From: Branchiostoma floridae
Lineage: Eukaryota > Chordata > Leptocardii > Amphioxiformes > Branchiostomatidae
NCBI RefSeq assembly: GCF_000003815.2
Contig: NC_049980.1
Coordinates: 8,222,209-8,286,208 of the forward strand
Length of the DNA: 64,000 nt
Reading direction: 5' to 3'
Both the position numbers and the translations under genes were made by a program. How positions within the stretch are numbered: the first letter of the stretch is position 1; every line of letters starts with the position of its first letter. Below, in pieces: positions 1 to 64,000 of the stretch. The notes under the pieces are model-generated. The model was not told where the DNA came from, made no database searches, and saw only the letters and a list, made by a program, of their open reading frames with translations.

Positions 1-320
1 CATCATAACCTGGCTTAGGAGATACAGAAATAGGACTCTTCCATTCCACTGGCCATTACATACTGGGAGGAGGCTGTATAAGAAAAAATGTACAGACAAA
101 TATATATTAAAGACAGATGTTTTAGTTAATTTGCTAAGCCAGGTGAATCAAATACATTTCAGGTCTAGACTGTGATTTGTTTTCCATATATCCCTCTTTG
201 TAACTGTCTAGTTTAACCTGGTCTTTTGGGGAACTAGCTGGCATAAACATCTTAACATAAATTCCTTGTGCTTAGCTAAGTTTTCCTTATCAATATGTAT
301 TGATGAAGTGTCATACATAC

Positions 321-3300
321 CTTTAACTCTGGCATTTTCTCTATGTACTCAAAGGGCACCTTGATTCGGGATGCCTCACCCCGAGTGTAGCTCTTAGGAA
401 TGTGGTCAGAGTCCAGATCCCGATACCGCCTGAATATCCTACAGAAAATACAGCAGAAATAAAAAGATACATATTACACATGGATAAAACTGTCGTGTTT
501 ATGTCTTGGATTAAGCTGAAACTTCAGATTGGGTAGGATGTAATAAATATCTTTGAAGTCTTCAGTTCAGAGACAAAAGCATTCTGAGTTTGCCTGACCA
601 TTCTACTGTACCTATAAGCAGGCAGGTACATACAGGCATGCCTCTCAGTGCAAGGAAAGTATTATTTAAGTACATCATAATTTTCAGCACCATGGACAGA
701 CGTCATTTTCAGCACCATGGACAGACTTCTTTACTTTAACAACATTTCTGTTTTTATTCATTTATTATTGGCTTGTCTGTTCAACACTCACTGCCAGGAC
801 TGCCCAACTAGCCTCTGGCTATTAAAAATGGCTAGCCCTGATGATCAAGACAATACACATGGAATTTGATGTGGACAGAATACCAATGTTCCAAGTACAT
901 TCAGATGATTGCACCTATAACAGTATCTGTACAGCATCTTGTCCATTCCCCCTATCCCTGATTAGAGCCTTTAACACCAATATGTGTCAGTTGCACATTT
1001 TGCTATACTTCTCTATGTCTATCTCTTGTGCCAAGTCCACCATCGGGTCTAACCTTTGGTGCATCCAGACTGTCTGATGACCAAGTGATTAGACCTGGCC
1101 ATCAGCCAGACTCCCTCACCTATGGTAAATACCTGGTTATCACTGTTCCATCATAGCCAGCCTGGCTGATGACACCACATTTGCCAACGTGTGGCCACTT
1201 CTTGGCAACCAACCGCAACTTTTATTCTAGCTAGAGGGGATGATTAGTACTGTCCAGACCGCATAGCCATCGACCCAAAGTTACAGGCGATAACATACCA
1301 TCAGTGATTTATATATTTTCGTTGTACACATATACAAGTACCCCTGCTTAGATAATAGTCAGTGTGTCCGTCAGAGGCTCCCACATGGCTATACATTATC
1401 AGTTAGACATAACTTGTAAACCAAATTTCCATTTAATCTTATATGCTGGCATATGTCCAAGTACATCTGTCCCTGGGCCCTGGGGCAAAATAGAAGTTAT
1501 CTCAATCCAACTTTGGGTGGAAGTTCCAAGCTAATAAATGGTAGACCTAAGAGGTTGGCCAAAGGACTAGGAGAGAGATGTTTGTATAGATAAAGAAGGG
1601 ATGCTAAAACATATGCATAATATATCAATCTGTACATGATTACAAGTCAAGGTCGAATAATGGCATACATAAAAAAATTGCTGGCTATAGAAAGGTTTGG
1701 TCATGCATCATATGTATACTTATGATCACAATGGGCATAGATAAGTTTGTTGTCAACTGTACGTACATTGAGGAATTATTAAGGAAATCCTTCCTTAACA
1801 TTCTGAAATTATACATGTAGCAGTTTCAAAAAGCAACCAATTGGCTTTTTATACTAACATTGAAAATGTATGATCAGTTCTTGTGATGACCATATGGACC
1901 CCATCATGCATATTATTCTTCACTTAGGTCTATACAGAAGCATGCATAGATGTCGGAAAACTGACTATAGTATATACTGGTGAAATGGGCATGATGCTAC
2001 AAATCCTTTAGTCAAACTTAACATTAAAACATTTCTTGAATTTCTGTTGTGTATTATTATGGTTATATTGAAACCTTTTAATTTATGTAATCTGCACTAC
2101 CTTCAGTTACATGTACTTAAGCGTTGTTACATTTGACCATTCTTATGTTTGCAATTTCAGAATCTCAGTTATATTGCTTTTGAATGCTGTTTGGTACAGT
2201 TATGGTTATATTGAAATCTTGGTTATAATTTACATCATTCTTGTACAGAAGTCTTTAATTTGTACTATTATCATCAATCTGCTGGATGGTTCCACAAGTT
2301 TTTCCTTATTATTTTGTTCTTTGAAAAACCCAACATTAAAACGTTGACACATACATGTTGTATCCTCTTTTAATTCTCAGTAAGGGGCCCAAATTCTCCC
2401 CTACCGATATTGTACAGCTCAAAGTCAAAATTAACCAAAAATTGTTAACAAGCCGCCATTTTGGTTTGCAAAATGGAGACGGCCTTCTTGCCTTAGTGTG
2501 TCTGCCCCCTTTAATCTCATCATTCAATTTACGACTGTGTGCTGTTAACATATACGTATTCCCACGGGAGTCCATACAATTTGCAAAGTATAGATTTTGC
2601 TGCAGAAATTATGAGCAATGGATGACCCATTTATTTTGGGTGTGCCATGTTACCTCCGTTTATCAGTCCACCTTTTGGAAACCCAGATCGGTACAGCGGT
2701 CGTCTACGATATCAATCAACTGCTATAAAATAGTATAAAGATGTGGCAAGTATAAAGATGTGGCAATACATCCAACAACGCTGCAAATAGATTGCCTCTG
2801 TGTTAGTAATGTAATGAGCATTGAATCTATCTTCCCTTATTTATACTAGAAGACTTGTGATACTTTCCATTGTGCAATTCACACCATATTAAATCATTTT
2901 TGAGGAGGCAATGATATACTATTGAAATGTTATGAAAGTAATGGTAATGATATTGAAACATCATCAAGGATGAACAAATGTTGAATTTAAAACCCAGAAA
3001 TCAAGCCATTTCAAGTCTGTTATACCAACCCTTTTGATCAATTTCAGAATTGTAATGTAAAATGAATTAACACCAAAACAAATTCATGAAGACAGATTGC
3101 TGTTATCAGATGATGGGAAAATGAATATGATGAATTATTACACAAGCACTATTCATATCTATCAATCAAACTGTCATTCCAAGGATACACATAAATTTTA
3201 AAAAAAAGAAAACCATGGGAGCTAAGGAAGCTCGCGATGAACAGGATGAAGTGGAGAAAGTTATAGAAAGACAGATTGCAGATGCAAAGTGTCCAGACCA

Positions 3301-6300
3301 CTGCAGCAGCAGAACACAGTGGATACTATACAAATAAATTAGTATGATGATCTTAGAATACACACTTATACATTAACCATATCAACGATAGGAGTATTAT
3401 TTTCATTGCAAAGATTGTACCTGGCACTTTGTTTTCAAAACAAAACAAAACATTTCGAATTTAGGAATTAGGAATGCTAAAAAAATTGCTACCTCTGTTT
3501 CATTCCCTGTAAAACCCTAACAGTAGCTGCCACTTCAATCAGTAGTATTCTATTGAAACATGGCCAATTTCTTTATACTACACACACACACACACCCCTC
3601 CTTTCTTGTACTTTCCTACTTGTTTTTCACATACTCCGTACAGTATATACAGCGATTAGTTCAACTGTCATTTAATGTATCCACTGACAAATATTTCCTG
3701 ACATGTTATTTGGAACATTTTGAGGCCAGAAGGAGACAATCAATAGACCATGTTTTGGGCACTTCTACTTTTAATCTAAAATATTGGCCAACATCATGTT
3801 CAACTAAAAAACATGTGTTATTCTTTGTATATCCCTAAATCAGATGGGATATATGATGAAAAACAGTTGAATGCTTGTTTTTTTCTCACTAACACTTAAG
3901 TGGGTTATAGTGTTATGCAGAGATCAATATTTAGGATTATGTTTGCTCAAAGGGCCATTTGGTGGTTACTAGAAAATAGCAATCCTTAAGGACCCCCTTA
4001 AGGGTTTATATTTCAATCACAATGAAAATAACTTGAAAGGAAATTTTATTTGAAGCCACATGTCTGGCATAATAACAGATACTAGTAGGTTACACTGTTC
4101 CATATAGAGCCATGGAATTTCATAATAAGTACCTGTGCAACTTATTTTTTACTTTTGGTGCACTACTAGTAGTGCACCTAGGTATTTGTGTAAGTAATGA
4201 ATGGTACTATTATGCACTAGCCATGTGTCATTGTGTGTATACAGCATATTGTTGACATTTGATTGTCAAGAAGGATACTAAAACTTTTGTTGTATTTAGT
4301 TCTAGTATTAGCTGTATGATTTCAGATTAATGTTCTGAAGAGGCAGGAAGGTTTGTAAGACATTTTACAAAATCAAATCTTATGTTGTACACTCAATGTC
4401 TTTTTTCTGTACACCTTAAGTTTAAGATTAGGTGCGCCAGTACACTTATTCCCAAAAATGAATTTCAAGCACTGCTTTATCTGCATTACAACTCAAATGG
4501 TTACATGGCATATGTTAACCCTGTCCTCTGCCTTGTACATATTTTACTTCCTCAATGTGTAGCTGAATCAAATGAACTAACCGTACATTAATTAAACACT
4601 ATGCAGATGGATCATATCTAATTCAAATGTGTCTAATATTTCAAATATTGTGTGAATATCATTAAAGGTCTGAGTCCGAGCTTTCAATGATAAGGAAGAG
4701 ATCATTAGATAATGATTCAAACATCATCAGGACTATTTGTATTACAGGAACTTCACTTGAGAACAAGTTGTAATTAGGCACCATGCATGAGAGGTAATTG
4801 GCACTTTGCATTGAGTATTATAATGTTGTCAACAGACATCTGCTTCTGTGAGTCATCCAGTATTGATATACTCCCTTTTCAGTTTTACAGATATACTTGA
4901 ATGAACCTTCAAATGAAGTGGCAACTAAAGTTCTACAGTCAGAATAAGCTAATTCCAATAGGTAAGGATAGAGTAGAAGTCATGCATTCCTCTCTTTAAA
5001 GTTTAATAAAGGAATAGACAAGTTATTTATGTTTCCCGTAATTTGAGAGGTAACAACATTTTGTGCACTTGCCTTCTATTACATGTATATAGAAGGTTTG
5101 TCTGATTTCAGCATCAGCACTGTCAGGAGATGCAGAACCTAAGACTACTACTAGTAGGGTGCTGAAAAGGGCCCCCTCCTTTCTTTACCTTTTTATAATC
5201 TTAATCATTTAAGATGGTCTAATTTGCATGTTACTGAAGATGTACATAAAAAGACATTCTCTGATTTTCGTGCTGATGCACAGAGAATGTATACAATAGT
5301 TGTATGCATCAGATAGACCCCTAACAACATCCAAAATCTTTACTTACAAGTTACCAATGCACATGATGTTACTTACCTGAGGATCTCTTTTCTGGTAAAA
5401 AATGTACAGTCCTGTAGAAACACAAAGAAAAATATACGTCAGTGCTACTAGTAGATTGCATGCAATTAAAAGACAATCTGTACATGTATCAATTTTGTTT
5501 TACTGATCCCACACTTTTTGTCAGTGTTTTTGGTTTGACTGTGTAAAACTATGTGAATTTCATCATCATTATGCTTGAGCATGGGAAGTTCTGAATGATA
5601 CGAGGAAACCATGTTTAACTGCACAGCTCATCATGGATCATTACCAAACTAATCACTGTGAACAGGCTTCAGGCAACACAAACGTCAGACACAAACGTCA
5701 CAACCACACGTCACAGCATGCCCACAGATGCCCATTTTTTTGGTGAGAAGAGATATTATAAATATATTGCATCAAAGTAGTATTACATATCTTATCAGTT
5801 AAAATCTGCTGCTACTGTTGGACCAAGGAAAAACATGTTGTTTCCTGTTTCCCGACCTACCTTAGGTAAACCTGCCGACCCTAGACTTTTTATGGGTGGG
5901 CATTAGAGTTCCCAGTTAGAATTTCCATTCATTCTGCTTCCTGTTCAAGTAAACAAAATTGCTTGTCCCATCTAATAATTTCAAGGGTAAATGTATCCAA
6001 AGATTTGTAACCATCATGCACAAAGTTAAAGTTTCACATTGAAAATATATTATATGTCCTCATACATTTCAGTTTTACTTTGTTGAACTATATTTCATCA
6101 CTTAAGGTTTGGCCAAAGACTAAAAATATTTTCAAAAACATGATAATCCTACGTCCCGACCCTAATGTTTTAGGACTGAAACAGGAATCAACATTTTTTC
6201 CTAGGCCTTAGTATAAAGTCCCACATTTCTGGTGTTACTATCATCTGGTGTATTTTGCCAGCCAGTAGGTACCCCAAGTATGAGTAATGAGGCTGCTTAA

Positions 6301-8101
6301 CATGGTCGAGGCACCTCCTCGAGCACGGGACCCTCGTCATCAGCACTTGAATTTGCCCATCATTAAGCTATCTTATATCCCTGTCAATTATAGTGCTGAC
6401 CACAAGGCACATATCTACTCATACATATATAATGCAAACTGGTGCTTTAAAAGGACACATGATACTACCTGACAGTATCTCTGGCATACATCCCAGACGT
6501 CTTCCAAGTGCTCAGCAGACAAAGTGTTTTTGATCCCAAGTCAATTCTAGACTTGCATGACATATTGATTTTCCTATGTCTAAGCTAGTCTGCTGATACA
6601 CTAGGGACTGGCACTTGTCTGTAGTAGTGGTATAATTCACCATTGCAATACTTGAAATTGGTTTGAAGAGATAGAAACTCACCACCGGTATACATTGCAC
6701 TGTATGAGTAGGCTATGCCAATGGTATTGAATAGAAGATTTCTAATAGGAGTGATTGAATTTATATGAAGGTTTGAAATACTGCAACATCAAGGTCATTC
6801 GTCTTTAAAGGAAAGCTATCAACTTTTTTAACATGTGTACTAGAATATAACTATATTGCATACTCTGCCTGCACAGAATTCTTTGTATCATAGAAAACTG
6901 TTTATGGCAAACTGACCTGGATATAGTTTCATGCATGTCCTTGGTGCTGAACCTTATGTTACTCTAATGTTCAAGTGGTTGCTTACTTGAAGTTACTGTA
7001 AGTCTTGACATTTTTACAGTGGTTTTAAATTATGGTTTTCACTATGACCACTTCACAGCAAACTCAAAACCAGCGTTGTTTCCAATACTTTATTTGCGAC
7101 TATCACCATTTAAAACAACGGCAAATCTAAAAACACTCCATTATAGCCTTACGGCAATCACTGCAAACTTAAAGGTATTTACAGTATCCTCTATTCTTCA
7201 ACTATTAAAAAAGGACCAATGCACCAACTGAACTTTATCATGTTAAAACTTGACCAAGTTTGCTAGCTAATACCAAGAGGGTTGAAAAGGGAACTTCGAT
7301 CTTTCTCTGTTGTATCTTGTAGCATGCTGGCTAGCTGTTCTAAACTCTAAACTGAAAATTCCGTATATTTCGATGGTAAACACCTTGGCGGGTGTGACCT
7401 ACATACAGGGCAAAACGTACCAACGTGCAATCAGCCCGGAGAGTAAAATGACCCCTTCCTGACCTGAATCTTGTGCCTGTAAATTACAGTAGTAGTCTCG
7501 TGGGACAGCTTGCCTCATCCAGACGCTGAGCCCAAATTGGGAGCAGTGATACTAATTTGAAATTCAAATGAATCCACCTTGTTTTGTTCCTGGTAATTTT
7601 TTTTTAAAGCTCCACGTTTCTCTAAGTATACATGGTTTGACTGTGTGCCTTTATGTTAATTTGTGGTATTTATCATAGATGGCGGTGTTTCACGAGTTCA
7701 ACAGTGTGTGAAAAAAGCGCAGGATTTAATCATGGATATTCAAAAGGCATCGATTCTTTAATCTGATGAAGATTGGAGACGTTCTACGCCTGAGCGTGTA
7801 ACCGCCCACCCCCTCTGATGTACCAGGTTAGCAACTGTAAATGCACTGGATTTAGTGATGAACCCAACCGGGCGGTTTCAACAATACAGTTACACAACAC
7901 TGTAGTACCTTTACTAAAGCTACAGAATGTGTACCTCATGAAGATATTATCTACTTTTGCCGTAGGTTGATAGAAAGGAATGGAACGGTACAGACAAAAT
8001 TGTTAGTCTGTCTACATGGATAGTTGTTGGTGAGCGACTGTAGAACCAACCTGGTATTGCTCCAACTGCGATTCAGTGAAGGCTGCCTGCTTGTTTCCCA
8101 T
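321..8101 (-). CDS. CIB2: CIB2/CIB3-type calcium- and integrin-binding protein, first three coding exons (3' part outside window)
   Basis: Three coding exons are visible: 8051-8101 (MGNKQAAFTESQLEQYQ), 5377-5411 (starts DCTFFTRKEIL) and 321-438 (starts IFRRYRDLD, ends EKMPELK). Each has GT/AG borders and the phases join cleanly, giving 68 residues. The order MGNKQ..FTE.QL..YQ, then DCTFF.(K/R)K(E/D)IL, then a basic helix and MPEL is the N-terminal signature of vertebrate CIB2/CIB3, and the intron after YQ falls at the family position. CIB proteins are small EF-hand Ca2+ sensors that bind integrin tails; CIB2/3 also partner TMC mechanotransduction channels (family knowledge). The MGxxx start fits the usual N-myristoylation site. 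The EF-hand exons must lie beyond base 1 on this strand; no further exon was seen in 1-320. CIB2 and CIB3 cannot be told apart from this fragment. Confidence 0.88.
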
Positions 8102-8708
8102 CTCCCTTTAGGATGACAGCGTCTTCATAGCGACCCAGAAAACTCCCTCGTCTCCTCCTGACCACCATCAAATTTACCATAAGCGTCCCTTGCCCGCCGG
8201 CAACAGGTCATTTATGGGTGAATAGAACGAAATTCGCAGTCCGATTTTTTTTCGGAGAGAGATTTGTGGCTATCACAACACGACCCGTGCACGCATGTCT
8301 GCAACGTGTGACGTCAGGACGCAGTTTACGACCTTCCATTAAAAAATCAATTTTGATAGTTTATTGATCATTGCTTATTTTTGAACTGTTATTTGTGTTT
8401 GTCTGAATATCACCTTTACGTAGAAATACACATTATTTACGCAGTGTCGTAAAGATGCGGCTAGCCGGGGGAATTGATGTCGTAAATATTGGTATTACCG
8501 TAAAATGTACCTGTCCGGCGCATACAGTACATTCTTGAAAGTATCCCGGAAGTAAGGCTGTTCTATTCCAGTGGCGGGATTTGCTTGGATTTGAACGTGA
8601 TCTGAGCTCATCTACAGTGTAAATATGCATCGCAGTGGTGATCGGGGATATAGAGTGTACTACCAGGAAGGTTTTAAGCTTGACCTGATGAACTAGTATG
8701 CAGAGGAA
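8102..8708. promoter_or_regulatory. Shared head-to-head promoter region of CIB (minus) and LRRC61 (plus), with a full CRE
   Basis: The two start codons (8101 minus, 8709 plus) are divergent and 607 bp apart, so both promoters and 5' UTRs must lie here unless there are upstream non-coding exons. The stretch is richer in CpG than the flanking introns. A perfect palindromic cAMP-response element, TGACGTCA, sits at 8309-8316. No convincing TATA box was seen. Bidirectional promoter use is inferred from the geometry. Confidence 0.6.
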
Positions 8709-11700
8709 ATGTCCGAAGATACGGAAAAGGGCGCAGGTGAGTTACTTCACTGTAAACTGTTAACAGGTGTACAGCGCCGTATCGTTTACATGTTGCCTAA
8801 CAACAAACCGTACCACCAACTTCAAGCCAAGGAAGACACCCCATAAAACAAAATTATATGTGTGTTTCTGTGCATTCTTCTTCTAATCATGACATATGAT
8901 TTCCAACTGATAGAATTATGCAATTGTATGAAATTAAAACTATTTATGGCTCACTATTTGCTTGTACAACGTTACATAAATTTTTGAGGCTCGTATGTAA
9001 ACCGTTCAACCAAACGTCGTACAGAAACGACAAAAAGAAATACTCCGTGACCTTGGATATCAAGGAGGTTGAAATACTGTACATGTACAGTACTAGGAGT
9101 AGAGTAGATCTCTTCGGTAAATTATGGATCTACGAGTTGTTTGACTCTTTGTGAAGTTTGCAACAATCCTGCTTGAAGCAGTATGAAGATTCTAGCTTTC
9201 ATGATATTCAATATATGTTTCTTCTTTGGTCTGTATCTGTAGTGTTATATCAAATCATTACAAATACAATGCGTGGATGGGTGCATTTTGTCTTGGCATG
9301 GAAATGACAAACAGCCAACTTCTTTTCTGCTGCACTATACATAATCATTTTATCTTTGAGACTTTTTGCTGTTTTCCAGGAGAGCCCAAACCCCTTACCC
9401 AGGTGACCCGTCAGGCACTGAAGACTCACAGTGGGGAGTTTGAGTTGGACAGCATCACTTACATCAATTTTCATGACAGAGGTGAATGCCTACCCAGGAA
9501 GAGCTGCAATGGTCATAAATCATGCAAATTAGGGCCTCATTTACATCATTTACGAGGAAATACTACAATTTCCTTCTTTGCCAAGATAAGACTTTGATAC
9601 TAGTTTGAACAACTTTTGTTTCTTGTGTAGAAAAGACAATCAACTGATATTATTAGGCAAATGAGGACCTTATTTGCATAATCAGTGAGAAACATTTTAA
9701 TATAGCATATCGCTCAAGACCCTGATTGAACCTCATTTGGCAAAGGTATAAGGCCATGAAATTCAAGGCATTTTAAGGTTATATAAAAAGTTCTTAAACA
9801 CTTTTATCCAAAATATTTTTGAATGATCCTTGTGACTAGGCTTCATGATATCTGAACAAAGTACCTACATGTTACGTCGTTATGTTTTGTCAAGGTATCA
9901 GCGACCTAGGCTGCATTGGAGAGTGCACAAACCTGCAGCATCTAAACGTCTCGATGAACGACATCTCGCGCCTGGCACCGCTCAGCACGCTCAAGCACCT
10001 GGTGACCCTGGACATATCAGCCAATAGGATCACTCAGCTGGGTCAGGCACCTTATTACATTAAATCATCTTCATTGTACATGTGTATTTCAGTACAGAAA
10101 ATGTTGTAATAACCTTGTACAATGTATATGCATCATACCCAAGCCATTCATCTGTAATACAGCTTATTCTACCTTTACTCCTTTGCTTGATATTGTGCCA
10201 CAGTGTAAAGAACAGTAACATAGAATGATTTGAAATTACGTTGTATTTGAATATTCTTGATTACAGATGCTCTGAAAGATGCTGACAGTCTTCACACCCT
10301 TAATGCAGCTGGTAACCTGATCAGCAGGTAATCTGTACTTTGAACAGCATACATGTAGTTATAAATGTTAACGTTAGTCATCATTGTCACTTACTTCAAC
10401 TCTTAGTGTAGACGTAATGAAAGTTGTATGATTTTATCCATGAATAGTTTCACCAGGTTGGCAAGGTACCTAATAACCAGATTTTTTGTACTAAGTGTTT
10501 TATTCCACCAACGTTTCAGTGACTGTCTGTCACCTCCCTCAGGGCAATTCTGACTTGTTCACGTTGCACTGCAGCACAGGTGTCACTGGTTCACGTTGTA
10601 CTGCAGCATAGGTGTCACTGGTTCACGTTGTACTGCAGCATAGGTGTTGCTGCTTACAGATTCATTGAATCATTCCCAAAAATGACGGATTGACGTGAAT
10701 AAATTACATTCCAAGTATGATGTATTTATGTAAATAGATTATGTTTTGGACTGCATCTGTAACAGTCAACAGGCTAAGCTGCAGTGCATTGCAATGTGAA
10801 CTATCAGAAATGTCCTGAGGAAGACAACAAACATCTGTGGACTAAAACACTTGGTTGTGTACGTAAAATATTGTTATACAGTTTTGTATGATTATACTTT
10901 AAAACTTGATTGATTATTATAACCTCTTGATCTCACCTCCAGTATTGACAAGCTTGCCTGCCTGGCTAAACTGGAACATTTCTCCAACCTGAGGCTTCAG
11001 GATAAAGTACATCAACTCTTCAACCCAGGTGAGAAACTGTTTGATATCTTATTAGTCCTCCTGTTATGTTGCAATTTTTGACTGTACAACTCCAGGCTTT
11101 GTCAAGGTTTGAGCAATCCACTGCTTCAGTGACATCACATTATGCAGACAGAAGAAGTGACTTGGTGAGCGGTGGATTATAAGTTGCAAGAGGAATAACA
11201 GAAGCCATCTATTAGCTGTTGTGTGACGGCAAAGATTGGTTATACCAGCTACATAGATACAGGTACATACATCAGGGCTTTACAACCATCCCTCAACAGA
11301 GACAGGAGGCGCCATAGATTTCCTACAACTTATAATCCGCTGCTCACCGAGTCACTTATTTTATGTGCATAACATGACATCACAAGCAGTAGATTGCTCA
11401 TACCTTGACAAAGACTGGAATTGGACTGTCGAAAATTTGTAAAAGACGAAGTTTTTGTTGGAAACATAACTTTTTGTCTTTTATAATCCCTCCCCTGCAG
11501 TATGTCATGGTGCTTCCTACAAAAAGCGGTTACTATCTTTGATGCCCAGGCTGAAGGTTCTGGATGGTAAGTCATAACAGAACTGGAACCCTTTTATACG
11601 CCAATACATTCAAATGCATGGCCAGAAAGAATTGGAGTTGTGCTCTATTTTAAGTAATACATTATAAGCCCCTACTTAATTATTGAAAGAAGCGATCAAT

Positions 11701-14090
11701 TTTTTTACCTAATTCTAACCACATATAAAGCACATGCATGATTGTGTATGGGTACTTTGCAGCAAAATTAAAAGATGTGCAAGGATTCAACAAAGTTCAG
11801 TGAAGTTTAAGCCTTTCAAAGTCGCATCATAAGCAATCAATTATGGTACATGCTTATATCCATGGCTACTGGTGACATAAGGCAGGTTTAATAATTTGCT
11901 CCTTGTCTGTTTATCCTTGCAGGTGAGGTGTTGTCAGGTAAAGGATCCGAGGTATTCAGGATATGCTCTGAGATCGATGCAGCCCTGCAAGGTAGGACAA
12001 TAGTAGTGATGGATAATTCTTTCCTATGGGATCTGTATGCAACATTGCTTTTGAAGTATCATTCAGTCTGTTTGATTCCTTTTTTTTTACTCCTCTTGCA
12101 TCTATACACCGTGGATGTAACTTAGAAACATGATGCTTTGTCACTTTTGTCTTCAGCTATCTAGCTGTAGCAAAGTTAGCCCTGAAGAAAAGTCTTTTCA
12201 TAAACTGTAGCAAGCACAACGCTGTTCTACTCCTATGTCTCTCCAGCTACAGAAAATGGAACTTGCAGCACCTCTGGTCTTCCTCTGGTAGATAACTTTC
12301 CACTGTCTTCAGAAATCTTTTTAGTTGCCTGACAGGAGATATGACATAGTTCTTCCATATACCTGTTAAAGCATGATAATGCATGTGTTAAAAGTTTTGT
12401 GATATTTTTTTCTTTCACAAACCCCTTTTCACCCCCCCCCCCCTTCAACTTGGCAGCTGCACACGACTCTGGACTCTATGCCATAAATACGAGTAAGCCC
12501 CCTAGTGGTGCTAGTGGTGAGTGCAGTGTGCAGTTTTGTTGGTGTGACTGGTGTGCATTTTGCAGTGATTGTCCACTAATGACAGTAACCCCCCACCCCC
12601 ACCGCGCACACACACACCTACATGTACCATAGGACTTGCCAAACTCAAAACAACTTTACTAGTCTAATGTAGAATTTGATTTTGAAGCTTGTATACCTTG
12701 TTGTATCCCAGCTAACACTACAGCAACTGCTATGTGTGAAAAAACAGAGTCTAAAAATAGGTACATGTATGTGTACATAAGAGATAGGTCAGGCAACTGT
12801 CATCTGAGGCAAATAGGCCCAGCCCAAATAGGCCCAGCCCAAAGGCAAGTATTGATAACACAGTGATTGCTTTGTAGCAGTTTTAGATCTGAATAACCAA
12901 TAATGATTTCATACTTAACTTTTGTAGTCTACCTTAAATCTCAAACTAGATCAAAGAGAACATTTCAATTGACCTTGAATCTGTTCTGCCTCCTTGAGAA
13001 TCAATAGTTTTGCAGGGAACAAAATCAACCACCTGTTCCTGCAATACCCGTACATTAGTGTAGGGGGTGCTAATGTATGGTAGAGACAATTATATCTTGG
13101 TAGCATGGATATAGCTGACCATTCTCACCACATTTTGTCACTGTCCTTTACATGTATATATCCTGATAGCCTATTTAGTTGTGTGAATTATGAAGTTGTG
13201 TTTGACACATGTACTGTGCATTGATAGGCACACCTACGAGTGGCCCAATCCCAGAAATGAGCAAACCGCAGCCCTGGTTTGCCAGTGACTCCCTGAGATT
13301 GAAGGACAGTAAAGCTCAGGATGCTGCCATAGATGATGTCACCAAGAAGTTCAAGGGTAAGGAAGCAATGGACTTGGTCACACTTTTAACGTTTGAACCC
13401 AATGCTGACATGCATGAATTTGTCCATTTCATTTTTCTGTAGGGAGTTAGAACAAGAGGGAGGTGGGTGGAAGACAGAACAGACATTCATAGTTTTAAGT
13501 TTGCACTGATTCAGAAGTAGTTGCTGCAAAAAACATCAACATGAAACTACTATCAAAATTACAATAATGGCAGTCATGCTAGTTCACCTTTATCTGCGGG
13601 TTACCTATATCTATAACATGGTGTTAAGAGATAGCAAGCTGACGAATGGTCAAATAGCCTGTTTTAAAAAACAACGGATTTAGGTCTAGTTAGCCACAAA
13701 AAAGGTGAACTAGTGTTACATCTATCCGAATATTGTATAAAATTGTAAAGATTACATAGTACAGGAGGGACCTTCAATGTGCTTACTTGTGCACATTCAT
13801 GGTACTTACAAGTTTCAAAAACTGTACATGATGCGTGTTGCAAGAAGATTTCTATGACATACATTTGAGGAAAATTCCCAAGTTGTCTTGTTAAAGCCTT
13901 AATTTAATACTAGAAAAGTGTATGGACAACTTACAAGTCATGTGACAACTGCTGTTTGTCATATCATACAGATGTGCTGGTAGACTGTCAAAGGCTCCAA
14001 GAAGAGGGTCAGAGAGCACTGGACCAGGCCAAGTCTTCATCTACCCAGCAAGGCATTGAACATCTGAAAAACCTAGACCTCTCCATGTAG
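8709..14090 (+). CDS. LRRC61: Leucine-rich repeat-containing protein 61 homologue (LRRC61), complete, ten coding exons
   Basis: Exons: 8709-8736, 9380-9481, 9895-10041, 10267-10327, 10943-11028, 11501-11566, 11923-11991, 12457-12516, 13228-13356, 13972-14090 (TAG). All borders are GT/AG and all phases agree, giving 288 aa against about 259 in human LRRC61. The upstream ATG at 8698 was rejected because its frame hits a stop in exon 2. The N-terminus matches LRRC61 (TGEFSLES-like: HSGEFELDS). LRRs follow at about residues 44-115 (ISDLGCIGECTNLQHLNVS, LSTLKHLVTLDIS, DADSLHTLNAAGN), then the cap-like NPVCHGASYKKRLLSLMPRL and VLDGEVLSGKGSE. The C-terminus (LQEEGQRALDQAKSS) is helical and matches the vertebrate tail. 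LRRC61 is a cytosolic LRR protein of poorly known function. Exon 8 (60 nt, phase 1-1) could be skipped without a frameshift and is the least certain exon. Confidence 0.9.
10491..10855. repeat. Foldback MITE in LRRC61 intron 4, with an internal 32-bp tandem repeat
   Basis: The left arm (10491-10590, from CTAAGTGTTTTATTCCACC) is repeated in inverted, diverged form at 10783-10855. Both arms share the CTCAGG and CTGCAG landmarks. Inside, a 32-bp unit beginning TTCACGTTG occurs at 10558, 10590 and 10622. There is no coding potential. The structure fits a non-autonomous DNA transposon or foldback element. Confidence 0.65.
11091..11419. repeat. Foldback MITE in LRRC61 intron 5 with about 90-bp inverted arms
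   Basis: The left arm starts CTTTGTCAAGGTTTGAGCAA and runs through GAGCGGTGGATTATAAGTTG. The right arm, read in reverse complement, has the same order of blocks (TTTGTCAAGGTATGAGCAA, GTGACTCGGTGAGC, GGATTATAAGTTG). No open frame is present. Long arms and a short spacer fit a foldback or MULE-type MITE. Confidence 0.7.
13580..13713. repeat. Short MITE in LRRC61 intron 9 (CTAGTTCACCTTT ends)
   Basis: The element begins CTAGTTCACCTTTATC and ends AAAGGTGAACTAG. It carries the GGGTTACCTATAT block that also occurs in the repeats at 19851, 20539 and 24100, so it belongs to the same family. Confidence 0.65.
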
Positions 14091-17000
14091 ATAGGACTGA
14101 CACCGGTTAGGAGAGTTGGTGCTTGAAGAAACATTCTTACATTCAAAGGACCTTATAGGCACACACAGTGCCAGAACTTGTTCATGTTCAATATGGCTGC
14201 TGCTCCAAAAGATATAAATGGTGTCATTAGTCCTATTGCACATGTGAACTTCCCATGATTCCAAAGTATGACACAAGATGACCTTGGGAAGTCCAAAAAT
14301 GCCAGGGCCTCGCCTATTTTTCACTGTGAGCAGGAATCAGAAACCATTTGTGTTCATAACGTTGATAGAATTATGTTCATTACGTCTCCGAACCAGCGTG
14401 CCTCAATGATAGTCTAACATTGACCAATCTGTGCCAAGTGTAATACTTCTGTGTATTTAAGATGACACCTACATTATTGTTTCAAGTTGTAGGTCAACTT
14501 AAGATTTGCTGTTTCTGCATCATTCACAAAATATGCAAGAATCAGATTTCTGGCTGTAAAAAAATCTAAATAAGTTTGCTTGGAGCTTTGAATTCTGTTG
14601 AAGTTTACAAATAGTATTTTTATTATTTATCATTGAATTGGATACATGTATATTTCAGAACCAGACCTATTGAGGGAACCTTTTTTAGTCTTTTTAAATC
14701 ATAGGTCTATGTGAATTGTAAAGCTTGATACAAGGACGTGGAAAAGATTTTATTGTTGTACATAGAATGAGCTTTTATTAGACGAAAATTGTTAATGTGA
14801 AATCCTTAATGTGGATTCATGTACTATATGCAGATGCAGACAATGAATTGATAGACAACAGAAAGTGTCATATGAAATTTTTATTGATACATAAAATACA
14901 ACACTACAAATTGGGGCTTCCTGTAAACATGGAGAAATATAGAAATGTCTTGATTTTCTTTCAATTTTCCAAAGCAGATTGCCTAAATACCTGTCAATTC
15001 TGTTTGAGCTAGAAGAATTTCAATTTGGGGACAAGTCCCCAAACTTGTTCCCAAAAACACTTGCCATGTTTACATGAAGAAACTAGATGTAAGACAAATA
15101 CATATTGTACCTTACAAACTTCATATCATCACCATGTGTTATAAAGATGATACATAGCTGCCAACATCAAGGTTTGTACATCTTAAAAGCAAACATTTTC
15201 CCAAGAGCAAACTTGTAATTTTTTTCCCAATAAAAAAAATCAACGCCTAACCATTTAGGCCTGCTAATTTTAGGTGGGTCCATCTTTGAGTATTTTGTAA
15301 AAAAAAAAAAGCTAGTTGCAACTTCTTTTGCACATGCAGCACAGGCTGAAATTTGCCTTGACTTACACCAAAGAAAGTAGGCAGAAGCTAGACCCTAATC
15401 AGAAATCATTGTTGGCAGCAATGTACAACAGTGCTTATAGTCCCTATGTTATAGTGCGAATCTGAGACACTCTTCTACACAATCACTAATATCAGATCAG
15501 CACTTGGTACAAAAACATCTAACCAACAAGTTGTGACTCCTCTCTCCCCATGGAGGATCGTGTTATACATGTATATCGATCCATGGCACCAACAGTTTGG
15601 CTGGTATTGCTGTCCCTGTCTCACCTGACAACCATATTGAACATGCAGCACACTTACAATAGACCACATTTGGAGAGAAAATCTCTGAATGACATGTACC
15701 TACTGACACCAACTGGGCAACTTTGCTTAATTTCTGTTAATGGGAAGGTTTTAATTCTAATATCTGANNNNNNNNNNNNNNNNNNNNNNNNNNNNNNNNN
15801 NNNNNNNNNNNNNNNNNNNNNNNNNNNNNNNNNNNNNNNNNNNNNNNNNNNNNNNNNNNNNNNNNNNCCAACCAAAAGGCTTCTCACCAATATTGTTTTG
15901 AAACATTTGGCAATCAGTTTTAGTCGTGCCATTTTTAGATACGTTTTACCCCCAACTCAAGAGTACGAAATGCCAAAACCCTTCCTTCAGTAGGCATACT
16001 ATAGTTTAACATGTAGGGAGTTGAAAGATCCCATCGGTAGCCATTTTTTGGAATAGAATCACTATGTCATACTTGGGCTCCAATAATTCTAACATTCATT
16101 AAGGGTGTTCCAGACAAGGTATTTACCTGGGTTATCACATACACAGAGTTCTACTGTTTTCACATGCTTCAATAGAATCATTTGAACAAACTTCCAGTGT
16201 GCCGTTGTCGATACTTTGATTACTAAATACTTGCTGTTGTTACAATTTTGTGTTCCTGGACACCAAATTTTCTCAACTCCTGGTGCATTTCACATTGAAT
16301 CGCGTGTTTTCTTGGGTGGGTATGACACAAATAAAATACAACACGGTGTATTAACCTTAGTCCTAGCTCTCCCACTGGTTGGATCAGGCTTTGGGCTATT
16401 CTACCCGCAGTCGGGATGGTACCTTGGGTGATCCGGTATGCGCCGTGTTGTATTCCATATGTACAAAATGATGTAAGTAATTACCTATAGTACAATACCT
16501 ATGATACTAATGGTTGCAGGTGGTGGTCTTAAAGTATGAGTTGCACATGGATCTACTTTAACTTGAGGATGTTTGGACACTGAGCAGAGATGTTGGCTCT
16601 ACTAAGGCATGCACATGTAGCACCAAGTAACATCACACATAGCACCTGTAACATAATCTCAAGATACAATAATACACTGCTTACTTACACTTGGACAAGT
16701 AAGGCCTACACATGAATGTAATCATTATGGCAAGCTTTAAGCTACATTCTACATACATTTACATGTATCTGACTTACAGAGGATCATGTAGACCCAGGGT
16801 GATCATCACATTCAACATTCTGACCTTGTTACAACGACAACCAGGCAAGATTTCACTCTCAATAGTAAAAGCACATATCTCACTGAAGCTGTGGCATGTT
16901 GGTCAATTGATTTGACAACTTCATCAACAAAAAAACATCTTTTCAAGCTTGTTGTCTTTTTGGTCATTTGTCATATGTTTTGCATGATATTTCCATTATA

Positions 17001-19012
17001 AAGGTAACACAAATTTAATTCAGAATGCAGCGGCACATTTTCAATGTGCAGTCCAGTGAGATACCTGCTTAGCTTTACAAAACAACTGTCACATAAGGTA
17101 CCAGGTGTGCAGTCCAGTGTATATGCAGCTACCTGCATAGTCAGACCAGGGTTGGTCAAGTTTTCTTTGAAAAAACTGAACTTGAACATGAACTAGACTT
17201 GCTGATAGAACTGTTCTGAGGTACAGATTAGTGTTGGAACTGCATAAAGTATGTACTTAATCAGGTACTTAATCATCAGTCACTGTGTTATGCATCTACA
17301 GTCTTTGAAGAGTCCTGTAGCTGCATTCACTCATTCTTCATCTTAAGTGTATCTTAATGTCAAATCTATGAAATCTTTGAAGGCTTGCATGGCTGGAGGA
17401 ACATTTTGTCTAGCTATTCCGTAGGCGTTATGTCATGTACGTTTTTATGTATGCATCTAGATGTTCCGTATATTTCATTATTTGGATGTGTGTACCTGAA
17501 CTTACATCAGAGGTTTAGCTCAGCTGTTTTGACGACCTTGCTCAGGCAACATTAACATGAAAGAAAAAAATTGTATATGTATAATTGATGCCAGATTATT
17601 CAGAGCCTAGTGCCAAATCCAGATGTGAGAAAGGCAAAATCTTGGCTATACACGGTATCAGTACTGCAGTTACTGTAATACATGTACACACCTTTCACTG
17701 AATAAACCTACACACGTCTATACATCAGATGACATCATTACAACCTGTTTGTACAGAGTGAAGCGATTCCTGCAGGTATGTTTTGGTTTGAATCAGACTG
17801 AGTAATGCTACATAAGGGATGTGAGACTTATTTTCCTCAGTTGCCCATATCTAAAAATCACAATTGCAACATTAAGAGAGAAGTATGTTTTTGTAGGTTT
17901 ATAAGTCAAATCTTAAAGCATGACCTGTGTGGGTAAGCAGCAGGTGGAAACAAAAACATCCCCACCCAACTCTGAGATTAGTGTCTTCATCATGAAGGTT
18001 TCCACAGTTTTACTTGTATCAGTCTTAGAAGTCAGATGCTAAGAAAAGAGGAACATTAAAATTTGTTACGTCTGCAGTTGTTTTTTCCTTACAGCATTAA
18101 ACTGATAAAGCACTGATGCGATGTGAGATGACAATTTTACTATAACCACCACCTCACTTTTTTAGTTGTTGAGTTTACACCCAGAGTTAAAGTAACATAC
18201 CATTCTCATGAAGTGTAGTCAGATCGCAAATATTTTGGTCCCCAATAAAGATCATTGTTTCAATTATGTTTACATGTTGTACAGAAGTTTCTCTTTTCCT
18301 AAACATGCCTCTTCAGATTGGCACATCCACAAGTTTTATTATGAATATGGTTTGAATAAAGATTAGATGAGGAATGTTTTATTTTGTAGAATACATAAAA
18401 AATATGTCAAAATGCACACAAGTTTAGAAAAACAGCTGCAATGGGGTGAGGGTGGGTTATGGGTATTCCAGTACCTCTGCTGCCATTTTAACCACATAGG
18501 TGCACACATATACATGTAACGTAAGTCTTTGAAGAACTGTTGGTTTGCTTATAAAGATATGGAAACATGAACTGTTCGAAAAATATCATAAATGCAATAA
18601 AAGGTCATGCTATCAGACATTTTTTGCATTCAAATTCATGTCAAATGAATTGTGAATGCTGGTTCTTAGTAGAACAGCATGGAATTTAATGCAGACAGAA
18701 GACTTTCTTTTTTTGGGAAAGAAGAATGGGAGATTTTTGAGTCACTGGTACCTCAAGCATATCTACAATCACAATTGGCACACCTTCACAGTCTTTTACT
18801 GCACTGAATTATCTCAAAAAGTGTTGAATCTAGTTTGAACAATGACATCACTTACGTCAGCATTTGAACTATACAAGAGAGAAGAAATCTAGTCATTACA
18901 GGATCTGGGGACCAACAGGTGTACAAAGTCCTAAATACACAGATAAGTTCAAAGATTAAAAATCTAAGACAGAAAAAAGAAAAAGGATGGCTGGTACGGG
19001 AGACCACCTGAA
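14091..19012. other. Intergenic region between LRRC61 and the HMGA-like gene (convergent 3' ends)
   Basis: About 4.9 kb with no recognisable exon on either strand, interrupted by the 100-N gap at 15768-15867. The first part is the LRRC61 3' UTR or flank; the first AATAAA I noted on this strand is at 15229-15234. The block 16330-16460 (AATACAACACGG, GGATCACCC when read in reverse) recurs near 25745-25800 and looks like a dispersed repeat. The rest shows nothing I can name. Confidence 0.6.
15768..15867. other. Assembly gap (100 N)
   Basis: Exactly 100 N, the conventional size for a gap of unknown length. Frames that run through it are not genes. Confidence 0.98.
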
Positions 19013-21658
19013 CTACTGCCCCTCCTCGGCAGAGTCATCTGTCTTTTCAGCGGGCGCATCAGCATCCACTTTGTTATCTGACTCCGACACAACGGCGGGA
19101 GTGTCCTTCTTGGGACGGCCTCGTTTCTTGGGAGTCTCAACCACTTCAGTCTGGAGAAAGACACAATGTGTTAAATACAACTGTTTCCATTTATATTTTC
19201 TTTGTCTCTGTCAGCAGGGCTGGCCCTTAAATGTAATAGCCACAGGGTAGCTGGGCTCAGCGTGCATGCTGAACAACCAAACCAATGAAAACATAGATAC
19301 AACTTCCAAAATTAGTTCCATCAGGTTTGTAGAATATACAATATAGGAAAATTCTTGTACACCAGGAAAAACTTACTATGCTTAAGTTTTGGTGTCTATC
19401 AGACACTGAGGAAGCTCTGAGGAAGGTGTCTGATAGACACAGAAACGTAAGCACAGTAAATTTTTCCTCGTACAAGAATTTTCCTATATTCTATAGATAC
19501 AACTGTTTAAAATTTTTCAGCCAAGGGCATTTCTTGATTTATTTTGCAAAAGTTTTCCAGCTGTCAGTTTTCAACAAGTGCAAAAGGATTCAATAACTTA
19601 AGCTTCAGGGAATATTCTTGTGTATTTTAAACATTTTGCAAATGACACTGTTGACCTCTGACCTTCTCTTCAATCTCTTCAGCGTCTTCCTCCTCGTCGA
19701 AATCTTCCTCGTCCTTCTCAGCTGCCTTGGCAGGTTGGCCCTTGCCTTTCTTCTTAGAGCCCTGTGATATGAAGTAAGAAGAAATAATCAGTCTCAGGGC
19801 TTTCAATTTGGAATTCTCAATAAAAATCCTGTGGTTTGGAGGGTCACGTACTAGTTCACCTTTATCCAATTGGGGTAACCTATATCCGTTGCTTTTAAAA
19901 GCAGGGTATTTGGAGATATCAAGTCAACAGGTGGTGTTTTTAAATTAGAATATTTCCAAAATATTGCAGTTTAAAATCACAGTACGTAGATTTGATATAC
20001 TTACATGTGCCATTTTTAAAAGCAGTGGAAAATAGTTAACATGCATTGGCATAATACCGGTAGTAAGACTTATACCGGTAGATTAAAAATAGTGGAACTT
20101 AAAGAGATCTACACATGCAACAATAGTTATTTCTGAGCTGTGCACACTTCAGTAAAAATTATACAGTTCATAACGTAATAACATTGCACTTCAATATTGT
20201 AACTCTCACCAGAATTATGCCGTGTTTTGTGATGAACAAATGTATGGCAATATTGAGTCAACTTACCTTAGGCCTTCCCTTTGGCCTGGCTGCCTCGGAG
20301 TTGACACTCTTGGGCGGACGACCTCGCTTGCCCTGACCGCTGTTCACCTTCTTTACCGGAGGCTCTTCATCCCCCTCTGACTTTCGCGGACGTCCGCGGC
20401 CCCGTTTGCCGCTGGGGTTGGGCGGAGGCGGGGCGTAGTGCTCCGGAGCCACCACAGGTCGCCGGCGTAGAGCAGACCTTCCTTCAGCAGCCGGCTGGGG
20501 GCATCATAAATAGATGTGAAACAGCTTATCATAAAACAAACGGATATAGGTTACCCCACGGATAAAGGTGAACAGGAGTTACCTTTATTTTACCAAATTT
20601 CACTCAATGCCAGGCAACTTGCAGCTGACTTTAGACTATTTTCTCTCTCATCAAATCTCTAAATTAAAGTCTTTTTTGGCTCAAAAAGACACTTCACTTG
20701 TCGGGACCAACAAGGATCAATAATCAATAATCAGCAATGAACCACGATGTTTATGTCAGGTCAGAAAAAGTGAACCCATAAAACCCTTACTAGTAGAGCA
20801 TTATGGATGTTATTTCAGTCACACTACATCAGGCTTCTGATACATATTATGCAAATCTATCCCACACAAGTGTCAATCTGTGACCCATATTTGCCCCCCC
20901 TGTGCTTTTTTCCTCTTACTATCAGGCCGAGTTGATTTGCACGCACATCAATTTTCGACCGTTTCCAAGAAAATTTTGACCATACTGTTAATCATACAAA
21001 GCAGCTGCAGTGTTATCGAATATAACGTTATGCCAAAAATTGAGAAAAAAAAATGTTGATGCCAAAGTCAGTCCTAAAGTCAAAGATGAAGATGTGAAAG
21101 AACAAAATAAAGAATCTATTGCTCAGAATACCTACATACTAGATTTGAAAATGAAGGCAAATTTTTTTAATGCCAAACTTTTTTTCATTTACATGCTCGC
21201 ACCAGATTTGGGGTTTCCAGATGATGTCATCCATATAATGAAATCAACATGGCCTAATAAAATAACTGGTTATCTTTCTAGTGACCTATTGGTGGCAAAG
21301 TACTTCTAGCAAAAAAAAATAATAAGACATAAAAACATGTTCATGCGTGTGTGATTATGATAATGTTTCTACATGATTGTATGCCTAATAGCACAGCACA
21401 ACATCAGCANNNNNNNNNNNNNNNNNNNNNNNNNNNNNNNNNNNNNNNNNNNNNNNNNNNNNNNNNNNNNNNNNNNNNNNNNNNNNNNNNNNNNNNNNNN
21501 NNNNNNNNNGATATTTTCACCAGAGAATAAACTGTTACCTGCGCTTCCGATTTTTTTGGCCGGCCTCTGCCCTTTTTGGAGGCGGGCTCCCCTGGTCCCT
21601 CTGCGGCTGCGGACGGAGCTGTTGCCGCTGCTCCCGAGCCGGGCTCTGAGTCGGCCAT
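19013..21658 (-). CDS. HMGA-like AT-hook chromatin protein, four coding exons
   Basis: Exons: 21539-21658 (ATG at 21658), 20267-20494, 19663-19761, 19013-19150 (stop TAG). All junctions are phase 0 with GT/AG, giving 194 aa. AT-hooks (a GRP core in basic context) occur at residues 28-38 (KKGRGRPKKSE), 69-80 (GKRGRGRPRKSE), 95-102 (GKRGRPPK) and 156-165 (PKKRGRPKKD), with a weaker RPKGRPK at 110-116. An acidic run (EKDEEDFDEEEDAEEIEEK) fills 131-149, and the C-terminus is also acidic. HMGA proteins bind the minor groove of AT-rich DNA and remodel chromatin. This copy is longer than human HMGA1 (107 aa) and has its acidic stretch before the last hook, so it is called HMGA-like rather than a strict orthologue. 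A 100-N gap lies in intron 1 (21410-21509). Confidence 0.85.
19330..19497. repeat. Large near-perfect hairpin (MITE) in intron 3 of the HMGA-like gene
   Basis: The arms read towards each other: TATAGGAAAATTCTTGTAC near 19341 pairs with GTACAAGAATTTTCCTATA near 19470, and GTGTCTATCAGACAC near 19393 pairs with GTGTCTGATAGACAC near 19427. Only a short GAGGAAGCTCTGAGGAAG loop separates the arms. The open frames on both strands here are a by-product of the palindrome. Confidence 0.75.
19851..20573. repeat. Oppositely oriented MITE termini flanking exon 2 of the HMGA-like gene
   Basis: At 19851 the sequence reads CTAGTTCACCTTTATCC followed by GGGGTAACCTATATCCGTTG. At 20539-20573 the same blocks occur in reverse complement (AACGGATATAGGTTACCCC, then GGATAAAGGTGAAC). 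The family is the same as at 13580 and 24100. These may be two solo ends or the ends of one composite element that encloses exon 2 (20267-20494). Confidence 0.55.
20036..20142. repeat. Dispersed repeat, copy 1 (ATACCGGT family)
   Basis: The block with ATGCATTGGCATAATACCGG, TTATACCGGT, AATAGTGGAACTTAAAGAG and ATAGTTATTTCTGAG is present in reverse complement at 32439-32540, nearly base for base. A partial copy (CATTGGCATAATACCGGTCG) occurs near 31658. Confidence 0.7.
21410..21509. other. Assembly gap (100 N) in intron 1 of the HMGA-like gene
   Basis: Exactly 100 N. It lies inside the intron, so the coding exons are not affected. Confidence 0.98.
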
Positions 21659-23430
21659 AGTTACACTCTGAAGTAGTGGAACTGTGACTGTTGTTGTAGT
21701 ACACACAAAGCTGGAGAGTGGCCCCTCGCTGCACAAAAATCACGATCCTGCGGCAATTCTCCCGGAGAAAAATCCGGAAAATACGTCAAAAAGCGCCAAA
21801 AATCTTCCACCAATTTTTCAGGGTGAAGGAAGAGTCGAACGCGCCAGTGGAGAGGAGAAATCGCGGAGAAAACGGCAATTTTTGCTGGAAAATCAGACGG
21901 CGGCCATAGTTGACAGCGTTGATAAATACTCAGCTCCCTGCACAGGAGCCTGACGGTTGGTGGCATAATCAGCGTGAGGCGCGAAAAATTTAAACAGACG
22001 TGCACTGTTTAACCATTGAGGGCACATGTTGGAGTAACAAAACGCGTCTTTTCCCCATATTTCCTTCCATGAATTGATGTGATACAATAGTGTTTAGCAG
22101 AAGAAAACAGTAATATGCTGACTTAGCAATTATAACGTTAACGCTAGATTGTATTCATCGCTTTTGTTTTTGTTGTATAACACGTTGAACGGTTTAGGCC
22201 CGTCGATGGCAAATAATGAACCCTAGTTTTTCCTCGTCGACCGTTGAATTTGTGGTTAGAAATACTACTATCTTCATCTTTTTAATAGTCATTTTCCTCG
22301 CCTCTGTTGTCCATTGTTTTATTAGTGATGCGTATGCTTGGGTTGGCATCCACTTGCGCGCTTACCGAAATGCTGTATTCCCGTTAATCTACAAGCAGAT
22401 GTAAGGACCAGGCTTATCCTCAATTCTTGAAGCCTGTTTTTTTATCCACATTGAACAATTCATTAACGTTAGTACTCTTTTGTATTATTGGATTCTCTTT
22501 TGTGTAATACCATAAAAACTGCAAAATGTTGCAAGAACAAAAACACAGAAAATGCGCCTTATCCTTACACATGTTTGAAGACTAGTACCCGGTCAGTCCG
22601 TGTGCGTGTTGGTATCAGTACTATGTATTGCGTAATGTTATTGATATACTATATATATATTTTTTTTTATGAGAAGAGGTTACAATCTTTGTGTAATACA
22701 GACATTTTGTTTGGCTACAAGACAATAACCTTTATTTTTTCACTGATACTTTTTTTTCAAATGCGCACTGCTCCAAAGCCATACATGATGCATATCGTAT
22801 TGTATAATATAAAGTATATCAAATGTATCTGCTTGTAGAAAAATCTCTTGCATAACTTTGCATAGGAACAAACACAATTAACATATGTTACGTGTTTGAA
22901 ATTACAATGAATGCACAAAATGCAGCTCATATCATGATCAATGAAATGTGACACTGGCCACCAAGATGATGGGCGTATGTATGATATGCCACAGTGCCAT
23001 ATTTGTGACAGTTATACTGGCAATACCAATCTCCCTTATTATTATTAGATTGTTGCTGTAAGTAAACATTATTGCCATCAAAATAAAGAAGAAACAATTG
23101 GTACATATTTGATGTCTTTTCCAATCTGGACAGGGAAAGCGCTGCAAATAGCAGTGTTCCATTTACTCATTTTTTTTTATCTTACGTATTTTGATTAGTC
23201 TGGCTCTGGGCTACAAAGTGTTCACCATTTCAGCTATTTTTATTCAACAGTAGGATGCTATAGGTTTCAATGGGGGCACTTTTATGTATTCGCCGCATTT
23301 TTCATATTCACTGTATATTGTTCATTGTATTTGACTGTCGTCATTATGTAATTCTGTGCATTTGTACATTGCTGTTTTTGTGGATATGTCAGTTTCTTTA
23401 TGTTGGCATCTTTTGCTACTACGTTGACTC

Positions 23431-23630
23431 AGGGTGCGGTCACATACTGGCATCAAGCGATCGTCGTACGGTTTTGATACTACCGATATGGATCAAGGGC
23501 CTTTTGTCTAGTACTCCGAGTACTAGTAGCAAAACAGCTGAAGCTTTGCAGGACACATACATGCTGTCCCAAAAAATGCCCAAAGATAGCAATCGTACGA
23601 CGATCGTACGACGTATGTGATTGTGCCCCC
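23431..23630. repeat. MITE with about 16-bp inverted ends (GGGTGCGGTCACATAC)
   Basis: The left end GGGTGCGGTCACATAC matches the right end read in reverse (GGGGGCACAATCACATAC). Both ends are followed inwards by CGATCGTCGTACG-type palindromes. The element is 200 bp and non-coding. Confidence 0.6.
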
Positions 23631-23767
23631 TCCAACTTGCTCAGCCTTGTACAATCTCACGTGTCGCGACATAGTCGTGTTTTACCGGCCACAGGCTAGC
23701 CTGGAAGCCACGCAGCGGCTACCGGGCTTTCCCGGCCCCTTTGAAACATGCCCCATAAATCAAATTA

Positions 23768-23968
23768 AGGCTTAGGTCACATTTCCAAACCGGGGCCCGG
23801 TCGGGCAGCTTTCGGTAGCGAAAAGAATGATATAAAAGACATCAAAATACACAAAATGTTAATAAAATAAGATTCGTGGGCATGCCTTGTGTATATTTCT
23901 AGATACATGTATACTGATTTTTCGTTTCGGGCCCGGCCCGGCTTGGAAATGTGACCTATTAAAGCCTA
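23768..23968. repeat. MITE with GGTCACATTTCCAA inverted ends
   Basis: The left end AGGCTTAGGTCACATTTCC, followed by AAACCGGGGCCCGG, is mirrored on the right by CCCGGCCCGGCTTGG, AAATGTGACC and AAAGCCT. The element is about 200 bp with no open frame. Confidence 0.7.
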
Positions 23969-24099
23969 AGTCGGCCCAGGACGTTACGCGGACAGCGGGT
24001 GGTGACCTAATTCCGCTTTACAAGGAATGTAACTAGGCCGGCTAAACAGTACACCGTGGACGACCAGGTTATGTCCAACTTGTGATACGAGTCCTCCAC

Positions 24100-24297
24100 C
24101 GCAGGTAACCTATATCCGTTGTTTTTAGAAACACGGTATTTGGGGATATCAAGCCGAAGGACGGTGGTTTCAAATTGTAATATTTTCAAAATATTTCAGT
24201 CTGGAACCATATGCACCATCCGTCGACTTGATATCCCAAATACCGTGGGGATTTTTTTAAGAACGGATATAGGTTACCCCGCGGATAAAGGTGACCT
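24100..24297. repeat. Foldback MITE of the GGTAACCTATATCCGTT family
   Basis: The left arm GGTAACCTATATCCGTTG, with ACGGTATTTGGGGATATCAAG next to it, is mirrored by CTTGATATCCCAAATACCGT and AACGGATATAGGTTACC. The right end continues into GCGGATAAAGGTGACC. This is the most complete copy of the family also seen at 13580 and around exon 2 of the HMGA-like gene. Confidence 0.75.
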
Positions 24298-24530
24298 ACC
24301 GTTATCGCAATAAACTAAATCAAAATCTTTTCTGTAGCAAACCGCATCGCTAACAGCGGTTTTATCTCTAGTAGTCCACCTGACATGTATGCACTGCGGT
24401 TTTCATAGTCTCTACACACAACCAAACTGATTCTAGACCCGACCCATCTTTAGCAGTACTAGATGAGATACTAGTAGTTGTTTCTAATTTCCATTATTTA
24501 TCGTTGAGAGGGACATCATCATCCTGCGTC

Positions 24531-27500
24531 TTAAAAAGTCTGGTTCACGGCAGGAGCTCCGGGATCGGTAGGCTGGTAACGTGGAGGCAGGGACGTGGCT
24601 CCAGAGGGAAGGGCCGCGGCTCCAGGGGGAAGGGCCGTGGCTCCAGGGGGAAGGGCCGTGGCTCCAGGGGGAAGGGCCGTGGCGTATTGGGTCTGGTTTG
24701 GAGGGAGCGGTGTCATGGCTATGGGCTGTCCCCCCTGCATGACGTACTGGCCGGGTACTATGATCTGGGCCAGTCTGCCGTCTGCTCCCATTTGGTAGGC
24801 AACTGCTGGTGGCTGGTAACAGATCAAAATGTCAATGCATGGTTTCTATGGTGCTGTTTTGTTGACAATGGTTTGTGGACGAAATATCCGATATATGTAC
24901 ATGACAACAATCCAACGGAGTGGAGCAAGTATTGAAAATGTTAATGCCACGCCGTCCCACTGTTAACTTGATGTTAAGGCCTTTCACCTTGAGAGATCAG
25001 AACGTATGTGCGGCGACGGGAGGCCTCGATAAAGAGAACAGTCCTTGTCTCGATCAATGTTCGATTTCCATAACAACATCCAGACGGGTTTTGTTTCCTT
25101 TTTGTGGACCGTAACCTTTGACACATTGTAACCTAGGATTCCTGTCGCCGCACATGCGTCCTGATCTCTGTGAAAGGGCTTATTGTTCCATAGTCCGTCG
25201 AGTAACCGTTCATTGCAATTCTCTTCCACAGACAAAAAGGCTGTATAAAACATGCTATTTACCTGGTGACCCTGACCGTCACATCTGCAGCAGGGGCAGA
25301 CGGCACAACACGTCATCACGGAGGAGGTGATTGACAGCCCAGCCTCCAGCAGGGCTAGGATGACCAACAGCGCGTTAATCGCCAAACGGGCATCCTGGGA
25401 AGAACAACGATTTTTCTATAACTACTGAAATGTCGGGATTTCGCTTTCTGATAATGAACAACAAAATTCAAGACGCTTAAGCATAAACTACTGGAAATAC
25501 AATTTCGCGGGGATTTACTTTCGTGGTAGCGGGAAAATGGTGATTTCGCGGTGGCTTTTAAGTTCGCGGTAGCTCCATAGTCTGTAGTCTCATACTATAA
25601 TGGAAAAATGTTCGCGGTGGTCTCAAGTTCGCGGTAAAAACCGCATTTACAGTACATAATATCACTAGAGATTAAGCAAACAATCCTTTGGTAACGGTTT
25701 GTTATTGCTATAGAGCTCTGTCAGGTACACGATCGAATATACGTTCTGGAAATATAGAATACAACCTGGTGTATTCCGTATCACCCGAGGTATCAGCCCG
25801 ACCGCGGGTCGGATCGCTCGACGATCATACCCACCTCAGAAAACCCCTGTTTTGATGCGAAATGCGCCAGAAGTTGAACAAATTTGGTGCCCTCGAACAA
25901 AAAATGTTGCAACAGTAATGTTCCAACGTCTGAATCAGGTATTCGAACATTCGATGGCGCCGCACTCGGCCCGCTCGAAACAGTTCGATTTATTCGAATG
26001 GAGCCTGTGTGATACGCCTTTCGAACCGGTCTGATACGGAAGTTATGGCCCGGCCCGGAACACCCGTATCGAACGTTTTCGCGTCACAGATATGACATAA
26101 TAAAAACCAGGAAAGCTGCTGGACCGGACGGTATCCCGGGAAAACTCCTCAGGGAATTTGCATATGAACTGAGTGGACCACTTTCTGACGTCATCAACTC
26201 GTCTCTTCTACAGGGGAAAGTACCTGACGAGTGGAAAAGTGCGATCGTGGTGCCGGTGCCCAAAACAAAACCGCCCTCTGTCGATCAACTTCGCCCAATT
26301 TCATTGACTTCCCTGTTGGCCAAAATCGCTGAAGGATTCATCACACAGTGGACTCTGTCTGACATACTACCTCAGATCGACCCCCAACAGTTTGGATGCC
26401 TGAAAGGGAGATCTACTACGCACTGCCTGCTGGACTTAACCAACGACCTGTACAAGGCGTCAGACAAACCGGGAACCCTGTGCTCATTGGTATCTACTGA
26501 CTACAGCAAAGCGTTTGATCGGGTAAGCCACACCATCGCTGTAACCCGATTGATGGAGATGGGTCTGCGTCCGTCTCTTACGTCGTGGATCGTGAACTTC
26601 CTTACGGGGAGACGCCAAGTCGTCCGTTATCAAGGAACCCTCTCCGACAGTGCTACCATAACGTGCGGCCTACCACAGGGAACTCTTCTTGGGCCTCTGA
26701 TTTTTGTGGCTTACATCAACAGTGCGGCGCGTCAAATCTCAGCCAAAAGATGGAAATTTGTGGACGATTTAAACCTGTTAGAGATCAGAAACCCCACCGT
26801 AACACCTTCGTCCCTGCAAAACGACCTTTCTGACCTAGAGAAATGGTCTGGTGAAAACAGCATGGTACTACATCCTGGAAAATGCCAAGTTCTACATGTG
26901 AAGTTCAGCAAAGCAGTATTCATACTACCGCCCCTCAAAATTAACAACAACGAACTACGACAGGTTCAAACCATGAAGATTCTTGGCGTCTTAATGCAGT
27001 ATAACCTGAAGTGGAATGCCCACGTGGACTACATGTACGCTAAATCCAGTCAGCGTTTGTTCTTTCTCAGAAAACTCAAACACTTCCACATCGGAATTGA
27101 AGACCTTGTGATCGTGTACACCACCTACGTCCGTCCGATCACCGAGTATGCTGCACCGGTGTGGCATCCCGGACTGACAACATCCCTGTCCAACAAACTC
27201 GAGATAATCCAACGCAGAGCAGTGCGGATAATCCTGGGAGCTAACTACACCAGCTATGCTGAAGCCTGCTCACAACTTGGCCTACCCTCACTTCACCAGA
27301 GGCGTGAGAACTTGACACTAAAGTTTGCAAAGTCCCTTCTAACATCCAGCCAGTACCGTCATCTCCTGCCACCGGACAGACAGAGTATTAGTGGCAGACA
27401 GACTCGCTCCTCAAACAACTTGGACTTGGTTCATTGTAGAACAGAGCGACATAGAAACAGCGCCGTCCCATATATGGCACGCTTGATCAACACATAGCCC

Positions 27501-30476
27501 ACCAATGTATGATGTTGTTGTAAATAGCTCTAACTTACTTTTAACGACGGTGTTGCGTATTATTGTTTTGAATTTTAAATTGTAATAAGTTGTATACTTC
27601 GCATTTGCTTATCCTATAATCATTTTTGTGTAAAATAATACATAAAAAGACTGTCAAGCAGTGCAATTCAGCCCTTTGGGCTGCAAGACCGCTTTTAATT
27701 TGTCATTCTTGTTGAAATGAATGAATAAACCAATCTACATATATAATGTTGTTTATTATGGTGCCAATATTTACTACCTGGTGTATATTGACTGCTATAA
27801 ATTTTCCTTATATAGTTCAAGAAAGCTTTTACCTTGTCGTTACAATACCTGCACGGTATGTATAGATCTACGAATATCGCAGTGGCCGAGTACTGGAGCA
27901 TGATAATGGTGAAGACTGCTGACACGATGGACAGGACCATGAAGGTTATTATCTGTAGAGTGTTAAACCAAACAAACAGTATAAGTTACTACATGCATTG
28001 AATTCTTTGTGAATTACAAGATGTTGCCTTTGATTGACACCGAATGTAGTTACTCGATAAATAAGGAAAATGGATTTGTCATGACAGAAATCTTAAAGAG
28101 ACGGAAAACTAGCTTTTGCCATGCCAACGTGTCTCTTGAACATATAGATCTAGCATATTCTTATATTGCTAAATAGTGAAGAAGGACTGTTCATGAATAC
28201 AGCTTCACGACTTTTCAAAAAATGCAGATGCAGAACACAGTGACACTTTCCCGAAAAAAAAAAGCTACCAACATAACGTTTAACTCACCATGCAGGTAGT
28301 CTTGCGGACCGCTGCGAATATGCCGACGATTCCAGTAGAAAGGAACTTGGCGTGAAAAACAAATAAAGAAGGAACGCGGTAAGTGAAGGATTTACTTCCA
28401 TTTATTTTCATGGCTACCTTGTCCCCCCAACGACCTGGAGGTCAAGGGACTAGGTAGGTAGGTAGGTAGGTAGGATACACGGACAAACGCTGATTGTCTG
28501 AATAGTACAACACGGCATGCCCAATGGCCTGTGTAACGACACAGGCTAAATGTTATAGCCGCCATAGTACCATTTTATAAAGAATGTTTCTTTAAATGAT
28601 CACTGACTTGCGTCTGTTCAATGTTCCCCTAAACTTTATTTTCAAACTGTATGACCATATATGTTGTTTGCTTTTACCAATAACTAGAGTTCCACGAACA
28701 CATACCTTCGCCAAATAACCATGCCTTTATTCAAGACTTTAAGGTTTCATTCATGTATTTCTTAAGAGTACCTATTCCAAAAGCAATAGACTGCATGGAC
28801 GTGTGTTTGCAGCGGTTGGAAGTTCCATTTTATCCATCCCAACTAAACTCGGGTAGTGTTGTCCACAGACAAACAAACAAACAAACACACATACATACAT
28901 ACAGACGCGGCAGTATATTAGGAAAACGGTAGGGGAACCATTTTGGAACTTAACCTTCCTTTCCACAACAGGTACTTCCCAAGTTTACACCTTCGTCCAA
29001 GTTATGCTCTTGACAGAAGACAGGCCCACACCACGCCGTTTTTTTATGTGACCTAAATAAGTATAGCTAGTTTCCCTGAAATTAGGTCTTACCCGAAAAT
29101 GTAGGGGATTTGTAAACTTTCTCCGTCAATTATGTAAATAAGCCCATGATAAACATAATTAGCATCTCATTATATCAATAAAATTTGCATGATTTATTTC
29201 TAATAATGTTCACCATGCTTCATAATGTTGTAAGTATGGAATTCCCATCATGTACCACTATGGAATTATTATATTATCTCGTTAAATATGCAAATGAGGA
29301 TGCCATCTGCAAATTAATTTCTATTGACATTTCTCTCTTTCTCATTTACATATGCGACAATATCAAAAGTCCTATCATGGAATGCAGTGGATTTATAAAC
29401 CTTGCTCATTGATTATACAAATTAGCTGTTAATTTGCATAATTAGTATCTAGTTATGTAGGTCTCCACTTAGGCTATCTACATACCAAAAATCATGACGA
29501 TCCCTAAACACGCTCAAATTTTCTCTATAATTATGCAAATAAGGTCGTTATTTGCGTAATTGATATCTAGTGATATTTCTCTCTTTCTCAACATATGTGA
29601 CAAGTTTGAAAGTCCTATCATGGAATGCAGTGGATTTATAAACTTTCCTCATTAATTATGCAAATTAACTGTTTGTTTAGTATCACTTAGGCTATCTACA
29701 TACCAAAAATCATGACGATCTGTCAACACGTTCTCGAGTTATTCTCGTCCAAAGTTTGAAATGAAATCGGCGCCTGCAGTTCCAAACAAGCCACCATGGC
29801 GCCAAAACTTGCATGACTTCCTCACTGCCCAAAGACGTATCCACTAGTCAAAAATCGTGAACCTGCCACTTGAGGATGATTTTAACGCCAACTTTGACGC
29901 TCCGCTGCAGTACCTCAACTTATCGCCAGGAGGCCCATTATCGAACTTGACCTTCGGTTTCCCAACCCCTACATAACTACCAAATATCATGCAAAACGAT
30001 CGACAGCGTATTGAGTTATCTTGTTCGCAACCGAACACACACACACACACTCGCCCCGCTGCAGCGCCGACGAAAAGTGACAGGTAAACCGTTTTCAAAC
30101 AATACCTCCGTTCCTGCAACCGCTACTCAAATACCAAATATCATGAAATTCGATCCACAGCTGCTCGAGAGTGACCAAAAGATGCAACCCGTCGACCATT
30201 ACTCTATATGTTGGAATGTAATGTCAGCCGTCATGTATTAATACATGTATTACAGGATACACGTGTGATGTTCAAGGAAGCTTAAGGCACGAGCCTTACC
30301 AGGGCTCCTATCCATATTGGATATCCAGTAAAGCTGAACCGGTCCCGAAGCACGATGATGACGATGCCAAAGACGATGGCCAGACCTCCGCACACCACCT
30401 GAGTGATGGACAGGGCTTTGGCGGCGGAGTTGCCGAAACATTTCGGCGTGCGAGCGGGCTGCTGCTGCTGGCACAT
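24531..30476 (-). CDS. MS4A/CD20-like four-TM protein B2, with fused short tail exon
   Basis: Exons: 30300-30476 (ATG at 30476, MCQQQQPARTPKCFG), 28289-28345, 27833-27952, 25263-25394 and a single last exon 24531-24812; 255 aa. TM1 is about 21-43, TM2 about 51-72, TM3 about 79-103 and TM4 about 122-148. A CCxVCPCCRCDG Cys-rich segment follows TM4. The GYPIWIGAL/FLSTGIVGIFAA block and the KTTCM join are typical of the CD20/MS4A domain, whose members are membrane adaptors or receptor-associated proteins. The last exon starts like exon 5 of the paralogues (PPAVAYQMGADGRL) but ends like their exon 6 (PPRYQPTDPGAP). A 21-bp in-frame repeat (ALPPGAT) lies between the two parts. Extra bases before the end cause a stop after NQTF, so the paralogues' DDVPLIDE ending is lost. 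Intron 3 carries a LINE. Confidence 0.78.
25485..25660. repeat. Dispersed repeat with multiple TTCGCGGTGG motifs in B2 intron 3
   Basis: TTCGCGG-type motifs occur at least five times within 160 bp. The ends are mirror images (TACTGGAAATACAATTTCGCG on the left, CGCGGTAAAAACCGCATTTACAGTA on the right). It resembles a common metazoan MITE type. It is non-coding. Confidence 0.6.
26097..27720 (+). mobile_element. 5'-truncated non-LTR retrotransposon (CR1/Jockey-like reverse transcriptase) in B2 intron 3
   Basis: The open frame runs without a stop from about 26097 to 27497. It has the RT blocks KAAGPDGIPGKLL, DEWKSAIVVPVPK, LRPISLTS, DYSKAFDRV, CGLPQGTLLGPLIF and the catalytic-type FVDDLN, then LGVLMQYNLKWNAHVDY and the C-terminal RRAVRIILG. 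Endonuclease and ORF1 sequences are missing, so the copy is 5'-truncated and not autonomous as it stands. The 3' UTR ends in AATGAATGAATAAA near 27714-27727. The element is antisense to the host MS4A-like gene. The intact RT frame suggests a fairly recent insertion. Confidence 0.85.
28451..28474. repeat. (TAGG)n microsatellite in B2 intron 1
   Basis: Six TAGG units in a row. Confidence 0.95.
28860..30240. repeat. Complex dispersed repeats filling B2 intron 1
   Basis: An approximately 230-240-bp unit occurs twice in tandem: the block GTCCTATCATGGAATGCAGT recurs at about 29371 and 29609, and CTATCTACATACCAAAAATC recurs at about 29474 and 29693. ATGCAAAT-type octamers recur within it. The flanks hold CAAA/CATA/CA simple repeats (28869-28913, 30035-30050) next to ACCAAATATCATG-type blocks. 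No exon is seen. Confidence 0.6.
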
Positions 30477-31293
30477 GCTGGTTCTACATGTAACCTCCAG
30501 AAGAATGGGAGGGGGGTGCGATGTTGTAAAGTTAAAGAAATGTATGATTCTGATATTGTGTTACATAGCACTATCAAATACAGTGCAGTACTCTGATTGC
30601 TACTTTGGTTTTAAATATGACAATCGTTTCATGGATGGTTTCCAATACCCTTCTATAAGCGTGTCTCTTGAGAACAGTATCGCCCTAACAACTTGACCTC
30701 ACCACGCTTCTCTATAGTGGAATCCATTCACACAGGTTGCAGCGCTAGCTTTCCTGTGTTGTTTACTTTGTCGTTAGTACTGTTGTGGTTTATTGAACAC
30801 GTCTTATGATATACAAATTTATCACACCTGCTTCGGGTACAGTGACAAATGTTGTTTTGATCCTATTTTACATGGTTTATGCCTAATTAGTTGTCCTTTC
30901 AGTCATGCTTAAATGAACATGGAAGACTTAGCAATGAACATGGCGTTACTAATTAAAAACTATGAAGGTTCTTCTGTTAACTCAACATGCCTGATTCATG
31001 TGTAAAGTTGGTGCTTAGCTTAGCGTTCGTTATTTATAGTGAAAATCTAACTTCGCGAAAATGCTGCCTAGAACAGATTAAAAGAGCTTTAGACTTCAAG
31101 TGATTGACTATGTGGTAAGATATCAACTTTCAATTAACTTCCGTGTCGATTGTCCCCTTTCCATTAGTGTCATGGCTTGAGTGAACCACCTACTTCTTCT
31201 TTATTCTACGATGACTGGTTCAAACACAAAATTACACGCATTTCCTTCATAATCATGGCAAATAAGAGACATACTAAAATGAGCACTACGTAC

Positions 31294-31380
31294 CTGGTAT
31301 CTGGTGACACGGCTAAGAGGAGGGCGATATAATTACGTGTATTATCTGATGTGGATGCACCGGTTGAAAGGTCAAAGCCC
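31294..31380 (-). other. 5' non-coding exon of MS4A-like gene B2 (donor side)
   Basis: The minus strand reads ATACCAG|gtacgta at 31294, a strong splice donor. The same block and donor occur upstream of B1 (38103). There is no ATG-led frame joining the coding exon, so it is taken as 5' UTR. A conserved TTGACCTTTCAACC lies at about 31362-31376. The upstream end of the exon is not determined. Confidence 0.5.
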
Positions 31381-32438
31381 TCAGGTACTCATGGCTGAAC
31401 GTACTATTGTCTCTGCAAATCTGGTAGAACAGCACACTGTTTATGTTAGCTTAGCTTTTGAACTTTTGAACGTTTTAGTCAGACAGGTTTTCCATGCGCA
31501 ACACCCTCAATATCATACAAAACCTAGTGATTAATGACAGTCACTGTTTGATACAAAGTAGCATCTAGGTCATGTGTGATATCAAGGAGCTTGAAATTAT
31601 TTTAACCTCCTTGGTGATATCATGACATGAACTTTATTGCACGACATTTGTAACATCCATTGGCATAATACCGGTCGGTTTACTGCAATTTCTCAAGCAA
31701 TGCTAATTTGGCAAATGATCAACGCATCATTTTCTCCAGTTACATGTTGCTGTTACAGCTTACCTTTGCCACTTCTTCTGTGTAAATTATTTTGTCTCTC
31801 TGGTCCTGCTAAAAACACAATATCGTAATTGGAACACACCGCGGAATTGCACGGAGAACGGGCGCGTGGTTGGAAGGGGGTGCACTATCATGACCGGCCG
31901 AACGAAACACGGCACAATTAACTGCCGCTATGTACCTTTATACATCCTCTGTTGTTCCTTTCTTTCCTGTTAGTAGTTGCACAAAACAAAAATCTGCATG
32001 AGCATACAAAAGGTCATGAGAAAATGGGCGTATACTGACAAGAATTTTCATTTAATTTTGGTCCGTCACAACCGCTATGACGTAAAACTGGCCGTAGCAT
32101 TAAAAATGGCTGGAAAATGGCGGCGTACGTTCAATTTGACCCATTCAGCCGTAGATCCGGGCGATAATGCAACGGTTCCTCACACTTTTACACGAGTTGT
32201 AGGTCACCAAAAGAAATTCAAGATTGCTGTTGAATCATGCTCGTCTTGTGCCGTGAGCACATGTGATTATTATCTACAAATCTGGCGATCGATGAACGTG
32301 ACAGTGTGTTTGTCCCACGACGAGCTCGCCTGCCCCGAAAATGACCTGAAAACTTTTGGCCTTGTTGTCTTCGAATGCATTGTTATCGATGCTTTGTAAA
32401 TGATGTATTGGACACCTAGATGTCTGCAGTGTGCATAC

Positions 32439-32540
32439 CTCAGAAATAACTATTGTTGCAAGTGTAGATCTCTTTAAGTTCCACTATTTTTAATCGACCG
32501 GTATAAGGCTTATGACCGGTATTATGCCAATGCATGTTAC
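32439..32540. repeat. Dispersed repeat, copy 2 (ATACCGGT family, reverse orientation)
   Basis: Reverse complement of the block at 20036-20142: it includes TAAGTTCCACTATTTTTAAT, ACCGGTATAAG and ACCGGTATTATGCCAATGCAT. Confidence 0.7.
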
Positions 32541-33339
32541 ATGGTATCTGTGAAAAAAACTCTACATGCGCGTTACAAGATAGGTGGCTGTCACAAAACT
32601 GATTCCCAGATAATATGACTTTGGTAAACAGAAGCGTTACAAAAGTGCACCATGAGAACGGCGTACCCAATGTTACAAAAATACACGTAAAACACTGAGA
32701 ATGATCCAGATCCTTACATCTGCTTGAATAAGTGCACTCTCAGTACAAGGAAGATAAAGGGAAGTCCATGATAGTCTAGTAATAGGCTACTTAATGTTGT
32801 ATTTTACTACCGAGTTGCATGAGTGACAGGTAAATCCAAACGTGATTTGATGGTTTTATAACCCTTTAATTCAATAAAATCTGCATAAATTAGTCTTCTG
32901 TGTTAACATTACACGCTGTCACCAATGATGCAATGAGAATCATTGTAAAAACATAAACAGCACCCAGACGCTAGCACATAGTTTTATATGCAGTTACAGC
33001 GATTAAGCTATGCACGAAAGTGCTGGAACAGACAAATCAGACTGTTATGCACAACAAGCTTCCCCCAACGCTGGATAACCAATGACTTTTTTCGTTATTT
33101 CTAAAACAGGGAACCAACCCGCTCCACCAACCGCGGTTTTATCGATATATAGACAGCTGGCATAGTCTCTGCACACAACCCAACTGATACTTAACCCATC
33201 TTTACCATTATGTACTAGATGATTGTAACAAAAGCAGTGACATAGTAAAGATGATTCGGGTTGTAAACTGAATAGCACTTACGTAATCACTGACTTAGTG
33301 CTAAGTAGATAGTTATCTTGTTTTTGAGGTCTTACAGAC

Positions 33340-33838
33340 TGTTCAGAACAATACCTGGTTATTGACAATATTCGGCACAGGACGGCCGTCACAAAACTAC
33401 GAATCAGTTGCCACAAATTACACATTGAAACCGGAAGACATAACAGCACTCCTCTAGAACAACGAGTATGAAGATAACGTAACTGCAATCTAGATAAGTT
33501 AGAAGACGGACATCATTTTGTAGTAGAATGTAGTTTGTACAAGAAAGAGAGAGCTGAACTCTATAGACTGATAGAACCCATGTTCCCCCACTTCATACCA
33601 CTAAGTAAAATAGACAAATTTATATTCCTTATGTATTAAGACAAACCTTTACTTATAGATAAAGCATATCTGTTCCTACATTTTCAACATCACAAAGAAG
33701 AAGTCGAATTCACGCAGTAGAATACGATTCTTGAGTATTGTAGATTCATTGTATATATTCCATGTATCTTTTGTCGCGACCTGTACTGAACCCAGAGGGT
33801 ATGTATGTACAATAAAGGTCTTCATTCATTCATTCATT
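33340..33838 (+). mobile_element. Decayed 3' end of a LINE abutting the stop codon of B1
   Basis: The plus strand translates, across several stops, to NIRHRTAVTKLRISCHKLHI, then ETGRH..TPLEQR, LEDGHHFVVECSLYKKERAE and LIEPMFPHFIPLSKIDKF. This is the C-terminal region of CR1/Jockey-like reverse transcriptases. It ends with AATAAAGGTC and four ATTC units at 33822-33838. Only the last ~500 bp are present. The left border is approximate. Confidence 0.75.
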
Positions 33839-36800
33839 ATTCATCGATGAGAGGGACATCATCATCCTGAAAAGCCTGGTTCGCGGCAGGAGCTCCAGGA
33901 TCTGTAGGCTGGTAACCAGGCGGCGGGGACGCGGCGGTGGGTTGGGGGGAGGTCTCGTGCTGGGGTACGGTCGGCTGCTGTTGGGGCTGCACAGGGTACG
34001 GGGAGGACCCGGGTTGTGGGGCGATAGGCTGCTGGAACTGAACCTGAGGCACAGACTGTGCGCGTGGCTGCTGCTGACTCGTGACTTGTGGCATGGGGAT
34101 GGGGGTGGACGTGGCGAGGACGTACTGGATATTACCTGTAAGGAATCCAGAGAAGGGTGACGTTTCAACAAGGTATGATTGCAATTGATTCATTCATTCA
34201 TTATCGTTCACATTTCATGATTTTCTAACAGTGGAAATTGAATCAGAAACGCCCAGCTTTTGCGTCGTACCAACATCCATCGGTGGATCTCTTCTGAAGA
34301 TCTATGCCAACACTTCCAGAGTTGAAAATATTAAAGAGACTATCGTTCTATGATTTAGTATCAGATAAAACTTACCACCGTGTCCAACAGTTGGCAGTGC
34401 TGGGATCATCTGTGGCTGAGAAGGTGGTGCACGAGCGCCTCCTTGCGCCTGTTGCCCTGCCGGAACAAGCACAACGTTCCCTTGTGGCTTGGGACCCTGT
34501 ACAGCGGTCCCCTGGGCAGCAACCATGTTGGCAGGTGCCTGAGTGATGAGTAGGGGTTGTTGGGCAGCAGCTCCTGGGAGAAGGGGCGCGGCTCCAGGGG
34601 GAAGGGCCGTGGCGTATTGTGGCTGGTTTGGAGGGAACGGTGTCATGGCGATGGGCTGTCCCCCCTGCATGACGTACTGGCCGGGTATCTGGACCAGTCT
34701 GCCGTCTGCTCCCACCTGATAGGCAACTGCTGGTGGCTGGTGACAGATCAAAGTGGTATATGATTTCTGTGTTGTTTTATTGGCAAAGCTTTGTTGGAGA
34801 AATATCATACATGTACATGACATCAATCCAACGGATTCAGCTGAAGCAAGTTTTGCAAGAATTGATGGTCCCATACTCCTTTAACAACCTCCCTCTGGCC
34901 ATTCCCATAACCAATCCAAATTTGGTGCCAAATGGCTATCTTAGCATGCTGAATGCTAGGTAACCGTCTATTGTTATTCCTTTCCATAGCGCAGCAGAAG
35001 TGCTGTACGAGAACGTAACCAAGACGCCCGGTAATAAATTGGCCTGACTATGTAAATCTTCTAGCAGCCCTCTTCCATTAGGTCAGGCCTTGGCAGCGAG
35101 AAGGTATGATGTACGTAACATGGGCTAGACACCAAAGAAACAACCCGTTTTTACCTGGTAACCAGGCTGGCCGTCACAGCTGCAGCAGGTATCCTGACCG
35201 TCACCTCTACAGCAGGGGCAGACAGCACAACACGTCATCACGGAGGAGGTGATTGACAGCCCAGCCTCCAGCAGGGCCAGGATGATCAGCAGCGCGTCCA
35301 TCGCCACACGGGCAGCCTGAGAAGTACAACATGAATAAACAAAATTTGCATAAAATAAATTAACAACAAAGCAATTGTACTTACTTAGTAGAAATCTGCA
35401 AGGTACATGACTGAATTTACTCTCCTGAATGTGTTTTTGTTGCACATTGGCTACTAGTTAATGTAAACTTAATAAGCTATGAATGTTGTTCGAGAAAGTT
35501 TTACCGTGTCGTTGCAATAGTCCTGGATCTCCCAGCACCATCTGTATCGATCATAGTCTACCGCAGTGGCCGCTAAGCCGAGCATGATAGAGGTGAAGAA
35601 GGCGGACACGATGGACAGGATCATGAAGGGTATCATCTGTACAATGTAAAGAAACGCACGAACAGGTTACTATTTTCATTGAAGTTTAGTGTATTACGAT
35701 TTGTTGCCTTCGGTTGAATATGAATGTAGTTACTTGATACTGTCTTTTGAGAAATGATTTTGTCATGATAGGATGTCAAAGTCAAAGAGATGGAAACTGA
35801 ATAGCTTCCGTCATACCAATAAGGTGTCCCTAGCTTAAGCATATAACCTATTTCTATTTTCATTTTGCTTCATAGTTTACACTTTCCCGGAGGAAGTTAT
35901 CAACAAAGTGTTTGACTCACCTATGCATGTAGTCTTGCGGACCGCCGCGAATATGCCGACGATCCNNNNNNNNNNNNNNNNNNNNNNNNNNNNNNNNNNN
36001 NNNNNNNNNNNNNNNNNNNNNNNNNNNNNNNNNNNNNNNNNNNNNNNNNNNNNNNNNNNNNNNNNAACGCACGAACAGGTTATATTTTCATTGAAGTTTA
36101 GTGTATTACGATTTGTTGCCTTCGGTTGAATATGAATGTAGTTACTTGATACTGTCTTTTGAGAAATGATTTTGTCATGATAGGATGTCAAAGTCAAAGA
36201 GATGGAAACTGAATAGCTTCCGTCATACCAATAAGGTGTCCCTAGCTTAAGCATATAACCTATTTCTATTTTCATTTTGCTTCATAGTTTACACTTCTCC
36301 CGGAGGAAGTTATCAACAAAGTGTTTGACTCACCATGCATGTAGTCTTGCGGACCGCCGCGAATATGCCGACGATCCCGGTAGAAAGGAACTTGGCGTGA
36401 AAACAAAGAAACAAAGACGTAGATCAACAGAAAACGCAAGTAACAAGCCCAATGGCGTATGAACATCGCGTATCAGCTGCCAACAGCACAGGCTAAGTGT
36501 CATAGCCGTCATAGTTTGTTATCACTCTTTTACGTCTGTTCAATATTCCTCTAAACTCCATGACAAAGTAAGGAAGAGATCCTGATACAGGCGTGAAACT
36601 CCCGCGGATACTGTCCTTGCCCAATGATATAAATCGATGGACTGACCAAAGTTGCAACCCGACCATCACTCGGCATGTTGGAATGTAGTGTCTGCGTACA
36701 CTGCCCAAGCAAATCTATTGCATACTTTGAGCTGTTAACGTTATGTATCAACACATCATCTATCACAGAGTGCACGTGCGATGTTCAATCAAGGCCTTAC

Positions 36801-36977
36801 CAGGGCTCCAATCCATATCGGATACCCAGTGTAGCTGCTCCCAGCCCGAAGCACGATGATAACGATGCCCAGGACGATGGCCAGACCTCCGCACACTACC
36901 TGGGTGATGGACAGGGCTTTGGCGGCGGAGTTGCCGAAACATTTCGGCGTGCGAGCGGGCTGCTGCTGCTGGCACAT
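33837..36977 (-). CDS. MS4A/CD20-like four-TM protein B1, complete
   Basis: Exons: 36801-36977 (ATG at 36977), 36334-36390, 35505-35636, 35155-35316, 34376-34736, 33837-34135 (TAA); 395 aa. The N-terminus MCQQQQPARTPKCFGNSAAK is cytosolic. TM1 is about 21-43 (ALSITQVVCGGLAIVLGIVI), TM2 about 51-72 (GYPIWIGALFLSTGIVGIFA), TM3 about 79-103 and TM4 about 129-153. A Cys-rich patch (CCAVCPCCRGDG..TCCSCDG) comes next. The tail of more than 200 residues is rich in P, Q and A and ends PPPGYQPTDPG...QDDDVPLIDE, with a PPxY and a [DE]xxxL[LI] motif. The TM2/loop signature fits the CD20/MS4A domain. A partial second copy of exon 2 beside the gap at 35966 is probably an assembly duplicate. A LINE tail touches the stop codon. 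Confidence 0.85.
35652..35965. repeat. Left copy of a 312-314-bp duplication around the gap in B1 intron 2
   Basis: Nearly identical to 36066-36377, starting AACGCACGAACAGGTTA in both. It ends inside a partial exon 2 where the N run begins. The only differences noted are a few single-base indels, including one extra T beside the exon 2 donor. Confidence 0.9.
35966..36065. other. Assembly gap (100 N) in B1
   Basis: Exactly 100 N, placed between two near-identical copies of the same intron and exon segment. Confidence 0.98.
36066..36377. repeat. Right copy of the gap-flanking duplication, with the intact exon 2 donor
   Basis: Same sequence as 35652-35965. This copy continues into a full-length exon 2 with a normal TGCATG|gtgag donor and is the one used in the B1 model. 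Confidence 0.9.
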
Positions 36978-39712
36978 GGCGGTTCTAACCTCTGGAGAAA
37001 GAGGGAGAGTGCTGTCTATTTATCATATTATACCCTTTTAGTTCAAAACCTTTTTCAGTTGAAAACCGTGATAGTGGTTGTCACAATCATATCACATTAT
37101 TTCACCAGTAGTACATTTGGACCGGAATTATCCTCTTAAGTTAATTAATGTGATAGAGAGGTTCCATCACATTCTTAAATTGAACTAGAAGACACAATCA
37201 TTTACCTCTTACCATTGAATCAATGTGATAGAGGGGTGCTATCACATTTTTCACTAATAGACGAAATCTTTTACCTCTTACTAGTGAATTACGTTGTTAT
37301 GCTCAGGAAACATTATACTAAAAAGTACTCTGACATCGTTTTAGCTAACACTATTAGTTACGGTACTATAATTGCTACTGCGCAACTTATGACAAGAATC
37401 GTTTGTAATAGCCTCGCACCCTGCTAGCTGTAAGTTAAGAACAGGGTTGCCCTCACTTGACCTCACCACGCCTCTCTACAATGGAATCCATTCATGCAGG
37501 TGGGACTGAACCATTGACAAACACATTCACTACGTTGTTTACTTTGTCGTCGGTACTGTTTTACTGAGTTTGAATATACCTTACAGAATGTAATGATTAC
37601 ACGGTGATGATTATCATTACACCTAGTTTCGAGTACGGTTACAAATGTTGTTCTGGTTGTCTTTGTTTAAAATGTTTTAGCCTTGGTTGTTCATGCCTAA
37701 ACGAACATGTAAGCCGTCATCTAGCAATGTATTACGATGCTAATTAAAAACTAATCAAATGTTCTTCTCAACACGGTCCGGTATATCTGAATCTGAATCG
37801 AGTATACAACTTTTCCAAGTCTATACTAGAGACATGACTTCACAAATATGCTACCCACTACAACAATTTGAAACATTGTACAGACTGAGCAAATGTGACG
37901 AACTGCGTGATAAGTTACCAACGTCACATTTACTTCCGCGTTGACTGTTGTTTGTTCAGTCCCTTTCCTGTTGCGTTAATTTTTGGCTTTTGTGAACCAT
38001 ACTTCCTCTTTATACTACAATGACTGCTTTAGAGACCAGTTTACACACATTTCGTTCATAATCATGGCAAACGCGAGACATACTAAAAGGAGTACTACGT
38101 ACCTGGTATCTGGCGTCACAGCTGGGAGGAAGGCGGACTACTTGTCTGACGTCATGCGTAGGTTGAAAGGTCAGCGCCCCCTGGCGGAAACCAGAGGTAG
38201 TGACCATGATTGTCAAATTTTAGGTATAGATCAGCACGTCAATCACACTGTTTATACTAGCTTAGCTCTTTAACTTTGCCAACCAAAAATGTACTAATCA
38301 CGCGCTTTATTCAGACAGGTGTTTTCAGAAGCAATATCTGTAATAGTAAATACACCTATAGTGATTAACAAGTGATACACAAAGTGTTATTTCACCGCCA
38401 GGACTGCAGTTATCTCTGTTATAAAGGAGGCCACATACATCAGAGTATTCCAGCCATCATTGAACAGAGAGACACGTTTGATAAATTACTGACGTCTCGT
38501 ATCTGCAAGATCACATGTTAATAAGATCACTTGTCTGTTACTCCCGTGAGTTTATGTTCTGAAGTGATTGATCTTCAGTATTGATCCAAAGAAGCTTCAG
38601 GAAGAAGGCGACTGGGAAAATTTGATCCGTGTACTCCAGTACCTTTGTGTTGGAAGAAAATTAGCACTGTACTATCTCTGAAACATTTGCACTCTTCAAA
38701 CGCGATACAGGTATATTCGTCACCTAATATGAAACGCGTTTGAAGATACTGACTCCTAGACTTATCGAAGATAAATGCAGTCAAGTGATTTGATCAGCAG
38801 TAGCACTATGACAATCCTGCCTGTGGAAACAGTGGTATCTGTTGTTCCCACCAGTACCCGCTCCAGAATGATAACACCAACCCTTGCTTACTGCATAACG
38901 CATTGTATTACAGACTTCATCAAAACAGATTGGCAACCTGAATTGCTAGGAAACGTTAGGTGGTTCATTCTGAAACCACCACTGCAGAAAGGATTTGTTC
39001 CATCATTAAAAAAAATAATACATGGGTAACTAATTAGCCAGAAGTTAATGCTGCAAAAAAAAAAGCCACTGTTGGCAACAATTACGTGAAGATGCTATCT
39101 GTAGCTGTGGAAGAGGTCCATTACCTAGAAATTTCTCTTCTGCCAATGTTTAACATATTATGTCTCCCACTGCATGGATGGAACAAGAACAAGAACCTTC
39201 AACTTGTTCAGTTTTCTTACAGTATATTCTTCATAGAACCGCACTACCGTGGTCTGTCATTCTTTTAATCAACATCGACTGACTGTCTACGTTTTGTTTG
39301 ATAGAGGCGCTCTTCTAATAATTTGATTTAAGTCACTGTACTTTGTTTCTTTCTAGAATTCTTCCTTCAGCGCCCGCGATCATCATGCTTCAAGTGTTTC
39401 GGTAACAGTTCATCAAACGTTACAGACATTGTTGCTATTCATATTTCTATGGTTAAACACAAGAAGTCTATATGTTGCCTCGCAGGGTTTGCATTACAAA
39501 TTCTGTATGAAGAACATGCTACTAGCATGTCACTTCTGAAAGTTGTCTTGTCTAATAATGATGAAAGTGCTAAGGTGCAATATGCCTTAGATGATCAATG
39601 CTAATAGCCTTTATTGTATTAGATGAGGAAATGCTGTAGAACCTAATTACATGGTTTCACTGGGCATGGTCTTCGGATCACGGATCTCCTTGAAAAGGTA
39701 CTAAGTACCCGC
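36978..39712. other. B1 upstream region and A5-B1 intergenic spacer
   Basis: It includes two tandem units of about 75-80 bp at 37147-37290, each with a small hairpin (GTGATAGAG..ATCACA). It also holds the block paralogous to the B2 promoter (from 37443) and the B1 5' non-coding exon (donor 38103). 38300-39700 shows no recognisable gene. Confidence 0.5.
38103..38185 (-). other. 5' non-coding exon of MS4A-like gene B1 (donor side)
   Basis: The minus strand reads GATACCAG|gtacgtagt at 38103. The matching acceptor is ctttctccag|AGG just before the ATG exon (near 36991). The block is paralogous to 31294-31380. A CGCTGACCTTTCAACC motif lies at 38161-38176. The upstream end of the exon is not determined. 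Confidence 0.5.
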
Positions 39713-42600
39713 TTAATCTTCGATGAGAGGCACATCGTCTTGCTCTGTCGTCATGGCCTGGTTTACAACACCACGGGCGTCAGGCTCAGTAGGCTGGTAG
39801 CTGGGGGGAGGGGAGAATCCCGTGGGTGTGGCAGAGACTTGTCCCTGGGGTACGGTTGGCTGCTGTTGTGGCTGGAGTTGTGCTGGGTGCGGGTAGGGCG
39901 CGGCCTGGCTGGGCTGCTGGAACTGAACCTGTGGTACGGACTGTAGCGGCTGCTGACCTGCCGCTTGGGCTGTGGGTGTGGACGTGCATATGACATACTG
40001 CATGTTACCTGAAGCAAAACATGTGTATATTGATAATCTGTCATACGTTTATAAGGAACTCAATGGCAGACATGTGCAAGTTTTAGTTGCAGATTTATAA
40101 CTAATATTGATATCAAACTCTCTCCTCCGGGTGTTTTGCTGTCCAAAACTTACCATGCCCACCTGTTGATATCGCCACCGGTGGTTCTACTTGGTGCTGA
40201 CGTGGTGCAGGAGCGACACCCTGCACCGGGACAAACACAATGTTCCCTTCTGGCTTGGGACCCTGCCCGGCCCCAGCGGTCCCCTGGGCAGCAGCCATGT
40301 TGCCAGGTGTCTGTGTGACGAGTAGGGGTTGTTGGGCCACGGCACCTGAGGGTAGGGACGCGGCTCCAGAAGGAAGGGCCGTGGCGTATTGTGGCTGGTT
40401 TGGAGGGAACGGTGTCATGGCGATGGGCTGTCCCCCCTGCATGACGTACTGGCCGGGTATCTGGACCAGTCTGCCGTCTGCTCCGACCTGGTAGGCAACT
40501 GCTGGTGCCTGGAATAACAGTTACTGCAGATGAGCGAACAAACCTTATAGATGACAATGTTTCTAGAATACAATGGAAGTCTTACCCTTTGTCGGGGTAC
40601 GCTTTTTATTTTCTTTTAGTTGTGATTTTGCTTCTACCATACCACCGTACTCCCCTCGGTGCAGCCCGGACAGATCGCATAACACGTCATGACGGAGGTG
40701 GCGATGGCCAGGCCCAGCTCCAGGAGGGCCAGGAGGATCAGCAGGACGTCAAACGTGATGATGGCGCCCTGATAATCAGATACAGGTCTCGTCATAAAAG
40801 CGCCACAGTATCACGTTTGCTGCTTTCAGGATGATAAGAGGTATTCCAATATGCACTAAACTACAGACGGTTATATCCCACAAGGACGTTACTCAGTCAC
40901 ATCATTATGGCCATTTGACTTATATCATGGCTGTGCTGCTGTATATTACGATATGCGATGTGATTTCTGTCAACGCATTGGTGTTAATTCCTTTGTATGG
41001 GTATGGAAAATGGTTTACCATTGGACATTCACTTCTTGGAAAAATATTCCAGCACCATCCCCAGACATCATTTGATGAAAGTGCGATGGCCGCAAGGACG
41101 AGGGTAGCGGTTCCCGCCAGGATGGACGAGAGGACGGACAGAACCATCAAAGGTATGATCTGTGCATAATGAGAAACAAAAATGATCATGAGACACTATG
41201 GTGCATAGGGGAGTTGATTCAGCCATAGCTGTTATTTACCTTAACAAAAATTTACAGCAAAGGACCAATATCATAATGATGTACTAACTCAGATCTGGAC
41301 GTATAAACGACAGGTTCACAAAGTGAGCGGGATCGTACCTGACTCGACAAGTTGCCATTGCGCTTCGTCATCATCTAAACAGTCACTGAAGTTCTCCACT
41401 TCTATAGATGGGTACATAGCTCATCCTCTTAGGAGACTATATAAGCAGGTAACGAATGTGAAAAGCACTGCTGACCGTCATGTTCAGTGGATATTTTGCA
41501 ACAAAAAGGCTAACTTACCATACAGTTGGTCTTGCGTTTCGCCGCAAAGATGCCAATGATTCCAGTAGAGAGGAACTAAAGATACAACAAGGGGATCTAT
41601 AATGACAATATGATGAAGGAGAATATCATTGTGTTGTGAATTTAGAAATAGAGCTCCACACATAATCTCGTATAAAAGGCAAAGACGTGAATATGAGACT
41701 AGAGTCCATTCCAAGACACCATGAGGGTTTTTAGGCGATATTTATAATTAGTCTGAATTATTTTGAATAAAAGAATATCTGAGCCACAATAATTAAATTA
41801 TTTTTAAAAAATTGACTGAGAAAGTACTCATATATTTGAATTCCTTTGAATATTTTAGAAACATTTTGAAAGTAACTGTACAAAAATATCTTTATTTAGA
41901 ATAATTGTGAAACCTCTGTGTGATTATTTGATGTTTACAAATATTTACAAAAAATGGTAAACCTCGCCAAATGGTTAAATTAGTTTATTGCCCCCATAAA
42001 AGTAAGCCCCATTGTTGTATCTGTATATTTTTAGATTTCACTGCTGGGCACTGGTGGATCCTTTGTGTGGGCCATTGTTGCATGGCACCCAACCATACTT
42101 TGCAAGGATGTGTGAATTGCTATCTTCCCAGGCCACTGAACCATTTACAAAAAATGGTAGAAAATGGTAAATAATGGTAGAATGCTGTTATCATTATTTA
42201 GAAACCATTAGAAGTATCCAATTCCACACGATGAATATTTCTAAAGTTTTACAGGACCAGGGAAATATTTATAAAGTTGAAACAGTGTTAGAAATATTTC
42301 TGAAGTATCAAATGTCCTAGACATATAATTACAAATCTTTAAAATCAATTCTAAACAATGGCCACAAACATCCGCACGGTGTCTTGGAATGGACTCTAAA
42401 GGGTTAACATTGTATATTCTTACAAACGCTCCGGTCCAGATAGGATACCCAGTCCAGGAGAACTGACTGCCCGGTATGATGATGGCGATGCCCAGTAGTA
42501 TGGCCAGGGATCCACACACTATCTGTGTGATAGACAACGCCTTGACGGTGTTCCCGCCAAAACATTTTGGAGTAGGGCGGGGTTGCTGGAACATATGCAT
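39713..42600 (-). CDS. MS4A/CD20-like four-TM protein A5, with shortened exon 4
   Basis: Exons: 42424-42600 (ATG at 42600, MHMFQQPRPTPKCFGG), 41519-41575, 41019-41159, 40643-40768, 40154-40508, 39713-40008 (TAA); 383 aa if the inferred exon 4 donor is used. The topology is as in A2. Exon 4 ends early: after CPGCTEGST the sequence runs directly into what is intron in A4, so the DSCTCCDTCNNSGYQ segment is missing. The first in-phase donor is ACGGTG|gtatgg at 40643. Intron 1 is about 850 bp instead of about 150 because of the insertion at 41700-42398. Exon 3 is two codons longer than in the other A genes. The tail keeps PPPSYQ and QDDVPLIED. Expression is unproven, but every other splice site is intact. 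Confidence 0.78.
41700..42398. mobile_element. Non-autonomous DNA transposon in A5 intron 1 (21-bp perfect TIRs)
   Basis: The left end reads TAGAGTCCATTCCAAGACAC at 41700, with C next. The right end at 42378-42398 is its exact reverse complement over 21 bp. The interior is AT-rich with no convincing ORF. The A4 and A3 introns have continuous sequence here, so this is an insertion in A5. TA at both outer ends fits a TA-target element, but the target duplication is not proven. Confidence 0.75.
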
Positions 42601-44547
42601 GGTTCTGGAAGAACATGAGATTGCACACAGGGAGAAATTATTAAATATGAGATTTCAAACATTCAAATATTGCATCAGGTGATCAACCGCTCTGGTCACT
42701 GTACAACGATTGCAACTCTCATCATGACATGGGAAAATTGAAAGCCTTCGACAAATTGGTACAAAGTGGATCCGGAGGAGAGATTGATTCGTGTACTCTA
42801 ATATTCACAACACCAAAAGTAAAAAGGATGAAAAATGCTTACACTGGCTGACCCCAAATAACACCGCCGCACAGCATGTGATTCGTGACGTGTACTTGTA
42901 GTTAATCAGTGTATGAACTTTATGACTAGAGTTCCACGCACAGTCTCATACATTCGTCGAATGATGTTACCTTTTTCGAGTGACGTATTATATACATGCT
43001 TCTCGTTGATTATGAAAATAACATTCTCATGTACATAAGTCATATTAGTTGATTATCCTTTAGACCCAAACAACACTTGTTCAAAGTACGATGTCCTATC
43101 TTAAGCAAAGATGCCCAAACCTACACCCTCTTTCCTATCATATAAAAGCCACCAAAAAGATCCAGTACACGGCATATCATAACCGCAAGTTCTGTTATAG
43201 TGCCATGGAAAGCCTCCATGAGGAGCCCACAAATCTATCCATTTCCTTTTTTTTGTCACAACCTACCAACGTACCAAATACAAAACCAATCGATTCAGAC
43301 GTACTTGAGTTATTTGGTAACTAATAGACATAGACGCACATACACAAGCCGCTGGCTGCCCAAGATATAACCTTTCTGATAAGCTGTATGTGTGTGTAGA
43401 TAGTCTAACTAACCTGGGATTACACCTTTACCTCGTTCCACCAGCTCTATGAGTACCCAATGTATGTTCTGACAAAATGAAGCATTGACTCAGTACTGTA
43501 TTTAGTACTAGTAGAACAACTGCGCCAACGTGCACGTCGTAAATACCCTACAGTCTATCAAAGTTGGTTTGTATATCACTACATATTACACACCATCAGA
43601 TCAGTGAGCCGGTAGTATAATTGTACACTAAACAGAAAGAAGCGCATTTTTTAACGTTTTACCTAGTGTAACGATGCACTGCGACGTCAGCAACTTAAAG
43701 AATGTTCCCCTGCGTTGGGTCTCACCCACTGGTGTGTGTAATAGGGTCGAAGGTCAACGCCCTTACGTGCCTTCCACTTGTTGTTGTGCAACTTTGGTAT
43801 TTGTGACACGTACATTGCCTCGATCGATTTGTTGCTTCAACATTTTCAAATATGTAATGTCAAACGACAAGGGAACTCAGTATGTTGCTCCGATTCTTAC
43901 ACATGGCATAGATATGATGCGGTATACCTTATTTCAATGAACAGGAGCTGAGAGATAAAAAAAAAGCAAAAAAAAGCCACTTGGTAATGGCGACTTTGGT
44001 TTCCTTTTCAAACTCATGACAATATAAAGGGTAAGAAAAACATCAAACTTATGTTTATTCCCGCTATCTACTCTTTTTGAAATTAGACTATAAGGTGCTG
44101 TAGAGTCCATTCCAAGTGCCGCAATGATTTATCAATCATATGTTTAACGTTCTAATGTCTCCCATTAGATGGAAGGAACAAGCACCTTTCATGTCTTTAG
44201 ATTTTCATATACTAGGATCGTCCTAGAATTGTACTATCATTGTCTATCATCGTGTAAATCAACAGTTAAAGCCGAGCTCTTCTTAGATTTGACATAAATA
44301 GTTGCGTAATAAAGTCTCTATGCTGTCTTGCTCCATTTGTACACATGTATTTCAAAATCTGTATGAAGAACTCAACATGCTATTCATGTCACGTCTGAAA
44401 GTTTAGTTTGTGCATAAATACACTAAATTATTACGTTATTTTGTACCTAAAGACACTATATATATTATTACGTTAGATGATGAAAGAGAGTATAGTCTAT
44501 GGTTTCACTGGGCATGGTCTTCGGATTACAGATCTCGAGGTTTCCGC
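42601..44547. other. A5 upstream region and A4-A5 intergenic spacer
   Basis: It holds the A5 5' non-coding exon (donor 43663). It is closely similar to 53690-55250 (upstream of A3) in its first 1.3 kb, and to 59640-60030 (downstream of A1) in its last 0.6 kb. No extra gene was seen. The short ORFs at 43091 and 54382 are the same duplicated non-coding DNA. Confidence 0.6.
43663..43800 (-). other. 5' non-coding exon of MS4A-like gene A5 (donor side)
   Basis: The minus strand reads CGTTACACTAG|gtaaaac at 43663. The paralogous positions in A4 and A3 read ACACCAG|gtaaac. The acceptor is ttcttccag|AACC before ATG 42600. A conserved CGTTGACCTTCGACCC lies at 43744-43759. The upstream end of the exon is not determined. 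Confidence 0.5.
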
Positions 44548-47067
44548 TTAATCTTCAATGAGAGGCTCGTCGTCTTGCTCAGTCGGCATGGCCTGGTTTG
44601 CAACGCCACGAGCGTCAGGATCATCAGGCTGGTAGCTGGGGGGAGGGGAAGGTCCCGTGGGTGGGGCAGAGGCTTGTCCCTGGGGTACGGTTGGATGCTG
44701 TTGTGGCTGGAGTTGTGCTGGGTGCGGGTAGGGCGCGGCCTGGCTGGGCTGCTGGAACTGAACCTGTGGTACGGACTGTAGCGACTGCTGACCTGCCGCT
44801 TGTGCTGTGGGTGTGGCGATGACATATTGCGCGTTTCCTGAAGCGAAATATGAGTATATTCATAACATGTCAAAAGTTCGCATAGTTAAATAAGAGTTAC
44901 ACATGTGTGTTTCAGTTACAGCTTTGTAAAAGATATCTTAGATATTAGCTATAGAATATCTCCTCCACGTTTCAGAATCCCGTGGTTTTCTATTTAACTG
45001 TCCCTTACTTTATGGTTTCCACTGTCCCAAACGTACCGTGCCCACCTGTTGACATCGGCGGTGCTACATGATACTGATGTGCTGCAGGAGCGACACCCTG
45101 CACCGGGACAAACACAACGTTCCCTTGTGGCTTGGGACCCTGCCCGGCCCCAGCGGCAGCAGCCATGTTGGCAGGTGTCTGTGTGACGAGTAGGGGTTGT
45201 TGGACCGCGGCTCCAGAGGGAAGGGCCGTGGTTCCTGAGGGAAGGGCCGTGGCGTATTGTGGCTGGTTTGGAGGGAACGGTGTCATGACGATGGGCTGTC
45301 CCCCCTGCATGACGTACTGGCCGGGTATCTGGACCAGTCTGCCGTCTGCTCCCACCTGATAGGCAACTGCTGGTGCCTGGAATAACAGTTACTGCAGGTG
45401 AATATAAACTTCGAACGTAAATGTTAAAGAGCGAAGCAAATCTTATAGATGGCCAATACCTAGAATAGAATGAAAATCTTGTCTTTTCATCGCTGTTACA
45501 ACGCATAGTACCCAAAGCAATTAAGGCATGTCAGGTATGATTGCTATTTTTCTTTTAGTTATGATGTATTCCTTTTGCTTCTAGCATTCTGACTTAGTCT
45601 GATAGTGTCTTAATTTTTGTCGTCTTTCTGTACTTACGGGCAAGCTTCCTTACGGGCAAGCTCCCTTCCAGTAAAATGTTGTCTAAGCGTTAAAATGCGA
45701 GACATCACCTGGTAGCCACTGTTGTTACATGTATCACAGCAGGTACAACTGTCCGTACTTCCCTCGGTGCAGCCCGGACAGATCGCATAACACGTCATGA
45801 CGGAGGTGGCGATGGCCAGGCCCAGCTCCAGGAGGGCCAGTAGGATCAGCAGGACGTCAAACGCGATGATGGCGCCCTGATAATCAGATGCAAGCGTCGT
45901 CATAAAAGCGCCACAGCATCGCGTTTGATGCTTTGATTATGAGGAGACGTACTCTAATATGTACTAAACTAAAGGCGGTTAGATCCCACAAGGACGTTAC
46001 TCAGCAGACCTATGGAATGATTCATCATCAGGCCACAGCAAGATGGGCAGACACCATAAATGTTGTAACAAGACCTAAAGGGAACAAAACGTGGTATCAC
46101 AACCAACGAGGCATTCATTCCTGTATTCAAGAACAAAAAAAATTAAAGGCATGTACTGGCATAGTAAAAGTGGCACTAGTATGGTAGACTGGTATCACTA
46201 ACAAAGTGGCCTTATGGCCATGCATGTGATTGAACATTATGGTTATTTGTTACTATGCACGATGTGCTAGCTGTCAAAAATGAATGTTAATTCACTCGTA
46301 TGGGCATGGACAATGACTTACCGTTGGACATTCACTAAGTGGAAAATTCCAGCACCATCCCCAGACATCACTTGAAAGTGCGATGGCCGCGATGACGAGG
46401 GTAACGGTTCCCGCCAGGATGGACGAAAGGATGGACAGGACCATCAGAGGTATGATCTGTACATAATGAGTAAACAAAAATGATCATGACAAACTATAGT
46501 GCAGAGGGGGTGTGATTTTAGCCATAGCTGTTATTTACCTTACCAAAATTTTACAGCAATGGAACAATATCGTCATGACGCAACATAGATCTGGACGTTA
46601 AAGCGACAGGCCCACAAAGGTGAGCGGGTTCGCACCTGTTCAGTGGATACTTTGCAACAATAAATGTGAACTTACCATACATTTGGTCTTGCGTTTCGCC
46701 GCAAAGATGCCGATGATTCCAGTAGAGAGGAACTAAAGGTACAACAAGGGGATCTATCATGACAATATGATGAAGGAGAATATCATTGTGTTGTGAATTC
46801 AAAAATAGAGCGCCATACATGCACGTACCCTGGTGTAAAATGCAAAGTTGTGAATATGAAAACAAAACGGTTAACATTGTATATTCTCACCAACGCCCCG
46901 GTCCAGATAGGATACCCTATGACGAAGAGTCCACTTCCCGGTATGATGATGGCGATGCCCAATAGTATGGCCGCTGATCCACACACTATCTGTGTGATAG
47001 ACAACGCTTTGACGGTGTTGCCGCTAAAACATTTTGGAGTAGGGCGGGGTTGCTGGAACATATGCAT
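44548..47067 (-). CDS. MS4A/CD20-like four-TM protein A4, complete
   Basis: Exons: 46891-47067 (ATG at 47067), 46676-46732, 46322-46456, 45709-45876, 45037-45376, 44548-44837 (TAA); 388 aa. TM1 is about 21-43, TM2 about 51-72, TM3 about 79-105 and TM4 about 129-155. The Cys-rich segment CPGCTEGSTDSCTCCDTC is present. Exon 5 starts APAVAYQVGADGRLVQIPGQ and has two ALPSG-type 7-residue units (ALPSGTT, ALPSGAA). The tail ends PPPSYQPDDPD...QDDEPLIED. N- and C-termini are predicted cytosolic as in MS4A proteins. All splice sites and phases agree with A2 and A3, and no lesion was found. Confidence 0.85.
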
Positions 47068-47630
47068 GGTGCTGGAAAAACATGAGATTCCGGGGAGATA
47101 TTATTGAATATGAAATTTGAAGCATGTAAATATTGCATCAGGTGACTAACTGTTCTGGTCATAGTACGATCACACAGCATGTGATTCGTGACGTGTGCTT
47201 GTAGTTAATCAGTGTACGAACTTAGTGACTAGACTTCCACGCACAGTCTAATACACCCGTCAAATGGTGTTAACCATTTCGAGTGACGTATCATGTATGT
47301 ACAGTGCTTCTCATTGATTATGAAAGTATCATGTCAGTCGAGTAGTCTCTACACCCACAGATGTTCAAAGTATGTCCTAAGAAAGATACCCAAGCCTGCA
47401 TGCACCAGCGCTATCACTCTCTCCTATCATTAAAAGCCACCATCTTAGATCCAAAACACGGTATATCATAACCGGAAGTTCTGTTACAGTGCCATGGAAA
47501 GCCGCCTGACAACCTACCAACATACCAAATATTAAACCAATCGATCTAGACGCCATGAAGCTGCATAAACGGGATAAGACACATTATATACTCCACGAAA
47601 CATTATAGAAATACCATCAAAAGAGACCCC

Positions 47631-48722
47631 TGTGACAGCGATTTCGCCCCCCTTTAGCGTTTTCGCCCCCCCCCCCAAAGAGCAGCTGGTTACTACATAT
47701 TACAGGTGCGCTACCTGGTACTATACTGCACCTGGGGAGTAACGTGTATGGTGTGTTACCTGGTACCTTATGGCACCTTATTACTGTACCGTAAGATGCC
47801 TGTCATACCTCGAAAGTCGATACTATATTGTTCGGTGCAAACATGACATTGAAATGAAAAAGACAATTTTTGCAGCTGAGGTGGCATAAAAACAGTGCTA
47901 CTGCGAACGTATAAATCAACACCGTCTATGGTACGGAATACGTCAGCTATATGTTTTCAATTTGTCACAGTGTTTTCTTTCTTGTGCTGGAAACATTTCC
48001 AAAGCACTAACAAAAACACACGTGAATAATAGTTTCTCATTATAAACACTATCTACGCGCAAGTTGATATAGCTGTTGCTAAATGCTACACAAACACTGG
48101 TAAAGTACCAGTCTTAAGAAACACGGGTAAATGCATCAGTTCCTAAATACTAGAAAAAACAGTCATGTTGGAGGTGAAGATATCCCTTGGCCAGGTGCAT
48201 ATACCAAAATGTGCGTTATTCTAATCAATACCTAATATTTGCATAATTAATAAAGACATTACATAGTTCTTTTGTTGTCACTTCATGGTAGAGACTTCAT
48301 ATTGGAGATATATAGGTTGTTTGAGGACAGGTGAATACAATGAAATACATCTTATGTCAAGACTCAAGTATATGCAAAAAAGGGAATACAAGGGACCCAA
48401 CCCTCCTTGTCTGAAACAAGTTCAACTATCTTATTACCATGTAATTACGTTAATATTGATACTATGAATGGAGTTATGTATCAAACTCGTGTACTTATAT
48501 CATTCTGAAACTGCATTTTGTGATTTATACCAATCAACTTTTAAAATGTCATGTAAACCCGTTTTTTTGGGGGGGGGGGCGAAATCGCTAAAGGGGGGCG
48601 AGGTAGGGGGGCGAGATCACTAGCCGGGGAGGGCGAGATCGCTAGCGATTTCAGCGCCCCCCGGGGGGGGGGGGCGAGATCGCTAGTGATTTCGCCCCCG
48701 GGGGGGCGAGATCGCTGTCACA
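47631..48722. mobile_element. 1.09-kb TIR element with C-run/G-run ends
   Basis: The left end TGTGACAGCGATTTCGCCCC is mirrored on the right by GGGGCGAGATCGCTGTCACA. The last 180 bp contain several more copies of the terminal motif in both orientations (GGGCGAGATCGCTAG, GATTTCGCCCCC) separated by runs of up to 12 G. There is no coding potential. The A2 upstream spacer (near 59160-59190) has continuous sequence at the matching place, so this is an insertion. Confidence 0.7.
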
Positions 48723-49128
48723 CCACTACTAGTTGAGTTATTTGGTAGCCAACAGTCGCACATACACAAGCCGCTGGCTGCCCAAGATATATTATCAAAA
48801 CCTTTCTGGCGAAGGTACTACCACAAGCTGTGGTGTGTGTAGATAGTCTAACTAGCCTGAGACTTCACCTTTACCTCGACTTCCGCCAGTTCTATGAACC
48901 CATGGAAATTGTTCTGGCAAAATGGAGACTAGTTAGTTAACGACTGATTCACTGAAGTGCACGTCGTGAATATTCTAACATTCACGTTTCATAGTATAGT
49001 CTACCACTGAAAACGTACGTTGCTTTGCCTTTCACTCTACACGACACTGCACACCAACAGATCAGTGAGCTGGTACTATATTTATACACTATAGCTAGAC
49101 GGAAAGAAGCGCAGGTTTTAACGTTTAC

Positions 49129-49265
49129 CTGGTGTAACGATGGACTGCGAGAATTTCCTGAGTTGGGCCTCACTCAGCGGTCAGTGTGTGATAGGGTCGA
49201 AGGTCAACGTCCTTACGTACACTTGTTGCTGTGCAACTTTCGGGTATTTGTGACACGTACATTGC
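49129..49265 (-). other. 5' non-coding exon of MS4A-like gene A4 (donor side)
   Basis: The minus strand reads CGTTACACCAG|gtaaacgtt at 49129. It is paralogous to 43663 and 54953. The CGTTGACCTTCGACCC motif lies at 49194-49209. The upstream end of the exon is not determined. Confidence 0.5.
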
Positions 49266-49591
49266 CTCGATCGATTCGTTGCTTCAACGTTTTTCAAATA
49301 TATGATATCAAATTACAAGGGAAATCAAAATTTCTCTGTCAAAATTCTTTGTGTCTGTTTCACATGAGATAAATATGAAGCGATCTACATGTACCTTGTT
49401 CTAATGAACAGGGCCTAAAGAGATAAAAAGACCAAATAAACCACTTGAAAATGGCGACTTTGGTTCCCTTTTTCAACTCATTATAGTATAAACCGTAAGA
49501 AAACATAACACTTGTGTTGCCGTTATTCAGTCTTTTTGAAACAAGAGTACGTGATGCTGCAGAGTCCAATCCACGGTGTGTGGCAAGGATT

Positions 49592-50917
49592 TATTGTTTA
49601 TTGTTTATTGAAAAGATCTCCATTAGTGAATACATGTACAATTCTGACAATGCGTCACTAATCTTCCTGGAGTCTTAAGACAAACACTTAACACAATACA
49701 TTAACAGAACATTGAGACTATTTACACCTTAATTCACAACCTATCCAACCAACCTAAATATACACTTAACGTTATACTTAAAGGAAGACATTACCGCAAA
49801 ACCTTATTCTTAAAATAAAAGTAAATGTAGTTGTGAGATCGAGTAGCTGAGAGGTCAGAGGTCAGTATCAAATATTCTAAACATTAATTCTATATACATA
49901 GTTGTCAATAAATGTCTTACCACCAGTGCTGCAGAGGTTTGTAAGTTTGTGTCTGTGTATTTAGTCTGCATGTCTTTGATGTGCTTTTTGAACATGGACG
50001 GTGTGGCTGATTTGAAGTGTTGTGGTAATGAGTTGCAGGATTTAACACACCTGTAAAGGAAAGTCCTGGTAGCAGCAGAAGTTTTGGGTTTGGGCAATCT
50101 TAATCTCCCCCCCCCCCCCCCCCTAGTCGGGTGTTGTGTCGGTGGGTATTTTTGATTGCATGTAGTCTTTTGTAGGTAGCTTCTGGTTTCTTAGCTGTTT
50201 GTGGAACATAGTGAGGGTTCGGGTATAAAGTCGTTCGTTTACCTTTGGCCAGTTCAGTTTTCTATGTAAGTCATCAGTGTTAGAAGTGTACTTTGCATTA
50301 AGTACTAGCCTGGCAGCCTTATTTTGCAATGTCTGTAGTTTATTTAAATGAGATTGGGAACTCGCAGACAGAAGACATGCACAATAATCCATGTGACTCA
50401 GAACAAGTGTTTGTGCAACAGTTTTTAACGTGTCACTAGTAAAGAAGTCCCGAGATTTAGCCAGTGCTGCTAGTGCGCGTGCCATTTTAGATGTTACTTT
50501 GTCCAGATGTTGAGCCCAGGTTAACTGCTGGTCCATCAACATTCCTAGAAGCTTAGCCTGCTCAACCTGTTCTATCATTTTGTTGCTCATCGAAAGCTGC
50601 AAGGCTGGTTTTTGTTTTAGTTTGTAACGACTTCCAATGACCATAGATTTGGTCTTGTCAACATTGAGCACCAGTCTGTTAGCTTGAACCCAGTTATTAA
50701 TATGGGTAAGTTCGGCTTGAAGAGTGGCTTGTACCTCTGCTATGCTGGCCCTGCAGCAGATGGAGTTGTATCGTCTGCGTACATTACTACGTCACAGTGT
50801 TTTACCACTGCGGGTAAGTCGTTAGTATATACGCAGAACAACAGTGGACCCAAACAGCTACCCTGTGGTACTCCACTATTTATCTCTCTGTAAGTCGAGA
50901 TATCACCATTTACAATT
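49592..50917 (-). mobile_element. 5'-truncated non-LTR retrotransposon (CR1/Jockey-like), degenerate, in the A3-A4 spacer
   Basis: Read on the minus strand it gives NSGVPQGSCLGPLLF and VVMYADDTTPS (RT motifs, about 50770-50880). After a frameshift it gives LNVDKTKSMVIGSR and KLLGMLMDQQLTWAQHLDK (50671-50123). After a C17 homopolymer (50107-50123) it gives LPKPKTSAATRTFLYRCVK (50097-49855). It ends with AATAAACAATAAACAATAAA at the 3' side. The 5' half is absent and the frame is broken at least twice. Intact spacers at 44130 and 55410 mark the empty site. Confidence 0.82.
50107..50123. repeat. C17 homopolymer inside the LINE
   Basis: Seventeen C in a row, between two otherwise in-frame parts of the reverse transcriptase. 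The length may be unreliable. Confidence 0.9.
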
Positions 50918-51314
50918 TATCAATTGTAACTTCTAATGTCCCCCATTACATGGATGGAACATTTCATTTCTATAAATTTTCGTATACAATAGTGTGTTCG
51001 TCCTAGAATCGTACTATCATTTTCTGTTATCGTGTATACGTGTTATACGTAAACCAACATTAAAGCCGAGCTCTTCTTAGATTTGACATAATAACGGTTG
51101 CGCAATTCAGTCTCTTTGCTGTCTTGCTCCATTTGTATCAGTCAAAATCTGTGTGAAGAACATGCTATTCATGTCATGTCTGAAAGTTGTCTTTTCGATC
51201 TAATCATGATGACAATACATTTCAGTACGTAAAGTTTAAGACACTATATAAGCGAGTAGAACCTAACGTTATGGTTTCACTGGGCATGGTCTTCGGATTA
51301 CGAATCTCATTCGC

Positions 51315-53648
51315 TTAATCTTCGATGAGAGGCTCGTCGTCTTGCTCAGTCGGCATGGCCTGGTTTACAACGCCACGAGCGTCAGGCTCAGCAGGCTGGT
51401 AGCTGGGGGGAGGGGAGGATCCCGTGGGTGGGGCAGAGGCTTGTCCATGGGGTACGGTTGGCTGCTGTTGTGGCTGGAGTTGTGGTGGGTGCGGGTAGGG
51501 CGCGGCCTGGCTGGGCTGCTGGAACTGAACCTGTGGCACGGACTGTAGCGGCTGCTGACCTGCCGCTTGGGCTGTGGGTGTGGACGTGGCGATGACATAC
51601 TGCATGTTACCTGAAGCAAAATATGTCTGTATCAATAACATGTTAAAATTTCACAACGTTAAATAAGAGGTATTTCGATCGTACACGTGTTTCAGGTGCA
51701 GTTTTGTAATTAATAACTGAGATATTAAAATTTCTCCTCCGTGTGGTATAATGGTTTCTATTGTTGTCCCAAACTTACCTTGCCCACCTGGTGACATCGG
51801 CGGTGCTACATTTTGTACTTGGTGCTGACGTGGTGCAGGAGGGACACCCTGCACCGGGACAAACACAACGTTCCCTTGTGGCTTGGGACTCTGCCCGACC
51901 CCAGCGTTTGCCTGGGCAGCAGCCATATTTACAGGTGTCTGTGTGATGAGTAGGGGTTGTTGGGCCGCGGCCGTGGCGTGTTGGGGCTGGCTTGGAGGGA
52001 ACGATGTCATGGTGATGGGCTGTCCCCCCTGCATGACGTACTGGCCGGGTATCTGGACCAGTCTGCCGTCTGCTCCCATCTGATAGGCGACTGCTGGTGC
52101 CTGAAAGATATCAAATACAGACGAATCAAGTTTGAGCGTAAAGAGTAAAGCAAACCTGGATTCTTTAGGTGGTACTGCAGAAGAGATGTTCCTGCGAATG
52201 AAAATCTTGTCCCTTCATCACTGTTAGTCCAGATAGCATGCAGAGCAACATATGTTAGATCGGGTGTTTGACAGTTCATTTTGGAACGTCTTTTTGTGCT
52301 GACAGTCCTCTTTCTTTACAATTCCTATGTAGTGCGTTAAAATGCGAGACATTACCTGGTATCCACTGTTGTTACATGTATCACAGCAGGTACAACTGTC
52401 CGTACTTCCCTCGGTGCAGCCCGGACAGATCGCATAACACGTCATGACGGAGGTGGCGATGGCCAGGCCCAGCTCCAGGAGGGCCAGTAGGATCAGCAGG
52501 ACGTCAAACGCGATGATGGCGCCCTGATAATCAGATACAAGTCTCGTCATAAAAGCGCCACAGCATCGCGTTTGATGCTTTTAGCATGAGGAGGCACACT
52601 CCAATATGCACTAAACTAATGGCGGTTAGATCCCTAAAGGACGATACTCAGAAGTCTAGACCTATAATTCATCATTATGGCCATTTGACTTATATCATGA
52701 CTGTGTTGCTGTATACGCGATGTGCTTTCTGTCAAAGCATCTGTGTCAATTCACTTGTATGGGTATGGGTATGGAAAACGGTTTACCGTTGGACATTCAC
52801 TGCCTGGAAAATTCCAGCACCATCCCCAGACATCATTTGAAAGTGCGATGGCCGCAAGGACGAGGGTAACGGTTCCCGCGAAGATTGACGAGAAGATGGA
52901 CAGAACCATTAGAGGTATGATCTGTACACAAAGAGTACCACGACATAAATCATAACAAAATGCAGAGGTGTGTTCAGTCACCTCTTTCCGTACAAAAATA
53001 CGTTTGTAGAGCAACGGAACTATGTCGTCACGATGGAACTTCGATCTGGACGTAGAAGCGATAGACCCACAAGGTAAGCGGGCTCGCCCCTGACTCGACC
53101 GCTGTTATTTTGCCACTGCGCAGCGTCAACATTTAAACATCTTTACTGACATCTGAATTACTTGATGAGTACATGACCCATCCTCTTAGGGGCCCATATA
53201 AGCAAACGTTTGTAAATAGCACGGGATATTAAGTGGATACTTTGCAACAATAATTGTGAACTTACCATACATTTGGTCTTGCGTTTCGCCGCAAAGATGC
53301 CGATTATTCCTGTAGAGAGGAACTAAGGGTACAACAAAGGGATCTGTCATGACAATACGAATGAGAATATCGTTGTGTTGTGAAGTTTAAAATAGAACTC
53401 CATACATAACCTCGCATAAAAGGCAAAGTCGTGACTATGAAAACAAAAGGGTTAACATTGTACATTCTTACCAACGCCCCGGTCCAGACAGGATACCCAG
53501 TTCGGAAGAGCTCACTGCCCGGTATGATGATAGCGATGCCCAGTAGTATGGCCAGGGATCCACACACTATCTGTGTGATAGACAACGCTTTGACGGTGTT
53601 CCCGCCAAAACATTTTGGAGTAGGGCGGGGTTGCTGGAACATGTGCAT
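51315..53648 (-). CDS. MS4A/CD20-like four-TM protein A3, complete
   Basis: Exons: 53472-53648 (ATG at 53648), 53266-53322, 52787-52921, 52356-52523, 51779-52100, 51315-51610 (TAA); 384 aa. Same topology as A2: TM1 in exon 1, TM2 split over exons 1 and 2, TM3 in exon 3, TM4 plus Cys-rich CPGCTEGSTDSCTCCDTC in exon 4. Exon 5 lacks the ALPSGA unit present in the paralogues (it reads QHATAAAQQPLLI). The tail ends PPPSYQPAEPD...QDDEPLIED. Exon 1 differs from A5 at only a few residues, and its upstream spacer is nearly the same as that of A5. No lesion was found. Confidence 0.85.
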
Positions 53649-53831
53649 GATTCTGGAAGAATATGAGATTACACACAGGGAGAAATTATCAAATATGAGA
53701 TTTCAAACATTTGAATATTGCATCATGTGATCAACCGCTCAGGTCATTGTACAACGTTTGTAACTCTCATCATGGCATGGGAAATTGAAAACCTTCGACA
53801 AATTGGTACAAAGTGGAGGAGAGATTGATTC

Positions 53832-54064
53832 TACCCTGGGGGCCAGCCGGGATCGGGCAGCTAGGATAGTTTATTCGGAGGCCCAAGACAGTCAGGCCCG
53901 CCTATCTGCTATTAGCGCCCGGGGAGTTTAAGTCCGATAAGGGTAGCGATAACTCCTTCGGGCTTAAATTCCCCGGAGCACTAATGTGAGATCGGCGGGC
54001 TGACTGTCTTGGCTCCCCGAACAAAACTCGCTAGCTACCCGGTCCTGTCTGGCTCCCAGGGTAT
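53832..54064. mobile_element. 233-bp MITE with long TIRs and a 10-bp target duplication (MULE-like)
   Basis: Ends TACCCTGGGGGCCAG and CTGGCTCCCAGGGTAT. The inverted arms extend about 90-100 bp each (CCAAGACAGTCAG on the left, CTGACTGTCTTGG on the right). The 10-bp AGATTGATTC occurs directly before (53822-53831) and after (54065-54074). The paralogous A5 spacer has a single AGATTGATTC at 42781-42790 and no insert, so the boundaries are exact. Long arms with a 9-10-bp duplication are typical of Mutator-like elements. Confidence 0.88.
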
Positions 54065-54952
54065 AGATTGATTCGTGTACTCTAATATTCACAACACTAA
54101 AAGTAAAAAGGTCCGGGGATGAAAAATGCTTACACTGGATGACCCCAAATAACACCGCCACACAGCATGTGATTCGTGACGTGTACTTGTAGTTAATCAG
54201 TGTATGAACTTAGTGACTAGAGTTCCACGCACAGTCTCATACATTCGTCGAATGATGTTAGCTTTTTCGAGTGACGTATTATATACATGCTTCTCGTTGA
54301 TTATGAAAATATCATTCTCATGTACATAAGTCATATTAGTTGATTATCCTTTAGACCCAAACAACACTTGTTCAAAGTACGATGTCCTATCTTAAGCAAA
54401 GATGCCCAAACCTACACCCTCTTTCCTATCATATAAAAGCCACCAAAAAGATCCAGTACACGGCATATCATAACCGCAAGTTCTGTTATAGTGCCATGGA
54501 AAGCCTCCATGAGGAGCCCACAAATCTAACCATTTCCAGTTTTTGTCACAACCTACCAACGTACCAAATACAAAACCAATCGATTCAGACGTACTTGAGT
54601 TATTTGGTAACCAATAGGCATATAGACGCACATACACAAGCCGCTGGCTGCCCAAGATATAACCTTTCTGATCAGCTGTATGTGTGTGTAGATAGTCTAA
54701 CTAACCTGGGATTACACCTTTACCTCGTTCCACCAGCTCTACGAGTACCCAATGTATGTTCTGACAAAATGAAGACTTGACTCAGTACTGTATTTAGTAC
54801 TAGTAGAACAACTGCTCCAAAGTGCACGTCGTGAATACCCTACAGTCTATCAAAGTTGGTTTGTATATCACTACATATTACACACCATCAGATCAGTGAG
54901 CCGGCAGTATAACTGTACACTAGACGGAAAGAAGCGCATTTTTAACGTTTAC

Positions 54953-55090
54953 CTGGTGTAACGATGCACTGCGACGTCAGCAACTTAAAGAATGTTCCCC
55001 TGCGTTGGGCCTCACCCACTGGTGTATGTGATAGGGTCGAAGGTCAACGTCCTTACGTGCCTCCCACTTGTTGTTGTGCAACTTTGGTAT
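54953..55090 (-). other. 5' non-coding exon of MS4A-like gene A3 (donor side)
   Basis: The minus strand reads CGTTACACCAG|gtaaacgtt at 54953. The CGTTGACCTTCGACCC motif lies at 55034-55049. The upstream end of the exon is not determined. Confidence 0.5.
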
Positions 55091-55730
55091 TTGTGACACG
55101 TACATTGCCTCAATCGATTTGTTGCTTCAACATTTTCAAATAGGTGATGTCAAATGACAAGGGAACTCAGTATGTTGCTCCGATTCTTACAAATGACATA
55201 CATATGAAGCGGTATACCTTATTTCAATGAACAGGAGCTGAGAGATAAAAAAAGCGAAAAAGACACTTGACAATAACGACTCTGGTTTCCTTGTCGAACT
55301 CATGACAATAGAAATTGTAAAAAAAACATAAAGCTTGTGTTGACGTAAATCCTTTTCAAAATATGAGTATGTGGTGCTGCAGAGTCCATTACAAGGTGCC
55401 GCAAGGATTTTTCAATCACATGTTTAACGTTCCAATGTCATCCATTACATGGATGGAACAAGCACATCTTCTTATAGCACGTTCGTCATAGAATCATCGT
55501 CTCTGTCATCGTGTAAAACAGTGCTCTTCTAAGAGTTGACATAACAAATATTGCGTAAGAAAGTCTCTATGCTGTCTTGCTTCATGTGTATTTCAATCTG
55601 TATGAAGAACATGCTACTCATGACACTTCTGGAAGTATCAGAAGTATATATATCATTGCGTTAGATGATGATAATAGAGCCTATGGCTTCAGTAGACGTG
55701 GTCTTCGGGTTACGGATCTCGAGGTGCCAT

Positions 55731-58191
55731 TTAATCTTCGATGAGAGGCACATCGTCTTGTTCAGTCGGCATGGCCTGGTTTGCAGCGCCACGAGCGTCA
55801 GGCTCAGCGGGCTGCAGCTGGTAGCTGGGGGGAGGGGAGGATCCCGTGGGTGGGGCAGAGACTTGTCCCTGGGGTACGGTTGGCTGCTGTTGTGGCTGGA
55901 GTTGTGGTGGGTGCGGGTAGGTCGCGGCCTGGCTGGGTTGCTGGAACTGAACCTGTGGCACGGACTGTAGCGGCTGCTGACCTGCCGCTGGTGTTGACGT
56001 GGCGATGACGTACTGCATGTTGGCTGGAGCAAAATAACATGTTAAAAGTTCATCTGGTTGAAATAGGAGTATCTCCATAGTAGACATGTGTACGTTTTAG
56101 TTTCAGCTGTGTGATTAATGGTTAAGATGTCTGAATCTCTCCTCCCTATGTGGCATTAGGGTTAAGGTTTCCACTTTACTGTCCCAAACTTACCTTGCCC
56201 ACCTGTTGATATCGGTGGTGCTACTTGGTGCTGAAGTGGTGCAGGAGGGACACCCTGCACCGGGACAAACACGACGTTCCCTTCTGGTTTGGGACCCTGC
56301 CCGGCCCCAGCGTTCCCCTGAGCAGCAGCCATGTTGCCAGGTGTCTGTGTGACGAGTAGGGGCTGTTGGGCCGCAGCTCCAGAGGGAAGGGCCGTGGCGT
56401 ATTGCGGCTGGTTTGGAGGGAACGGTGTCATGGCGATGGGCTGTCCCCCCTGCATGACGTACTGGCCGGGTATCTGGACCAGTCTACCGTCTGCTCCCAC
56501 CTGGTAGGCAACTGCTGGTGCCTGAAATGACAGTTATTGCAGATGAATTTAAACTTCGAACGTAACTGTTAAAGAGCAAAGAGAATCTTATAGGCGACAA
56601 AGTTCCTACTAGAGTACGTTCAACTTGGAAATCTTGTCCTTTCACCTGTTACAACAAATATACACAAAGTGATTACGACATATATCGGGGAACGGATTCT
56701 TTTAGTTGTCATAGATAACTTTTGCTTCTACCATTCTGACATGGTCAGAGAGTGTCTTAATTTTTGTCGTCTTTCTATACTTATCGGCAAGCTCCCTTCC
56801 GAATTTCAGCTAAAATTAAAATATTGTCTCAGCTTCAAAGGGCGAGACATTACCTGGTAGCCACTGTTGTTACATGTATCACAGCAGGTACAATTGTCCG
56901 TACTTCCCTCGGTGCAGCCCGGACAGATCGCATAACACGTCATGACAGAGGTGGCGATGGCCAGGCCCAGCTCCAGGAGCGCCAGTAGGATCAGCAGGAC
57001 GTCAAACGTGATGATGGCGCCCTGATAATCAGATACAAGTCTCGTCATAAAAGCGCTACAGTACCACGTTTGATGCTTTCAGGATGATGAAAGGTACTCC
57101 AATATTCACTAAACTACAGACGGTTAGATCCCACAAGGACATTACTCAGAAATCTAGACCTATAATTCATCATTATGGCGATTTGACTTATCTTATGATT
57201 ATGACTGTGCTGCTGTATATTACAATGCGCGATGTGCTTTCTGTCAAAGCATCGGTGTTAATTCACTCGTATGTGTATGGAAACTAGTTTACCGTTGGAC
57301 ATTCACTGCCTGGAAAATGATCGCACCATATCCAGACATCATATGAAAGTGCGATGGCCGCAAGGACGAGGGTAACGGTTCCCGCCAGGATGGACGAGAG
57401 GATGGATAGAATCATCAGAGGTATGATCTGTACACAAGAGTAAAACGTCATACATGTAAATGATAACAAACTACAGAAGTATATCCAACTATAACTGTTA
57501 GTTACCGTATAAGATACATTTTTACAGCAACAGAACTATATCTTCACGATGCAACTTCGATCTCGACGTAAAAAACGACAGGCTCACGAAGTGAGCGGGC
57601 TGGCACCTGACTCGACCGTTATATTTTGCCACTGCGCCGCGTCATCATTTAAACGATTATACTGACATCTGAATTACTTGATGCATATGAGTACATTACC
57701 CATACTCATTGGAGCCTATACAAACAGGTTATGTATGTAAATAACACCAGTACTGCTGCCCGTAATGTTCATGAATTCAGTAGATATTTTGCAACAATAA
57801 ATGTGAACTTACCATACATTTGGTCTTGCGTTTCGCGGCGAAGATGCCGATGATTCCAGTGGCGAGAAACTAATTAATAAGGGTACAACAAGGGGTCATT
57901 ATGTTGTGATCATGAATTTAAAAATAGAGCTCCATACATACCCTCGTATAGAATTAAAATCGTAAATATGAAAACATACATGTAAGGGTTAACATTGTAT
58001 ATTCTTAAGCTTACCAACGCTCCGGTCCAGATCGGATATCCAGTCCGGAAGAGCGCGCTACCCGGTATGATGATAGCGATGCCCAATAGTATGACCACGG
58101 ATCCACACACTATCTGTGTGATAGACAACGCTTTGACGGTATTCCCGCCAAAACATTTTGGAGTAGGGCGGGGTTGCTGGAACATATGCAT
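55731..58191 (-). CDS. MS4A/CD20-like four-TM protein A2, complete (reference copy of the array)
   Basis: Exons: 58015-58191 (ATG at 58191), 57813-57869, 57293-57427, 56854-57021, 56194-56521, 55731-56023 (TAA); 385 aa. Order: cytosolic MHMFQQPRPTPKCFGGNTVK; TM1 21-43 (ALSITQIVCGSVVILLGIAI); TM2 51-72 with the MS4A-type GYPIWTGAL..ATGIIGIFAA; basic KRKTKCM loop; TM3 79-105; extracellular loop with two Cys; TM4 129-155; Cys-rich CPGCTEGSTDNCTCCDTC; then a P/Q/A-rich cytosolic tail. The tail ends PPPSYQLQPAEPD...QDDVPLIED. MS4A proteins act as membrane adaptors, chemosensors or regulators of receptor trafficking; the role here is unknown. The family call rests on topology and the TM1/TM2 pattern. 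Claudin or tetraspanin was considered, but their W-GLW-C-C and CCG motifs are absent. Confidence 0.86.
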
Positions 58192-59310
58192 GGTTCTGGA
58201 AAGAACATGAGATTTCAGAGAGAAATTATTCAATAGCACACACAATATGATACTACGTATATTATATATTATATATTATATATATATTTTTTTTGGGTAA
58301 ATATTTCATCATGTGAGCTCTTGTCATATCATAGCACAATCTTCAATCTGGCGATTGCAACTCTTAAGAAAGCTGAACGACAAATTGGTAAAAGGCAGAG
58401 GAGAGATATTTAAAAATCATATCTTGTATGAACTGGATAATGAACTTTGCTCAGGCTTTCAGAGCTGCCTTCCTGCTGTCGTTCATTTGACTGCCGTCAT
58501 TGGGAAGACGGCACATGATGACAAGAACGCCGTGACTAAATTTTCTCTTTTGATTTTTCACATTTGGGTGTTTGATTAATTTCAACACATCTCGTGTCTA
58601 ATATCCACACCACAAAAAGAGCCGAGTCCTGGGCCCAATATGAAAAAAATATTTCACACCCTCTGACCCCAAATAACACCACCGCACAGCCATGTGCTTA
58701 GTGAGTAGTTAATCAGTGAATGAACTTTGTAACTCGAGTTCCTCATTGTCTCACACACTTGTCAAATGGTGTCAACCATTTCGACGTATATACAATGCTT
58801 CTCATTATGAAAATAACATCCTCGTGTTCAAAAATATATCAGCATGATTAGACCCAAAAAACACTTGTTTAAAGTATGAAAGTCCTATCGTGAGCAAAGA
58901 TGCCCAAACCTACAGTGCTACACCACTCTCTCCTAACATTAAAAGCCACTAAAAAGGTCCACTACACGGCATATCAAAACAGGAACGTTCTGCTACAGTG
59001 CCATTGAAAACCAGGAGCCCAGAAATCTTACCATTTCCAGTTCGTATCGCAACAGACCAACGCATCAAATATAAAACCTATTGCAATCGATCTAGACGCC
59101 ATTAGGCTGCATAAACTGAATAAGACACAATGTATATACTAGAAGAAATAGTATAGAAATACTGTCAAAAGAGGCAACAGACAGACGAACGTACACAAGC
59201 CACTGGCTGCCCAACCCATAACCTTTTGCGAAGGTAATTACACGAGCTATATGTGTGTAGAGAGTCTATTAACTAATTATAACCTGAGACCAGCTACACC
59301 TTGACCTCAC

Positions 59311-59450
59311 CTTCCACCAGTTCTGGTGTAACGATGTATTGCGACGTCGGTAGTTGATAGAATTTCCCCTGCGTTGGGCCTCCGTGACCCACTGGTGCGT
59401 GTAATAGGGTCGAAGGTCAACGTCCTTAAGTGCCTCCACCCACTTGTTGC
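59311..59450 (-). other. 5' non-coding exon of MS4A-like gene A2, with a shifted splice donor
   Basis: The usual donor after TTACACCAG is gone; the next bases are AACTGG. A deletion joined this point to DNA that lies about 230 bp away in A4 and A3. Sixteen bases further the minus strand offers TGGAAG|gtgagg at 59311. The CGTTGACCTTCGACCC motif is kept at 59407-59422. Confidence 0.45.
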
Positions 59451-60030
59451 TGTGGAACTTTGGCATTTGTGACACGTACATTGCCTCGATCGATTCGTTG
59501 CTTCAGCATTTTCAAATATGTGATATCAAATTACAAGGGAACTCAGCATGGCATAAATATGAAGAGATTTACCTTATTTCAATGAACAGGACCCGAGAGA
59601 TTGAAAAAAAAAAGAGAGAAGAAAAGCCACTTGATAATGGTGACTTTGGTTCCCTTTCAAACTCAAGACAGTATAAAGGGTAAGAAAAAACATCAAACTT
59701 GTGTTTATTCCCGTTATTTACTATTTTTGAAATTAGAGTATAAGGTGCTGCAGAGTCCATTCCAAGTGCCGCAATGATTTATCCATTACATGGATGGAAC
59801 AAGCTCCTTTCATGTCTTTAGATTTTCATATATTAGGATCGTCCTAGAATCGTACTATCATTGTCTGTTATCGTGTAACACTTAAAGCTGAGCTCTTGTT
59901 AGATTTGACATAACAATAGTTGCGTAATAAAGTCTCTATGCTGTCTTGCTCCATTTGTATTTCAAAATCTGCATGAAGAACTCAACATGCTATTCGTGTC
60001 ACATCTCAAAGTTTAGTTTTAAGACACTAT

Positions 60031-60838
60031 ATTTTTGACGACGCCTCAGGGGAGTCGTCAAGTGGTATATATTGCGATCAGTCTGCAAAAATTCTAGGAA
60101 TTGCACAGGCATTTTTCCACAGGAATACAGTATGCTGGGTATGCAAGCACCCCCCCCCCCCACCCACAAATCTGTTCCAGATGTATCTCTGGTATGCAAT
60201 GGTGGGATGTAGGTCACACTGGCTCCCTGGAGGAATTTGTCCTTTGAAACTTAAGCGGTAGACAGGGAAACTCTGCACAATGGATCACGTTGTCTTTGTT
60301 GTTATGTTATGTCATGTTATGTCATGTTATGTTATGTTATGTTATGTTATGTTATGAAGGGTACATTTTCTTTTCTAGAGCTTGTTCAAGCCATACGCCA
60401 CAGGCAGACAGGAAATACTTCATATAGAGGTCATGATCTGCATCGATGGCATCCAAATGGTTATCATATTCAGAGCCAAATATAATTGTTCAAGGCCTAT
60501 TATACTATCCAAGGACTGGAATTTTACGAAGTAGGACAGCCATGTGGGTTAGGTGCAAGAAAGTAATTCAAGGACGGAAGTGCTGGAAACAGTTGGTTCT
60601 TCCTTATTTTTTATTCTCCACTACACACTGTAGTGCCAGGTATTAGGTTACTGACAGACGATTGTGCTGTACCAGGGATAGTACATTTCTGCTCGCCGTA
60701 GGTTTATGTTACAGGTGGGCTCGTATTTTGTGCCAGGGATAGTGCGACAGGGAAGTTCCAGTCTATTTCTGATTTGAGCTGTATTGTTGTTCCCCTCAAT
60801 CGTCGTCATGGCAATAATATTTCTATTGCCAGTCTTGT
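60031..60838. mobile_element. Insertion of about 0.8 kb in the A1-A2 spacer
   Basis: Spacer sequence shared with the A4-A5 spacer (44400-44490) stops at about 60030 and resumes with ACGTTAGATGGTGAAAGAGA at 60840. The insert begins TTGACGACGCCTCAGGGGAG and contains near its right end CCCCTCAATCGTCGTCA, which is roughly its reverse complement. Inside is a (TTATG)n tract at 60302-60356. No ORF of note. Confidence 0.55.
60302..60356. repeat. (TTATG)n microsatellite
   Basis: About eleven ATGTT units, two of them with a C in place of T. Confidence 0.95.
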
Positions 60839-60918
60839 TTACGTTAGATGGTGAAAGAGAGTATAGCCTATGGTTTCACTGGGGGTGGTCTTCGGATTAC
60901 AGATCTCGAGGTGCCCGC

Positions 60919-62226
60919 TCAATCTTCGATGAGAGGCACATCGTCCTGCTCTGTCGTCATGGCCTGGTTTGTAGCGCCACGAGCGTCAGGATCAGCAGGC
61001 TGGTAGCTGGGGGGAGGGGAAGGTCCCGTGGGTGGGGCAGAGAATTGTCCCTGGGGTAGGGTTGGCTGCTGTTGTCCTGGGTGCGGGTAGGGCGCGGCCT
61101 GGCTGGGCTGCTGGAACTGCACCTGTGGTACGGACTGTAACGGCTGCTGACCTGCCGCTTGGGCTGTTGACGTGGCGATGACGTACTGCACGTTACCTGA
61201 AGCAAAATGTGTGAATATTCATAACATGTTAAAAGTTCACATAGTTAAATAAGAAGTACACATGTGTGTATCAGGTGCAGCTTTGTAATTGATTTCTGAA
61301 ATATTAGACTCTCTCCTCTACGTTTCAAAATCCACTGGTTTTCTATTGTCCTTTACTTTATGGTTTCCACTTTACTGTCCCAAACGCACCGTGCCCACCT
61401 GCTGGCATCGCTGGTGCTACATGATACTGATGTGCTGCAGGAGCGACACCCTGCACCGGGACAAACACAACGTTCCCTTGTGGCTTGGGAACCTGAACGG
61501 CCCCAGCGGTCCCCTGGGCAGCAGCCATGTTGGCAGGTGTCTGTGTGACGAGTAGGGGCTGTTGGGCCGCGGCTCCAGGGGGAAGGGCCGTGGCGTATTG
61601 TGGCTGGTTTGGAGGGAACGGTGTCATGGCGATGGGCTGTCCCCCCTGCATGACGTACTGGCCGGGTATCTGGACCAGTCTGCCGTCTGCTCCCACCTGG
61701 TAGGCAACTGCTGGTGCCTGAAATGACGGTTATTGCAGATGAATCTAAACTTCGAACGTAACTGTTGAAGAGAAAAGCAAATCTTATAGATGACAATGTT
61801 TCTAGAATACAATGGAAATCTTGTCCTTTCATCGCTGTTGTACACAAGCAGGTAGTACACAAAGCGATTAAGACATGTCGGGTACGATTGTTATTTTCTT
61901 TTAGTTCTGATAAGTACCATTTGCTTCTACAATTCTGGCATGGGCATGGTCAGAGAGGGACTTAATTTTTGTCGTCTTTCTTTACTTGCGGGCAAGCTCC
62001 CTACCGAAGTTCAGTTAAAATTAAAATATTGTTTCAGATTGAACGACAGGGTCATTACCTGGTATCCACTGTTGTTACATGTATCACAGCAGGTACAATT
62101 GTCCGTACTCCCCTCGGTGCAGCCCGGACAGATCGCATAACACGTCATGACGGAGGTGGCGATGGCCAGGCCGAGCTCCAGGAGGGCCAGTAGGATCAGT
62201 AGGACGTCAAACGCGATGATGGCGCC
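60919..62226 (-). CDS. MS4A/CD20-like protein A1, only exons 4-6 in the window
   Basis: Exons: 62059-62226 (TM4 and Cys-rich CPGCTEGSTDNCTCCDTC), 61390-61717 (APAVAYQVGADGRLVQIPGQ...), 60919-61196 (tail; PPPSYQPADPD...QDDVPLIED, stop TGA where the paralogues have TAA). Phases agree with the other copies. Exon 3 should start about 270 bp upstream of exon 4, but the shared intron sequence breaks off at about 62385 and is followed by a minisatellite and unrelated repeats up to the end of the window. So exons 1-3 are either displaced beyond 64000 by insertions or lost. The sequence that remains shows no lesion, so it could still be part of a working gene. Confidence 0.72.
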
Positions 62227-62514
62227 CTGATAATCAGATACAAGCTTCAAGCTTAGTCATGAAAGCGCCACGGTAACACGTTTGATGCTTTCAGAATGAG
62301 GAGACGTACTCCAACATGCGCTAACCTAAAAGGCTGTTAGATCCCACAAGGACGTTGCTCAGAAGACCTATGTAATAATTCAATATTAGGTAATTGTGTA
62401 GTTTGCGGTTCCGAGCGTTGTATTTTGAGGCCGATAGCCCGGTTGCGCGTCGGTCGACGTTTTAGGTATCCGATGTCACGGTCACCTCTCGCTCGTTATT
62501 TTACGTTGCAACGT

Positions 62515-62800
62515 CGCTGTTTGAAAACCGACATCGCTTTTTTGAAACCCGACGTCGAAACCCGACGTCGAAGCTCTTTCGAAATCCGACGTCGGTTTTG
62601 AAAATACACGTCGCTTTCGAAAACTGACGTCGGTTCTCAAAAACCACATCGCTTTGAACACCGACGTCGGTTTTGAAAAACCACATCGCTTTGAAAACCG
62701 ACGTCGATTCTAAAAAACAACATCGCTTTGAAAACCGACGTCGGTTTTGAAAAACTACATCGCTTTGAAAACCGACGTCGGTTTTGAAAAACTACATCGA
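62515..62800. repeat. Minisatellite, 37-bp unit carrying the palindrome CCGACGTCGG
   Basis: The palindrome core recurs at 62587, 62624, 62661, 62698, 62735 and 62772, exactly 37 bp apart. The units are joined by TTTTGAAAAAC and ACATCGCTTTGAAAA. Earlier, shorter units (62520-62580) are degenerate. Because 37 is not a multiple of 3, the open frames seen across it are not coding. Confidence 0.92.
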
Positions 62801-63276
62801 GGATTAACTCCAGGGGGAGGGGCCTTTTACACCTTTCATTCACACCAACCAAACAGATGTGTATTTGTTATCAAACCCACCATGGATCGACTAGTTAGGG
62901 ATCTGGCCTGCCCTTACGCCCCAAACAGAAATTCGGCTCCGAGCAGTTGGGAAAAATTTGAGACTTTTATCATATGCCTCTTTCTTGTCCCGCCCTTGTT
63001 GGGGAGGGCGGACGAAAGACGCGGCACATAACAATGCCGCAATTTTGCTCCCAAACCTCTGCAAGGAGCTTCCGACTGGTTTTGACGTCGGGCCTTCTTT
63101 TTTGTTTAAACTTCCCCTTTAAACACTTGGTTTGGTGACATAGCAAAATAAAATAAAAAAACAACGTTAAAACCAGTCCTTTTGCGTGGGGAGTACATAT
63201 CACCGTGAACTAAGCTATATTTACCTTACACACCTACAGGGCAAAAATTCTACATAGATGTGTATTACACTATGTG

Positions 63277-63493
63277 TATTATACTGTATCTCTCCAAGCA
63301 GAGGTTGCGCTTCGGCTGTTTTTCATGTGTTTTAGGCCTTTTTGTGGGGCTTTCAATTTTGTACAGGAGCCTTCATGTTCGCCGGCCAAACAGACGTGAA
63401 GAAAACAATACACAATAGAAAGCCCAGCAAAGAGACCCAACTGAACACGTCAAAAACTGCCGAAAACACCATTGCTTGGAGAGTACACTAACA
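63277..63493. repeat. MITE-like inverted repeat
   Basis: The left arm TATCTCTCCAAGCAGAGGTT, with CGGCTGTTTTTCATGTGTTT following, is mirrored by AACACGTCAAAAACTGCCG and CCATTGCTTGGAGAGTACAC. About 210 bp, non-coding. Confidence 0.6.
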
Positions 63494-63580
63494 TGTCTAT
63501 ACCTGTCAGTTGGCGGTGGTTGGAAGAACATTACTTACCTATAATGTCTCTTATCACGCCAAGGAAATATTGCTTTCACC

Positions 63581-63602
63581 AAGGAGGTTATATAACCTCC
63601 TT
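63581..63602. repeat. Perfect 22-bp palindrome flanked by direct repeats
   Basis: AAGGAGGTTAT is followed at once by its reverse complement. TTGCTTTCAC occurs just before (63570-63579) and at the end (63601-63610). A related palindromic block lies at about 31579-31620. Confidence 0.75.
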
Positions 63603-64000
63603 GCTTTCACTAATCTAAGAGAATCGTTGCTGACTCACTTTGTGTCAACTTATCTGGCGGAATCAGGTTGCTGTACATGTGCGAGCTTTGTGTGTGTGGT
63701 GCCTGTTGATGCGTTCATACTCTTCACACACACAATGAAAACACCAACACATGTGTTAGGATGGGGGCGAGTGCGTGCACACCGCAGGAATACTTTTATT
63801 TGCCAAAGGTACAATCGTAACGAAAGCGGAAGGTCAAAGATCAAATTGAACACCGAAACATCAATATCCAAAAGGGATCGTCAAACCAATTCCAAAGACA
63901 TACGATTTTTCGTGATCACGTAAACCAAACTGTTAAACATTAGCATACATAGCTGCTTATGTTGTTTGCCAGCCACGAAAGCACGAAGGCCGAAAAAGGA

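Follow-up and report, generated by a model that had tools for sequence, protein, structure and literature searches.

The array and its gene models

Seven copies of one gene lie on the minus strand at 24531-62226 of the window, which is the whole stretch of 64,000 nucleotides analysed in this work. The copy number and the common strand, proposed in an earlier note on this DNA, were upheld by self-comparison of the DNA and of the proteins. The copies had been described as six-exon genes, which holds for the five complete ones (B2 and A1-A4) but not for B1, with five exons, or for A5, of which only exons 4-6 are present in the window. Exon borders and phases were alike across copies in the gene models listed below, as had been stated. 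The division into subfamilies A (MHMFQQPRPT) and B (MCQQQQPART) was also confirmed, and the synonymous divergence between A and B2 exceeded 1 in six of nine segments.

24531..30476, minus strand: gene B1, 5 coding exons (30300-30476, 28289-28345, 27833-27952, 25263-25394, 24531-24812), 255 aa
33837..36977, minus strand: gene B2, 6 coding exons (36801-36977, 36334-36390, 35505-35636, 35155-35316, 34376-34736, 33837-34135), 395 aa
39713..42600, minus strand: gene A1, 6 coding exons (42424-42600, 41519-41575, 41019-41159, 40646-40768, 40154-40508, 39713-40008), 382 aa
44548..47067, minus strand: gene A2, 6 coding exons (46891-47067, 46676-46732, 46322-46456, 45709-45876, 45037-45376, 44548-44837), 388 aa
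51315..53648, minus strand: gene A3, 6 coding exons (53472-53648, 53266-53322, 52787-52921, 52356-52523, 51779-52100, 51315-51610), 384 aa
55731..58191, minus strand: gene A4, 6 coding exons (58015-58191, 57813-57869, 57293-57427, 56854-57021, 56194-56521, 55731-56023), 385 aa
60919..62226, minus strand: gene A5, exons 4-6 only (62059-62226, 61390-61717, 60919-61196), 257 aa

A 57-bp exon is present in all six copies that have exons 1-3, and vertebrate MS4A genes have a 57-bp TM2 exon. In A1-A4 a splice-acceptor-like CAG stands 4 bases ahead of the ATG, which makes a 5' non-coding exon likely. In exon 5 another frame is open in all copies. Exons 5 and 6 of B1 are fused, with a stop ahead of the dileucine motif, and its intron 3 holds a reverse transcriptase fragment. 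Exon 4 of A1 is without the Cys-rich segment and needs the weak donor GTGGTA. When A5 exons 1-3 were sought by tblastn beyond 62226, no minus-strand match was obtained within the window, thus these exons lie outside it or are missing; the same search returned one plus-strand chance match (E 7.6).

Judging from the sequence, the array was built by local duplication, and A1+A2 and A3+A4 probably arose by duplication of a two-gene block:

42781..46004, no strand assigned: block of A1 upstream sequence and A2 exons 6-4, recurring at 54065-57149

The second copy, consisting of A3 upstream sequence and A4 exons 6-4, is 84% identical to the first, and the intergenic parts are 94-98% identical. On either side of an assembly gap (N at 35966-36065) stands a ~313-bp repeat, 99% identical, which duplicates part of B2 exon 2. 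Neither structured RNA (at Rfam gathering scores) nor tRNA was found, and around the array the Pfam comparison covered eight flanking pieces and two retrotransposon ORFs.

The lost tail of B1, the incomplete A5, the weak A1 exon 4 donor and the repeat across the gap could suggest decay or an assembly artefact in part of the array, with only some genes working. We regard this as very unlikely, since the five full reading frames (B2, A1-A4) are free of internal stops, dN/dS among A1-A4 is 0.37, and the A copies differ at ~14% of synonymous sites (exons 1-4 and 6), while alleles usually differ at fewer.

Membership of the CD20-like family

Profile searches and PDB searches, controlled with shuffled sequences, bore out the proposed CD20/MS4A identity. 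In the HMM comparison with PF04103 (gathering cut-off 27.9 bits), which the earlier note had named as a check, the six proteins with a membrane domain all scored above the cut-off (43.5 to 57.2 bits, E 4.3e-11 to 2.6e-15), and no other family passed. The E values were 2.3e-14 for B1, 1e-14 for B2, 2.2e-11 for A1 and 4.3e-11 for A2, and 3.4e-14 for A3 and 2.6e-15 for A4, both searched as their first 179 aa. The whole profile was covered in five of the six, the best stretch of B1 being profile positions 1-82 of 156. A5 gave no Pfam match at E up to 1, as expected since TM1-TM3 are missing. The tetraspanin family (PF00335) was rejected, its best score being 17.1 bits (B1) against a gathering cut-off of 32.1 bits, and NCBIfam searched with A4 gave just two bacterial matches, far under cut-off.

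Against the PDB, all eight matches at E up to 1 were Fc-epsilon-RI-beta or CD20, whether the query was the seven-protein profile or A4 by itself (8/8 each); the CD20 matches were weak (E 0.00087-0.045), covering TM1-TM3 only and ending short of loop 2. The CD20 match was lost (E up to 10) in eight of eight segment-wise shuffled A4 sequences and in one reversed copy. The tenth control, in which intact segments were reordered, still matched CD20 (E 2.6e-08), with residues 104-155 on profile positions 1-61 as its best stretch. It is the order of the residues that carries the CD20 signal, not their hydrophobic composition.

All four TM regions passed a Kyte-Doolittle mean of 1.6 in B1, B2, A2 and A4; TM2 of A1 and A3 fell under it, though aligned to the same residues. 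The conserved block claimed between TM1 and TM2 was recovered as GYP[IV]W.GA[LF] in 6/6 copies with exon 1, the residue after the W being T or I, not G as in vertebrate GYPFWG. FL[SA]TGI[IV]GIF occupies the place of vertebrate FIISGSLS near TM2. Loop 2 carries two cysteines in all six copies; both are in register with Fc-epsilon-RI-beta in five of the six alignments shown, and in the sixth the second is one residue off. This pair is described as a feature of most MS4A members (PMC11663944). The motifs SLxxN and SxxxAxxG were not found in the TM3 of the array, which reads LSILSSILAGTVTL or similar; they are common in MS4A TM3 but not defining (PMC11663944).

On these sequence grounds, the array is one of tandem genes for predicted CD20-like (PF04103, MS4A-type) four-pass membrane proteins. 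Since the two TM3 motifs were not found, we filed the genes as CD20-like and MS4A-type, outside the vertebrate MS4A subfamilies. A convergent likeness of an unrelated four-pass family appears extremely unlikely. It was suggested for several invertebrates including B. floridae, in which only short similar stretches were described (Zuccolo et al. 2010, PMC2826416), and the missing vertebrate-typical TM3 motifs would agree with it; however, the match to the whole profile in 5/6 proteins is family-specific and disappears after within-segment shuffling, and the loop-2 cysteines are in register with Fc-epsilon-RI-beta in 5/6 alignments.

We also consider it quite unlikely that the array belongs on the TMEM176-like side, as intracellular, cation-channel-like proteins with a tail fixing the compartment. 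TMEM176A/B are placed in the same superfamily as MS4A (PMC11663944) and sorting motifs would suit an endosomal protein, but PMC11663944 lists GYPxW and the loop-2 cysteine pair as features of MS4A. The PDB matches to MS4A1 and MS4A2 point the same way, telling only if the PDB targets include a TMEM176 structure. TMEM176A/B are described as resembling MS4A proteins only in part (PMC2826416).

Variable loops and a common tail

The putative extracellular loops span just 8 and 14-20 residues. Within the first 179 residues, columns variable among A1-A4 made up 11/28 in the loops vs 15/153 elsewhere (Fisher P 0.0003). Thus, the loops that by homology face outward vary copy by copy, more than the rest, which is a new observation. 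For loop 1, dS was 0.955 vs 0.06-0.32 in TM segments, the loop rates coming from few sites; this high dS indicates that loop 1 variation is not purely protein-level.

A tail of ~200 residues had been claimed for all copies, and 6/7 have tails of 201-219 residues, but that of B1 has 93 aa. The tails are Pro/Gln/Ala-rich. They had been called sorting-motif tails, which stands at the motif level, as among the seven paralogues of the window PPxY occurs in 7/7 tails and an acidic dileucine in 6/7; a sorting function is putative. B1 retains PPxY and has lost the dileucine. Pro-rich tails readily give rise to short motifs. Among A genes, dN/dS was 0.39 in exon 6 and 0.48 in exon 5, showing moderate constraint on the tail. 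Among the matches listed, the literature search on PPxY or dileucine in MS4A gave nothing relevant. Two tail features are listed:

24589..24683, minus strand: coding minisatellite in the B1 tail, 21-bp, 4.5 copies, ALPPGAT-type unit, with fewer units in the other copies
34599..34736, minus strand: first 138 bp of B2 exon 5, near-identical to the A genes

The YATALP codons were taken as the far end of the second tract, an approximate limit. Between A and B2, over half of the synonymous sites differ in exons 1-4 and 6; the tract has 0-3 synonymous differences, the proportion falling from 0.54-0.59 elsewhere to 0-0.10. Gene conversion best explains this near-identity of ~138 bp between otherwise diverged sequences. 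Constraint at the DNA level, such as dual coding, is disfavoured, as synonymous differences among the A genes are still about two-thirds as frequent in the tract as elsewhere (proportion 0.097 vs 0.143), while the A vs B2 difference collapses. The near-identity of the exon 5 start across subfamilies is new, as is the retention of PPxY and dileucine in the tails.

A possible adaptor family and its place among MS4A genes

Variation outside combined with a common inside is the pattern expected of a family of adaptors, and we give about even chances to the reading that these are adaptors of MS4A type whose loops are specific to each copy and whose common tail controls how much of a partner is at the surface and how it is sorted in endosomes. 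With both ends cytosolic, the proteins would reside in endosomes or the plasma membrane, and the loops of each copy would pair with different partner receptors or ligands. PPxY is bound by NEDD4-type ubiquitin ligases and acidic dileucines by clathrin adaptors, so the tail PPxY may recruit the former and DDxPLI the latter, and each copy would govern its own partner's surface level and endosomal sorting. MS4A4A is described as directing KIT recycling and MS4A3 as promoting cytokine-receptor endocytosis (PMC11663944). Departures from the common plan, namely B1 without the dileucine and A1 without the Cys-rich segment, count against the adaptor model.

Mouse MS4As are reportedly non-GPCR chemosensors, according to a 2016 study. 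Receptor families typically form tandem arrays with variable loops, and the clustering of variable columns in the putative extracellular loops would fit ligand-sensing receptors with one ligand specificity each, the tail serving turnover or ciliary targeting only. CD20/MS4A1 has also been reported as a mammalian olfactory receptor (PMC11026480). We consider this reading rather unlikely, as the loops are short and partner choice by adaptors fits their variation too.

With vertebrate MS4A genes (CD20/MS4A1, Fc-epsilon-RI-beta/MS4A2), the array has in common the PF04103 match, GYPxW before TM2, the two loop-2 cysteines, gene clustering and the best PDB matches. Unlike them, it is without SLxxN and SxxxAxxG in TM3 and without a G right after GYPxW, and it carries PPxY and acidic dileucine in a tail of ~200 residues. 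That vertebrate MS4As have no such tail was too strong a claim, since human and bovine MS4A14 are described as having an exceptionally long C-terminal region (PMC2826416), a likeness by description, not by tail sequence. The 21 zebrafish ms4a genes also form one highly related group, taken by the authors to have diversified recently from a shared ancestral gene (PMC2826416); they differ from the array in being vertebrate.

In the literature, two papers pair MS4A with amphioxus (PMC7776563, PMC3819264), and a search for "membrane-spanning 4-domain" in Branchiostoma found none. That such proteins occur outside vertebrates may itself be no novelty, since a 2017 survey counts the CD20-like family as one of the metazoan-specific expansions (PMC5620054). 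Should the host be an invertebrate, the CD20 match would speak against the convergence suggested in 2010 (PMC2826416). We tentatively suggest, at somewhat less than even confidence, that the MS4A family predates vertebrates and formed here a receptor-like array in which the loops diversify and gene conversion keeps tail exon 5 alike between subfamilies with long-diverged membrane domains. For an invertebrate chordate, the full-length profile match and the common cysteines would make an older MS4A origin the simpler reading, and the array would supply natural loop variants on a constant tail for asking what MS4A loops recognise.

Gene models of the array

The array of seven CD20-like copies, which fall into two subfamilies (B1 and B2; A1-A5), lies on the minus strand at 24531-62226; the B1 stop codon ends at one limit of this interval, and A5 exon 4 begins at the other. 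In the self-comparison, the repeated blocks are spaced by 4.4-6.7 kb from B2 to A5 and by 9.9 kb between B1 and B2. Exons were placed using tblastn with exon peptides, and the models were spliced at GT and AG borders. The earlier note had described seven six-exon genes; the seven copies were recovered, while only five of the spliced models are complete six-exon genes and B1 and A5 are partial.

Spliced models of the array genes (all minus strand)
B1, 255 aa
B2, 395 aa
A1, 382 aa
A2, 388 aa
A3, 384 aa
A4, 385 aa
A5, 257 aa, exons 4-6 only

All six copies in which both exons occur have an exon 1 of 177 bp and an exon 2 of 57 bp. Introns 1-4 are in phase 0 in every modelled case, and intron 5 is in phase 1.

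B1 is without intron 5, its exon 5 continuing into sequence like the end of exon 6, and its frame stops before the position of the dileucine present in B2. Intron 3 of B1 contains a reverse transcriptase ORF on the plus strand (26013-27494; Pfam RVT_1, E 1.1e-25), a retrotransposon remnant. For A5, tblastn with exon peptides found no exons 1-3 within the window; a 37-bp tandem repeat of 6 copies (62576-62799), rich in GACGTCGG, adjoins the missing 5' part. The Cys-rich segment that A2-A5 retain is missing from A1 exon 4 (40646-40768), and this exon runs into a weak donor, which suggests altered splicing of A1. Close to exon 2 of B2, about 313 bp are repeated at 99% identity on both sides of a gap of 100 N (35966-36065); this repeat (35653-36377 around the gap) takes in part of B2 exon 2, looks like an unresolved overlap and is a probable assembly artefact. 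Pieces of a neighbouring gene (19016-21739, minus strand) encode an acidic stretch together with multiple motifs of AT-hook type (GRGRPKK, GRGRPRK). Pfam AT_hook was above cut-off in one of the four pieces tested and just below it in another, and the gene looks HMGA-like.

CD20-like identity

The MS4A/CD20-like assignment of the earlier note was supported by profile search of the translations: PF04103 (Pfam CD20) was the sole family above cut-off in 6/6 proteins with a membrane domain, other listed families being below theirs. Since the Pfam model may itself include invertebrate members, the PDB search is the cleaner evidence. The seven-protein profile and the A4 membrane domain alone were each searched against 177635 PDB sequences (E up to 1), and each gave 8 matches, every one Fc-epsilon-RI-beta or CD20. 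All E-values were modest: the best, for Fc-epsilon-RI-beta, were 2.6e-06 and 3.6e-06, and those for CD20 were 0.00087 to 0.045, the CD20 match spanning only hydrophobic segments TM1-TM3. A published objection holds that membrane proteins commonly show similarity of this kind; to address it, A4 was shuffled within each segment with hydrophobicity preserved. The CD20 match was absent at E up to 10 in 8/8 shuffles and in reversed A4, in a setting where HMMER filters conceal most matches above about 0.1. When the intact A4 segments were reordered, the match remained (2.6e-08), with its best stretch over TM1 and TM2.

According to a 2024 review (PMC11663944), vertebrate MS4A proteins feature GYPFWG and FIISGSLS, the TM3 motifs SLxxN and SxxxAxxG and, in most members, two cysteines in loop 2. 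In the array, GYP[IV]W was found in 6/6, but the next G is absent; the loop-2 cysteines are likewise present in 6/6, in register with those of Fc-epsilon-RI-beta in 5/6 alignments shown, whereas the TM3 motifs were not found. On this basis, we file the array as CD20-like and MS4A-type, outside the vertebrate MS4A subfamilies. In PMC2826416, searches including lancelet sequences had led to the conclusion that MS4A or MS4A-like genes are absent from invertebrates. Among the matches listed in open-licence literature, no title or abstract was on this array or on a tail of this kind.

Growth, divergence and exchange among copies

The intergenic sequence upstream of A1 contains blocks that recur upstream of A3, 11.29 kb away, at 94-98% identity (repeat families D13-D15). 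They are part of a 3.2-kb block (84% overall) that extends as far as exons 4-6 in A2 and A4; the exon 1 regions of A1 and A3 are 92% alike. A two-gene duplication would be the simplest reading of these blocks, although the 3' half of A2 is equally close to A5 (84.8%) and A4, which counts against a tidy history. In A1-A4, exon 1 is preceded at a distance of about 1.1-2.2 kb by a conserved non-coding block of ~150 bp.

Conserved upstream block of A1-A4
43730-43860, contains TTGACCTTCGACCC
49190-49300, contains TTGACCTTCGACCC
55030-55140, contains TTGACCTTCGACCC
59400-59515, contains TTGACCTTCGACCC

TTGACCTTCGACCC, found in 4/4, presumably resembles a nuclear-receptor DR1 site, and the block is perhaps a candidate shared promoter or 5' exon. 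Upstream of A2, a second ORF (50126-50791, minus strand) appears by eye like the C-terminal part of a reverse transcriptase, as in a retrotransposon remnant; a Pfam search with it (E up to 0.01) found no match.

The putative extracellular loops, with borders drawn by us from the alignment and outward orientation by homology, vary among A1-A4 in 11/28 columns, against 15/153 columns elsewhere in the first 179 residues (P 0.0003). Pooled dN among A copies reached 0.395 for loop 1 and 0.170 for loop 2, compared with 0.011-0.053 for the four TM-containing segments, rates that come from few sites pooled across non-independent pairs. dN/dS was 1.08 in loop 2 and only 0.41 in loop 1; over the A copies as a whole it was 0.37. 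Loop 1 also has a high dS (0.955 vs 0.06-0.32 in TM segments), so its silent sites evolve fast as well. The change in A-copy loops may be relaxed or diversifying, with positive selection not proven. Between B1 and B2, dN/dS exceeded 1 in TM3 (2.09), loop 2 (1.37) and TM4 (1.02), each on few sites.

Over exons 1-4 and 6, the proportion of synonymous sites at which A1-A4 and B2 differ is 0.54-0.59. In the 138-bp tract that opens exon 5, by contrast, each A1-A4 copy shows 0 to 3 differences from B2 among roughly 31-35 synonymous sites, and the remainder of exon 5 is intermediate (0.31-0.40); for A5 against B2, 1 of 31.7 differs in the tract. Binomial probabilities for the tract, A against B2, are 3e-08 to 7e-14 with sites taken as independent. 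The B2 tract has 2 differences to A2 and 9 to its sister B1, being nearer A2, and the B1 tract differs from A genes at 0.13-0.16 of synonymous sites, about equal to B1-B2 closeness. General constraint accounts for little of this similarity, because the A genes differ from one another by 0.097 in the tract vs 0.143 in exons 1-4 and 6. Gene conversion would best explain the A/B2 near-identity.

Tails and a possible adaptor role

Exons 5 and 6 encode the tail, in which Pro, Gln and Ala make up 45-51%. The proposed tail length of ~200 residues holds for six of the seven copies (201-219 residues) and fails for B1 (93 residues); PPxY is present in 7/7 and the acidic dileucine [DE]xxxL[LI] in 6/7, while YxxPhi and P[ST]AP were looked for in the tails and found in 0/7 each. 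A 21-bp coding minisatellite differs in copy number between genes, and the Cys-rich stretch after TM4 is kept in A2-A5 and B2 and shorter in B1 and A1.

PPxY and dileucine motifs bind NEDD4-type ligases and clathrin adaptors, respectively, and the tail motifs of the array may do the same, while the loops could confer partner or ligand specificity. The sequences show the family and anatomy of the array, its variable loops, the motifs that the paralogues share and the exchange of tail sequence; beyond this, the array proteins may function as adaptors, by analogy with MS4A4A in KIT recycling and MS4A3 in receptor endocytosis, as described in PMC11663944.
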